From Bacteroidales bacterium (lineage in GTDB: Bacteria > Bacteroidota > Bacteroidia > Bacteroidales > ML635J-15): a stretch of DNA of 52,209 nt. The notes beneath the pieces were generated by a model. It was not told the origin of the DNA. It saw only the letters and a program-made list of their open reading frames with translations, and made no database searches. Positions 1 to 52,209 of this stretch are shown here, piece after piece (position 1 is the stretch's first letter; each line of letters opens with the position of its first letter). A program made the translations under genes and the position numbers. The DNA is taken from positions 1 through 52,209 of the forward strand of contig QKHS01000021.1 in assembly GCA_003249955.1 (NCBI GenBank), written 5' to 3'.

Positions 1-3000
1 TGATGCATTTCCACACGCATCGGTCACTGTATAGGTTCTGATGATAGTCCACGGGCAACTGCCTGATGGAGCGCCATCGCTGCTGGTTACTACTAATGAG
101 CCATCTGCAGTACAGTTATCACTGATTGCTACGCCCATTGCTTCCAATGCGGCTACTGTATTGACTGCGGCGGGAACACCGGCGGCGGAACATCCGGCCT
201 GGTTGATAACATTCAATGTGCCGGTGATAACAGGAACAGTAATATCAACAACTCTTGTAATTGTCTGAGAACATGTAACAGTGCAGGTTGCGTTAGAGAC
301 AGAATAAGTTCTTGTCGTTACAGTAGAACAACCATTCACCGTTGCATCTGAAAAAGAAACTGAAGTTGCATTTGTATAAGTTCCTCCCAAAGTAACAAAA
401 TCTGCAAGTGTTGTTGCCCCTGCAGGTAAAGCCTGATTGCAGGATGAAATATTTATGTTAGCAGGACATGTAACTGTAGGACAACAATCATTTACGGTAA
501 TGCTCATTGTCGTAGTAGTCGCACATTGGCCGGCAGCAGGTGTAAATGTATATACAGTAGTACCTGCCGCTGCAGTTGAAATTGTTGCAGGCGACCATGT
601 GCCGCTTATAGCCGGAATGTTTGTTGAGGTTCCGGGTAACGAAGCAGGAGAATCTCCTATGCAATAAGGGCCCAAAGCTGCAAATGTCGGAGTAATGGTT
701 CCTGATATTGTTATTGTTAAAGTCGTTGTATTTCCACACTGACCCGGGTCCGGAGTAAAAGTATAAGTAGTGGTGTTCATGTTGTCTATTGCAGGCAACC
801 ACGAACCGGTAATTCCTTCTAATGAGGTTGTTGGTAAAGCAGGAATAGCATCTCCCGGGCAATATGGTCCGACTGCTGCAAAAGTAGGCGTTACCCATGG
901 ATTAATCACAACAGTTGTTGTTTCCGGAGTACTACTGATACCTCCTATAGTTATTATTAAAGAATAGATACCTGCATTTGCTGCAGTAACATTAGTAATT
1001 ACAGGATTTTCGAGACTTGAAGTAAATCCGTTAGGACCTGTCCAGCTATATGTTGCGCCGACAACAGGATATGATACAGATAACTGTAAATCCTCTCCTA
1101 CACATAAAGGTCCATTATTGGTAACCGGCGGAGCAACAATTGAACAGTCTGTAGTACCTGTTCCACCGGTTTGCTGAAAATCAATAATTCCCGCACAGTT
1201 AGCATAGTTATTAATCATAACCATATAAAACTCTCCTACCTGAGCATTAGGAATATCCAAGACCTCTGTTGCAGAAGTACTGTAAGCACAATCTACCATA
1301 TTACCATAAGGCTGGGAATAATTACCTCCTGTTCCCGGGTTTCCTGTAGCAGTTAAATCTGCCGGATCGCAAGTCTGAGCCGGGAATGGCCCCCATGCAG
1401 CATAATCAACGTCACCGCAATCACTTGCTATTTGTATAGAAAGAGAACCTGCTGTAGCTATCTGCAAATAGTAATAAACAGGATTTGGCTGTGTTGACAA
1501 ACATCCGTATTCAGGACCGACAGGAGCAGAACCATTGTTAACGGCCGTAGGGAAGGTATAAGTTGTTCCTGTACAGAAAGCAATAGATGACGCACAATCA
1601 TCACCTGGTCCCGGAGGTTCCGGAATACCAATACAAAGGTTAAATGATGCTTCATAACTTGTGCCGGAAGAGTATGTATATACTCTTATACGATACGTTG
1701 CTCCTACTGTTAAAGTAGTTAATGTCGCACTATTTGCATCTGAACACAACACATCAGTTAAATTATTACAGTTATTTCCGCTGTAAACTGAAAAATACAT
1801 ATCAGTAGTAGTTCCGACAATGTTGAGCAAACTGATAGTCATTGTGTCATTGGTTGCTGTAAATTGATACCAAACATCATCATCATCTGTTCCCGAACAA
1901 GTATTAGTCTCGGACGACTCTGTAGCACTTGTTGTATAACCAGGGTTCAGCAAAGAACAACTTTCATCAACATTTACAAGAGCCACAGTTGCATTTGAAC
2001 ATTCATCGTTTGCCGGAGGAGGTGGTGGAGTTCCCACACACATATTATAAGTAACATTTTGCCCTGTTGTAGATGTATATGTATATACACGTACATAATA
2101 TGTTGCTCCGGGAGTAAGGCCAGTAAGATTAGCCGTCTCTGAATCGCTGCACAAAACATTTGTTAAACTGCCGCAGGTTCCTGAGTATATAGCCATATAC
2201 ATATCTGTTACAGTTCCCACGATATTTATAATGCTTACTCTGTGAGCGGTGCCGGTTGCTACAAAAGAATACCATACATCGTCATCATCTGTTCCGCTAC
2301 AAGTATTTGTCTGTGTTGAAGCTGTTGCAGAGGTTGTTGTTCCGGGCGTTACTGTTCCGCATGCATAATCCGGATTAACAGTTAAAGCCACTGCATTGGC
2401 ACATTCATCGTTTGCCGGTGGTGGAGGCGGAGTCCCGATACAGATATTAAAATAAGATGTTGCTCCCGCTGTCGAACCATATGTATAAACACGGACATAG
2501 TATGTCTGGCCTATTGTAAGTCCTCCTATGGTACTGGTATTCGGGTCACTGCAAACCAGATTGGTTAAACTTCCGCATCCACCGCTCCATACAGAATGAT
2601 ATAAATCTGTAGTTGTACCTGTTACATTATTAAGACTTACAGTGTGAACAGTAGCAGTTGCTACAAAACTAAACCACACATCATCATTTGCAGTACCGCC
2701 ACATGGAGTAATTGCCTGAGAAGATGCTGTTGCACTTGTTGTTGTTCCGGGTGTTTGTACCCCACAATTCAAATCAGGATTTACAGTCAAGGAAATTGCT
2801 GAAGTACATTCATCATTTGACGGAGGAGGAGGTGGTGTTCCCACACATACATCAAATGAAGTGGTCTGACCGGTTGTTGATGTGTAAGTATATACCCGCA
2901 CATAATATGTTGCCCCTGGTGTTAATCCTGTAAGATTACTAACATCAGCATCGCTGCAAATTAAATTTGTCAAAGATCCGCAGGTTCCGCTATAAACTGC

Positions 3001-4446
3001 ATGATACATATCTGTTGTTGACCCCGAAGCATTAAGTATGCTTACTCTGTGGGCTGTACCGGTTGCGACAAAACTAAACCATACATCATCATCATCTGTT
3101 CCCGAGCATGAATTTGACTGAGAAGATGCAGTAGCAGATTCGACAGTACCATGAGTAGTTGATCCGCAGGCATAATCAGGATTAACAGTTAATGCTGTTG
3201 CATTGGCACATTCATCATTGGCAGGAGGCGGAGGCGGAGTTCCGACACAAATATCAAATGTTGATGTCTGACCTGTTGTTGAAGTATATGTGTAAACCCT
3301 TACATAATAAGTATTTCCAATGGTAAGTCCACCGATTGTTGACGTATTTCCGTCATTACAAAGCAACTCGGTTAAAGAGCCACAAGTTCCGCTGTAAATT
3401 GCATGATACATATCTGTTGTCGAACCTGCAATATTGGTTAGGCTAACCTGATGCACAACAGAAGTTGCGACAAAACTGTACCATACATCATCGTCTGCAG
3501 TCCCACTGCAGGTTCCTATGCTTTGTGATGATGCTGTTGCATTTTCAACAGTTCCTGATGTTACTGTTCCGCATAATAAATCAGGATTTACAGTTAAAGC
3601 TATTGCATTTACACACTCATTATTGGCAGGTGGTAAAGCGACACAGGAAAATGATGCTGCCCATCCAAGACGTGCTGCACCGTTTGCATCTGTAGTCCAT
3701 GTAAAGGTAAGACATGTACCCGACGATACAATTACTCCGGGGCCGGTAGTCTGAGAGTAGGTTCCTATTAAAGTTGAAGCAGTTGTAGGACCGTCATAAA
3801 TCCTCAGATAATCGGCAGCTTCTCTGGTTTCGAAGCCTGTAAAATTGAATCTTAGAGCCTGACCTGTTCCGGAGCAAAAGGTCATTGTCATTGTATTGTT
3901 ATTATCAATATAGTTTGCAGCACTTCCCTCCGGGTCATAAAAAAGTCCGGTACATGATGTTACTGTTGAACCATTTGTCATGTTATATGAAGTAGGCGGA
4001 GGTACACACGCAATAGTCAGGTCAAAACCTGCACAGTTAGTAGAACCGTCGGAATAAAAACTTACAGTAAGAGGACCTGTTGTTGAAGTAACTGTCGGAA
4101 CTGTAAAAGCAGTACAGGATGTGCCTGATCCGTGAGCTGATCCGCCCCATAATACAGTCCCTCCTGTTCCGGTACCGTCATATATTGTAAGATAATCATA
4201 TCCTGCTTCAGAAGTAATTGTTCCTGAAACTGAAACTAAATTACCTGCTACACTGGGATTAATAACAGTGTAACCATTACTCGAAGTTACATAATTTCCT
4301 GATGAACCACCCGAATCATATAAATTACCGCTACAGGCAGTAATTGTATTATTCCCGGTTGATGGAACAAGATATTGAGCCGAAGCATTAGTAATCCAAA
4401 CAATCGAAACACAAATGAAAACAAAACTTAGTAAAATCTTTTTCAT
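1..4446 (-). CDS. Giant secreted repeat protein, left-edge partial (C-terminus missing)
   Basis: The frame is open from the ATG at 4446 to the window edge, at least 1482 codons with no stop, so the C-terminus lies outside. Residues 1-24 are a signal peptide ending near ASAQ. Two CUB-like domains follow (about 25-135 and 140-260, with YDSGG, YDYLTIYDG and DYLRIYDG motifs). Five ~134-residue PPC-like beta repeats (about 267-945) start with NDEC and are joined by PPPPP linkers. Next come the shared WGP-type domain (about 955-1100, FCTGTTYTFP, NPVYYYLQI, DVDYAAWGPF), an Ig-like domain (NNGPLC) and two GPYC repeats (about 1185-1320). HYR-like sequence ending VTDACGN reaches the edge. By analogy with the neighbouring giants it probably ends in a T9SS sorting domain, which is inference. 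It lies 33 bp downstream of a small secreted-protein gene and is likely co-transcribed with it. Probable role: surface adhesin or cell-surface layer protein. Confidence 0.9.
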   Translation of the reverse strand, partial: MKKILLSFVFICVSIVWITNASAQYLVPSTGNNTITACSGNLYDSGGSSGNYVTSSNGYTVINPSVAGNLVSVSGTITSEAGYDYLTIYDGTGTGGTVLWGGSAHGSGTSCTAFTVPTVTSTTGPLTVSFYSDGSTNCAGFDLTIACVPPPTSYNMTNGSTVTSCTGLFYDPEGSAANYIDNNNTMTMTFCSGTGQALRFNFTGFETREAADYLRIYDGPTTASTLIGTYSQTTGPGVIVSSGTCLTFTWTTDANGAARLGWAASFSCVALPPANNECVNAIALTVNPDLLCGTVTSGTVENATASSQSIGTCSGTADDDVWYSFVATSVVHQVSLTNIAGSTTDMYHAIYSGTCGSLTELLCNDGNTSTIGGLTIGNTYYVRVYTYTSTTGQTSTFDICVGTPPPPPANDECANATALTVNPDYACGSTTHGTVESATASSQSNSCSGTDDDDVWFSFVATGTAHRVSILNASGSTTDMYHAVYSGTCGSLTNLICSDADVSNLTGLTPGATYYVRVYTYTSTTGQTTSFDVCVGTPPPPPSNDECTSAISLTVNPDLNCGVQTPGTTTSATASSQAITPCGGTANDDVWFSFVATATVHTVSLNNVTGTTTDLYHSVWSGGCGSLTNLVCSDPNTSTIGGLTIGQTYYVRVYTYGSTAGATSYFNICIGTPPPPPANDECANAVALTVNPDYACGTVTPGTTTSATASTQTNTCSGTDDDDVWYSFVATGTAHRVSIINIVGTVTDMYMAIYSGTCGSLTNVLCSDSETANLTGLTPGATYYVRVYTYTSTTGQNVTYNMCVGTPPPPPANDECSNATVALVNVDESCSLLNPGYTTSATESSETNTCSGTDDDDVWYQFTATNDTMTISLLNIVGTTTDMYFSVYSGNNCNNLTDVLCSDANSATLTTLTVGATYRIRVYTYSSGTSYEASFNLCIGIPEPPGPGDDCASSIAFCTGTTYTFPTAVNNGSAPVGPEYGCLSTQPNPVYYYLQIATAGSLSIQIASDCGDVDYAAWGPFPAQTCDPADLTATGNPGTGGNYSQPYGNMVDCAYSTSATEVLDIPNAQVGEFYMVMINNYANCAGIIDFQQTGGTGTTDCSIVAPPVTNNGPLCVGEDLQLSVSYPVVGATYSWTGPNGFTSSLENPVITNVTAANAGIYSLIITIGGISSTPETTTVVINPWVTPTFAAVGPYCPGDAIPALPTTSLEGITGSWLPAIDNMNTTTYTFTPDPGQCGNTTTLTITISGTITPTFAALGPYCIGDSPASLPGTSTNIPAISGTWSPATISTAAAGTTVYTFTPAAGQCATTTTMSITVNDCCPTVTCPANINISSCNQALPAGATTLADFVTLGGTYTNATSVSFSDATVNGCSTVTTRTYSVSNATCTVTCSQTITRVVDITVPVITGTLNVINQAGCSAAGVPAAVNTVAALEAMGVAISDNCTADGSLVVTSSDGAPSGSCPWTIIRTYTVTDACGNAS
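1610..3650 (-). repeat. Five ~402-bp repeats encoding PPC-like domains with proline linkers
   Basis: Equivalent linker positions near 2028, 2432, 2838 and 3239 are 401-406 bp apart, giving about 134 residues per unit. Each unit has an NDEC start, a DDVWYSFVAT core, a YSGTCGSLT motif and a YYVRVYTY strand. The units are diverged, unlike the arrays further right. Confidence 0.8.
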
Positions 4447-4479
4447 ATCTTAATTGTAAAATATTCTTCCCTGATTTAT

Positions 4480-5061
4480 TTACTTAATACTCTCCTCAGA
4501 AATTACAACTTCCCATTCCTGTATAATTCCACTTACAAAATCGAATTCTATAGGACTTGCAGAATACAACTCGCAATACGAATTGTCCTGAATAATAATA
4601 TTAGTAAATATCCCTGTATCTTTAAGGCTTGCATATATCTCTTTCTGCATATCATCATCAACAATTCCGGTAAATTTAAAACTTACCATGTATTGACCGT
4701 TTTCATAATATGACTTAACAAACTCGTTTCCAGATGTCCTGTTTTCAACAGAGTTATGGTAAAAGACATCATTAATCATATCCACAATCATTGCCTCAGT
4801 GACAGACTTGTCTGATGTAAACATACATTTCATAAGATCTGAAGAATCATAAAAAGAGAATTTTTGAATTTCCTCATTGCTCTCTAATTCTTTTACTATA
4901 ATTTGAGCATATTCTTCGTCAATATTTCCTGACAAAACAAGATAAGATGTTCTTGTATTATTTTCATAAACTTTAGATGCAGCAATTTCAAATGACTTGA
5001 TTTGAGCATGTACCCCAATTACCGATAAAACAATTATCGTCAATAAAAATATTCTTTTCAT
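4480..5061 (-). CDS. Small secreted protein, paralog 1 of 3 (two predicted ferredoxin-like halves)
   Basis: 193 residues with a signal peptide ending near VHA-Q (about residue 19). I do not recognise a named family. It is clearly paralogous to the proteins at 9412-9978 and 26079-26642: all share N-T-(R/K)-T, FSFY, KCMFTS and D-MIND(V/I) in the first half. The predicted order of strands and helices is beta-alpha-beta-beta-alpha in the first half and a similar, more diverged order in the second. One Cys lies at the equivalent strand of each half (KCMFTS; YCELYS). It is encoded 33 bp upstream of a giant secreted protein gene, so co-expression is likely. A candidate promoter on the minus strand (CTTG-N19-TAATTTTG) lies at 5115-5145. 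A role as periplasmic or surface partner of the giant protein is inferred from position only. Confidence 0.85.
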   Translation of the reverse strand: MKRIFLLTIIVLSVIGVHAQIKSFEIAASKVYENNTRTSYLVLSGNIDEEYAQIIVKELESNEEIQKFSFYDSSDLMKCMFTSDKSVTEAMIVDMINDVFYHNSVENRTSGNEFVKSYYENGQYMVSFKFTGIVDDDMQKEIYASLKDTGIFTNIIIQDNSYCELYSASPIEFDFVSGIIQEWEVVISEESIK

Positions 5062-5114
5062 AAATTAAATTCTCTTCTATTATTTCTAATACTCAATTCC
5101 CTTATCTCGACCAA

Positions 5115-5145
5115 CAAAATTAAACATTTTATACAATTTGCCAAG
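5115..5145 (-). promoter_or_regulatory. Candidate promoter of the small secreted-protein/giant pair
   Basis: On the minus strand CTTG (5145-5142), a 19-base spacer and TAATTTTG (5122-5115) fit the Bacteroidota consensus TTTG-N19-TAnnTTTG with one mismatch. The ATG at 5061 is about 54 bases further. Confidence 0.45.
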
Positions 5146-5502
5146 CTACAATCTTCGTTTTAACAATAATTGCAAACATTTTAACAAATGCTTTGACCCG
5201 TCGTATTCTTAATTATTTGGTTATCTTTGAGTTAGTGACGTAAAAAAAACTCGTTAGTTGTTACATTTTTATTAACAAAATATAAACATTAACAAACGCC
5301 ACTCTTATGCAAATACAGTTATCACAACAACTAAAAGCTGTATTTATCACAGTTGATCATATTTTTACTATATTATTGAATTTATAACAAAAAAGCAACT
5401 ATGTTAAGAAAAATACTGCATAATCATCGGAATTATCGTTTTTAAGCATTGTTTTCCTCAATGAAAAAGTCTTATGATACTCTCTGATTAAGAATGCAGG
5501 TT

Positions 5503-5534
5503 TCTCTGAATCATCAAATTTGATAATTCAGAGA
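5503..5534. other. 32-bp near-perfect palindrome in a long non-coding gap
   Basis: The half-site TCTCTGAATCATCAAA is followed at once by its reverse complement with a single mismatch. It lies in the 635-bp gene-free gap 5062-5696, about 440 bases upstream of the small gene at 5061. It has no T-tract, so it does not look like a terminator. The gap otherwise contains only a candidate promoter, a terminator and AT-rich sequence. Confidence 0.6.
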
Positions 5535-5646
5535 GCCGTATTTCAATCATAAAAAAACAGCAAAGAATAACATAATGTATGGACTTTCTCATAAAAAACG
5601 AAGCTATCTCATAACACAGATATTTGTATATACAACTGTGTGTGAA

Positions 5647-5676
5647 CAAAAAAAGCTGCCCATATTGAGCAGCTTT
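5647..5676 (-). terminator. Intrinsic terminator of the 1233-residue giant gene
   Basis: AAAGCTGC (5652-5659) pairs with GCAGCTTT (5669-5676). Read on the minus strand the stem is followed by a T-run. It starts about 20 bases past the stop codon at 5697. Confidence 0.8.
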
Positions 5677-5696
5677 CTGTAAACGGAGTAAAAAAA

Positions 5697-8600
5697 CTAA
5701 TGCACAACCGTTACTACACCTGTATATGGGGGTTCGCCGTTGTATAAATCAATATAAAAAACATAAGTCCCTGCAGGTACCTTGTTCCCATTAAAGTAAC
5801 CATCCCATGGATCGTCGTCCGGAGCTCCGAAATATACCGGCTGTCCCCAACGATTAAATACCTGAGTCACAGACTGCGGAAATTTCCATAAGTTTTCGAT
5901 AATCCATGTATCATTTACCGCATCTCCGTTTGGAGTGAACGCATTTGGAATTTTAATACAATCAACCTGAATATCTGTTAACACAACCGCATCTTTACTT
6001 TTTCTGCAATCATTTGCATCCAGTACTTCAACCTTATAAGTCCCTTCCCTCAGGTTCCCGATATAGTTAATATCAAAAAGCATCTGATCAAGAATATAAA
6101 GATAGGGCTCTGTCCCTCCGGTTGCAGATATTTCAATCAAACCGTCGTTATTTCCACGGCAACTGGGGTCCGAAGGTGCAACAGACAACACAAGCTCTGA
6201 AGGAGAATATACAGAAAATCCGGCAATTTTTGAACAGCCGTTGGCATCATGCACACTAATATCATAATACCCTTCTGTAAGATTTCCATGATATGAGCCT
6301 GTTGCAGAATACAACTCACCTGAAATATCAAAAGTATAAGGATCATTTCCGCCGGTAGCAATCATTTGAACTGATCCGGTTGCAGCTCCGTAACACAACA
6401 AATTCTGAACGGTAAAATCAAAATCTATGTCTGCCGGTTCTGATACTGTGTAAGAACCTGTCTGAGAACATTGATTGATGTCTTTTACAACTACTGAATA
6501 AATACCCGGCTGCAGATTATTTAACGAGGGACCTGACAAACTATTACTCCACATGTAAACATAAGATGGTGTCCCTCCTGTTGCATTAATCGAAATGCTG
6601 CCGTTGCCAGTACCAAAACATGTAACATCACTTACAGAAGAATTTATCTCAATTGGAGGAGGAGCCTCAGGAATATTAACAGCAACAACAGATTGACAAT
6701 TATGATTGTCAGTAACAGTATAAGAATATGTACCTGCAGATGAATTAGAAACACCTGTTCCGTCATAAGGCGTTGTTCCACCCGTTGCTGAGACTGTAAC
6801 AATTGCTGTTTCTCCAAAACATCTTATCGGAGTAAATGTTGCAGATGCTGTTAAAACTTCCGGCTCAATAACGTCCACAGTTGTAAGGATATCGCATCCT
6901 ATAGAGTCAGTAACTGAAATTATATAATTCCCATGTGAGAGTCCTGTTAAAATATAGCTGTTTACATTGCTGGTAGCAGTTTCTTCCCCCCAGGAAATAT
7001 TATAAGGCGCTGTTCCCTGAGAAATTAACAGATATGCAGAAGCATCACTGTCTCCGTTACAGGATGGATTTGAAATAACCGAAGCTGATGCTGATATGTT
7101 ATTTATAAATTCTACTGAAAACTCCTGAGTCGCCAGACAGCCATGGGCATCGGCAATTGTTACGATGTAGCTGCCGGCATCAAGATCTGTTGCTGTTCCT
7201 CCCGATATGCCTCCGGCTTCATCAGGCCATGTGTAAGAATAGAACAAAGTCCCTCCTACCCCGCTTACTTCTGCAGTACCCTGTGCATCACAAAACTGGT
7301 TGGTAGAATACACAAGCTGTGCTCCTACAGATTCTATTTCAACATCTGTTGTTGTGGTTGTAGCACACTGTCCGGAAGTAGGTGTAAATGTATAAGTCGT
7401 TGTTGCAGTATTATCAATTGCCGGGGACCAGCTTCCGGTAATGCCGTTATTCGATGTTGACGGCAAATCAGGGACTGTGGTTCCCGTACAATATGGCCCT
7501 GCAGGGGTAAAAGACGGCAATATATTAGGATTGATTGTAATGGTAAGAGATGCTGTTGTAGCACACTGTCCGGCAGTAGGTGTAAATGCATAAGTCGTTG
7601 TTACAGTATTGTCAATTGCCGGGGACCAGCTTCCGGTAATACTGTTGTTTGATGTAAGCGGGAGTGCAGAAATTGAGGCTCCGGAGCAATATGGTCCTGA
7701 AGGATTAAACGAAGGTAAAATATTGGGATTAATGGTGATTGTCATTGCTGCGTTTGTAGCACACTGTCCTGAAGAGGGTGTAAAAGTATATGTTGTTGTA
7801 GAAGTATTACATATTGCAGGTGACCAACTTCCGGTAATACTGTTGTTCGACGTAGCCGGAAGCGCAGAAATTGAGGCTCCGGAACAATATGGCCCTGCAG
7901 TGGTAAATGTAGGGGTAATCAAAGGATTTATTGTAATCGTCATTGTTGTGGTTGTTGCACATTGCCCCGCACCAGGTGTAAATGTATATGTTGTAGTAGC
8001 TGTATTGTTTATTGCAGGTGACCATGTACCTGTAATTCCGTTTGTTGAAGTCAACGGCAAAGCAGGAATGGCAGAACCTGAACAATACGGGCCTGCAGCC
8101 GTAAACACAGGCGTTGTATTAGGAGTTATTGTAATCACTTTTGTTACAGTAGTTGCACATTGTCCTGCGGAAGGAGTAAATGTGTATGTTGTTGTTGAGG
8201 TGTTACATATCGCAGGTGACCATGTACCTGTAATTCCGTTTGTTGAAGTGGTCGGCAATGCCGGTATTGAAGCTCCGGAGCAATATGGCCCTACAGATGC
8301 AAAAGTTGGTGTTACATTTGGATTAATTACAACATCTGTTGTTACCGGAGGACTTGTATTAGCTCCTACGGTAATTACCAAACTATAAGTTCCTGCATTG
8401 GCTGATGTTACATTAGAAATTACAGGATTCATTACAGTTGAAGACCACGAGTTGGGACCTGACCACAAATATGTTGCCCCGGCTGTTGGATTTGAAACAC
8501 TAAGCTGTAATGTTTGCCCCTCGCACAGAGGTCCGTTATTTGTAATAGGAGGCGCAATAATCCCGCAATTTGTTGATCCTGCACCACCGGTCTGACTAAA

Positions 8601-9398
8601 AGAGATATTGGTAACAATATTAGCATAGTTAGTTATAAGCAGCACATACACCTGTCCCGTCTGAGTATTTACAAGATTAGCTGTTTCCTGTGCAGCAGTG
8701 GAATAACTGCAGTCAACTCCCGAATTTGACATAAGATTGGATGCACATGCTGCACTCAAAGATGTAAATGGCCCCCATGCAATAAAATCAACATCTCCGC
8801 CGCTGGTCATATAAATATCAATATTTCCGGGAGTACCTATTTCCATCCAATACCAGGCAGGATTAGGAGTTGTATAAAGACATCCCACTGACCCCATATC
8901 AGGAACATTTGTACTTGCAGGAAATGTATAAGCATTACTTGTACAAAACGGCAATGCATCCAGACAGGAACCGGCAGCAGGAGTGCCGCCGCCACAACTT
9001 ACACACGAAATAGTGCTAGTACCACAACTGGTATTTGTTCCGCACGAAGAATTCGTATTATAATGAATATAATATGTCCCTGAAACGGTTGCTGTCCATG
9101 TAAGCGGAGCATTCCCGCTGGCAACAACAGTCCCGTTATATGAACCGCTGCGAACGGTTATATAGCCGCCCAAATCATATGTTGCCTGATATTGATTACC
9201 CGCAACAACGTTACTTATTGTACTGTATTCTGTCTGGTAATTACAGGTACTTATTGTAACGGCAGACGTACCGGTAGGCGCAGTAGCCGAGCCGTAAGAA
9301 GAAGAATTGGTGCATTGCCCGTAAGCATTTCCCGAAAATCCTGCAGGAATTAAAATAATCAGGACTGCCAGCAATTTGATATTTCTCATTTTTTTCAT
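5697..9398 (-). CDS. T9SS type B giant repeat protein, 1233 residues
   Basis: Signal peptide of about 27 residues (ends AYGQ). The N-terminal domain (about 28-130, TCNYQTEYST, DLGGYITV, TYYIHYNTNSSC) is shared with the giant starting at 26012. The WGP-type domain follows (about 136-268, PFCTSNAYTFPA, NPAWYWMEI, DVDFIAWGPF). Then come an Ig-like domain (NNGPLCEGQTLQL), five 66-residue GPYCSG repeats (about 353-690) and SprB-like repeats (about 700-1140) of the C-G-GG-PY-W type. The end (about 1148-1233) is the gliding-motility/T9SS type B C-terminal domain with IPNAFTPNGDAVNDTW, VFNRWGQPVY and DPWDGYFNG. Such proteins are exported by the type IX system and attached to or released from the surface, as for SprB-like adhesins; the ligand is unknown. 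The start lies 13 bp after the stop of the small secreted-protein gene, so the two are almost certainly one operon. Confidence 0.93.
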   Translation of the reverse strand: MKKMRNIKLLAVLIILIPAGFSGNAYGQCTNSSSYGSATAPTGTSAVTISTCNYQTEYSTISNVVAGNQYQATYDLGGYITVRSGSYNGTVVASGNAPLTWTATVSGTYYIHYNTNSSCGTNTSCGTSTISCVSCGGGTPAAGSCLDALPFCTSNAYTFPASTNVPDMGSVGCLYTTPNPAWYWMEIGTPGNIDIYMTSGGDVDFIAWGPFTSLSAACASNLMSNSGVDCSYSTAAQETANLVNTQTGQVYVLLITNYANIVTNISFSQTGGAGSTNCGIIAPPITNNGPLCEGQTLQLSVSNPTAGATYLWSGPNSWSSTVMNPVISNVTSANAGTYSLVITVGANTSPPVTTDVVINPNVTPTFASVGPYCSGASIPALPTTSTNGITGTWSPAICNTSTTTYTFTPSAGQCATTVTKVITITPNTTPVFTAAGPYCSGSAIPALPLTSTNGITGTWSPAINNTATTTYTFTPGAGQCATTTTMTITINPLITPTFTTAGPYCSGASISALPATSNNSITGSWSPAICNTSTTTYTFTPSSGQCATNAAMTITINPNILPSFNPSGPYCSGASISALPLTSNNSITGSWSPAIDNTVTTTYAFTPTAGQCATTASLTITINPNILPSFTPAGPYCTGTTVPDLPSTSNNGITGSWSPAIDNTATTTYTFTPTSGQCATTTTTDVEIESVGAQLVYSTNQFCDAQGTAEVSGVGGTLFYSYTWPDEAGGISGGTATDLDAGSYIVTIADAHGCLATQEFSVEFINNISASASVISNPSCNGDSDASAYLLISQGTAPYNISWGEETATSNVNSYILTGLSHGNYIISVTDSIGCDILTTVDVIEPEVLTASATFTPIRCFGETAIVTVSATGGTTPYDGTGVSNSSAGTYSYTVTDNHNCQSVVAVNIPEAPPPIEINSSVSDVTCFGTGNGSISINATGGTPSYVYMWSNSLSGPSLNNLQPGIYSVVVKDINQCSQTGSYTVSEPADIDFDFTVQNLLCYGAATGSVQMIATGGNDPYTFDISGELYSATGSYHGNLTEGYYDISVHDANGCSKIAGFSVYSPSELVLSVAPSDPSCRGNNDGLIEISATGGTEPYLYILDQMLFDINYIGNLREGTYKVEVLDANDCRKSKDAVVLTDIQVDCIKIPNAFTPNGDAVNDTWIIENLWKFPQSVTQVFNRWGQPVYFGAPDDDPWDGYFNGNKVPAGTYVFYIDLYNGEPPYTGVVTVVH
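7340..8345 (-). repeat. Five 198-bp units encoding GPYC repeats
   Basis: A conserved string coding for GQCAT recurs at 7363, 7561 and then every 198 bases to about 8155. Each unit encodes GPYCSG, a WSPAI motif, TTTYTFTP and GQCAT. Units are similar but diverged at the DNA level. Confidence 0.85.
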
Positions 9399-9411
9399 AG
9401 CTCAAACTTGT

Positions 9412-9978
9412 TTACCGGTTAGTTATTAATGAAATTTTTAAACCCAGATTCTCAAAGGCCTTTTCTATTTCCGGCATCTCTGTACCTTTTTTTAATTCCA
9501 GCTTACACACATTGTCCACATTGATATCGGCAGATATTACCCATCCATATTGCAACAAAATCTCAATAATCTGTTTTTTATGCATTTCGTCTTTTATTCC
9601 TTCAAGATGAAACTTCAACACCTCATCGTTTACAATATTTACAGGCTGCACATCTTTATCTTCCCGTATGTTTTCGGAAATTATATCATTAATCATATCA
9701 ACAATCTGCTTTCCGTCAACAGAAGAAACAGACGTAAACATACATTTAGACCTGTTTGTGTTGTCATAAAATGAAAAATGTTTAACATCCTGATTTACAA
9801 GCATTTCTTTTTCTATTACGGGTATAATATCTGACGGGATAATACCTTCTAACGTAATATACGACGTTCTTGTATTGTCATCGTATTCCTTAACAGCATC
9901 TGTTATAAATGACAATACCTGAGAATTCACATTCAGATACACGAATGCAAACAGAATAAACAGCAATCTTTTTTTCAT
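9412..9978 (-). CDS. Small secreted protein, paralog 2 of 3 (two predicted ferredoxin-like halves)
   Basis: 188 residues with a signal peptide ending near VNS-Q. It aligns along its whole length with the small proteins at 4480-5061 and 26079-26642. Conserved points are DDNTRTSYITLEG, HFSFYD, SKCMFTS and IVDMINDI. The second half has HLEGIKDEMHKKQI and VCKLELK, again with one Cys in the strand equivalent to KCMFTS. No transmembrane segment follows the signal peptide. It is only 13 bp from the start of the 1233-residue giant. A good promoter (TTTG-N20-TATATTTG) lies about 215-245 bases upstream at 10193-10224, giving a leader of about 200 bases. Function is unknown; an extracytoplasmic partner, chaperone or regulator of the giant is an inference from repeated linkage. 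Confidence 0.86.
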   Translation of the reverse strand: MKKRLLFILFAFVYLNVNSQVLSFITDAVKEYDDNTRTSYITLEGIIPSDIIPVIEKEMLVNQDVKHFSFYDNTNRSKCMFTSVSSVDGKQIVDMINDIISENIREDKDVQPVNIVNDEVLKFHLEGIKDEMHKKQIIEILLQYGWVISADINVDNVCKLELKKGTEMPEIEKAFENLGLKISLITNR

Positions 9979-10192
9979 AGCAAGGCGTTATTATACTAAC
10001 AATCTAAATTCTTACAATTGACGAATTTTTACCACATAGGTTGCTTTGTATAATTTAATAATTGTTTTGTCTGCAACAAAATAATTATATCTTTTCTCAA
10101 AAAACACAGATATCAACAGCTATCTGTATTATCATCATGCAAAAAAACTAAAAAATTTAAAAAGCGGCTTCGTCAAATCAATCTCAATTATG

Positions 10193-10224
10193 CAAATATA
10201 GGATTTTTTTTAATATATTGCAAA
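10193..10224 (-). promoter_or_regulatory. Candidate promoter upstream of small paralog 2
   Basis: On the minus strand TTTG (10224-10221), 20 bases and TATATTTG (10200-10193) match the Bacteroidota promoter consensus at every defined base. It lies in the 574-bp gene-free gap 9979-10552, which otherwise holds only AT-rich sequence and the terminator at 10405-10432. Confidence 0.5.
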
Positions 10225-10404
10225 TAATATAATTTTTAACACAATTAATGATTAAACAAAAAAGTTCGATATAATTACAATTTTCAGTTTATTAACACAT
10301 CCAAATTATAACGTATGTGTTTAACTATGAAATTATTTACAACACATAAGTTGTAAAAAACAATAACACCGGCTTGTTCACCATAAACTACATCAGCAAT
10401 TAAT

Positions 10405-10432
10405 ATAAAAAAAGGAACCTTTTGGTTCCTTT
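10405..10432 (-). terminator. Intrinsic terminator of the 1593-residue giant gene
   Basis: AAAGGAACC (10411-10419), loop TTTT, GGTTCCTTT (10424-10432), followed on the minus strand by a T-run. It lies about 120 bases past the stop at 10553. Confidence 0.8.
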
Positions 10433-10552
10433 ATAAATTTCGGGTTCAGTTTAAACAACCCTTAAAGTATGCAGCATTTATTTGTGTTATTTAAGCATTC
10501 TTTCACTATTCCGCTATCCGTTTTTCATAAAACTCTATTAACAATTGCAGTT

Positions 10553-13500
10553 CTAGTAAACAATAGAAACTGTACCGGTATAAGGATCTGTCCCGTTATT
10601 AAGGTTTATAAAATAAATGTATGTCCCGATAGCCACCCTGTTGCCGTTTTGTTTTGCATCCCAAGGATCATCATCTGACTTCGCAACAAATACAGACTGC
10701 CCCCATCTGTTAAATACCTGAATATTCGCACCTGGATAGTTCTTTATATTCCTTATTTCCCATACATCATTTATTCCGTCTCCGTTAGGACTTATTGCAT
10801 CAGGTATAATTACACAATCAAGAAATGATTCATTAAGCACGACTTTTCCAATTGTATAGCTGCAATCAAAATTGTCAGACACCCCAATTTCATAAGTTCC
10901 ATCTTTCAGACCTCCGAAAAGAGAAACCGGCATTTCGAGGCCGTCATAAAAATACTTATATGGTTCTGTCCCTCCGGATGCCACCACCTGAATATACCCG
11001 TCATTATTTCCCACACAGCTTGGATTCGACACCAAAACAGAAGCATCTAACTGAGACGGTTCATCAATATAAACCGAAGTGCTTGAATAACAATTATTAT
11101 TATCCCTTACAATCAACGTGTAATTACCTTTCGGCAACGAATTGATTTCCTGTCCGTTTGCCAGAACGGCACCGTCAGATACAGAATAATGATAAGGTTC
11201 CGAACCTCCGGTAGCCTGCATGCTTACTCCTCCGTCACTCATTCCGTAACAACTCACATTTGTCCTAGTAAACTCAAGATTAATACGTTCAGGTTGAGTA
11301 ACATCAAAATCCTGTGAAATTGAACAGTTCCTGCTATCAGTCACAACAACGGAATAATGTCCTGATGAAAGAGAATTAATTGAAGTTCCGCTTCCCGGAA
11401 CACTCCAGCTTATATTAAAAGGAGGAGCTCCTCCTGAAAGACCTATATTTATTTTACCATCACTTATTCCATAACAGGATGAATTTGTAACAGCGTAATC
11501 AAGTAGAATAGCATCAGGTAACGCTAATGTTGCATCGGCAATACCCTCGCACCCCCAATTATCTGTAACTGTTAACAAGAAAGTACCTGCATCAAGATTG
11601 CTTATTTCTGAAGCACCTGCTCCGTTACTCCACGAAAACTGCAACGGACTAACACCATTAAGAGATCTTCCTTCAAGAACCCCGTCAGGTATTCCGGCAC
11701 ATGAAACCGGTGACACAATATTTATATTTGCATTTATAACACCTGTTTTGCCTACCGTTGTACTTTCTTCTGCAGTACAGGAATTAGAATCTGTAACCGT
11801 AAGAGTATAAATCCCCGGAGCCAGTGCTGTCATGCTGCCTCCATAACCTGTCGAAGACCAGTTATAGCTATAGCCTGGTATTCCGCCAGTCACATCTGCA
11901 CTTATAGTACCTCCGGTTTCCCCGCAAACAGCATCTGTATGAGTAAGGTTAATGACAATCTCAGGTGGCTGATTAACAACAACCGAGGTATTGGCAATAC
12001 AATTATTCCCATCTTTAACCGTTAAGGAATAATTTCCAGGAGCAAGATTACTTATTACATAATCCGGCTGCGCATTGCTCCACAAATAATTATAATCACC
12101 GGTTCCGCCATCAGGACTTGCAGAAATGCTCCCGTCCGGAACCCCGAAACAACTTGCATTTGTTACCGAACAACCTACAGTAAGCAGATCGGGAGCATTT
12201 ACAAATACATTCCCTGTAGTCGGACACAAGTCTGCATCTGTTATTGTATATCCGAAACTAACATCTGAAGGTATTCCGCTACGGGAAAAATCAGTATTCC
12301 CATCCTCCCACAATATGGTATATGGTGAGTTTCCTCCTGCTGTTACATTTATGTCTGCGCTTCCTGTATAACCAAAACATAAAGCATCTGTCAGAGTTTC
12401 GACAATTGTCAAAGGAGCTGCTTGTGTAAGATTTACACTTGCAGTTGCAGTACAATCATTAGCTCCTGTAACTGTAACAATATAGACAGCCGGTGTGGTA
12501 AAATCGTTATCTGCTGTTGCCGGAGAAGCCCCTCCGTTCCAGCTATACGACACACCGCCTGTTGCAGTTAAACTTATAGACGGTACTGTGCATATAAATT
12601 GGTCTGTTCCGGTATTATTGGTAACAGAAACCGATGGAGGGGCAATATCCTGTGTTATAATTATGCTTTCCGTACCAGAACATCCGTTAGATCCGTTAAC
12701 AGTTACCGTATAGGTACCCGGAGTAGAAACTGCCGTACTTGCAATAACCGTAGCCGGCCCTCCTGTCCATGAATAACTTACCCCGCCTGTTGCTGTCAGT
12801 GATATAAAAGTCATAGAGCAGGTAAGTTCTGTTGTCCCAGAGTTATTTGTAATCCCATGCGGAAAAGTATCAATATCAATTGTCAAAGTTGTCCAGGCAC
12901 AAACTCCTCCGTCAGCAGTAAAAGTATAGGTTGTAGGAATTGTATTATCAATTGCGGGAGACCATGTTCCTGTAATGCCGTCATTGGATATAAGCGGTAA
13001 ATCAGGGATAGCAACTCCCGGACAGTATGAAGGAACCGGATCAAATACAGCCGGAGTATTCGGGTTTATTGTTATGGTCATAGTCGCATTTAACGCACAT
13101 TGGCCGGGATCAGGAGTAAAAGTATAAGTTGTGGTTGCCATATTATTTATTGCAGGTGACCAGACTCCTGTGACACCATCATTAGAGGTTACAGGCAATT
13201 CAGGAATTGTAACTCCTGCACAATATGGTCCTGCCTGTGTAAAATCCGGGGTAAAATACACACAGGGATTATAACATGTAAGATTGGCAACCCATCCTGC
13301 ATATTGAACAGAACCATCTGAAGTAAAACGGAATGTTAATGAACCGTCTGCCGCAGTAGAAGTAAAAGTCGGAATAGATGCACTACCCGTATAATTTCCC
13401 AGCAATGTAGCAGAAGTACTGTTCCCGTCATATATGTAAAGGTGTTCATAGCTATTCTCTGTAACAAAACTGGTAAAGCTCACCTGAACAACAGATCCCG

Positions 13501-15334
13501 GAGTTGAAGGATAAACTGTAAGTGTATAGTTTTCATTTGCCGCGTAATTACCTGTAGCTCCTCCCGAGTCATAAAATATACTGCCACAGGTATTAATAGT
13601 GCCTGTTTGCATATTTACAGTTGCAACCACATCAACTTCCGCAGCAGAAGATGTTGCAGATTCTCCGCTTGCCGTACATGTAACAACACATCTGAAATAT
13701 GTAACAGCAGATAAAGCTGCTGTAGTATAATTAGGTGTTGTAGCTCCTGTGCCACCTGTCACATTTGTGTATGGACCACCAAAAGATGCAGACTGCTGCC
13801 ATTGATATGTCATCCCCGATGCAACAGAAAAACCGGTCAGGCTTAAATTAGCAGTTGTTCCTATAGAAACCTGCTGAACCGCAGGAGAGGCAGACCCGGC
13901 TACAGGAGTTCCGGAACAAGGAGTAGAAGCAATTATAGTTATGCAATAATCCTCGGTTTCCCCCCATGTATATGCACTGGATGAATAATTTGTTGCCGTA
14001 GGAAAGGTCGTTTCAACAACCACTGCTCTCATACGCGTAACACCCTGTGTTGCCGTAACAGGAACAGTAAACGACCCGGTTTCGGTATGATTGCCCGATG
14101 CTGCTGCAGGTTGAGTATAAACCTGTTCTCCGGCATCTGCAAAATCCCCATCCTGATTCCAGTCAACATAAAGTTGAAATCCGTTATTATACGCTCCTCC
14201 GCAACTTGTTTGCGTAAGACTAAAATTTACCAGTTCCCCCAACTGAACTGTAGGTCCGGCAACAAAACCGGTATAATTGGAATATCTTGTAAGTACAGAT
14301 CCTGTCCCGGGAGCCAATGTTGAACATGTAGAACTATTGCTCATAGTACCTACAGTAACATTTGTAATTTCCTCATCTGCAGTACTGGATGCAAAAACAG
14401 CAGGATAAGTACCACACTCACATGCATTACCTGTAACACTGTAAGAAACAACATTTGATGTTGCTGATTCGCCGCTGTTTGTACAATTTACATATAACTG
14501 AAAATAAGTATCTGCTGTTACAGATGTAGAAAAATTAACGGTTGTTCCGCCAGGCACATCTGTCCAGGGCCCGGAAGAAGAGGATGATGATTGCCACTGA
14601 TAGCTTATCCCTGAGCCTACTGAAACTCCGGAATCTCCCAGAGTAAATGAAGCTCCTACACATCCTGTAGTTGCACTTATAGTTGCAGTACCTGGATCCG
14701 GCATTCCTGCACATGGGATAAGAGAGACAAAATCCAACTGAATATTGGGTCTGTTATAAGTTATTGTACCTGAAGGCGGAGAAGCCGGATCAGGATTTGT
14801 ACCGTCGCTGTAAAAATAAATTGACTGATAATTTGAACTGGTTGAAGTGCATCGCCATGTTGCAGAAGTCCCGTATCCTGCAACATTCTCATCAATGGCA
14901 ACAACCAGATTACCCCCTGTCCATATGTAAGGTGTAGTCAGTGTAATTGTCATCCACCCGGCAGAAGAAGGTAATACCACAGCGCCATTATAGACAGTCG
15001 TTAACGATGCTAAAGGAATCCAGTTGGTTGTCCCGGTAAAAATAGTCTGAGCAGTATTTCCTAAAAATACTGTCCATGTGCCGGTATTGTTAAGATTTCC
15101 TGATCCTGCCCAATAAAAGCGGATTGCCGTAATCTGATCTCCGGCAGAAACCCCTCCGGCAGTAATCTCAGCAGCAGTGTATATTTGCTGCGTGTAGTTA
15201 TACCCATAATAGGAATAAACAGGGTTATACGTAGTGGTAGTGGTAGCAGTTCCAATTGTAACTGTAGTTTGTCCGAAAACTGTAAATGCCAATCCCAGAA
15301 TCAGCATAAAAGTTAAAACATAATTTTTAATCAT
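10553..15334 (-). CDS. T9SS type B giant repeat protein, 1593 residues, without a small partner
   Basis: Signal peptide of about 21 residues (ends VFGQ). Residues about 22-200 form a beta-rich domain (AITAIRFYWAG-like strand, NLVVAIDEN). An Ig-like domain (about 210-305) leads to a GEVED-type domain (about 305-470, LYVDWNQDGDF, WGETEDYCITI). A second Ig-like domain (QWQQSASFGGPYT), a CUB-like domain (about 578-690, SGGATGNY, YEHLYIYDG), two GPYC repeats, two NNSGT/WNGG repeats and SprB-like repeats follow. The C-terminal sorting domain (IPDAISPNGDGINDVW, VFNRWGQSVF, DPWDAKQNG) ends at the stop. Unlike the three paired giants it lacks the NPAWYW/WGP-type domain, and no small paralog lies in the 366-bp gap upstream. 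Likely a T9SS-exported surface protein. Confidence 0.93.
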   Translation of the reverse strand: MIKNYVLTFMLILGLAFTVFGQTTVTIGTATTTTTYNPVYSYYGYNYTQQIYTAAEITAGGVSAGDQITAIRFYWAGSGNLNNTGTWTVFLGNTAQTIFTGTTNWIPLASLTTVYNGAVVLPSSAGWMTITLTTPYIWTGGNLVVAIDENVAGYGTSATWRCTSTSSNYQSIYFYSDGTNPDPASPPSGTITYNRPNIQLDFVSLIPCAGMPDPGTATISATTGCVGASFTLGDSGVSVGSGISYQWQSSSSSSGPWTDVPGGTTVNFSTSVTADTYFQLYVNCTNSGESATSNVVSYSVTGNACECGTYPAVFASSTADEEITNVTVGTMSNSSTCSTLAPGTGSVLTRYSNYTGFVAGPTVQLGELVNFSLTQTSCGGAYNNGFQLYVDWNQDGDFADAGEQVYTQPAAASGNHTETGSFTVPVTATQGVTRMRAVVVETTFPTATNYSSSAYTWGETEDYCITIIASTPCSGTPVAGSASPAVQQVSIGTTANLSLTGFSVASGMTYQWQQSASFGGPYTNVTGGTGATTPNYTTAALSAVTYFRCVVTCTASGESATSSAAEVDVVATVNMQTGTINTCGSIFYDSGGATGNYAANENYTLTVYPSTPGSVVQVSFTSFVTENSYEHLYIYDGNSTSATLLGNYTGSASIPTFTSTAADGSLTFRFTSDGSVQYAGWVANLTCYNPCVYFTPDFTQAGPYCAGVTIPELPVTSNDGVTGVWSPAINNMATTTYTFTPDPGQCALNATMTITINPNTPAVFDPVPSYCPGVAIPDLPLISNDGITGTWSPAIDNTIPTTYTFTADGGVCAWTTLTIDIDTFPHGITNNSGTTELTCSMTFISLTATGGVSYSWTGGPATVIASTAVSTPGTYTVTVNGSNGCSGTESIIITQDIAPPSVSVTNNTGTDQFICTVPSISLTATGGVSYSWNGGASPATADNDFTTPAVYIVTVTGANDCTATASVNLTQAAPLTIVETLTDALCFGYTGSADINVTAGGNSPYTILWEDGNTDFSRSGIPSDVSFGYTITDADLCPTTGNVFVNAPDLLTVGCSVTNASCFGVPDGSISASPDGGTGDYNYLWSNAQPDYVISNLAPGNYSLTVKDGNNCIANTSVVVNQPPEIVINLTHTDAVCGETGGTISADVTGGIPGYSYNWSSTGYGGSMTALAPGIYTLTVTDSNSCTAEESTTVGKTGVINANINIVSPVSCAGIPDGVLEGRSLNGVSPLQFSWSNGAGASEISNLDAGTFLLTVTDNWGCEGIADATLALPDAILLDYAVTNSSCYGISDGKINIGLSGGAPPFNISWSVPGSGTSINSLSSGHYSVVVTDSRNCSISQDFDVTQPERINLEFTRTNVSCYGMSDGGVSMQATGGSEPYHYSVSDGAVLANGQEINSLPKGNYTLIVRDNNNCYSSTSVYIDEPSQLDASVLVSNPSCVGNNDGYIQVVASGGTEPYKYFYDGLEMPVSLFGGLKDGTYEIGVSDNFDCSYTIGKVVLNESFLDCVIIPDAISPNGDGINDVWEIRNIKNYPGANIQVFNRWGQSVFVAKSDDDPWDAKQNGNRVAIGTYIYFINLNNGTDPYTGTVSIVY

Positions 15335-15650
15335 AGCTTTAGATTATTTAATGCTTTTTTACTTCTTGACATGCTTAAACATAAATTTTAGTAGAAATAA
15401 TAAAAAACAAGAGCCCTCGACTTATAAAAATAATTACACGATTTTAAAATAAATCAATGCAATTTTTTTTGTTCTCCACACACTTCGCTCTATTTACAAA
15501 AATAGCACAAAATCAGCCCCTTATTTAAAAAATAAACAATTTTTCATGATGATTGTTCACATTTTATACAAACATACAGAATTATACATTTCAATTATTT
15601 TTTACATAAGATTGAAAAATGGAGTTAAGACAATTTAAGTAATAGAAAAT
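15335..15650. other. Gene-free AT-rich gap
   Basis: Between the start of the 1593-residue giant (15334) and the terminator at 15651-15683 I see no credible coding sequence. On the minus strand TATTTTTG occurs at 15504-15497 as a possible -7 element, but without a convincing -33 partner. Confidence 0.4.
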
Positions 15651-15683
15651 AAAAAAAAGCCTGTCATGAAGACAGGCCTTTTT
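15651..15683 (-). terminator. Intrinsic terminator of the broken giant gene
   Basis: GCCTGTC (15659-15665), loop ATGAA, GACAGGC (15671-15677), with an A-run on the left that is a T-run on the minus strand. It begins about 20 bases past the stop at 15701. Confidence 0.85.
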
Positions 15684-15700
15684 ATCATTTTATAATGATT

Positions 15701-18700
15701 TTACTCTACTATTGTCACGGTTCCGGTGTATGGAGGTGTTCCGTTATAGAGGTTAATTACATACAAATATGTTCCTACAGGTACTTTTTTACCATTGTAT
15801 TTTCCATCCCACGGATCCTCATCAGGACGGCCAACAAATATTTCCTGCCCCCATCTGTTGTAAACATAAATATATGCTCCCGGGAAAAGTTCAATATTTT
15901 CAATAATCCATGTATCATTTACCCCATTTCCGTTTGGAGTAAATGCGTTAGGAATTTTGAGACAATCTACCTGTTCGTCAGTAAGTACAGTATTCCCTAA
16001 ACTGAACAAACAATTATTTGCATCAGTAACAACAATATCATAACTTCCGTTTATCAAACCACTGATATAAGGGATGTCAATAAAATTTCCGTTCCACCCG
16101 AACAAATATGGTTCTGTCCCTCCTACAACACTAATCTGAATGTACCCGTCATTATTGCCGATACAGCTTGGAGAATAAGAGATATAAGATGCCGAAATTT
16201 CAGAAGGCTCTGTTATTATAATGTTATCTGAATCAGAGCAACCGTGACTATCCTCTACGGACACTACATATTCGCCGGCAGTCAGGCTATAATGAGAGCA
16301 TCCTTCCCCATAAGTACTTCCGTCAAATATCCTGTAACCATACGGAGTTGTACCGCCGGCAGCATCCATCATTACAGCTCCGTCATAATTGCCATAGCAA
16401 CTTATATTGCTTACCATTTCGGAAAGTACCAGTTTATCAGGTTGTGTTACAGTGTAATCTCCTTGTATTGTACAACCTCCCTGATCTGTAACAACAAGTG
16501 AATAGTCCCCTGCTGTCAGATTTTCTATTGCAGATCCTGATGACGGGACATTCCAGTTATAAACATATGATGATGAACCTCCGCTTACAACGACATTTAC
16601 AGCTCCGTCACTATATTCAAAACAGCTCACATTTGTTACTGTTCCTGCAAGCTGCATTGATGGAGGATCTGCAAGATCTGCAATTACAGTCCCGACACAA
16701 CCCCAGTCATCAGTTACTCCTATAATATAAGTTCCTGCTCCGAGATTTTGAATATATGGACTACCAATCAAGCTGTTGTTTAATGTATATGACAAATCTC
16801 CTACCCCGTTAGAGCTTGATGCCAACAAACTTCCATCTGTATAGCCCGGACAACTAATACCATGAAGTTCCGTAACAGATGCGTTTATATTTCCTGTTGT
16901 TCCAATCACTACAGATTGATTGGCAACACAATCATTATCATCGGTAACAACAACAGAATAATTCCCCGGATCTAAATTCGCAATATTATTACCTGTTTGG
17001 ATGTTAGACCATAAAAAATCATAATTTGGGGTTCCTCCAATTACAGACGCAAACACTGATCCTCCTGAGCCGCCGCATTGGGCAGGGGTTGGATTAAGAT
17101 AAACCTGCAGAGCATTTGGCTGAGTAATGGTAATGTCTGCTGTTACTTCACAATGTTTATAGTCAGTTACTGTTACCGAATATGTTCCTGCGGGAAGATC
17201 ATCCGGGTTCTCACCAGACACACTGTTATTCCAGGCATATGAGTAAGGATCTGTGCCTCCTGAAACAGTTGTCGTTATTTCTCCGTTTGCATCATTAAAG
17301 CAACGAACATTTACTCCTGTTAATGAAACAGTCAATTCTTCAGGCTCTGTAATAGTAATACTTCTTGTTGCCATACAGTTATTCTGATCGGTAACAGTAA
17401 CAGTAAATGTTCCTGCAGATAGTTGAGTTGCAAATCTACTGTTAGTACTATTCGAATCATCCCAGATATAATCATAAAGCGGAGTTCCTCCTATAGCTGT
17501 TGCTGTTGCACTACCGTTCGACAATCCGTTACATGTTACGTTATTATTAAGGGCAACAGATAAATCTAAAACATCAGGTTCTCCAACATTCACAGACACA
17601 TCGTCAGCACAGCCGTTAACATCTGTTATTGTGTAAGTATATGTGCCGGCAGTAACGGTAAATGTGCCGGTGCCGGAATATGGAGTTGTGCCACCTGAAC
17701 CTGTCACGGTTACAGTAGAACTTCCGCCGTTACATAAGATTGCTGTTGCTGATGAAGCGGCTGTTAATATTGTCGGTTCTGTTACCGTAACCGAGGTTGT
17801 TGCTGTACAGCCATTGGCATCTGTTATTGTGTAAGTATGTGTGCCGGCAATGACAGTAAAAACTCCGATACCTGAATATGGAGCAGTACCACCTGAACCG
17901 GTTACTGTTACTGTTGAACTTCCGCCATTACATGAGATTGCTGTTGCTGATGAAGCGGCGGTTAATATCGTCGGTTCTGTTACCGTAACTGAGGTTGTTG
18001 CTGTACAGCCGTTGGCATCTGTTATTGTGTAAGTATGTGTACCGGCAGTGACGGTAAATGTACCGGTTCCGGAATATGGAGTTGTGCCACCTGAACCGGT
18101 TACGGTTACAGTAGAACTTCCGCCGTTACACAAGATTGCTGTTGCTGATGATGCGGCTGTTAATATTGTCGGTTCTGTTACCGTAACCGAGCTTGTTGCT
18201 GTACAGCCATTGGCATCTGTTATTGTGTAAGTATGTGTGCCGGCAGTTACGGTAAATGTACCTGTTCCTGAATATGGAGTTGTGCCACCTGAACCGGTCA
18301 CTGTTACTGTTGAACTTCCGCCATTACATGAGATTGCTGTTGCTGACGATGATGCTGTTAATACAGCAGGTTCAGTAACCGTAACTGAGGTAGTTGCAGT
18401 ACAGCCATTGGCATCTGTTATTGTGTAAGTATGTGTACCGGCAGTAACAATAAATGTCCCTGTTCCTGAATATGGAGTTGTTCCTCCTGAACCGGTTACA
18501 GTTACAGTAGAACTTCCGCCGTTACATGAGATTGTTGTTGCTGACGAAGTAGCTGTTAATATTGTCGGTTCTGTTACCGTAACTGAGGTTGTTGCTGTAC
18601 AGCCGTTAGCATCTGTTATTGTGTAAGTATATGTGCCGGCAGTAACAGTGAATGTTCCGGTGCCGGAATATGGAGTTGTTCCGCCTGAACCGGTTACGGT

Positions 18701-20608
18701 TACAGTAGAACTTCCGCCATTACATGAGATTGCTGTTGCGGATGAAGAGGCTGTTAACATTGTCGGTTCTGTTACGGTAACAGAGGTTGTTGCAGTACAG
18801 CCGTTGACATCTGTTATTGTATAGGTATGTATACCGGCAGTGACAGAGAACGTTCCAATGCCGGAATACGGAGTTGTTCCACCTGAACCGGTTACTGTTA
18901 CTGTTGAACTTCCGCCATTACATGAGATTGCTGTTGCGGATGAAGCGGCGGTTAATATCGTCGGTTCTGTTACCGTAACTGAGGTTGTTGCTGTACAGCC
19001 GTTGGCATCTGTTACTGTATAAGTATGTGTGCCGGCAGTTACGGTAAATGTGCCGATACCGGAATATGGAACGGTGCCTCCTGAACCAGTCACGGTTACT
19101 GTTGAACTTCCACCGTTACATGAGATTGCTGTTGCGGATGAAGAGGCTGTTAATATAGAAGGTTCTGTTACCGTAACTGAGGTTGTTGCAGTACAGCCAT
19201 TGGCATCTGTTATTGTGTAAGTATGTGTGCCGGCAGTAACAATAAATGTCCCTGTTCCTGAATACGGAGTTGTTCCGCCTGAACCGGTTACAGTTACAGT
19301 AGAACTTCCGCCATTACATGATATAGCTGTTGCTGATGAAGCGGCTGTTAATATTGTCGGTTCTGTTACCGTAACTGAGGTTGTTGCTGTACAGCCGTTG
19401 GCATCTGTTATTGTGTAAGTATGTGTACCTGCAGTGACGGTAAATGTACCGGTTCCGGAATATGGAGTTGTGCCACCTGAACCTGTAACGGTTACTGTTG
19501 AACTTCCGCCGTTACATGAGATTGCTGTTGCGGATGAAGAGGCTGTTAATATTGTCGGTTCTGTTACTGTAACAGAGGTTGTTGCTGTACAGCCGTTGGC
19601 ATCGGTTATTGTATAAGTATGTGTACCTGCAGTGACGGTAAATGTACCGGTTCCGGAATATGGAGTTGTGCCGCCTGAACCGGTTACAGTTACTGTTGAA
19701 CTTCCGCCGTTACATGAGATTACTGTTGCGGATGAAGCGGCTGTTAATATTGTCGGTTCTGTTACCGTAACTGAGGTTGTTGCTGTACAGCCGTTAGCAT
19801 CGGTTACTGTATAAGTATGTGTGCCGGCAGTTACTGTAAATGTCCCGATACCGGAATATGGAGCAGTGCCACCTGAACCGGTTACAGTTACTGTAGAACT
19901 TCCACCATTGCATGAGATTGCTGTTGCGGATGATGCGGCTGTTAATATTGTCGGTTCTGTTACCGTAACTGAGGTTGTTGCAGTACAGCCGTTGGCATCG
20001 GTTATTGTATAAGTATGTGTGCCGGCAGTGACAGTGAATGTTCCGGTGCCGGAATACGGAGTTGTTCCGCCTGAACCGGTTACAGTTACAGTAGAACTTC
20101 CGCCATTGCATGAGATTGCTGTTGCTGATGATGCGGCTGTTAATATTGTAGGTTCCGTTACTGTAGCCGAGGTTGTTGCAGTACAGCCGTTAGCATCGGT
20201 TATTGTATAAGTATGTGTGCCGGCAGTGACAGTGAATGTTCCGGTGCCGGAATATGGAGCGGTGCCACCTGAACCGGTTACAGTTACTGTAGAACTTCCG
20301 CCATTACATAAGATTGTTGTTGCGGATGAAGCGGCTGTTAATATTGTCGGTTCTGTTACTGTAACCGAGGTTGTTGCTGTACAGCCGTTGGCATCTGTTA
20401 TTGTGTAAGTGTGTGTGCCGGCAGTCACGGTAAATGTCCCTGTTCCTGAATATGGAGTTGTACCGCCTGAACCGGTCACGGTTACTGTTGAACTTCCGCC
20501 GTTACATGAGATTACTGTTGCGGATGAAGCAGCTGTTAATATTGTCGGTTCTGTTACTGTAACCGAGGTTGTTGCAGTACAGCCGTTAGCATCGGTTACT
20601 GTATAAGT
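15701..20608 (-). CDS. Broken giant T9SS protein, C-terminal part (after a 5-bp deletion)
   Basis: This frame continues the gene at 20586-26012 after a frameshift at 20610/20611; the only in-frame start-like codon nearby is a GTG at 20479 inside a repeat, so it is probably not an independent gene. It encodes 15 further 66-residue SprB-like repeats (CNGGSSTVTVTGSGGT, PYSGTGTF, TYTITDANGC). Diverged SprB-like repeats follow (CNGLSNGS, CFNDANGE, CFEYSDGA and others). The end is a complete T9SS type B C-terminal domain (IPNAFTPNGNGVNDTW, YVYNRWGQEIF, DPWDGKYNGK). With 5 bases restored the whole gene is exactly 3439 codons including stop (3438 residues). As sequenced, the N-terminal part cannot carry its sorting signal. 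Confidence 0.85.
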   Translation of the reverse strand, partial: TYTVTDANGCTATTSVTVTEPTILTAASSATVISCNGGSSTVTVTGSGGTTPYSGTGTFTVTAGTHTYTITDANGCTATTSVTVTEPTILTAASSATTILCNGGSSTVTVTGSGGTAPYSGTGTFTVTAGTHTYTITDANGCTATTSATVTEPTILTAASSATAISCNGGSSTVTVTGSGGTTPYSGTGTFTVTAGTHTYTITDANGCTATTSVTVTEPTILTAASSATAISCNGGSSTVTVTGSGGTAPYSGIGTFTVTAGTHTYTVTDANGCTATTSVTVTEPTILTAASSATVISCNGGSSTVTVTGSGGTTPYSGTGTFTVTAGTHTYTITDANGCTATTSVTVTEPTILTASSSATAISCNGGSSTVTVTGSGGTTPYSGTGTFTVTAGTHTYTITDANGCTATTSVTVTEPTILTAASSATAISCNGGSSTVTVTGSGGTTPYSGTGTFIVTAGTHTYTITDANGCTATTSVTVTEPSILTASSSATAISCNGGSSTVTVTGSGGTVPYSGIGTFTVTAGTHTYTVTDANGCTATTSVTVTEPTILTAASSATAISCNGGSSTVTVTGSGGTTPYSGIGTFSVTAGIHTYTITDVNGCTATTSVTVTEPTMLTASSSATAISCNGGSSTVTVTGSGGTTPYSGTGTFTVTAGTYTYTITDANGCTATTSVTVTEPTILTATSSATTISCNGGSSTVTVTGSGGTTPYSGTGTFIVTAGTHTYTITDANGCTATTSVTVTEPAVLTASSSATAISCNGGSSTVTVTGSGGTTPYSGTGTFTVTAGTHTYTITDANGCTATSSVTVTEPTILTAASSATAILCNGGSSTVTVTGSGGTTPYSGTGTFTVTAGTHTYTITDANGCTATTSVTVTEPTILTAASSATAISCNGGSSTVTVTGSGGTAPYSGIGVFTVIAGTHTYTITDANGCTATTSVTVTEPTILTAASSATAILCNGGSSTVTVTGSGGTTPYSGTGTFTVTAGTYTYTITDVNGCADDVSVNVGEPDVLDLSVALNNNVTCNGLSNGSATATAIGGTPLYDYIWDDSNSTNSRFATQLSAGTFTVTVTDQNNCMATRSITITEPEELTVSLTGVNVRCFNDANGEITTTVSGGTDPYSYAWNNSVSGENPDDLPAGTYSVTVTDYKHCEVTADITITQPNALQVYLNPTPAQCGGSGGSVFASVIGGTPNYDFLWSNIQTGNNIANLDPGNYSVVVTDDNDCVANQSVVIGTTGNINASVTELHGISCPGYTDGSLLASSSNGVGDLSYTLNNSLIGSPYIQNLGAGTYIIGVTDDWGCVGTVIADLADPPSMQLAGTVTNVSCFEYSDGAVNVVVSGGSSSYVYNWNVPSSGSAIENLTAGDYSLVVTDQGGCTIQGDYTVTQPDKLVLSEMVSNISCYGNYDGAVMMDAAGGTTPYGYRIFDGSTYGEGCSHYSLTAGEYVVSVEDSHGCSDSDNIIITEPSEISASYISYSPSCIGNNDGYIQISVVGGTEPYLFGWNGNFIDIPYISGLINGSYDIVVTDANNCLFSLGNTVLTDEQVDCLKIPNAFTPNGNGVNDTWIIENIELFPGAYIYVYNRWGQEIFVGRPDEDPWDGKYNGKKVPVGTYLYVINLYNGTPPYTGTVTIVE

Positions 20609-20744
20609 ATCCGGCAGTGACAGTGAATGTTCCTGTTCCGGAATACGGAGTTGTTCCGCCCGAACCGTTTACTGTTACTGTTGAACTTCCCCCGTTACAT
20701 GAGATTGCTGTTGCAGATGAAGTAGCTGTCAATAAAACAGGTTG
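17582..20744 (-). repeat. Tandem array of 16 SprB-like units, 198 bp each, one unit 193 bp
   Basis: The marker CTTCC(G/C)CC lies at 17721 and 20493, exactly 14 x 198 bases apart. The next marker is at 20686, only 193 bases further, which locates a 5-bp deletion in the first unit of the gene. Units are nearly identical in DNA and protein, far more alike than the SprB repeats downstream of them, so the array looks recently expanded or homogenised. Confidence 0.93.
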
Positions 20745-23700
20745 AACCAATGTTGTACCTGTAATAGCCTGACAGCCATTAATATCTGTAATAGTAATAT
20801 TGTAAGTTCCGCTTGTCAGACCTGAAACTGTATATGTATTTACAGGATTTGAAACAGAGCCGGCTCCCCAGTCAATAAGATAATTTGCCGTTCCTCCTGT
20901 TATCGTAACATTAATAGATCCGTCAGAGTTCCCATTACAAAGAGGATTTGCTGCAACAACTGAACTTGCAGACATTCCTCCTATATCAGCTATATTTACT
21001 ACCTGAGTAGTGGAGCACATATTTACATCCTGAACAGTAACATTATATGTTCCGGCCATAAGAGATGATGCTGTTCCTCCTGCAACTCCACCTGCAGTTC
21101 CCGGCCAAATGTAAGTATATGGGGCTATCCCATCTGCCCCGTAAACTGTTGCAGAACCAGGAGTTGCACAATTCTGATCAGCTATTGCCGTTATACCTGA
21201 AGTTATAGTCAATGCGTCTGTAATAGTGATATTTGCCGTCGAAGTACATCCGTTTGCTGCTGTAACTGTAACTGTATAGCTTCCGGCTGAAGTTAATGTA
21301 TTGCTTGCTGTCAATGGTGTAGAACCGCCGCTCCATGAATATGACGTACCTCCTGTAGCGGTGACATTAATCGATAACACACTGCATGTTATTACTGTTG
21401 TCCCCGTATTATTTGTTATCGCTGCTGTGGGCGGAGTGATATTTTGAGTAATCGTAATACTTGATGTTGCTGTACAACCATTAGCTGCAGTTACGGTCAC
21501 AGTATAAGTTCCGGGTGTTGTAAGGGTATTCCCTGCGGTTGATGGTGTTGATCCGCCCGACCATGCATAAGTTCCGCCACCGGTTGCGGTTACGGATATT
21601 GATGTAGTTGCACAGGTTAAAACTGTTGTGCCGCTGTTATTGGTTATCGCTGCTGTTGGTGGAGTGATATTTTGAGTAATCGTAATACTTGATGTTGCTG
21701 TACAACCGTTGGCAGCAGTTACTGTTACCGTATAAGTCCCGGGTGTTGTAAGGGTATTCGCTGCAGTTGATGGTGTTGATCCGCCCGACCATGCATAAGT
21801 TCCGCCACCGGTAGCGGTTACGGATATTGATGTAGTTGTACAGGTTAAAACTGTTGTGCCGCTGTTATTGGTTATCGCTGCCGTGGGTGGGGTAATGCTT
21901 TGTGTAATCGTAATACTTGATGTTGCTGTACAACCATTGGCAGCAGTTACCGTTACCGTATAAGTTCCGGGTGTTGTAAGGGTATTCGCTGCAGTTGATG
22001 GTGTTGATCCGCCAGACCACGCATAAGTTCCGCCACCGGTAGCGGTTACGGATATTGATGTAGTTGTACAGGTTAAAACTGTTGTGCCGCTGTTATTGGT
22101 TATTGCCGCTACGGGTGGGGTAATGCTTTGTGTAATCGTAATACTTGATGTTGCTGTACAACCATTAGCTGCGGTTACGGTCACAGTATAAGTTCCGGGT
22201 GTTATAAGGGTATTCGCTGCGGTTGATGGTGTTGACCCGCCCGACCATGCATAAGTTCCGCCACCGGTTGCGGTTACGGATATTGATGTAGTGGTACAGG
22301 TTAAAACTGTTGTACCGCTGTTATTGGTTATTGCCGCTGTGGGCGGAGTAATATTTTGCGTAATCGTAATACTTGATGTTGCTGTACAACCATTAGCTGC
22401 GGTTACGGTTACAGTATAAGTTCCGGGTGTTGTAAGGGTATTCGCTGCGGTTGATGGTGTTGATCCGCCCGACCAGGAATAAGTTCCGCCACCGGTTGCA
22501 GTTACGGATATTGATGTAGTTGCACAGGTTAAAACTGTTGTGCCACTATTATTGGTTATCGCTGCGGTGGGTGGAGTAATACTTTGTGTAATCGTAATAC
22601 TTGATGTTGCCGTACAACCATTAGCTGCGGTTACGGTTACAGTGTAAGTCCCGGGGGTTGTAAGGGTATTCGCTGCGGTTGATGGTGTTGATCCGCCCGA
22701 CCATGCATAAGTTCCGCCACCGGTTGCGGTTACGGATATTGATGTAGTTGCACAGGTTAAAACTGCTGTGCCGCTGTTATTGGTTATCGCTGCTGTAGGT
22801 GGGGTAATGCTTTGTGTAATCGTAATACTTGATGTTGCCGTACAACCGTTGGCAGCAGTTACCGTTACCGTATAAGTTCCGGGTGTTGTAAGGGTATTCC
22901 CTGCGGTTGATGGTGTTGACCCGCCCGACCATGCATAAGTTCCGCCACCGGTTGCGGTTACAGATATTGATGTAGTGGTACAGGTTAAAACTGTTGTACC
23001 GCTGTTATTGGTTATTGCCGCTGTGGGCGGAGTAATATTTTGAGTAATCGTAATACTTGATGTTGCTGTACAACCATTAGCTGCAGTCACGGTCACAGTA
23101 TAAGTTCCGGGTGTTGTAAGGGTATTCGCTGCGGTTGATGGTGTTGATCCGCCCGACCAGGAATAAGTTCCGCCACCGGTAGCAGTTACGGATATTGATG
23201 TAGTTGCACAGGTCAAAACTGTTGTGCCGCTATTATTTGTTATTCCCGCTGTGGGCGGAGTGATATTTTGAGTAATTGTAATGCTTGATGTTGCTGTACA
23301 ACCATTGGCGGCTGTTACAGTTACAGTATAAGTTCCGGGTGTTGTAAGGGTATTAGCTGCAGTTGATGGTGTTGATCCGCCTGACCAGGAATATGTCACG
23401 CCACCGGTTGCTGTTACGGATATTGATGTAGTTGCACAGGTTAAAACTGTTGTCCCGCTGTTATTGGTTATCGCTGCTGTGGGTGGGGTAATATTTTGCG
23501 TAATCGTAATACTAGATGTTGCTGTACAACCATTAGCTGCAGTTACGGTTACCGTATAAGTTCCGGGTGTTGTAAGGATATTCGCTGCAGTTGATGGTGT
23601 TGAACCTCCTGACCATGCATAAGTTCCGCCACCGGTAGCAGTTACGGATATTGACGTAGTAGTACAGGTTAAAACTGTTGTTCCGCTGTTATTGGTTATA

Positions 23701-26012
23701 GCTGCTGTAGGCGGAGTGATATTTTGAGTAATCGTAATACTTGATGTTGCTGTACAACCATTAGCTGCAGTTACGGTCACAGTATAAGTTCCGGGTGTTG
23801 TAAGGGTATTAGCTGCGGTTGATGGTGTTGATCCGCCCGACCATGAATAAGTTCCGCCACCGGTAGCAGTTACGGATATTGATGTAGTTGCACAGGTTAA
23901 AACTGTTGTCCCGCTGTTATTGGTTATCGCTGCGGTTGGCGGGGTAGTATTTTGTGTGATGGTAATACTTTCAGTATCAGTACAAATATTATTTGCAACA
24001 GTTACAGTATAGGTTGCAGGACTCGAAAAAGTATTTGCGGCAGTGCTTGTTGATGACCCTCCGCTCCATGTATAAGTACCTCCACCTGTAGCGGTTACAG
24101 ATATTGGATTAACAAGACATGTTAAAACTGTGGTGCCGGTATTATTAGTTATCCCGGCTGTTGGATAAGTGTACACATCAACATTTGTTGTAACGGGAGC
24201 ACTGCTTACTCCACCGACAGTAATTACAAGAGAATAAACTCCGGCCATAGCGGTTGTGACATTTGTTCTGGTAGGCTCCATCAATGTAGAAGTCCAACCG
24301 TCAGGCCCTGTCCATGCATAAATCGCCCCCGCAGTAGGATTACTTACATATAATTCGAGTGTTTGTCCTACACATAACGGCCCATTATTAGTTATAGGAG
24401 GAGCAACAATACCACAATTAGTAGAGCCTGCTCCTGATGTTTGTACGAAACTGATATTTGTTGAGACATTTGCATAGTTGGTAATCAGCATAACATAAAC
24501 ATCTCCTGATTGAGTATTATATATGCTTGCTGTCTCATATGCAGCAGAACTGTAACTACAGTCAACAATTTCTCCAAAAGGATAAAAAGTGGGGTCAGAA
24601 GTATTATTGGGACATGTAGAACAACTGGATATCGGAATTGTTGAGCATGCGGTAGGCAAATCGCTGTATGGACCCCATGCAATAAAATCCACATCTGCAC
24701 CACTTGTTATCTCAATAATAATATCTCCGGGGTTATCTATCTCCATCCAGTACCATGCCGGATTAGGCGTAGAATAGAGACATCCGATATGTCCCATATC
24801 CGGTTCATCAACAGCAGCAGGGAAAGTATATGAATTATCCGTGCAGAAAGGCGAACTGGCAGGACAATCTGTAGTTAACGGATTCGGGCATGTAATTGAA
24901 ATCTCATAGCCCGCAGTTGCTGTTGTGCTGTAATTGTCTACAATAAAGTAGTAAGTTGTTCCGGCTGTCAGAGTCGGGGTTTGCGTTCCGCTTCCCCAAC
25001 ATGAACCTATTATGTTTGTTCCTGTATTTCCGCATGAACTCATTAAAAAGAAATCAGGATCTCCTGAAGTTGTATTACCGGTAAGAGTATGAACACCGGT
25101 GGTAGTGGCCGTAAAAGAATAAACAACCTCGTCACCTGCACCCCATGAACAACCTGTATAAGAACTCCAATCGCCGGCACCTGCCAGAAGATTTCCGCTG
25201 TAAACAGTCCCGCATACCATTGAAATTACAGACGAACAAGGCCCTGAGTTCGGAACACAACTAATAGTGAGATTGATTCCGGCACCATCAACAGAACTGT
25301 CTGAATGGAACAATACAGTTAAAGCCCCTGTCGGATCACTCGAAGTTAACGACGGGACTGCTGTACCCATATAGTAAGTTCCCAATAAAGTTCCGCCGGT
25401 ACCAACACCATTATAAATACTTACATAATCACAACAAGACTCACCTGATGTTGTTCCTGAAATCTGGATCAGATTGCCGGCAGTACCCGGATATATCACG
25501 CTATACCCATCCGAACTGTTTATATAATTACCGGAAGCTCCGCCCGAATCATACAAATTACCGGAACAAACACTATATGAATTATTCCCGGTTGACGGAA
25601 CCGTCATCCCTCCTCCCGAACAACCCGAACAGGCAATTGTGGAAACACCGCATGACGTTGCTGTTCCACAGGACGAATTTGTGGAATAGTGAATATAATA
25701 TGTTCCTGAAACAGTTGCAGTAAAGGTTAAAGGAGCATTGCCTGATGCCACGACAGTGCCATCATAAGTTCCGCTATGTACTGTAATATACCCGCCCAAA
25801 TCATAAGTAGCAATATAAGTTTGTCCGGCAACAAACCCGGATACAGTGCTGTACTCTGTCTGATAATTACAGGTACTTATCTGAACGACTGTACCGTCCG
25901 AAGGTGCTGTCGCAGAACCGTATGAACTTGTATTTGTACATTGGGAATACAGGTCTGACAAACTTAAAAATAACATTCCAAAAGCAAACAGTAAACAGGT
26001 AAATCTTTTCAT
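20586..26012 (-). CDS. Broken giant T9SS protein, N-terminal part (1808 residues, frameshifted end)
   Basis: Signal peptide of about 23 residues (ends LYSQ). The N-terminal domain (about 24-130) matches that of the 1233-residue giant. A CUB-like domain (about 135-245), a PPC-like domain (about 255-375) and the WGP-type domain (about 380-530, PFCTDNSYTFPA, NPAWYWMEI, DVDFIAWGPY) follow. An Ig-like domain (NNGPLCVGQ) leads to about 13 Ig-like 76-residue repeats (NNSGTTVLTC, WSGGSTPST, TAANGCTATSS) and two diverged SprB-like repeats. The first 66-residue array unit begins and then shifts frame after FTVTAG, adding a nonsense tail YLYSNRC before the stop. Restoring the bases CACAC on the coding strand gives the expected AGTHTYTVTDANGC. 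The start is 66 bp downstream of small paralog 3, so it forms the third pair. Confidence 0.9.
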   Translation of the reverse strand: MKRFTCLLFAFGMLFLSLSDLYSQCTNTSSYGSATAPSDGTVVQISTCNYQTEYSTVSGFVAGQTYIATYDLGGYITVHSGTYDGTVVASGNAPLTFTATVSGTYYIHYSTNSSCGTATSCGVSTIACSGCSGGGMTVPSTGNNSYSVCSGNLYDSGGASGNYINSSDGYSVIYPGTAGNLIQISGTTSGESCCDYVSIYNGVGTGGTLLGTYYMGTAVPSLTSSDPTGALTVLFHSDSSVDGAGINLTISCVPNSGPCSSVISMVCGTVYSGNLLAGAGDWSSYTGCSWGAGDEVVYSFTATTTGVHTLTGNTTSGDPDFFLMSSCGNTGTNIIGSCWGSGTQTPTLTAGTTYYFIVDNYSTTATAGYEISITCPNPLTTDCPASSPFCTDNSYTFPAAVDEPDMGHIGCLYSTPNPAWYWMEIDNPGDIIIEITSGADVDFIAWGPYSDLPTACSTIPISSCSTCPNNTSDPTFYPFGEIVDCSYSSAAYETASIYNTQSGDVYVMLITNYANVSTNISFVQTSGAGSTNCGIVAPPITNNGPLCVGQTLELYVSNPTAGAIYAWTGPDGWTSTLMEPTRTNVTTAMAGVYSLVITVGGVSSAPVTTNVDVYTYPTAGITNNTGTTVLTCLVNPISVTATGGGTYTWSGGSSTSTAANTFSSPATYTVTVANNICTDTESITITQNTTPPTAAITNNSGTTVLTCATTSISVTATGGGTYSWSGGSTPSTAANTLTTPGTYTVTVTAANGCTATSSITITQNITPPTAAITNNSGTTVLTCTTTSISVTATGGGTYAWSGGSTPSTAANILTTPGTYTVTVTAANGCTATSSITITQNITPPTAAITNNSGTTVLTCATTSISVTATGGVTYSWSGGSTPSTAANTLTTPGTYTVTVTAANGCTATSSITITQNITPPTAGITNNSGTTVLTCATTSISVTATGGGTYSWSGGSTPSTAANTLTTPGTYTVTVTAANGCTATSSITITQNITPPTAAITNNSGTTVLTCTTTSISVTATGGGTYAWSGGSTPSTAGNTLTTPGTYTVTVTAANGCTATSSITITQSITPPTAAITNNSGTAVLTCATTSISVTATGGGTYAWSGGSTPSTAANTLTTPGTYTVTVTAANGCTATSSITITQSITPPTAAITNNSGTTVLTCATTSISVTATGGGTYSWSGGSTPSTAANTLTTPGTYTVTVTAANGCTATSSITITQNITPPTAAITNNSGTTVLTCTTTSISVTATGGGTYAWSGGSTPSTAANTLITPGTYTVTVTAANGCTATSSITITQSITPPVAAITNNSGTTVLTCTTTSISVTATGGGTYAWSGGSTPSTAANTLTTPGTYTVTVTAANGCTATSSITITQSITPPTAAITNNSGTTVLTCTTTSISVTATGGGTYAWSGGSTPSTAANTLTTPGTYTVTVTAANGCTATSSITITQNITPPTAAITNNSGTTVLTCATTSISVTATGGGTYAWSGGSTPSTAGNTLTTPGTYTVTVTAANGCTATSSITITQNITPPTAAITNNTGTTVITCSVLSINVTATGGTSYSWSGGSTPLTASNTLTSAGSYTVTVTAANGCTSTANITITDALTITSGITAIADQNCATPGSATVYGADGIAPYTYIWPGTAGGVAGGTASSLMAGTYNVTVQDVNMCSTTQVVNIADIGGMSASSVVAANPLCNGNSDGSINVTITGGTANYLIDWGAGSVSNPVNTYTVSGLTSGTYNITITDINGCQAITGTTLVQPVLLTATSSATAISCNGGSSTVTVNGSGGTTPYSGTGTFTVTAGYLYSNRC
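21215..24175 (-). repeat. Tandem array of about 13 Ig-like units, 228 bp each
   Basis: ATCGTAATAC recurs at 21451 and 21679 (228 bases) and onward. About 11 central units are nearly identical and the outermost units are diverged. Each unit encodes 76 residues with a NNSGTTVLTC start and a NGCTATSSITITQ end. One Cys near the start and one near the end could form a disulfide. Confidence 0.9.
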
Positions 26013-26078
26013 GGCTAACTATTTATGTTGAATTTATTCTTTATAAAATCTCAATGCCCCAAAAGCAAATATTAAAAA

Positions 26079-26642
26079 TCATTTAATGCTTGCAGGGTTT
26101 ATTACGACATTAAGCTTGTCCAGAATAATCTGAACATATTCAGGAGTTATTTCCTGTTTAACAATTATTTTACAATCAAAACCATTTACAACAGCATTTT
26201 CTATCTGAGAATCTTTCATCAGCACTTCAGCAATCTGCATCCTTTGCAAGTCACTTGTAATTCCGTCTATCTGAAAAAACAGTTCCTGTCCTGTCGAATT
26301 AGTCCAGACATTTACAAATCTGCCACTATTCATGTTGTTATCGATAATATCATTTATCATCTGAACAACCATTTCTGCATCAACTGACCGCTCTGATGTA
26401 AACATACACTTGCTTAAATCTGCTTTATTATAAAAAGAAAAATGATTTATCTGCGGATTTGAAATCAACTCCTGTGTAATAATTTCTTTCATTGAGGCAT
26501 CAATACTAGCATCAAATTCCAGATAAAATGTTTTTGTATTATCTGCATACTCTTTACTTGACACAACACGATAAGAATTTATCTGACCTGTACTGTAACC
26601 GGCAATAGATAAAGTCAAAAATAATAAAAATAGATTTCTCAT
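26079..26642 (-). CDS. Small secreted protein, paralog 3 of 3 (two predicted ferredoxin-like halves)
   Basis: I choose the ATG at 26642 (187 residues) over the in-frame upstream codon at 26681, because MRNLFLLFLTLSIAG starts a normal signal peptide ending near STG-Q and the length then matches the two paralogs. Shared signature: DNTKTFYLEF, HFSFYN, SKCMFTS, VVQMINDII. In the second half FQIDGITSDLQRMQI and DCKIIVK correspond to the other copies, again with a single Cys in the same strand. It is 66 bp upstream of the broken giant. A TAAATTTG element on the minus strand (26801-26794) could be the -7 box, but no good -33 box is spaced correctly. No known function. Confidence 0.86.
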   Translation of the reverse strand: MRNLFLLFLTLSIAGYSTGQINSYRVVSSKEYADNTKTFYLEFDASIDASMKEIITQELISNPQINHFSFYNKADLSKCMFTSERSVDAEMVVQMINDIIDNNMNSGRFVNVWTNSTGQELFFQIDGITSDLQRMQIAEVLMKDSQIENAVVNGFDCKIIVKQEITPEYVQIILDKLNVVINPASIK

Positions 26643-26884
26643 GGTCAATTGTTTATTCGTATATAAAAACACTAATAACATCTGAGCAAATACAGCAACG
26701 CCAAGCTATTTGTGAAAAGCGATACTAACTATTTAGTTGTTCTTACAGAAAATGTTTTTTAATTCCCAAGCAATGCAATATATACTCTATTGGCAAATTT
26801 AATAAAACATTAACAAATATCACAACAAAAGTCATATTATTTTTATTTTTTTTTACACGGCACAAAAAAGTAATACTTATTATC

Positions 26885-26920
26885 AAAAAAAAAAGCCTGC
26901 ATGTCAACATGCAGGCTTTT
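26885..26920 (-). terminator. Intrinsic terminator of the M13 peptidase operon
   Basis: AAAAGCCTGCATG (26891-26903), loop TCAA, CATGCAGGCTTTT (26908-26920): a 13-bp perfect stem with a T-run on the minus strand. It overlaps closely the end of the peptidase gene at 26927. Confidence 0.9.
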
Positions 26921-26926
26921 AAACAT

Positions 26927-28978
26927 TTACCATATACTTGCCCATTTATCAGGAGGAAGATACATCGCGTCTCCCTCTTTTATTCCGAAAGCTTCATGAA
27001 ATTCTTTTATTCCCGGAAGCTGGCCGTTTACACGCCATTTACCCAAAGAATGCACATCTTCTTTAGTTCTGCGTCGTATTTCTGTTTCACGGATATTTTG
27101 CCCCCATATTTTTGCATATGAAAGATAAAAGCGTTGTTTTGCTGTAAAACCGTCTATTTTTTCGGGTTCTTTACCATTTAGGGCCATCATAAGAGCATCG
27201 TATGAAATTTTAAGACCTCCGTAATCTGCTATATTTTCCCCTAAAGACAATTTACCGTCTGCATTTAAGTCAGGCAATACTGTTATATTATCAAACCGCT
27301 CTACAAGTACTTTTGATTTCTCGTCAAAACGCTTTGCATCTTCTTCTGTCCACCAGTCTTTAAGATTTCCGTCCTTATCATAGCTTCGTCCTTTATCATC
27401 AAAGCCATGAGTCATTTCATGTCCTATTACAACTCCTATCGCTCCGTAATTTACTGCATCATCAGCATCAATATAGAAAAACGGAGGCTGCAGAATTCCT
27501 GCAGGGAAACAGATTTCGTTCATGCTTGCACTATAATAAGCATTAACAGTGTGCGGATTCATAAACCATTCTGATTTGTCAACAGGTTTTCCTATTTTGG
27601 ATATCATATCCGTAAATTCAAAAACATTGGATCTTATAATATTTGAAAAATAGTAATCTTCAATAATATTTAAATTAGTATAATCTCTCCACTTGTCAGG
27701 ATAACCTATCTTAACATTAATAGCTTTAAGTTTCTCCAGTGCTTTGGTTTTGGTTTCTTCACTCATCCAATCCAGAACTTTGATTCTCTCTGCAAATGCA
27801 AGTCTGAGATTTTCAACAAGTTCCTCCATCCTCTTTTTGGCTTCAGGAGGGAAGTATTCCTTTACAAATATCTGTCCTACTGCTTCGCCCAAACAAGAAT
27901 TGGTTTTATTGACAACCTTACGCCATCTGGGCTGCTGAGTTATTGCTCCGGTTAAAAATCTGCCATAAAACTCCCAGTCTGCATTTACCATTTCAGTATC
28001 CAGATAAGGAGCGGAATAATTAATTATATTCCACTTGAAATACAGTTTCCAGGTTTCGATATCTACCGAAGAAAATATCTTTGAGAATTCCTTAAAGAAA
28101 AGAGGCTGACTTACATTAATTGTACCTGCAGCAGGCAATCCTATCAAATTAAAATATTCCTGAAAATCGAACTCCGGTGACAGTTCTTTAAGCTCCTTAA
28201 CAGTCATTCTGTTTGTTGTGGCAAACGGATCACGTAATTCAAGATTTGTCATAGACTTGTTTGCAAGTCTATACTCAAAGTCGTATATCTTTTTTGCATA
28301 ATTCTCACACAATTTTTCATCAGTTCCGGCCATACCAAACATTTTAGCGATATGCTTCTGATATTCGGTTCTTATTTCCACTGATCTGGGATCTGTCGCC
28401 GTGTAATAATCTCTGTTCGGCAATCCCAAGCCACCCTGATAAAGGTAAGCAATCTGCATATTACTGTCTTCACTATCTGCCGAACCGAAAATGCTAAATC
28501 CCGTTGGAATTCCTGCTATATGCAATTTCGAAATTGTTTTCAGCACATCATCTTTTGTCGTAATAGCATCTATATTACTTAACAATTCTTCTATTGGAGC
28601 AAGCTTATCCTTGTCCATTTTAACTGAATCCATCCCCATTTTATAGAATGTTTCAATCTTCCATTCAATAGAATTTTCAGGATTATCTTTTTCTGACAAA
28701 CCGGTAATAAGATCATTTACTTTTTGATTGGTTTCTTTTGCCAGCAAATCAAAAGATCCGAAACGGCTTTCTTCGTCCGGCAAAGGATTGTTTTTTTGCC
28801 ATCCGCCCGTTGCATACTGGTAAAAATCATCAACCGGATTAATGGTAGTATCAAGATCCGAAAGCTCTATTGCCTTAATCTTCTTTTCATTTTGTTCCAT
28901 CTTTTGATCTTTTGGATTACATGAAATAATTAATACACTTATTAGTGTTAAACACGAAAAAATATTTATTGTTTTCAT
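26927..28978 (-). CDS. pepO: M13 family zinc metalloendopeptidase, lipoprotein (PepO/neprilysin type)
   Basis: I choose the ATG at 28978 (683 residues) because MKTINIFSCLTLISVLIISC is a clean lipoprotein signal with a lipobox ending in Cys; an in-frame codon at 29002 would add eight residues before it. The zinc site HEMTH lies near residue 519. The family's second motif ENIADYGG, which supplies the third zinc ligand, follows about 60 residues later. NPHTVNAYYS and FPAGILQPPFF are typical M13 substrate-site motifs. The length fits the family (about 680). It should cleave oligopeptides in the periplasm or at the outer membrane. It is the last gene of a tight operon after Yip1-like, smpB and plsY (26-bp gap to plsY), followed by a strong terminator. 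Confidence 0.93.
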   Translation of the reverse strand: MKTINIFSCLTLISVLIISCNPKDQKMEQNEKKIKAIELSDLDTTINPVDDFYQYATGGWQKNNPLPDEESRFGSFDLLAKETNQKVNDLITGLSEKDNPENSIEWKIETFYKMGMDSVKMDKDKLAPIEELLSNIDAITTKDDVLKTISKLHIAGIPTGFSIFGSADSEDSNMQIAYLYQGGLGLPNRDYYTATDPRSVEIRTEYQKHIAKMFGMAGTDEKLCENYAKKIYDFEYRLANKSMTNLELRDPFATTNRMTVKELKELSPEFDFQEYFNLIGLPAAGTINVSQPLFFKEFSKIFSSVDIETWKLYFKWNIINYSAPYLDTEMVNADWEFYGRFLTGAITQQPRWRKVVNKTNSCLGEAVGQIFVKEYFPPEAKKRMEELVENLRLAFAERIKVLDWMSEETKTKALEKLKAINVKIGYPDKWRDYTNLNIIEDYYFSNIIRSNVFEFTDMISKIGKPVDKSEWFMNPHTVNAYYSASMNEICFPAGILQPPFFYIDADDAVNYGAIGVVIGHEMTHGFDDKGRSYDKDGNLKDWWTEEDAKRFDEKSKVLVERFDNITVLPDLNADGKLSLGENIADYGGLKISYDALMMALNGKEPEKIDGFTAKQRFYLSYAKIWGQNIRETEIRRRTKEDVHSLGKWRVNGQLPGIKEFHEAFGIKEGDAMYLPPDKWASIW

Positions 28979-29004
28979 TACAGAAAAATTTGATTTCCAC
29001 AATA

Positions 29005-29634
29005 TTAACTCTTTTTCCTGAAACTTATCCTCTTCTCTTCTCCCTTTAACAATCTTTTAATATTTTTTAAATGTGTAATAACAATAAGCACTGCTGCAAC
29101 GCAGCTAAATACAGTTAAAGTTATGGAATTTCCGTTAGTAAGTAATAACATTATAACAGGAAATGTAAGTGCTGCAGAAACAGATGAAACACTTACAATA
29201 TGAGATATCAGAAAAACCACAAGAAAAACTACAAATGTAATTCCCGCAGCAGACGGATAAAGAGCCAGCACCAAACCTAACATGGATGCGACTCCTTTAC
29301 CTCCTCTGAAACCTGTAAAAACGGGAAATATATGCCCGATTACTGCAGAGATTCCGAATATAAGCTTAACCTGATAATAAAATTCGCTTCCATTAACTAT
29401 TTCCGGTACAAAAATAATTAGTTGTACTGCCAGAAAACTCTTTAATATGTCTGCAATAAAAACAGGTATTCCGGCTTTATATCCCAAAACACGAAAAGTG
29501 TTTGTTGCTCCTGCGTTTTTTGATCCGAACTCACGTACATCCGTGTTAAAAAACCATTTCCCGAACCAGACTGCCGAGCTGAATGAACCCAATAAATAAG
29601 AAATAACAGTAAAACCTATAATATAGTAAACCAT
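29005..29634 (-). CDS. plsY: Glycerol-3-phosphate acyltransferase PlsY
   Basis: 209 residues from the ATG at 29634, one base after the smpB stop codon; an upstream in-frame codon would overlap smpB and add eight non-hydrophobic residues. PlsY transfers an acyl group from acyl phosphate to glycerol-3-phosphate, the first step of phospholipid synthesis in most bacteria. The three family motifs are visible: GSFSSAVW with the following FGSKNAGATN, FRGGKGVA, and the distal INH/HLKN-type loop. Several membrane helices (about residues 4-24, 55-75, 85-105, 115-160) and a basic C-terminus fit the family. Confidence 0.95.
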   Translation of the reverse strand: MVYYIIGFTVISYLLGSFSSAVWFGKWFFNTDVREFGSKNAGATNTFRVLGYKAGIPVFIADILKSFLAVQLIIFVPEIVNGSEFYYQVKLIFGISAVIGHIFPVFTGFRGGKGVASMLGLVLALYPSAAGITFVVFLVVFLISHIVSVSSVSAALTFPVIMLLLTNGNSITLTVFSCVAAVLIVITHLKNIKRLLKGEEKRISFRKKS

Positions 29635-29635
29635 A

Positions 29636-30088
29636 CTAATACTTGTTTGAGCGATCAAGATCCCGTTTGTTGTCTCTGGTTTTTATATCTTCACGTTTGT
29701 CGTGCATCTTTTTACCCTTAGCCAAAGCTATATCAAGTTTAGCAAGACCTTTTTCGTTTATGGTAAGACTTACCGGCACTATTGTCAGACCCTTTTCCGT
29801 AACTTTCTTCTGTAGTTTAATAAGTTCCCTGTGATTTAACAAAAGCTTCCGGTCTCTCTTAGGTTCGTGGTTATTGCACGTTCCCAGAACATACTCGGCA
29901 ATATGAACTCCTGTTACCCATAATTCACCGTTACGAAACACACAATATGAATCGGAAAAGTTTATTTTTCCTTCCCGGACAGATTTAATTTCTGTTCCCA
30001 GAAGAACCATTCCGGCAGTAAATTTTTCTACAAATTCAAACTTAAAATAAGCTTTTTTGTTTTTATATGTAATAATTTTAGATGCCAT
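29636..30088 (-). CDS. smpB: SsrA-binding protein SmpB
   Basis: 150 residues, the usual SmpB length. SmpB binds tmRNA and delivers it to stalled ribosomes in trans-translation. Family motifs seen are NKKAYFKFEF near the N-terminus, GTEIKSVREGKINFSDSY, and a C-terminal basic tail GKKMHDKREDIKTRD that enters the mRNA channel. It starts 2 bp after the Yip1-like gene and is followed almost directly by plsY, so it is translated from a shared message. The ssrA gene itself is not in the window. Confidence 0.96.
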   Translation of the reverse strand: MASKIITYKNKKAYFKFEFVEKFTAGMVLLGTEIKSVREGKINFSDSYCVFRNGELWVTGVHIAEYVLGTCNNHEPKRDRKLLLNHRELIKLQKKVTEKGLTIVPVSLTINEKGLAKLDIALAKGKKMHDKREDIKTRDNKRDLDRSNKY

Positions 30089-30090
30089 TG

Positions 30091-30660
30091 TTAAAAAATA
30101 AAGTCAAAAAAAGGATACACCAGTGCAAAGTTAAGAATCAGATACACTCCAACAAATAAAAGGGAGATAATTACAAAAAGGATTGTTGCATCTTTTTTTG
30201 CCGGTTTCAGAAAGTTAATAACCCCCCAGTAGAGAACAAAAAAGCTGTACAGAGAAATTAAACTTAGCAAAAACAAACTCGGAAACAAATTAATCAGAAT
30301 CATCCCGACATAAAAAGGAACAAGACTTACAAAAATTAAAACCGCTACTTTTGATTTTGACTTAGCTAATTTATAATATGGTAATAATTCATTTACCGAG
30401 AATACAACAATGAAGAAAAACAAAATATCAATTATCAGATTGATAAAACAATACATGACAATATATTTAAAATCCGTTACCGAAAGATAACTGAGAGTTT
30501 TTCCCACCAATCTTGAAATAAAAAGAGCTACAAGTGTAATAATAAAGTGCGGACTAATCAGATCCCTGAAACTGACATTTAAAGAATCATTTCCTGTCCA
30601 GCCTGTCGATGGATTGACTAAAATGCGTACAAAACTGCTTATATCGTCTTTTGTTTTCAT
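30091..30660 (-). CDS. Yip1-like membrane protein
   Basis: I choose the ATG at 30660 (189 residues): a longer in-frame version to 30795 would overlap the start of the divergent miaA and has no homology-like sequence. The N-terminal FVRILVNPSTGW resembles the entry motif of Yip1-domain proteins, followed by five predicted membrane helices (about 34-52, 65-90, 100-125, 130-150, 160-185). Function is unknown in bacteria. It is the first gene of the smpB-plsY-pepO operon and is 64 bp from miaA, so both promoters share that gap. Confidence 0.7.
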   Translation of the reverse strand: MKTKDDISSFVRILVNPSTGWTGNDSLNVSFRDLISPHFIITLVALFISRLVGKTLSYLSVTDFKYIVMYCFINLIIDILFFFIVVFSVNELLPYYKLAKSKSKVAVLIFVSLVPFYVGMILINLFPSLFLLSLISLYSFFVLYWGVINFLKPAKKDATILFVIISLLFVGVYLILNFALVYPFFDFIF

Positions 30661-30724
30661 ATTTATTATCTGAATGCAAAAGTAGTTTATTTTTTGTATT
30701 TTTAGAAACTCAAAAATACTAAAG

Positions 30725-31645
30725 ATGCTAACAAAATACAACCTTATAGTAATTACCGGAGCAACTGCCGGCGGCAAGACTTCTGTAGCTGCCAACCTTG
30801 CATTAAAACTTGATGCCGAGATAATAAGTGCCGACAGTCGTCAGATATACCGGGGAATGGATATAGGCACAGGCAAAGACCTTGAAGACTACACAATAAA
30901 CGGAATTCAGATACCATACCATCTTATTAATATTGCAGATGCTGGGTACAAGTACAATGTTTTCGAATTCCGCAAAGACTTTTTCAGGGTTTATTCAGAT
31001 ATAGTATCACGCGGAAAAACGGCAATTCTCTGCGGAGGCACCGGGTTATACATAGAGTCTGCTATTAAGAACTACGAACTTGTTAAAGTACCGGTTAATG
31101 AAAAATTGAGAAAAAATCTGGAAAATCTGGATATAACAGAACTGGAAAAGATACTTGTGTCGTACAAAAAAATGCACAACCGCAGCGATCTTGACACAAC
31201 AAAACGGGCAATAAGAGCGATAGAAATAGCTGAATATTACAGCCGCAACGAACACGTTAAAGAAGAAACTCCTGAAATAAAACCGGTAATCTTCGGTATT
31301 TATTTCGACAGGGATCAACGCAGGTCCAGAATTACCGAACGGCTTAAACAACGGCTTGAGAACGGCATGATTGAAGAGGCTCAAAGATTACTCGACTCCG
31401 GGGTTACTCACGAAGATATGGAATATTACGGACTGGAATACAAATTTCTTTCGTGGTATCTGTCAGGAAAAATCTCCTATGACGAACTTTTTGCCGGACT
31501 TAATACTGCTATTCACCAATTCTCAAAACGACAAATGACATGGTTCAGAAAAATGGAAAAAGACGGCACCAAAATCCACTGGATTGACGGCAATCTTAGT
31601 CTGGAGGAAAAAATCAGAAATATTATGAAATTAATTGAGATTTAA
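30725..31645 (+). CDS. miaA: tRNA dimethylallyltransferase MiaA
   Basis: 306 residues. It transfers a dimethylallyl group to N6 of A37 in tRNAs that read U-starting codons. The P-loop GATAGGKT lies near residues 12-19; ISADSRQIYRGMDIGTGK follows, with the Asp used as general base, and GGTGLYIES near residue 100. KRQMTWFRKM near the C-terminus is a tRNA-contacting segment of the family. The gene is transcribed alone and ends 15 bases before a bidirectional terminator shared with pnp. Confidence 0.96.
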   Translation: MLTKYNLIVITGATAGGKTSVAANLALKLDAEIISADSRQIYRGMDIGTGKDLEDYTINGIQIPYHLINIADAGYKYNVFEFRKDFFRVYSDIVSRGKTAILCGGTGLYIESAIKNYELVKVPVNEKLRKNLENLDITELEKILVSYKKMHNRSDLDTTKRAIRAIEIAEYYSRNEHVKEETPEIKPVIFGIYFDRDQRRSRITERLKQRLENGMIEEAQRLLDSGVTHEDMEYYGLEYKFLSWYLSGKISYDELFAGLNTAIHQFSKRQMTWFRKMEKDGTKIHWIDGNLSLEEKIRNIMKLIEI

Positions 31646-31660
31646 CAATTTTCTATTCAT

Positions 31661-31697
31661 AAAAAAAGCTGTCAGAATTCTGACAGCTTTTTTTTAT
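31661..31697. terminator. Bidirectional terminator between miaA and pnp
   Basis: AGCTGTCAGAATTCTGACAGCT (31668-31689 when read as two halves) is a perfect palindrome flanked by A-run and T-run, so it can stop transcription from both convergent genes. Confidence 0.92.
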
Positions 31698-31698
31698 T

Positions 31699-33858
31699 TT
31701 AGTTTTCCGGTTTTGGTTCCGGGTTTTCTTCTTTTGGTGGTTTAGGTAACAGTATCTTACGGCTAAGTTTGATTTTGCCTGATTTCTGATCTATTTCAAT
31801 TACTTTTACCTCTACTTCCATTCCTTCTTTCAGTACTTCTTCAACTGACTTAATGCGTTTCCAGTCAATTTCCGAAATATGCAGTAATCCCTGATAGTTA
31901 GGAAGAATCTCTACAAATGCTCCAAAAGTTGTTATACCTTTTACCTTGCCTTTATAAACTTCGTTTAACTCAGGCTGACGAACGATTGCATAAACCCTTT
32001 CTTTAGCAGCAAGCATATCGGTACCGTTAATTGCAGAAATTTCAATATACCCTTTGTCATCAACTTCGGTAATAGAAATTATAGTATTTGTTTTAGCCTG
32101 AATTTCCTGAATAATCTTTCCGCCAGGACCTATAACAGCACCAATCATATCCTTAGGAATAATCATAGTTTCGATACGCGGAGCATGTTCTTTATAATCA
32201 TTACGTGGTTCAGGAATAGTCTTGAGCATTTCGCCAAGAATATGAGCCCTACCTTCTTTTGCCTGCTCTAATGCCTGCTCAAGTACTTCATACGACAACC
32301 CGTCAACTTTAATGTCCATTTGAGTTGCAGTAATACCGTTAACAGTTCCGCAAACTTTAAAGTCCATATCACCAAGATGATCTTCATCACCTAAGATATC
32401 ACTTAAAATTGCAAACTTTTTGGTTTTTGTGTCTGCAATAAGTCCCATTGCAATACCTGAAACAGGATTCGAGATAGGCACACCGGCATCCATTAAAGCC
32501 AGAGTTCCGGCACAAACAGTTGCCATTGAAGACGATCCGTTTGATTCTAGAATATCTGAAACCACCCTAACAGTGTAAGGAAACTTTTCTCCTTTTACAG
32601 GAATAACTTTAGACAATGCTCTGTGAGCAAGATTTCCATGTCCTATTTCGCGACGGCCTACACCTCTGTAAGGTTTTGCATCACCGGTAGAAAACGGCGG
32701 GAAGTTATAATGTAAAACAAAAGGAGAATAACCTTTCAGCATAACGCCGTCAAGCATCTGCTCATCAAGTTTTCCACCCAGAGTAACTGTTGTAATAGAC
32801 TGTGTTTCGCCACGTGTAAATATTGAAGAACCGTGAGCCATAGGCAGACAATCAACTTCGCTCCATATAGGACGGATTTGGTTTGTTTTTCTGCCGTCAA
32901 GTCTTACTTTTTCGTTAACTACCATTTGACGAACAGCTTCTTTTTCCACATCGTGATAATATCTGTCAACCAGTTTTTTTACTGTCGGCAGTGTTTCCTC
33001 ATCATACTGAGCGAGAAACTCGTCTTTAACAGCACCAAAAAGTCTTTTTCTTTCGTGCTTATCGGGAGTTTGAGTAAATGCAGCAGCATAGGCTTTATCG
33101 TAAGTTTCGTCCCATACTTTTTTGCGTAAATCTTCGTCATTATTTTCGTGACAATATTCAGCAAACCCTGTAATTCCACATGCTTCGCGCAATTCGAGCT
33201 GAGCTTTACACTGTTCGATAATTGCAGTATGTGCAAATTTTATGGCATCAAGCATTTCTTTTTCAGAAACCTCATTCATTTCGCCCTCAACCATCATAAT
33301 ATTATCAATAGTTGCAGCAACAATAAGGTCTATATCCGCACGTTGGTTATCTTCATATGAAGGGTTTATTACAAACTGTCCGTCTATACGTGCTACCCTG
33401 ACTTCAGAAATAGGTCCGTTAAATGGTACGTTTGTAACAGCAAGGGCAGCAGAAGCAGCTAATCCTGCCAATGCATCGGGCATATCGTTGGTGTCTGCCG
33501 ACATCAACATTACGTTTACAAAAGTTTCGGCATGAAAGTCATCGGGAAACAATGGACGTAAAGCTCTGTCAACCAATCTTGAAATAAGTATCTCATAATC
33601 AGATGGTCTTCCTTCACGTTTCAAAAAACCTCCCGGAAATCTGCCTACAGAGGCATATTTTTCTTTGTATTCTACTGATAACGGCATAAAATCAACATCC
33701 TCTTTCGCTTCGTCTGCCACTACCACAGTTGCTAACAGCATGGTTTTACCCATCTTCACCACTACCGAACCAGTTGCCTGTTTCGCCAGCTTACCGGTGG
33801 AAATCTCAATTTCTCTTCCGTCGCTTAACTTAACGACTTTTTTAATTTCATTGTACAT
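31699..33858 (-). CDS. pnp: Polyribonucleotide nucleotidyltransferase (PNPase)
   Basis: 719 residues, the usual length. PNPase degrades RNA 3' to 5' with phosphate. Two RNase PH domains (about 10-220 and 310-540) flank an all-helical linker. The second has the active-site region [20 protein letters not shown], with [13 protein letters not shown] and [15 protein letters not shown] after it. The KH domain (about 555-615) has [15 protein letters not shown] and the S1 domain (about 622-695) has [12 protein letters not shown] and GLLHISEI. It follows rpsO on the same strand, an order common in bacteria, with a terminator-like hairpin in the 72-bp gap that may attenuate read-through. Confidence 0.98.
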
Positions 33859-33888
33859 TTTCTATTCTTGTTTAGTTAATTCAATTGT

Positions 33889-33924
33889 AAAAAAAAAGCA
33901 AAACTTAGCGTCTTGCTTTTTTTG
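33889..33924 (-). terminator. Terminator or attenuator between rpsO and pnp
   Basis: AAAAAAAGCAA (33891-33901) pairs with TTGCTTTTTTT (33913-33923). The stem is mostly A-T, so it may stop transcription only in part before pnp. Confidence 0.65.
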
Positions 33925-33930
33925 TGTGTC

Positions 33931-34206
33931 TTAGCGACGAAGTCCTAATTCCTTTACTATCGCTCTGTATCTTTCAATGTCGTTTGTTTTCAGATAATCC
34001 AACAAACTTCTTCTTTTACCTACCAACATTATCAACGCTCTCTGAGTACTGAAATCTTTTTTGTTTAATTTCAAATGCTCTGTTAAGTGACTGATACGGT
34101 AGGAAAATAATGCGATCTGAGCTTCAGGAGAGCCAGTGTCGTTATTAGACTTCCCGTGTTTTCCGAAGATTTCTTTCTTCTTTTCTGAATCTAAATAATT
34201 TTTCAT
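33931..34206 (-). CDS. rpsO: 30S ribosomal protein S15
   Basis: 91 residues from the ATG at 34206; the GTG just before it is in frame but not needed. S15 binds 16S rRNA helices in the central domain of the small subunit. Family motifs are [38 protein letters not shown] and [11 protein letters not shown], and the C-terminus is basic. It precedes pnp. Confidence 0.97.
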
Positions 34207-34285
34207 CACTTATTATTTATTAAAATTTAAGGCAGCAAAAGTAACTTATTAATTCGGAACAGCAAAATTAATTATGTGATTTCTG

Positions 34286-34831
34286 CTAATCTTCAACTTT
34301 TTCGAGTACTACCTGAATAAAAAGCTGATATATAAACATGACATTTGAGAAAAGAAACAGAATAACCCCTATTATTTTAAGCAACCTGTAATCGCTTTGA
34401 ACTGAAGACAGGTTTCCTGAAGCCGGAAGTAATACTCCCAGCAACAAAAAATACACGAATAAGAACAAAGTTCCCAAGCCTGAAATCAATGGGGAAAGAG
34501 TGCTGAATCTGTCGGTTTTGGACGAAAGCCTTATGTAAAAGAATATCATTACAAAACCTTCCAGTGAAAATAAAACTGTAATTAATGAGCCTGTGTTTAA
34601 AAGCCCTAATGCCTTATCGCATGAATCCATTGCATTGCTTATATTGTCCTTATATCCGACTGACAATAACCCGGTAGCTTTGGACCGGATTACAGAAGTA
34701 ATGCTTTTCTCAAATAACATTATTCCGGAAAACAAAATTACGCCCAACGACAGGGTAAATAAGTTTAATAAAACTGCATTTTTCAGTTTTCTTAACCTGA
34801 ATAATGTTCTTGTTTTTTCCATTTGCTCCAA
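34286..34831 (-). CDS. Small membrane protein of unknown function, four helices
   Basis: 181 residues that I do not recognise. Predicted membrane helices lie at about 19-40, 79-100, 112-135 and 150-175. A polar loop of about 35 residues between helices 1 and 2 contains a single Cys. It starts 8 bp after the aroQ stop, so it is co-transcribed with aroQ; the first Met (34831) and the one at 34822 are both possible starts. Codon use and composition look like its neighbours. Confidence 0.8.
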   Translation of the reverse strand: MEQMEKTRTLFRLRKLKNAVLLNLFTLSLGVILFSGIMLFEKSITSVIRSKATGLLSVGYKDNISNAMDSCDKALGLLNTGSLITVLFSLEGFVMIFFYIRLSSKTDRFSTLSPLISGLGTLFLFVYFLLLGVLLPASGNLSSVQSDYRLLKIIGVILFLFSNVMFIYQLFIQVVLEKVED

Positions 34832-34839
34832 CTTTATGC

Positions 34840-35256
34840 TTACCTTATTAAACTTAGTATTGCCAACCTGTATGAGTCAACACCAAAACCGGTTATAATA
34901 CCTTTACAAACCGGGGCAATTATATTTTGATTTCTGAACTTCTCTCTTGAATAAACATTTGATATGTGAACCATTACTACCGGTACTGAAACAGCAGCAA
35001 CAGCATCACGCAAAAGAACGGAAGTATGACTGTATGCCCCTGCATTTAATACAACTCCATCAAAATCGGACTGAGACTCGTGAAGTTTCCCGGCAATTGC
35101 ACTTTCCGAATGAGAATGAAAATAATCAAGACTATGCCCGCTGAATTCCTGTTTAAGATTATCAAAATAATCCGAAAACCCAATATTTCCATAAATTTCG
35201 GGCTCTCTTATCCCAATATTGTTTAAATTTGGACCGTTAATCAGTAATAATCGCAT
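34840..35256 (-). CDS. aroQ: Type II 3-dehydroquinate dehydratase
   Basis: 138 residues. It converts 3-dehydroquinate to 3-dehydroshikimate in the shikimate pathway. The N-terminal LLINGPNLNNIGIREPEIYG carries the conserved Asn and the catalytic Tyr of the lid. NAGAYSHTSVLLRDA is the substrate loop and VHISNVYSREKFR the region that normally holds the conserved His-Ile-Ser-Asn. It is divergent from xerD with a 52-bp gap, an arrangement common in Bacteroidota. Confidence 0.95.
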   Translation of the reverse strand: MRLLLINGPNLNNIGIREPEIYGNIGFSDYFDNLKQEFSGHSLDYFHSHSESAIAGKLHESQSDFDGVVLNAGAYSHTSVLLRDAVAAVSVPVVMVHISNVYSREKFRNQNIIAPVCKGIITGFGVDSYRLAILSLIR

Positions 35257-35308
35257 TTAGATAATTGTATATATTCGAGGCAAAATTATAAAATATCTTT
35301 ATATATTA

Positions 35309-36211
35309 ATGAATAATTGGCAAAATATTTTAAATGAATTTCAATTTTATTTAAAAATTGAGCGTAACATGTCTGAAAATACTGTTAGCGCATATTTCTG
35401 TGATATTCAGAAGCTTTCTGCATTTCTGGAACTTAAAAATTATAATGTTCTGCCTCATGAAGTTACTTCTGATCATTTACATGAATTTATTGTTTTTCTG
35501 GCAGAAACAGGATTGAACGAGAAATCACAATCCAGAATTATTTCAGGAATAAAATCTTTCTTTAAGTACCTGATATTGGAAGATATTATTACCAAAGATC
35601 CTTCAATATTGCTTGAGACTCCGAAAACAGGACGTAAATTACCGGTAGTTTTATCTGTGGAAGAGATTGAAAGCATTCTCAGAAACATTGATGTAAGTAC
35701 TCCATTGGGACACAGAAACAGAGCAATAATAGAGGTTTTGTATGGCTGCGGACTCAGAGTCTCGGAACTTGCAACATTAAAAATATCGAATATTTTTTAC
35801 TCCGGAGAATATTTAAGAATTATAGGTAAAGGGGACAAGCAAAGACTTGTTCCTTTGGGTAATGCTGCAAAAAAAGAAATTGACAACTACATGAAGTCTT
35901 TCAGAAATCATATTACTCCCAAAAAAGGTCAGACAGACTTTCTTTTTCTAAACAGAAGAGGGAATAAATTAAGTCGTGTAATGATCTTTAACATTGTAAA
36001 AGAAGCCTGTGCAAATGCCGGTATCGAAAAAACAATTTCACCTCATACATTCAGGCATTCTTTCGCAACTCATCTTATAGAAGGAGGTGCTGATCTTCGC
36101 GCTGTTCAGGAAATGCTGGGGCACGAATCAATAACCACAACAGAAATTTACACACATATTGACAGGGAATACTTACGTGAAGCTATAATTCAATACCACC
36201 CGAGGTCATAA
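35309..36211 (+). CDS. xerD: Site-specific tyrosine recombinase XerD
   Basis: 300 residues. XerD acts with XerC at dif to resolve chromosome dimers. The N-terminal SAM-like DNA-binding domain covers about 1-90 and the catalytic domain about 105-300. Catalytic residues are visible: R150 in GCGLRVSEL, H246 and R249 in HTFRHSF, H272 in LGHES and the nucleophile Y281 in EIYTHID. The KGDKQRLVPLG strand carries the catalytic Lys. The length and motifs match chromosomal XerC/D rather than a phage integrase. No integron or prophage genes are adjacent. Confidence 0.95.
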   Translation: MNNWQNILNEFQFYLKIERNMSENTVSAYFCDIQKLSAFLELKNYNVLPHEVTSDHLHEFIVFLAETGLNEKSQSRIISGIKSFFKYLILEDIITKDPSILLETPKTGRKLPVVLSVEEIESILRNIDVSTPLGHRNRAIIEVLYGCGLRVSELATLKISNIFYSGEYLRIIGKGDKQRLVPLGNAAKKEIDNYMKSFRNHITPKKGQTDFLFLNRRGNKLSRVMIFNIVKEACANAGIEKTISPHTFRHSFATHLIEGGADLRAVQEMLGHESITTTEIYTHIDREYLREAIIQYHPRS

Positions 36212-36240
36212 AAAAAGCCATCCGTAGATGGCTTTTTTTT
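36211..36240. terminator. Bidirectional terminator between xerD and the T9SS giant
   Basis: AAAAAAGCCATC, loop CGTA, GATGGCTTTTTT immediately follows the xerD stop codon and touches the stop of the convergent giant gene (36239), so the hairpin serves both. Confidence 0.92.
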
Positions 36241-39200
36241 ATCGTATAAGTTGTATATTTCCACTGTGCTCATGCCCTATAGAATCATAATCTGTAAATT
36301 TAACAATCCAGTAGTAAACACCGTTAGGCAGATATTTATCTCCTTTTAACCTGGACCCGTCTGTTCCGTCCCATGCTCCTTCGCCACATGAGTCGCATGA
36401 TGCTTCGGGGTTAAACTCTTCGGTTGAAAATACAAGCTCACCCCATCTGTTAAATATTTGCATTGTAAACGTGTATGGATTTATTCCGTTGCCACAGATT
36501 CTGAAACAGTCATTAATCCCGTCTCCGTTTGGAGAAAATGCCTCAGGAGCATACAAGGTATATTCTTCTCTTATCAGAATATTTCTCATGGCAGTATCTG
36601 TGCACCCGTACTCATTCTCACTGACAAGCATAACTTCATATTCGCCCATGTCTGTGTAGAAATGTTCAGGATTTTTGAAATTTATTGTTGAATCACCATC
36701 TCCATAGTACCAAAAATAGAACAATGCTTCTTCGGAATAGTTATCAAAACTGATTCTTGGGTTTAAGATTCCGGCTATTTCAGGAACAGCAGAGAAATTC
36801 GCATAAGGCTGGGGATAAATCTCTACCAACTCTGTCTTTATCAGACTATCTTTACAACCATACTGATCTTTTATTGTCAGGTTTACATCATACAAACCTT
36901 CCTCACTGTACTGATGGGTAGGATTTTTCACAAATGCAAACACATCATCTCCGAAATCCCAGACATAGTTATAATTTTCAACTGTATCCAGCGATGAAAA
37001 TCCGATGTATTGCCCCGGACAACCACGCGTTGTGTCTACAGCAAAGTCAACTTCCGGTAAAGGGTGAACATAAATTGTAATCGAATCTGTAACAGCAGGG
37101 GTTTCACACAAATCTTCAACAGTAAATATAAGATTTGTTGTTTCTTCGGGGTAATACATAAACGGAGAACTGATAATTTCGCCATCCTGATTGGTAATAA
37201 TATAAGGGCCTCCGTTGCCACCGGTTATATCCAGTTCTATTCTGGTGCTGTCTCCTGTACATACATTATCCACACTATTAATAATATTTACAATTTCAAT
37301 CGGAGGATTAACATATACAGTGGCATGATGCCCGTCCAAAGTACATCCGTGGCTGTCTGTAACGGTAAGATTATAGTTTGTTGTAATCTGAGGACTTGTA
37401 GTAAACTGGTGTTCCCAATTTTCGACATTATCCGTTCCGTACCAATGGAAATAATATGGTTGTGTTCCGCCTGAAGCCTGTCCTACGACAGTAGCTGTAC
37501 CTCCCAGACATATTCTCGGGTTATATAATGTCAGGACATTTAAAGGTTGTGGAGTTAATATTGTTGAAGAACCATAAATTCTGCAATTATGATCGTCACT
37601 GACCGTAAGATTATATGTTCCTTCTCCGGCAATCAGTTCATTTGTCTGAGTATTGTCTGACCATACATAATTATATGGTGGTGTTCCGCCTGAAACTACT
37701 GCACTTATATGTCCGTCTTCAGAATACCAGCATTGTGCATCTTCTGTCTCAATATTAAGGCTTAATGCTGTCGGTTGTGTAATCACAAACATTGTATCTG
37801 CACTACAGCCAATCTGATCTGTTATTGTGACGGTGTAAAGTCCTGCACATAAATTATCAAGGTTAGGCCCGTTGTTTGCCCAGCTAAATGTAAACGGCTG
37901 CAATCCGCCCGTAATTCCCAAAAGAGCCGAACCGTTACAGGTCTGATAACAGGAATTATTCTGAGTTGTAAGTGTCAAATGATATTCGGGGCTTACAACA
38001 ACCTCACTGAAAGCAAAATTACTGATACAATTATGGGAATCTTCAATATACACAGTATATGTAACATCAGCGTGAGGAACGACATTAAATGTTTGGGGGC
38101 CTTCGTTAAAGCCACTTCCGTCTCCGTTGTCCCAATAAAAAGTATATGGCCCGGCCCCTCCTATTTCCTGAGCAACAATGTTAACAGACTGGTTCTCACA
38201 AATTGCAAAGTTACCGGACGTAATAACCTGTAGTAAATCGGGCTGAGTAATAACAAACTGTTCCATTAAACTGCACCCGTTAAAGTCCGATATTGTTGTA
38301 ATATATGTACCTGCTGCAATATTATTGTGTGAACCTCCGTTAAATCCGTCATTCCATATATAAGTATATGGAGGAGTTCCTCCCGAAGCCCACACATTTG
38401 CTCCACCTGCCTGTGTGCCGTAACACGGAACATGATAATAACTTGTATCGTACTCAAGCAAAGGTGGCTGTGTTATTGAAAAAGTGCGTGAGTATGTACA
38501 TTCATTGGCATCAGTAACAGTTACCACGTAATCTCCTGCACACAATTCTGACAGCACATTCGATGACGAACTCCATGAGTAACTGTACGGAGCTATTCCT
38601 CCTGTAACCATAATTACTGCCCGTCCGCCGCATGATTCAAAACAAGGATCATTTTCAACCGTAATAGTTCCGTCCAATGCCGGAGGCACTACAACATTTA
38701 TGCTGTTTGTAACTTCTGCCACATCTTCATTTATGGTAAGACTTACTATATGATTGCCGGAAGTCGGAAAATTTACAACGTACGGTCCCTCACCTGATCC
38801 GCTTATAACAGTGGCATCTCCGAAATCCCATGTAAAAGTTGCCATTCCCGGAACTATATCGCCTGTAAAGACTATAGTTGTATTATCCCCGAAACACATA
38901 GTCTGGCTTGCTTCAAAGTCTGCAGTAGGGATATGATAAAAATTCACATTAACTTCATCCGAAGCTACGCAGTTAGGAGCCAGACTTGTTTCTGTCCACA
39001 TAAAAGTATAAACACCGAACACATCAACAGTTGCTGTTGCATTTGTATTTGTAGCCGGAACCACATTAGCTGTCCCGGGACCATCTGTTACCGACCAGAC
39101 ACCTGTATTTCCCGGGTCCATACCGGCACTTAAGTTTGTTGACAATGCCGCCACGTCAAAATCGGGGCCAAGATCCACAACCGGAGGTTGTATTACTGTT

Positions 39201-40939
39201 ACTGTTGTCGTCAGGGTTATGGTATCGCATGGATAAATTACATCAACAGAATATTCTGTAGTAACTGCCGGATTTACAGTAATTTCATTTACTCCTGTTT
39301 CGCCGGTACTCCACTCAACTGTCACATTATCCGGGTCCGGAGTAATAACATCCAGAGTCAGTGTAGCAGGATCTCCGCTGCATACAGGACCATTATTCGT
39401 AAGGTTCTGATCTACATCAAATGCATCAATAATCGTAATAATATGCTGAGTTGTACCGGCATTACACGGACAACCGTTTTCAAAGTTGAGAATTATTGTT
39501 TCGTCACCCTGAATAACACCTGTGTCATAAGCATCAAAATAATAAGTTAATGTTTGCTGTCCTGCCGGAATCTCAAGGTTGTTGGGGATTGTTGAGTAAT
39601 CGACACCCGGTGTCGCTGTCCCTGTAATAGTTATTTCAATAGGTACAGGCTGATCTAAAGGTGTTGCGTCTGTACGACTGAAAACGATATAATTTGAACA
39701 TCCCCTCATAACACTTAATGATGATGACCATGAGTTAAAACTTTCGACAGTGTAACTCTCACCGGAAGTAAAAGAACTGGCTTTCAGAAATACAGCAGAG
39801 TCCCAAGCATCATCCAAAACATCAGCCACAGCAAGTTTAATATGATAAGTGGCACAAGCTGTAACAGATTTGGTTGCTGTTAGTGTAACAGTCATCCCAT
39901 CATATTCGATGTTTGGACTTGTTTGATTATCTACATAATACTGAGGATAATCAACGTCGTTAACATTATTTATTGTTACCGGAATTGAAGTTGATGGAAT
40001 TAATGCAACATTAACATTAGAATACCCTTCAGGTCCGCCTGAGATTAAAAAAGCAAAAACATCATTCCAACTTGAATTAGCATATTCCGGATACTCATCG
40101 CTGGCAAATACATACTCAAATTCGAGTAAATCTGAAGCCGGTACGAAATCAAACTCTAATACCGCAGCATCATTTGTTATATCGCCGACAATTGATTCCA
40201 AAGTAGCATCGCCGGCTGTCCCCATACCAGTTCCAGTAGAACCTGATGAATTGGGCCCAGGGGCATCGCTTACATTTCCCGATGACAGAATAACTCCGTC
40301 TTCAAAATCCAATCCCGGTATACCGTTGGAAAAATATCCGATTGAACCGGCAGCTCCGGTATAAACAATATTTGTTGCTGTAAGACAACCTGTGATAAGA
40401 ACATCCTGAACCAACTGTTGAGGAGTGTATGCCGTTGTACTGACTGACAGAACTTTTGCAAAAGCCGGGATATCTTCACCAGACACGCACATGCTCATTG
40501 TACCGCTTTCAGCATCGCCAAGTTTCCAGAAACGTGCGAGTATTTCAGAACCGGAGTATTCTTCAAAATCTCTCAGTTGCAACGCCCCTTCTTCTCCCCT
40601 GAAAACATCACACTTAATTTCCTGATATTCCCCAAACTGAAAAACATAAAAAGCTATCCCGAAAAGTGTTTCCTCCTGAAAAGCTATTCTCACAGTCGCT
40701 TCAGATGTCTCGGGAACAGTAAAGGTAAAATATGAACTTGCCCCCGGATACAATCTGTAGCACCTTGGAATTTCAAGATCTGTACCTGTCGTATGGTCAA
40801 ATGTATATGACTGGAATTCACAATCATGACTTAATGTTACCTGCGTTGGATTACTGTAGTCACTGCTTAGTTGTGTTTGAGAGAATAACTGTGCTGCAAT
40901 AAAAAACAATACTGTAAATAAGAGTAAATACTTTGCCAT
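36239..40939 (-). CDS. T9SS type B giant protein with choice-of-anchor L and PKD domains, 1566 residues
   Basis: Signal peptide of about 20 residues (ends LFSQ). An N-terminal beta domain (about 25-140) is followed by a choice-of-anchor L domain (about 170-400, TGCLTATNIVYTG, LEFEYVFASDEYPEYAN, NDVFAFLISG). A Calx-beta-like segment (about 435-510, TPGVDYSTIPNNL, QGDETIILNFENGC), Ig-like domains and a PKD domain (about 670-740, FTWDFGDATV) come next. SprB-like repeats cover about 745-1215 (SYSWSS, YTYIWNDG, YNYVWSDN). Two further PKD domains (YVWDFGDDVF; FYWYYGDGD-like) precede the C-terminal sorting domain (about 1460-1566, PEAFSPNGDGINDCF, IFNRWGELVF, WDGTDGSR). No small paralog is next to it. 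Probably an exported surface adhesin. Confidence 0.93.
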   Translation of the reverse strand: MAKYLLLFTVLFFIAAQLFSQTQLSSDYSNPTQVTLSHDCEFQSYTFDHTTGTDLEIPRCYRLYPGASSYFTFTVPETSEATVRIAFQEETLFGIAFYVFQFGEYQEIKCDVFRGEEGALQLRDFEEYSGSEILARFWKLGDAESGTMSMCVSGEDIPAFAKVLSVSTTAYTPQQLVQDVLITGCLTATNIVYTGAAGSIGYFSNGIPGLDFEDGVILSSGNVSDAPGPNSSGSTGTGMGTAGDATLESIVGDITNDAAVLEFDFVPASDLLEFEYVFASDEYPEYANSSWNDVFAFLISGGPEGYSNVNVALIPSTSIPVTINNVNDVDYPQYYVDNQTSPNIEYDGMTVTLTATKSVTACATYHIKLAVADVLDDAWDSAVFLKASSFTSGESYTVESFNSWSSSLSVMRGCSNYIVFSRTDATPLDQPVPIEITITGTATPGVDYSTIPNNLEIPAGQQTLTYYFDAYDTGVIQGDETIILNFENGCPCNAGTTQHIITIIDAFDVDQNLTNNGPVCSGDPATLTLDVITPDPDNVTVEWSTGETGVNEITVNPAVTTEYSVDVIYPCDTITLTTTVTVIQPPVVDLGPDFDVAALSTNLSAGMDPGNTGVWSVTDGPGTANVVPATNTNATATVDVFGVYTFMWTETSLAPNCVASDEVNVNFYHIPTADFEASQTMCFGDNTTIVFTGDIVPGMATFTWDFGDATVISGSGEGPYVVNFPTSGNHIVSLTINEDVAEVTNSINVVVPPALDGTITVENDPCFESCGGRAVIMVTGGIAPYSYSWSSSSNVLSELCAGDYVVTVTDANECTYSRTFSITQPPLLEYDTSYYHVPCYGTQAGGANVWASGGTPPYTYIWNDGFNGGSHNNIAAGTYITTISDFNGCSLMEQFVITQPDLLQVITSGNFAICENQSVNIVAQEIGGAGPYTFYWDNGDGSGFNEGPQTFNVVPHADVTYTVYIEDSHNCISNFAFSEVVVSPEYHLTLTTQNNSCYQTCNGSALLGITGGLQPFTFSWANNGPNLDNLCAGLYTVTITDQIGCSADTMFVITQPTALSLNIETEDAQCWYSEDGHISAVVSGGTPPYNYVWSDNTQTNELIAGEGTYNLTVSDDHNCRIYGSSTILTPQPLNVLTLYNPRICLGGTATVVGQASGGTQPYYFHWYGTDNVENWEHQFTTSPQITTNYNLTVTDSHGCTLDGHHATVYVNPPIEIVNIINSVDNVCTGDSTRIELDITGGNGGPYIITNQDGEIISSPFMYYPEETTNLIFTVEDLCETPAVTDSITIYVHPLPEVDFAVDTTRGCPGQYIGFSSLDTVENYNYVWDFGDDVFAFVKNPTHQYSEEGLYDVNLTIKDQYGCKDSLIKTELVEIYPQPYANFSAVPEIAGILNPRISFDNYSEEALFYFWYYGDGDSTINFKNPEHFYTDMGEYEVMLVSENEYGCTDTAMRNILIREEYTLYAPEAFSPNGDGINDCFRICGNGINPYTFTMQIFNRWGELVFSTEEFNPEASCDSCGEGAWDGTDGSRLKGDKYLPNGVYYWIVKFTDYDSIGHEHSGNIQLIR

Positions 40940-40999
40940 AAGTTTTTAGTTTTAGTCAAGACGTAATTTATATAATTTAGTTGTCCCCGTTTTTAAAAA

Positions 41000-42679
41000 T
41001 TACAATACTTCAATCCAAACAGATTTAAATGGTTTAATATTAAGTCTGGTATTTGATTTCAACAATTTTCCGTAAATTATTTTGCTGTTCTCCGGCACAA
41101 ATTTATTGACATCAATTTCCCGCTCAGAAAGGTTATGAATAACAAGATTTTTACCTGCACTGCTAAATCTGTAATATGCCAGAACACCATCCGGGAATTC
41201 TGCAAAATCTATCTTACCTGTACTCAATATATTGTTTCTCTTTCTGACAGCAATCATCTTTTTAAGCTCCGTATAAATCTTTGATTCTGAGCTTTCCGCG
41301 TTATTGAGTTGCTTTTCAAGCTTTTCCCAGTCAATCTTTCCTCTTACATAATTACGGGTATCATTATGCCCCGTAATATTTATCTGATATTTATAATAAT
41401 CCTCATCATTAGGCTTCCCGAATTCATCTCCGTAATATACGACAGGTGTTCCGGGAAGACTGAGCATTACAGAAAAAGCCAGCAGAATTTTATCTGCATC
41501 AGATTTGAATAATTCGCTTAATCTTGCAGAAATACCTTCTCCCATTCTAAAATCCCATTCAGGTTTATGACAATAATTCTCATGAATATATTTTCTGTCT
41601 TCTTCGTTAACATAAACCAGTTCGAGACTAAGTTCGTCATGACATCTGAGGAAAGTAAACCATTGACATGATTCGGGAATTTCAGGAGTGACATCTGTAT
41701 GTAAAACATTTTTTACCGGATCTGCAGATCCTGATGCAATTGCTTTGAATATCTGGGGCATAAGCGGGAAATGATAACCTGCATGGCACTCATCTGCATC
41801 GCCCATATATTTTACGACTTCGGCAGGAGGCTGGCATGCTTCGGCCAATAGAATAACCGAAGGATTAATGTAGTCTGTTACCGAACGGAAAAATTTAATA
41901 ATAACATGTGTATTATCCAGATTTTCACAGGAAGTTCCCTCCTCTTTCCACAGATAAGGAATCGCATCCGCTCTGAATCCGTCAACGCCTTTCTCAATCC
42001 AGAAAATAAAATTACGGCACATATCCAGCAACACATTCGGGTTTCTATAATTCAAATCCGGTTGAAACTCGAAAAAGCGATGAAAATAATAACGGTTATC
42101 ATCATATTTCTCCCAATTGCTGTCGCACATTCCTTTGAACAAAAGCCTGCAATCTGAATAAGCTCTGTCATTTTCGCTCCAGATATAATAATCAGAATAT
42201 TTATTTTTCTCCAACAGTGCTGAACGTTTAAACCATGTGTGCTGGTCTGATGTATGATTAATCGCAATATCAAAAATAACCTTTATACCTGCCTTGTGTG
42301 CGGTTTGCAAAAAGGCCTCAAACGAATCCTCACCGGCTTCTCCCAACAAATCTTCTCTAAGCTTGCGATAATCTGAGATATCAAATCCTGCATCTTTCAT
42401 GGGTGAATCCAATACAGGTAAAAGCCAGAGACAATTCACTCCCAAATTCTGCAAATAGGGAATTTTTTGCTTCAGTCCATCAAAATTTTTGTTAAAAAGG
42501 TCCACATACAGAGAATATACTACGGCATCTTTATACCACATCTTTTCTGCTTCCTGAACCGGCTTCATATTTTCTTTCAACTCTTTAATCTCGGCTAAAA
42601 AAACATCAAGGTGTTTGGTTCCCAACTCAGGATACAGGATTTTCCAAAGCTTTGAGAGTTCGTTTCTGATAACAGTCAT
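41000..42679 (-). CDS. GH13 alpha-amylase-family enzyme, TreS-like
   Basis: 559 residues with no signal peptide, so cytoplasmic. The (beta/alpha)8 barrel motifs of GH13 are present: DIAINHTSDQHTWF, the nucleophile Asp in GFRADAIPYLW (about residue 237), the acid/base Glu in ILLAEACQPP (about 278) and the stabilising Asp in CHDEL (about 347). The conserved entry YSLYVDLFNKNFDG, the HTSDQHTWF stretch and PVVYYGDEFG resemble the trehalose synthase/glucosidase branch. A small beta domain ends the protein. An additional ~45 residues precede the barrel. Exact substrate is unknown (maltose/trehalose, sucrose or amylosaccharides are possible). It stands alone between a giant and elbB. Confidence 0.85.
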   Translation of the reverse strand: MTVIRNELSKLWKILYPELGTKHLDVFLAEIKELKENMKPVQEAEKMWYKDAVVYSLYVDLFNKNFDGLKQKIPYLQNLGVNCLWLLPVLDSPMKDAGFDISDYRKLREDLLGEAGEDSFEAFLQTAHKAGIKVIFDIAINHTSDQHTWFKRSALLEKNKYSDYYIWSENDRAYSDCRLLFKGMCDSNWEKYDDNRYYFHRFFEFQPDLNYRNPNVLLDMCRNFIFWIEKGVDGFRADAIPYLWKEEGTSCENLDNTHVIIKFFRSVTDYINPSVILLAEACQPPAEVVKYMGDADECHAGYHFPLMPQIFKAIASGSADPVKNVLHTDVTPEIPESCQWFTFLRCHDELSLELVYVNEEDRKYIHENYCHKPEWDFRMGEGISARLSELFKSDADKILLAFSVMLSLPGTPVVYYGDEFGKPNDEDYYKYQINITGHNDTRNYVRGKIDWEKLEKQLNNAESSESKIYTELKKMIAVRKRNNILSTGKIDFAEFPDGVLAYYRFSSAGKNLVIHNLSEREIDVNKFVPENSKIIYGKLLKSNTRLNIKPFKSVWIEVL

Positions 42680-42761
42680 AATTAAGGTTTAATAGAGAAA
42701 ATATTATGCTAAATTTAATTTTTAAAGATACAAAAAATTATATTTGTACAAAATTTAATTT

Positions 42762-43412
42762 ATGAAAAAAGTTGCAGTTGTTTTATCCGGTTGCGGAGTC
42801 TATGACGGAAGTGAGATTCACGAAGCGGCTCTGACACTTTTGGCTTTGTCAAAAAATGAAGTTGAGTATCAATGTTTTGCCCCTGACAAGGATCAGTTTC
42901 ATGTAATAAACCATTTAACAGGTGAAATAATCAATGAGAAACGTAATGTACTGGTTGAATCTGCAAGAATTGCGCGCGGGAACATTAAAGCTCTTACAGA
43001 ATTAAAAGAGGGGGATTTCTCCGGCGTTATCTTTCCAGGAGGATCAGGAGCAGCAAAAAATCTTTCTACTTATGCTTACGAAGGAGAAGATTATTCAGTA
43101 GATGAAGAAGTTGCAAGAGTTGTAAAAGATTTTCACAAAGCACGAAAACCCATAGCTGCGCTATGTATTGCACCGGTAATAATTGCAAAAATTATAGGTG
43201 GCAGACTTACAACAGGTAACGACAAAAAAACTGCCGGAATTTTAACCAAAGCTGGGGCAACTCATGTAAATAAAGATTATAACGAAGTTGCTGTTGACGA
43301 AAAAAACCGTATTGTAACAACTCCATGTTACATGGTAACAGATAACATTTACAAAGTAAGCATGGGTACAGAAGCTGCTGTTGAAACAATGTTAGGACTA
43401 ATGAACAAATGA
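42762..43412 (+). CDS. elbB: ElbB-type glyoxalase, DJ-1/PfpI family
   Basis: 216 residues. The DJ-1/PfpI fold begins KKVAVVLSGCGVYDGSEIHEA, a signature of ElbB-type proteins. GVIFPGGSGAAKNLS is the strand and turn after which the nucleophile elbow AALCIAPVI places the reactive Cys (about residue 136). TTGNDKKTAGILTKAGATH is also typical. E. coli ElbB is linked to isoprenoid production and has weak glyoxalase activity; its natural role is uncertain. A -7 element TATATTTG lies at 42739-42746, just ahead of the start. Confidence 0.9.
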   Translation: MKKVAVVLSGCGVYDGSEIHEAALTLLALSKNEVEYQCFAPDKDQFHVINHLTGEIINEKRNVLVESARIARGNIKALTELKEGDFSGVIFPGGSGAAKNLSTYAYEGEDYSVDEEVARVVKDFHKARKPIAALCIAPVIIAKIIGGRLTTGNDKKTAGILTKAGATHVNKDYNEVAVDEKNRIVTTPCYMVTDNIYKVSMGTEAAVETMLGLMNK

Positions 43413-43436
43413 CAGTTTACATTTTTCTGCGAAGCA

Positions 43437-44099
43437 TTAACTCTGTTTAAACTCTATTATTACAATTCCTGTTTGAAATCCGCTCCCCGGAAGAGCCTGA
43501 TATTTCCACTTCTTTACTGCATCTTTTGCAGGCTGCACACAATCATTGCATGTTGAACTCACCAGTCTTACTTCAGTTACAGATCCTGATTCATTAACTG
43601 TAACTTCCAGAACAACTTTCCCAAATGAGTTTTCCCTGGTAACCGGATCGACTTTTTCCACACCTCTGTTTCCATCAAGTTTCCCGGTAATATCATCAGG
43701 TCCGTTTTTGTCACCACGTCCGTTATCAGGATTATCATTATCTCCGTCTTTTTCTCCAAAGCCATTGTTAAAAGGATTTTTAAACAGATTATTTATTTTG
43801 TCTGTAGCAGCTTCCGATTTATTGTCCGCCTGCCCGTCAGAATGTACAAATTCAGAATTTTCAAAGTTCTGCACCAGCAGTTTTTCTGTTGACGATGACT
43901 CTTTTTCAGCATCCGTATTATTACTTCCGGATGAATGATTTTCTGCTCCTGAACGTACGCTGAAATCAATCAATACTGCTTCTTCCTCGGGCAAAGGTAA
44001 TGGAGTGGTAAATCCTGCCAAAAGCAAAATAACAAAACCGGAGAAAAGAAAAAGTAAGGCCCCGGTAATCCCGTGAATGTGTTTTTTTATCTCTTTCAT
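43437..44099 (-). CDS. TonB-family energy transducer, intact paralog
   Basis: 220 residues. One N-terminal membrane helix (about 12-33) is followed by TPLPLPEEEAVLIDF, a long Ser/Asn/Asp-rich linker (about 50-150) without the Pro-Lys repeats of classical TonB, and a C-terminal TonB/TolA-like domain (about 150-220, FGKVVLEVTVNESG, VKKWKYQALPGSG). The segment CNDCVQPAKDAVKKWKY carries two Cys that are kept in its paralog. It should couple the ExbB/ExbD motor to outer-membrane transport. It follows the frameshifted paralog after a 550-bp gap and may have its own promoter. Confidence 0.85.
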   Translation of the reverse strand: MKEIKKHIHGITGALLFLFSGFVILLLAGFTTPLPLPEEEAVLIDFSVRSGAENHSSGSNNTDAEKESSSTEKLLVQNFENSEFVHSDGQADNKSEAATDKINNLFKNPFNNGFGEKDGDNDNPDNGRGDKNGPDDITGKLDGNRGVEKVDPVTRENSFGKVVLEVTVNESGSVTEVRLVSSTCNDCVQPAKDAVKKWKYQALPGSGFQTGIVIIEFKQS

Positions 44100-44649
44100 A
44101 ACCGTAAAATTTAAAAATATTAAAAAACAGAAATATTGTTTTTATATAAAACGGGGAAGAGATACAATCAGGTATATAATTCCATAAAAGAAATACAGAG
44201 TGAGCTAAAATGGATAGCAAAATTTCTGGTAGAATTATATAAATCAAAAAATAAAAATAGTAATTATTTAGTCTGGATGTTTTTGTAATATGTAGTCGGT
44301 AATTTGTAATCGGTAATCAGTTGCAAACTGACAACTCGTTGAGTGTATTGCGATCTACTGGCAGTGGTGTTCATTAGCTGCTTCGCAGGTTCACCTCCGG
44401 AGCTGGCCCGCTGTTTTTGCCTTTGGCGGGCTTGCCCTCCGGGCTGCGGTTCCATGGCCTGCCCGCGTCGCTTTTATGAATATTCGTCGCTATGCTTTTA
44501 TTCTTTTAGGCAACAAAACTTCCCCCGGAAATATTGCCTGGGCCAAATAAATACGTGGGGAGCTAAAATCCAAAACGGATCAAAGTTGTTTATCCTGATT
44601 TTCAACTTCAGTACTTCAGAAACTGCCTGAAAAATATACGGGATCTAAT
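44100..44649. other. 550-bp gene-free gap with a GC-rich, hairpin-dense core
   Basis: The flanks are AT-rich, but 44370-44475 is markedly GC-rich. It contains several short hairpins: CTGC-TTC-GCAG (44378-44388), GCCCGC/GCGGGC (44406-44431) and GCCC-TCC-GGGC (44434-44444). To its left are degenerate copies of TAATCGG (about 44290-44320). I see no protein-like reading frame; the short open frames have biased nonsense composition. Confidence 0.5.
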
Positions 44650-44841
44650 CTAGTTTTGTTTAAACTCAATTGTTATCTGACCGGTTTGGTATCCTGTTCC
44701 CGGTTTTGACTCATATTTCCATTGTTTAACAGCATCTTTGGCAAGCTGAACACATTCATTACAGTTTGTGCTTACAAGGGTTATATCTGTTACTGTACCC
44801 TGCTCGTTTACGGTAATTTTAAGCACAACGCGGCCAAACAT
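44650..44841 (-). CDS. TonB-family protein, C-terminal fragment after a frameshift
   Basis: 63 codons starting MFGRVVLKITVNEQG form a complete TonB-like C-terminal domain that aligns with residues about 158-220 of the intact paralog, including the CNECVQLAKDAVKQWKY segment with two Cys. It belongs to the gene at 44819-45388: reading shifts by +1 at an A6 run (44843-44848 on the complementary strand), so removing one A, or adding two, joins both parts into about 245 residues. The ATG is probably not a real start. Confidence 0.8.
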   Translation of the reverse strand: MFGRVVLKITVNEQGTVTDITLVSTNCNECVQLAKDAVKQWKYESKPGTGYQTGQITIEFKQN

Positions 44842-45388
44842 ATTTTTTACCGGCCGGGTCCACTTTTTTTACAATTCTCCTGTTACCGATGCCGCCTCCC
44901 AGGCCTCCTGGCCCACTGCCACTGCCATAACCATCAGTTCCGGTTCCGGGGTTTCCGCTACCGCTACCATCTCCTGAAGTGCCGCTGCCTGTTCCGTTAC
45001 CGAAAACACCACCACCAAATAGACTGTTTAACCTGTCTGTATTTGGATTGGTTTGAGTGTTGCTGTTTGAATTGTTATTAGTTGTACTTTCTGTGTTAGT
45101 GTTGGGAACAGTGCTTGATTGCATGGAGGCAGCGTCTTCGAAGCTTTGGGTGTTAACACCTGAATTTGAAGAGTTTTGAGTCGAGGCATTTTGTTCGTTT
45201 GATGTGGCAGATGTTGAGGATGCACCCGCATCGATATTCCCGCCGCCTCCAAAGTCAATCAAGATACTCTCTTCCTCGGGAAGAGGAAGAGGTGTTGTAA
45301 AACCTAAAAGCAAAAGAAGAATTATCGCTCCCACCGAATAAAGGAAGGCTCCGATTATCCCAAAGATATTATGCTTTTTAAGATTCAT
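44819..45388 (-). CDS. TonB-family energy transducer, frameshifted N-terminal part
   Basis: 189 residues as read: an N-terminal helix (about 12-33, FGIIGAFLYSVGAIILLLLLGF), then TPLPLPEEESILIDFGGGG as in the intact paralog, a Ser/Asn/Thr-rich linker and a Gly/Ser-rich tract ending RRIVKKVDPAGKK. The frame then reads YVWPRCA and stops, where the paralog continues FGKVVLEV. The missing domain is in the next frame (44650-44841). Start is 3 bp after exbD, so it is the third gene of the ExbB-ExbD-TonB operon. It is either a pseudogene, a homopolymer sequencing error or a slipping site. Confidence 0.82.
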   Translation of the reverse strand: MNLKKHNIFGIIGAFLYSVGAIILLLLLGFTTPLPLPEEESILIDFGGGGNIDAGASSTSATSNEQNASTQNSSNSGVNTQSFEDAASMQSSTVPNTNTESTTNNNSNSNTQTNPNTDRLNSLFGGGVFGNGTGSGTSGDGSGSGNPGTGTDGYGSGSGPGGLGGGIGNRRIVKKVDPAGKKYVWPRCA

Positions 45389-45391
45389 ATT

Positions 45392-45796
45392 TTATTCCGG
45401 CTTTGTAGCCAATATAAGTTTATACTCGTTATCTTTCGCAATGTTCATAACTTTGACAACCTCTTCCATAGGAACAGATTTGTCAACATGCAAAGCTATA
45501 TATGGTTCTTCCTGACCGGCAACTTCTTTTTTTATCAGAACTTCCATGTCTGCTTCAGAGCAGATTGTTGTTCCTACTGCAAAGGTATAAGTGCCGTTCA
45601 TATTATCTTTTATAGACACCGATGCAATAGGATTTGCCTGTGTCTGACTGTTACTTGAAGGCAATAATAACTTAAGGGCATTAGGCGCAATAAGCGTGGA
45701 AGTAACCATAAAGAATATCAGCAACAGGAACACGATGTCAGTCATAGACGACATGCTGAACTCTGCACTTACTTTATTTCTTGTTTTAATAGCCAT
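45392..45796 (-). CDS. exbD: ExbD/TolR-family biopolymer transport protein
   Basis: 134 residues. A single N-terminal membrane helix (about 20-40) starts with SSMTDIVFLLLIFFMV, whose Asp is the conserved proton-path residue of ExbD/TolR. The rest is a periplasmic domain (PYIALHVDKSVPMEEVVKVM). It forms the motor stator with ExbB and drives TonB. It lies 8 bp after exbB and 3 bp before the first tonB-like gene. Confidence 0.94.
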   Translation of the reverse strand: MAIKTRNKVSAEFSMSSMTDIVFLLLIFFMVTSTLIAPNALKLLLPSSNSQTQANPIASVSIKDNMNGTYTFAVGTTICSEADMEVLIKKEVAGQEEPYIALHVDKSVPMEEVVKVMNIAKDNEYKLILATKPE

Positions 45797-45804
45797 AATT
45801 AAAA

Positions 45805-46482
45805 TTATTTCGCCGGTTCGTTAAGAATATCCATAAACTCTGTAGTTTTTGCTTCAAGCTGAGCAACAAGATTATTAACTCTTGCCACAAGGACATTATA
45901 ACCAAAGTATGCAATAATACCAACAATAAGACCACCTACAGTCGTAACAAGTGCCAGATAAATACCACCTGAAAGCATTCCTACGTCTAAGTTTGAACCT
46001 GCATTTGCCATATCATAGAAAGCTTTTACCATACCCATAACTGTTCCGAGGAACCCGATCATAGGAGCACCACCGGCAACAGATGCCAATACCGGTAATC
46101 CTTTTTCAAGTTTTGCAACTTCCTGTTTACCGACATTTTCAACAGCAGCATTAACATCTCCCAAAGGACGTCCTATGCGCAAAACACCTTTTTCAATCAT
46201 ACGAGCAAGAGGTCCGTCGTTCATACGGCAATTATCAAGAGCCTGTTCAACCTTGCCCTCAAAAATGAAATTTTTAATATTGTCCATAAAAGACTTTTGC
46301 TCACGCGAAGCTTTTTTAATTGCAATAAACCTGTCAATAAAAATATAGACTGCAATTACCGAAAGCAATGCAAGAACAATCATTATCCAACCACCTTTTA
46401 CTGCCATTTCGAAGAAAGACAAACTCTTTACCGCGGTTTCCTGAACAGCATTCTGAACTGTATCTGCTTGTAAGAATAACAT
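45805..46482 (-). CDS. exbB: ExbB/TolQ/MotA-family proton channel protein
   Basis: I choose the ATG at 46482 (225 residues), as MLFLQADTVQ fits the start seen in related proteins; an in-frame codon at 46524 adds 14 residues. Three membrane helices (about 28-50, 125-150 and 165-190) and the family core GRPLGDVNAAVENVG, LASVAGGAPMIGFLGTVMGM and GGIYLALVTTVGGLIVGI are present. It uses the proton gradient to power TonB. First gene of the operon exbB-exbD-tonB-tonB. Confidence 0.93.
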   Translation of the reverse strand: MLFLQADTVQNAVQETAVKSLSFFEMAVKGGWIMIVLALLSVIAVYIFIDRFIAIKKASREQKSFMDNIKNFIFEGKVEQALDNCRMNDGPLARMIEKGVLRIGRPLGDVNAAVENVGKQEVAKLEKGLPVLASVAGGAPMIGFLGTVMGMVKAFYDMANAGSNLDVGMLSGGIYLALVTTVGGLIVGIIAYFGYNVLVARVNNLVAQLEAKTTEFMDILNEPAK

Positions 46483-46886
46483 AGTTACAACAATTAAATT
46501 GATAATGCACGAAATTAGACACAAATCGTTTAACTAAACTGACATTTTTTTTAATTTATCAACAGTTTTTTGTTAAATCACTTTTTATGGCTGATGTCTG
46601 AAGGTGAAAAGGTCAAAGACTGAAGCCTGATGACCGGAAGTTCTTGTTTGGCAGCCTGCGCTATGTTAGTTCAGGACTTTATATTTACGGTTAATAGCTC
46701 CTGCTTCAAACCGCCCTGCTTCGGGCTCCTGTCTTCAAACAACATTTTAAATATTTATTTTTCACGACCTGACATTTACCATTTCTGTTTTTAATAACGC
46801 AGGCTGCTATACCTATATTGTTAAAAAATTATTTCAATTTGTTTATTACTGTAATTCAATTTATCTGTTATTTCAGATTAATAAAG
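46483..46886. other. Gene-free gap upstream of the transaldolase gene
   Basis: About 400 bases with degenerate TGTCTGAAG-like direct repeats (about 46590-46640) and a small hairpin GCCC-TGCTTC-GGGC (46713-46726). The texture resembles the gap at 44100-44649 on the other side of the operon. No reading frame looks protein-like. Confidence 0.4.
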
Positions 46887-46894
46887 TAATTTTG
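46864..46894 (+). promoter_or_regulatory. Candidate promoter of the transaldolase gene
   Basis: TCTG (46864-46867), 19 bases, then TAATTTTG (46887-46894): one mismatch to TTTG-N19-TAnnTTTG. The start codon is 24 bases on. Confidence 0.5.
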
Positions 46895-46917
46895 CAAAAA
46901 TTTAAAAAACCAAGTAT

Positions 46918-47574
46918 ATGAAATTTTTTATTGATACTGCAAATCTTGATCAAATTCGCGAAGCACAGGCTTTAGGCGTATTGGACGGTGTAACAACAAA
47001 TCCGTCCTTAATGGCAAAAGAAGGTATTGCCGGAAAAGAAAACATTTTAAATCACTATTTGCAGATATGCGAAATCGTTGACGGAGATGTAAGTGCAGAG
47101 GTGATCAGTACTGATTACGAAGGAATGATTAAAGAAGGTGAAGAACTTGCAGCTTTGCATCCTCAGATTGTTGTGAAGGTTCCGATTATAAAAGACGGGA
47201 TTAAAGCAATAAAGTATTTCTCATCTAAAGGCATAAGAACTAACTGTACTCTGGTTTTCAGTGCAGGACAGGCTCTTCTGGCTGCAAAAGCAGGCGCAAC
47301 ATACGTTTCTCCGTTTATCGGCAGATTGGATGACAACAGTGTTGACGGAGTAGAACTTATCGGACAAATTGTTGATATGTACAATTACTACGAGTTTGAC
47401 ACTAAAGTTCTGGCTGCTTCTATCCGCCACACAATGCACATTATTAAATGTATGGAAATGGGTGCTGATGTTGCGACATGTCCGTTAAGTGCAATCCTTG
47501 GATTACTGAAACATCCACTGACCGACATCGGGTTAAAACAGTTTATCGACGATTACAACAAACTAAATAAATAA
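46918..47574 (+). CDS. Transaldolase / fructose-6-phosphate aldolase (small type)
   Basis: 218 residues, the length of the small FSA/TalC type. [16 protein letters not shown] and [13 protein letters not shown] are the signature, and the Schiff-base Lys is in [13 protein letters not shown] (about residue 84). TFVSPFIGR-type motif [11 protein letters not shown] and [18 protein letters not shown] end the barrel. Either transaldolase (pentose phosphate pathway) or fructose-6-phosphate aldolase activity is possible; sequence reading alone does not decide. The next gene starts one base after its stop. Confidence 0.93.
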
Positions 47575-47575
47575 A

Positions 47576-48196
47576 ATGGGATTACTGATACGTATGCACC
47601 CCGACAATCCGTCGGAGCGTCACATACGACAAATTGTTGACATACTTAAAGACGGTGGGGTAATTATTTATCCCACCGATACTGTTTACGGAATTGGTTG
47701 TGACATTACCAAACCCAAAGCAGTGGAAAGAGTCGCTCAGCTTAAAGGCATAAAACCGGAAAAAGCAAATTTTTCATTTATATGCTACGATCTAAGCCAC
47801 CTCTCCGATTTTACAAAACCTTTGGATAATAATATCTTTAAGATGATGAAACGGAATCTTCCGGGACCGTTTACATTTATTCTTGAAGCAAATAATAATG
47901 TCCCCAAAATTTTAAAAGCAAACCGGAAATCAATCGGGATAAGGATTCCTGATAATAATATTATAAGAGAAATTGTAAGAGCTTTGGGAAATCCGATATT
48001 GACAACATCTCTTAAAGCCCATGATGAAATAATAGAATATAACACAGACCCTGAACTTATTTTTGAAGAATACGAGAACCTTGTTGACATTGTAATTGAC
48101 GGCGGATATGGAGGTATTGTTGCTTCTACCATAGTTGATTGCACAGGCGAACAACCCGAAATTGTAAGAATGGGAAATTTTGAACCTGAGTTTTAA
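47576..48196 (+). CDS. YciO/Sua5/YrdC-family protein
   Basis: 206 residues, the length of E. coli YciO. The YrdC fold begins with GGVIIYPTDTVYGIGCD, then LKGIKPEKANFSFICYDLSHLSDF, GPFTFILEANNNVPKIL and SIGIRIPDNNII. Sua5/TsaC members make threonylcarbamoyl-AMP for the t6A tRNA modification. Here the KxR motif region is of the YciO kind, so the activity may differ. It shares a transcript with the upstream gene (1-bp gap) and is convergent with trkH; a T-less hairpin (48213-48232, CAGTTAAA/TTTAACTG) lies between them. Confidence 0.88.
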   Translation: MGLLIRMHPDNPSERHIRQIVDILKDGGVIIYPTDTVYGIGCDITKPKAVERVAQLKGIKPEKANFSFICYDLSHLSDFTKPLDNNIFKMMKRNLPGPFTFILEANNNVPKILKANRKSIGIRIPDNNIIREIVRALGNPILTTSLKAHDEIIEYNTDPELIFEEYENLVDIVIDGGYGGIVASTIVDCTGEQPEIVRMGNFEPEF

Positions 48197-48264
48197 CGGT
48201 TCATCGGGCTATCAGTTAAAACTGTTTAACTGCCTGACCGTTAAATCTGACAAACTATAAATCT

Positions 48265-49716
48265 TTATTTCCTCCAGAATGCTTTGGTAAAAATAATCAA
48301 AACCGTAAAAAGTTCAAGCCTTCCAAGTAACATAAAAAAGCTTAATAACCATTTTGCAGATACTGTAAGATGCGCAAAATTTGACGCAGGCCCCACACTG
48401 CCTATTCCCGGCCCGATATTTCCCAAACTTGTAGCTACGGCACCAAATGAAGATTCAAAATCCAGTCCGGTAAATGACAGAATAACAGAACCGGCGGCAA
48501 TCACCATTATATACAATATTGCAAAAGCCAGCACATTATTAATTAATTGCTGAGGCAATGCCGATTTATTATAGCGAACCGGCAACACGGCATGAGGGTG
48601 TATTAATCTTTTAAACTCAGTATAGCTGTTCCTTAAAAGGATATGAATTCTCACAACTTTTAATCCGCCACCTGTCGATCCCGAAGAACCACCTACAAAC
48701 ATCAGCAGAAGGATAATTACCCAAAGGCCGGAAGGTGTCCAGGCGAGATAGTTTGTAGTTGCATACCCTGTTGTTGTTATTATCGAAACTACCTGAAAAA
48801 TTGAATCTCTGAAAGCCTTTTCCGGAGGAAGACCCATATAAAGCCATAGTCCGGCAGCAATTATCAAACCTGAGGAAAGTATTATAAGTAGATAAAATTT
48901 TAATTCCGAGTTCTTAAAAACCTTCTTAAACTGGCCTGTGATTGCAAAATATGAAAGGCTGAAATTAGTTCCGGCAATTATCATAAAAACTGTTATCACA
49001 TAATGTATAAAAGGAGAATCCCATGCTGCAATGCTGGCTTGTCTGGTAGAGTAACCTCCGGTAGCCATAGTTGTAAACGAGTGATTTATTGCGTCAAAAA
49101 GAGTCATTCCGCCCAGGTAAAGCAAAATAGTTTCCGCCAATGTAAAACCTACATATAGCATCCATAGTTTTTTAGCAGTTTCTTTAATTCTCGGGTGAAG
49201 CTTATCGGTAGAAATTCCGGGAACCTCAGCACTGAATAATTGTATTCCTCCTATTTTAATTAATGGAAAAATTGCAATTGAAAGTACAATTATCCCCATC
49301 CCTCCTATCCACTGAGTTGTGCTGCGCCAAAACAGCAAACCATGTGGCAGGCTTTCGATGTCGTTTAAAATTGAAGCCCCTGTTGTGGTAAAACCCGACA
49401 TGGTTTCAAAAAAAGCATCTGAGTAAGAAGGGATATAACCGCTGATGTAGAATGGTAATGCTCCGAAAAAAGACAAAACGACCCAGCCAAGAGTTACAAT
49501 CAGGTAAGCTTCTCTTTTTTCGACTTTCTTTTCAATTCTGTTATTTAAAATAAACAACAAAAATCCTGACATAATTGTAATTCCGGTACTTAAAGCAAGC
49601 GGGCCGAGATCATTCTCAGAGTAAACAGCAGAAACAATTATTGAAACAGACATAAAGAAACTCTCCACCAGAAGGAGAACGCCTAAAACGAATAATATGA
49701 GTCTGTACCTTACCAT
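48265..49716 (-). CDS. trkH: TrkH-family potassium uptake protein
   Basis: 483 residues, the usual length. TrkH is the membrane subunit of a K+ transporter, gated by TrkA. Four pore regions with short filter motifs are visible: GFTTTGAS (about 108), MATGGYST (about 218), TTTGYATT (about 314) and LGNIGPGIG (about 434). About ten membrane helices surround them. SGSTGGGLKVVRI is also characteristic. A trkA gene is not in the window. Transcription diverges from the tRNA-Pro promoter. Confidence 0.95.
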   Translation of the reverse strand: MVRYRLILFVLGVLLLVESFFMSVSIIVSAVYSENDLGPLALSTGITIMSGFLLFILNNRIEKKVEKREAYLIVTLGWVVLSFFGALPFYISGYIPSYSDAFFETMSGFTTTGASILNDIESLPHGLLFWRSTTQWIGGMGIIVLSIAIFPLIKIGGIQLFSAEVPGISTDKLHPRIKETAKKLWMLYVGFTLAETILLYLGGMTLFDAINHSFTTMATGGYSTRQASIAAWDSPFIHYVITVFMIIAGTNFSLSYFAITGQFKKVFKNSELKFYLLIILSSGLIIAAGLWLYMGLPPEKAFRDSIFQVVSIITTTGYATTNYLAWTPSGLWVIILLLMFVGGSSGSTGGGLKVVRIHILLRNSYTEFKRLIHPHAVLPVRYNKSALPQQLINNVLAFAILYIMVIAAGSVILSFTGLDFESSFGAVATSLGNIGPGIGSVGPASNFAHLTVSAKWLLSFFMLLGRLELFTVLIIFTKAFWRK

Positions 49717-49773
49717 TTAATATGAGTGAAGCGGCAAAGATAGAATTATTTTTAAAATTTTTTTTAAAAAGAC

Positions 49774-49803
49774 TTTCGTAATAAAAAAAAGATATTACTT
49801 TTG
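49774..49803 (+). promoter_or_regulatory. Candidate promoter of the tRNA-Pro transcript
   Basis: TTTC (49774-49777), an 18-base spacer and TACTTTTG (49796-49803), which fits TAnnTTTG exactly. It precedes the first tRNA-like unit by about 40 bases. Confidence 0.5.
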
Positions 49804-49845
49804 CAGTCCCGTTTGGGGAAAAGTTCTTTATTAAAGTAAAAATTA

Positions 49846-50049
49846 CGGGGTGTAGCGCAGTCCGGTTAGCGTATCCCGACTTTAGGTCGGGAGGGTCGCA
49901 AGCGAATCTGAAAGGCTGATGTTCTTAAATTATTGAAATTAAATATTCGGGGTGTAGCGCAGTCCGGTTAGCGTATCCCGACTTTAGGTCGGGAGGGTCG
50001 CAAGCGAATCTGAAAGGCTAATGTTCTTAAATTATTGAAATTAAATATT
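49846..50049 (+). repeat. Two 102-bp tandem tRNA-Pro-like pseudo-units
   Basis: Unit 1 (49846-49947) and unit 2 (49948-50049) are 102 bases each and differ at one base (G49918 versus A50020). Both begin with the first 26 bases of the downstream tRNA-Pro gene, which itself starts one period later at 50050. After that each has a 7-bp GC-rich anticodon-arm-like stem (TCCCGAC/GTCGGGA) with loop TTTAG, a broken T-arm and no 3' acceptor strand. They cannot fold as full tRNAs. Confidence 0.9.
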
Positions 50050-50124
50050 CGGGGTGTAGCGCAGTCCGGTTAGCGCACCTGCTTTGGGAGCAGGGGGTCG
50101 CAGGTTCGAATCCTGCTACCCCGA
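50050..50124 (+). tRNA. tRNA-Pro (anticodon TGG)
   Basis: 75 bases fold as a full cloverleaf. Acceptor CGGGGTG pairs with TACCCCG (one G-T pair), D-arm GCGC/GCGC, anticodon arm CCTGC/GCAGG with loop TTTGGGA, so anticodon TGG. The T-arm is GCAGG/CCTGC with loop TTCGAAT. CCA is not encoded. Confidence 0.97.
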
Positions 50125-50126
50125 CA

Positions 50127-50160
50127 GAAAAAGCCTGATACAGTAGTGTCGGGCTTTTTT
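50127..50160. terminator. Bidirectional terminator after tRNA-Pro
   Basis: AAAAAGCCTGATAC (50128-50141), loop AGTA, GTGTCGGGCTTTTT (50146-50159), with two G-T pairs. It can also stop the convergent RES-like gene. Confidence 0.88.
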
Positions 50161-50166
50161 ATTTGC

Positions 50167-51045
50167 TTACCAATATATTTTATTTTCGGTTATTGAGATG
50201 CTTCTTGCAACGTGGGTTTCTTTTTCTTCATACCTGTGTGTTTTGCCAATTCTTTCCATACGGGCTTTCTGTGCTCCGATAATTTTTAATGTATCATCAA
50301 CAAAATCTGTTTTTAAAGCGATATTCATACCTTCTTCAGGACAAATGGAGCTGGAATATATTATTCCGGCACTGATTTTTTGCTCTTCACTCTCTGAATC
50401 GCTCCAAATATGATTGTAAATATAATTTGCAAATGCGCAACTGATCTTATAAAGAGAGGAATACCCGTTTGCTCTTATCCCAAACTGATCTGAAATAAAT
50501 TTGTGAAAAAGTATAGTTTGCTCTTCATACTTAAATTGTTTTAATTTTTTTAGAAATATTTGTGTCGATTCATTTACCATTGTATTTGGGGTTGGCTTGT
50601 CAGGATTTCCTATTACATAAATTAGTTCTATATCTTTTGTCAGCTCCCAGACACTCCATGTGATTTCTTCATATTCAATATTTTTATCTTCTCTTGCAAC
50701 AGTAAAAGTTTCATTTAGTGCAGTAACTTGATTGTCAGAGCAATAAAATATACTCTGATGCGGTTCGTTTGCTCTTCCAAAAGTCAAAATTTTATTAATA
50801 TCCTTTCTGTATGACAAGTCTGATACTTTTTCAAAATATAATTCATTATTTTTATGCACCCTACCCCTGATAAATTTTTGGCCTTTTTTTATTTTAACTG
50901 GTGGTGCAGGAAAATAAAGGCTGTTTATCAAATTATAGACATAAGTATATGCATAAAATGAATCGGTACGATCAACAGTCTTAATATGTTCAATTAAATC
51001 TTGAACATCTTTTAACGTCAGTATATTTCCTTTTTTAGTAAGCAT
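50167..51045 (-). CDS. RES-domain-like protein, putative NAD+ phosphorylase
   Basis: 292 residues. The central segment FGRANEPHQSIFYCSD then NQVTALNET gives R91, Y101 and E112 at spacings of 10 and 11. This spacing equals that of the catalytic Arg, Tyr and Glu of Xre-RES toxins, and the FIRGR motif (R60, R62) and IIYSSSICPEEG (about 228-239) match the entry and the distal Ser segment of the family. RES toxins degrade NAD+. This protein is nearly twice as long as a typical RES toxin, with about 50 residues before the core and about 50 after it. It follows the S24 repressor by 56 bp on the same strand, so they are probably an operon. I infer the activity from motifs only; other RES-fold functions are possible. 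Confidence 0.62.
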   Translation of the reverse strand: MLTKKGNILTLKDVQDLIEHIKTVDRTDSFYAYTYVYNLINSLYFPAPPVKIKKGQKFIRGRVHKNNELYFEKVSDLSYRKDINKILTFGRANEPHQSIFYCSDNQVTALNETFTVAREDKNIEYEEITWSVWELTKDIELIYVIGNPDKPTPNTMVNESTQIFLKKLKQFKYEEQTILFHKFISDQFGIRANGYSSLYKISCAFANYIYNHIWSDSESEEQKISAGIIYSSSICPEEGMNIALKTDFVDDTLKIIGAQKARMERIGKTHRYEEKETHVARSISITENKIYW

Positions 51046-51101
51046 AAATCAATTATCTGATGTTTTAATATTTTTCATTTGTTAGCATTGTATTTGCTAT
51101 T

Positions 51102-51899
51102 TCACTCCCCCTTCCCTTTTCTCAATTCCTCAAGTTCATTCTGCATTTTATACACCATCGAGGTCAGTTTCCCCAAGCTCATTTCGTCGGGCTCAGGAAG
51201 AGAAAAAGATATATATCCCAAAGCTTTCCACACTTCCGAAACAGCATTAAGCGGAATTGTATATGGATTATATTCAGGGTTGTCGGATTTCAACAGTAAT
51301 GTATCATCATTCTGGTGAAAAATCCGTTTATAAACAACTCCGTCATCGTAGGTTACCAATATATATGCCCGGCCTTCCTTTATTTCTGTCCAGTTCTGCA
51401 GATATTCGCAGATAATATATGATCCTGACGGCACAGGTTCCATGCTGTTCCCGGTTATCTGAAAAGCGCGGCATGTTCTTTCGCGCCCAAGTTCAGGAAG
51501 AGGCAGACTGAATTTCGGAAGTGTTTCAATAAAATCAGGATCGGCATAGCCGGCAGTATAACCGGCAGATGCTTTTACGGGGACTAATGTTATAAGCTCA
51601 TTATTATCACGGTCAACAAGAGTTGTCAGCACACGCAGACCCTTACCGCTTATATCACGGGTATGGCCGTCTCCTGAAATATTCTTCCCGGACTGCAAAT
51701 CTGCATTTATCAAATCATCAATGCTCACATCAAAATAATGAGACATAGTTTGCAACGCCTGAAGTTTAGGCACAGCACGCCCTTCCTCATAAGAACCTAT
51801 CATTGCACGCTTTACCCCTATTTTATCGGCAAGCTGATCCTGGGTAAGATTTCTGCTTTTGCGTAAATTTCTGATGTTTGAACCTAAAAGATTATCCAT
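51102..51899 (-). CDS. XRE-family repressor with S24 (LexA-like) autoproteolytic domain
   Basis: 265 residues. The helix-turn-helix (about 6-60) has RNLTQDQLADKIGV and RAMIGSYEEGRAVP. A linker leads to an S24 domain: a cleavage-type site KASAGYTAGY (A112-G113), the catalytic Ser152 in TGNSMEPV and Lys191 in VVYKRIF, spaced 39 residues as in LexA-type dyads. The C-terminus (about 235-265) is a short coiled-coil-like tail. S24 repressors self-cleave after DNA damage with RecA, freeing their operators. The divergent radical SAM gene starts 132 bp away, and the RES-like gene follows 56 bp downstream, so this protein probably regulates both. Confidence 0.9.
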   Translation of the reverse strand: MDNLLGSNIRNLRKSRNLTQDQLADKIGVKRAMIGSYEEGRAVPKLQALQTMSHYFDVSIDDLINADLQSGKNISGDGHTRDISGKGLRVLTTLVDRDNNELITLVPVKASAGYTAGYADPDFIETLPKFSLPLPELGRERTCRAFQITGNSMEPVPSGSYIICEYLQNWTEIKEGRAYILVTYDDGVVYKRIFHQNDDTLLLKSDNPEYNPYTIPLNAVSEVWKALGYISFSLPEPDEMSLGKLTSMVYKMQNELEELRKGKGE

Positions 51900-51914
51900 A
51901 ATAAATTTTTATTG

Positions 51915-51953
51915 CTAATTATTTTGAACATGCTAAAATTATTAGTATTTTTG
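51915..51953 (+). promoter_or_regulatory. Divergent promoter with overlapping inverted-repeat operator
   Basis: CTAATTATTTT (51915-51925) and AAAATTATTAG (51935-51945) are inverted repeats with 10 of 11 matches around a 9-base spacer. Exactly over them lies a promoter with TTTG (51923-51926), N19 and TATTTTTG (51946-51953), a perfect fit to the Bacteroidota consensus for the plus-strand gene. On the minus strand TAATTTTA overlaps the same repeat as a possible -7 box for the repressor gene. Confidence 0.6.
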
Positions 51954-51969
51954 ACAACAAAAATAAACA

Positions 51970-52017
51970 TAATCCGGAATAAAAGCAAATGATTTTCATT
52001 AAAAGTTTGCCGGATTA
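51970..52017 (+). promoter_or_regulatory. Inverted repeat in the 5' leader of the radical SAM gene
   Basis: TAATCCGG (51970-51977) and CCGGATTA (52010-52017) are perfect 8-bp complements separated by 32 bases, between the predicted transcription start and the ATG at 52032. It could be an operator or a weak RNA stem. Confidence 0.35.
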
Positions 52018-52031
52018 AATATTTAACAGAT

Positions 52032-52209
52032 ATGAAAGAAGATGTAATGAAGAAACTGGAAATACTTTCCGGTGCGGCAAAATACGATGTTTCCTGCGCA
52101 TCAAGCGGCAGTAACCGCAACAATACAGGCAAAGGTATCGGAAATGCCAGTCCGTGGGGCATATGTCACAGCTTTGCCGAAGACGGACGTTGCATTTCCC
52201 TGCTCAAAA
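52032..52209 (+). CDS. Radical SAM DNA modification/repair protein, right-edge partial (N-terminus only)
   Basis: The first 59 codons read MKEDVMKKLEILSGAAKYDV, SCASSGSNRNNTGKGIGN, then SPWGICHSFAEDGRCISLLK. This matches from memory the N-terminal signature of the family annotated as putative DNA modification/repair radical SAM protein (TIGR03916), usually linked to a uracil-DNA-glycosylase-like partner. The CxxxCxxC cluster motif lies beyond the edge, so I cannot see it. The gene is divergent from the S24 repressor with the operator between them. Confidence 0.85.
   Translation, partial: MKEDVMKKLEILSGAAKYDVSCASSGSNRNNTGKGIGNASPWGICHSFAEDGRCISLLK

Follow-up and report, generated by a model that had tools for sequence, protein, structure and literature searches.

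Gene Pairs at the Locus

The window, by which we mean the whole analyzed stretch of 52,209 nucleotides, covers positions 1 to 52,209 (forward strand) of contig QKHS01000021.1 in assembly GCA_003249955.1 of a Bacteroidales bacterium and corresponds to contig C72 of this 4.7 Mb genome. It contains the following features:

4480..5061, minus strand: small exported protein 1, 193 aa, tandem HMA-like domains
1..4446, minus strand: giant partner 1, CUB and fn3 domains, at least 1482 aa (gene continues beyond the window)
9412..9978, minus strand: small exported protein 2, 188 aa
5697..9398, minus strand: giant partner 2, 1233 aa, SprB repeats and CHU_C type B sorting domain
26079..26642, minus strand: small exported protein 3, 187 aa counted from the ATG at 26642
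20586..26012, minus strand: giant partner 3, 5' part, 1808 aa, out-of-frame end inside a repeat
15701..20479, minus strand: giant partner 3, 3' part, SprB repeats and CHU_C type B sorting domain
20589..20618, minus strand: 30-base repeat stretch at the frame break of giant 3; the next four stretches have 35 bases
10553..15334, minus strand: contrast giant of the same kind with no small gene upstream; CUB, GEVED, SprB, CHU_C
36239..40939, minus strand: contrast giant with no family member upstream; PKD, SprB, CHU_C

The preliminary description had placed three small paralogs on the same strand directly upstream of giant genes, and both their coordinates and their distances to the giant ATG (33, 13 and 66 bp for pairs 1, 2 and 3) proved right. 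The frame of small protein 3 is open to an ATG at 26681, but its signal peptide begins at 26642. The three small proteins are mutually related with 35–36% identity (BLASTP; E 7e-27 to 1e-32), and in a multiple alignment small proteins 2 and 3 share 31 and 36% identity with small protein 1. The pairing with three giant genes also stands, though not the intactness of all three: giant 3 consists of two frames, of which 15701-20479 carries on the repeats of 20586-26012, with a 5-base shortfall in the tandem repeat. This frame break may be an assembly fault in the repeat or a real loss. The view of the giants as T9SS proteins holds for giants 2 and 3, as a C-terminal sorting domain is present in 5697-9398 and 15701-20479, while that of giant 1 lies beyond view because the gene is cut off by the window end. 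The contrast giant 10553-15334 sits within the interval 4480-26642 over which the three pairs had originally been described, and the ORF upstream of the other contrast giant encodes 559 aa (41000-42679) and is not a family member. In a scan of positions 4300-10700, no terminator-like site was found between small gene and giant in pairs 1 and 2, and one was found at 10432-10411, where it separates pair 2 from the unpartnered giant, with a total of such sites near the shuffle level (5 vs 3.7).

Sequence and Predicted Fold of the Small Proteins

A signal peptide is visible by eye in the small proteins. The three window proteins have no TIGR04131 or TIGR04183 match that would denote a sorting domain, and nothing above cut-off in Pfam or NCBIfam. 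Weak matches occur for P0001 (N-terminus of NCBIfam T9SS_sortase_N; E 0.011, score 15.8 against a cut-off of 40) and P0003 (PRK12303; E 0.010), and the relatives show scattered weak single-member matches in the family libraries, the best with an E-value of 4e-4.

AlphaFold models of small protein 3 (pLDDT 83.9, 3 sequences) and small protein 1 (pLDDT 88.6, 8 sequences) both display two tandem ferredoxin-like domains of the beta-alpha-beta-beta-alpha kind, with a pTM around 0.5 that leaves the relative placement of the domains uncertain. The best Foldseek match for both models is formed by the tandem HMA domains of CopA (2rml; E 3.4e-5 and 8.9e-4), and the tandem HMA domains of ATP7B are also among the best PDB fold matches. 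Superposition of the whole models is weak (TM about 0.35–0.42, rmsd about 12), and the likeness to HMA rests on single domains, for which the target TM-scores amount to about 0.6–0.8. The beta-alpha-beta-beta-alpha-beta fold of the HMA family is found in the predicted models. ACT domains of aspartokinase and RNA polymerase subunits, which we take to be ferredoxin-like folds as well, rank more closely behind HMA in the second of these Foldseek searches. The two domains are probably products of an internal duplication, given a profile match between the N- and C-terminal domain in a single comparison (E 2.6e-5, probability 75%), and the C-terminal domain matches the one-domain relatives, again in a single profile comparison (E 1.5e-11, probability 97%). 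The FSFY and KCM strands belong to the best-conserved parts of the first domain, which would fit a binding edge.

A fold of this kind raises the question of a metal-binding or metal-delivery protein that loads the giant, a role for which the tandem domains of CopA and ATP7B as best fold matches speak. Yet, the CxxC copper/metal site occurs in none of the 66 listed members, and in two of the 97 members of a wider set (L255 and L261, both class-level) when its presence is scored regardless of position in the fold. In addition, Pfam HMA (PF00403) has no match in the three window proteins and matches one out of 11 members below cut-off (E 0.11), and 11 members of the type B form (see below) have no cysteine beyond residue 18. 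Without a CxxC site or a Pfam HMA score near the cut-off, a metal chaperone was rejected, and we regard metal delivery to the giant as highly improbable.

Forms and Distribution of the Family

Three forms of the small protein were distinguished. The small proteins of the window are of type A and contain two domains. The other two types are built from a single domain, followed in type B by a variable tail and in type C by the tail motif TGNxxxDxxxYxxxKxxWIxxNPExY. The window's own genome encodes three type A and four type C genes. A first scan of genome contigs returned nothing and a second one gave five relatives, named as metagenome-assembled members of the Bacteroidales or Bacteroidota. Profile A2 is matched in 23 out of the 31 genomes of the window's GTDB family, a number that includes other forms caught by the same profile; matches over nearly the full two domains occur in eight of the 31. 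The type C profile is matched in 15 of these genomes, and the union of both profiles covers 27. At the order level, A2 is matched in at least 16 of 393 genomes, a lower bound since at most eight candidates were scored per genome. Among 395 genomes of the class, with at most seven candidates scored per genome, the wider type C profile A7 is matched in at least 36, mostly via the tail, and several class-level relatives have no HMA-like domain by eye.

An M13-peptidase-like gene (by eye) at 26927-29002 precedes pair 3, and the same gene is found before the type A small genes in L102 and L104, with which the locus of pair 3 looks syntenic.

Linkage to Long Open Reading Frames

Family members scattered without giants, the situation named in the preliminary description as speaking against a functional unit, were looked for and the opposite was found. 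In the family/order (Bacteroidales) set, 58 of the 59 testable members lie directly upstream of a long ORF on the same strand, as opposed to 4 out of 83 other ORFs of 100–270 aa in the same stretches and the window. Among more distant Bacteroidia (class-level set), this is the case for 31 of 35 members, with 8 out of 53 in the control; an earlier pooled control under a stricter rule gave 11 out of 139. A long ORF was defined as directly downstream, on the same strand and at least 480 aa long or open at the stretch end, and open-ended ORFs under 480 aa account for five of the 58 and two of the 31 cases. The stretches around the matches were taken regardless of their neighbors. The gap between the small gene and the long ORF has a median of 19.5 bp and ranges from -23 to 158 bp (58 family/order members).

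The family/order set comprises 66 members of at least 30 bits, of which four are fused and three lie at a contig end, leaving the 59 testable ones. L137-L139 (weak order-level matches) and L127 and L128 (by score) were left out of this count, and the weak matches G049, G001:C266, G016:C4 and G063:C78 are not among the stretches counted. For the class-level set, with a floor of 22 bits, 38 stretches were taken from 44 places; L249, L254 and L265 yielded no member, resulting in the 35 counted.

The small gene comes first in all testable members except L236 and L246, where a tail-motif small gene lies directly downstream of another ORF; in L246, the end of this preceding ORF resembles that of a type A cargo (by eye). 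L167 has no separate giant: at 2486-3247, the small-protein domain shares a reading frame with the final ~135 residues of a 2780-class giant, reflecting either a natural deletion or an assembly collapse. In L267, the next ORF encodes 368 aa, and in L268 one short gene intervenes. Two loci, L145 and L155, have short neighbors that align to 2798 and 1813 residues of giants; judged by these alignments, the neighbors are interrupted giants.

Such linkage might also arise if both genes were mere neighbors, i.e., if the pair was duplicated as a block and kept together by descent or by a shared promoter while the products have no contact. The members are indeed related by descent, so that the counts are not independent and Fisher values for the linkage are not independent tests. 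Against this reading, the linkage holds across many genera and without exception in 36 of the 40 clusters obtained at 40% identity, the giants differ strongly in size and domain content, and fusions occur, making neighborhood without contact quite unlikely.

The genes further upstream bear on another possibility, namely that the small protein is a signaling part that would detect the export of the giant or signal it to a sigma/anti-sigma pair. Among the 28 type C loci of the family (L140-L167), 13 have a gene 11–34 bp upstream whose product ends in a sorting-domain-like tail (by eye). Moreover, contig C65 of the window's own genome (L142, L200) carries a sigma-70 gene (Pfam, L200), followed by a CHU_C gene (anti-sigma-like by eye) that directly precedes a type C small gene with its ~2780-aa giant. 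However, neither the window pairs nor the 3700-aa type B pairs (L111, L114, L116-L124) nor the 1224-aa giant class have such a gene within 40 bp on their upstream side, and we consider a signaling role unlikely.

Fusions between Small Domain and Giant

In four loci (L108, L109, L112 and L115), the small domain is fused to a giant or to an open-ended long ORF. In L109, a 1642-aa ORF starts with a signal peptide (by eye), continues with the small-protein domain and has CHU_C (Pfam) at its end, while the 1632-aa ORF of L112 has the same beginning (signal peptide by eye) and a type B sorting motif (pattern) at its end. L108 and L115 begin like these two and are open-ended. Fusion in some loci and strict adjacency in others argue that the small part and the giant act together.

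These fusions also favor a different division of labor, in which the small protein is exported along with the giant and works only outside, as the tip or ligand-binding part of a two-part adhesin, with no chaperone function. As the domain is found within giants that end in a sorting domain (L109, L112), it can probably pass the translocon, and the window giants carry domains of adhesin type (CUB, GEVED, SprB). A surface subunit devoid of any chaperone function would give rise to the same linkage and fusions. Nonetheless, lacking a sorting signal, the separate form could only leave by hitch-hiking, and its gene comes first in the operon. We know of no hitch-hiking co-export of a partner without sorting signal in the type IX system. 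A role confined to the surface is therefore possible but, in our assessment, doubtful.

Sorting Signals of the Giants

The longest complete downstream ORF encodes 3776 aa, and size classes lie near 1224 and 2780 aa; open-ended ORFs reach 3967 aa. Out of 44 complete downstream ORFs, 25 ends were hand-picked and 20 scanned (L102, L232, L239, L251 and L258 were left out, and the ends of L232, L239 and L258 have no sorting domain by eye). Each of the 20 has a match to a T9SS sorting-domain model with E ≤ 0.01; the curated cut-off is exceeded in 16 cases, 11 of type A and five of type B. The occurrence of both sorting types among partnered giants indicates that the partner does not follow the sorting signal; the small protein is thus unlikely to be a signal-reading shuttle, the role of PorV or SprF. 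Clustering the N-termini of 91 downstream ORFs for a docking domain gave one loose cluster of 82, likely due to low-complexity links, and no shared docking domain was resolved in these regions.

The unit is not universal for giants. The own genome has 42 type B sorting-domain matches, of which four are in giants with a family member in front and 38 are not. A profile search of 27 stretches that precede other type B proteins (28 were taken, L180 being too short; the start of the cargo frame is uncertain in L176, L195 and L198) found no family member, and the small protein was rejected as a general T9SS factor. Since most type B cargo proteins of this genome and two giants of the window have no small gene, the latter is not needed for type IX export as such.

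A PorP/SprF-like shuttle was likewise rejected: the small proteins have no Pfam match and an alpha/beta predicted fold, and the 13 PorP/SprF matches of the own genome are all on contigs other than that of the window. By coordinates, seven type B proteins are immediately followed by a PorP/SprF gene, and their surroundings yielded no family member. The two arrangements, with a family member ahead of the cargo gene or a PorP/SprF gene right after it, thus appear mutually exclusive, which is no more than suggestive at such small numbers. The partnered giants of the window are 'orphan' type B cargo in the sense of the excerpted text of PMC12618676.

Other small exported proteins were seen in the own genome. 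In L175 (contig C14) and L192 (C18), a different one of ~190–210 aa is encoded 2–6 bp upstream of a type B cargo, possibly representing another partner family. In L183 (C54), a 137-aa exported protein is encoded 7 bp upstream of a giant with a PorP/SprF gene downstream.

Comparison with Known Systems

The preliminary description knew of no named two-gene system of this kind, and our literature search agrees: within the full-text literature searched, a scope to which most subscription papers and all preprints are external, no description of the pair was found by title or start of the abstract. One article with a suggestive title (PMC9950754) was discarded as a precedent, as the subject of its consulted part is polysaccharide and lipopolysaccharide genes.

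The closest parallels differ in kind. According to the excerpts of PMC9143113 and PMC12618676, the pairs SprB-SprF and Fjoh_3952-Fjoh_3951 also have a cargo-specific partner gene adjoining a large type IX cargo gene. SprF is, however, a beta-barrel of the outer membrane that the type B signal requires and whose gene lies downstream, whereas the partner in the window is a small soluble protein, HMA-like by prediction, that is encoded upstream and belongs to a family whose cargo may bear a type A or a type B signal. HMA domains such as CopZ and the tandem N-terminal domains of CopA resemble the small proteins in predicted domain fold and tandem arrangement; the small proteins differ in being exported, lacking the CxxC metal site and scoring below the Pfam HMA cut-off. 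SkpA has a fold unrelated to that of the small proteins. In the available part of PMC10994853, SkpA is a periplasmic chaperone homologue in the extended type IX translocon that aids type IX export, and it is a translocon component required for several cargoes, while the small protein gene is paired with one. For the T7SSb nuclease EsaD, small partner proteins help to export one large effector (PMC10653861, as excerpted), though in another secretion system and with other proteins.

Proposed Role and Implications

That small protein and giant form a functional unit, as originally proposed for the window, is supported more widely than was claimed at the time, by the linkage in 58/59 and 31/35 members, four fusions and sorting domains at 16/20 downstream ends. 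From these sequence patterns, the small protein is probably a dedicated, so far undescribed helper or subunit of the giant. More specifically, we give about even weight to the small gene product being a cargo-specific partner or escort that binds the adjoining giant in the periplasm. Made just before the giant, the small protein would meet it in the periplasm and bind it through protein-protein contacts of its sheet, perhaps involving the FSFY and KCM strands. It would thereby maintain this very long repeat protein in an export-competent state up to its uptake by the type IX translocon, and it may leave together with the giant and stay at the surface as a subunit. One mechanism may not fit all members, as the class-level relatives were mostly found through the tail and several have no HMA-like domain by eye.

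In a broader formulation, towards which we lean slightly, type IX cargo systems of two genes would form a widespread, undescribed class in Bacteroidia. Their small soluble protein, with HMA-like domains devoid of the metal site and/or a short NPExY tail motif, would be an obligatory escort for one giant with any sorting signal and might be exported along with it as a subunit. How proteins of 1200 to 4000 residues stay export-competent in the periplasm before they reach the type IX translocon is, to our knowledge, poorly understood. The helpers PorV, SprF and SkpA act at the signal or the pore, as far as the source excerpts describe them. If the proposal is true, a cargo-paired soluble partner would add a missing step in type IX export. 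Giant adhesin systems could then also be recognized in genomes by members of the family, pieces of the giants could be purified with the small soluble partner as a handle, and the HMA-like fold would serve as a bacterial protein-binding module.
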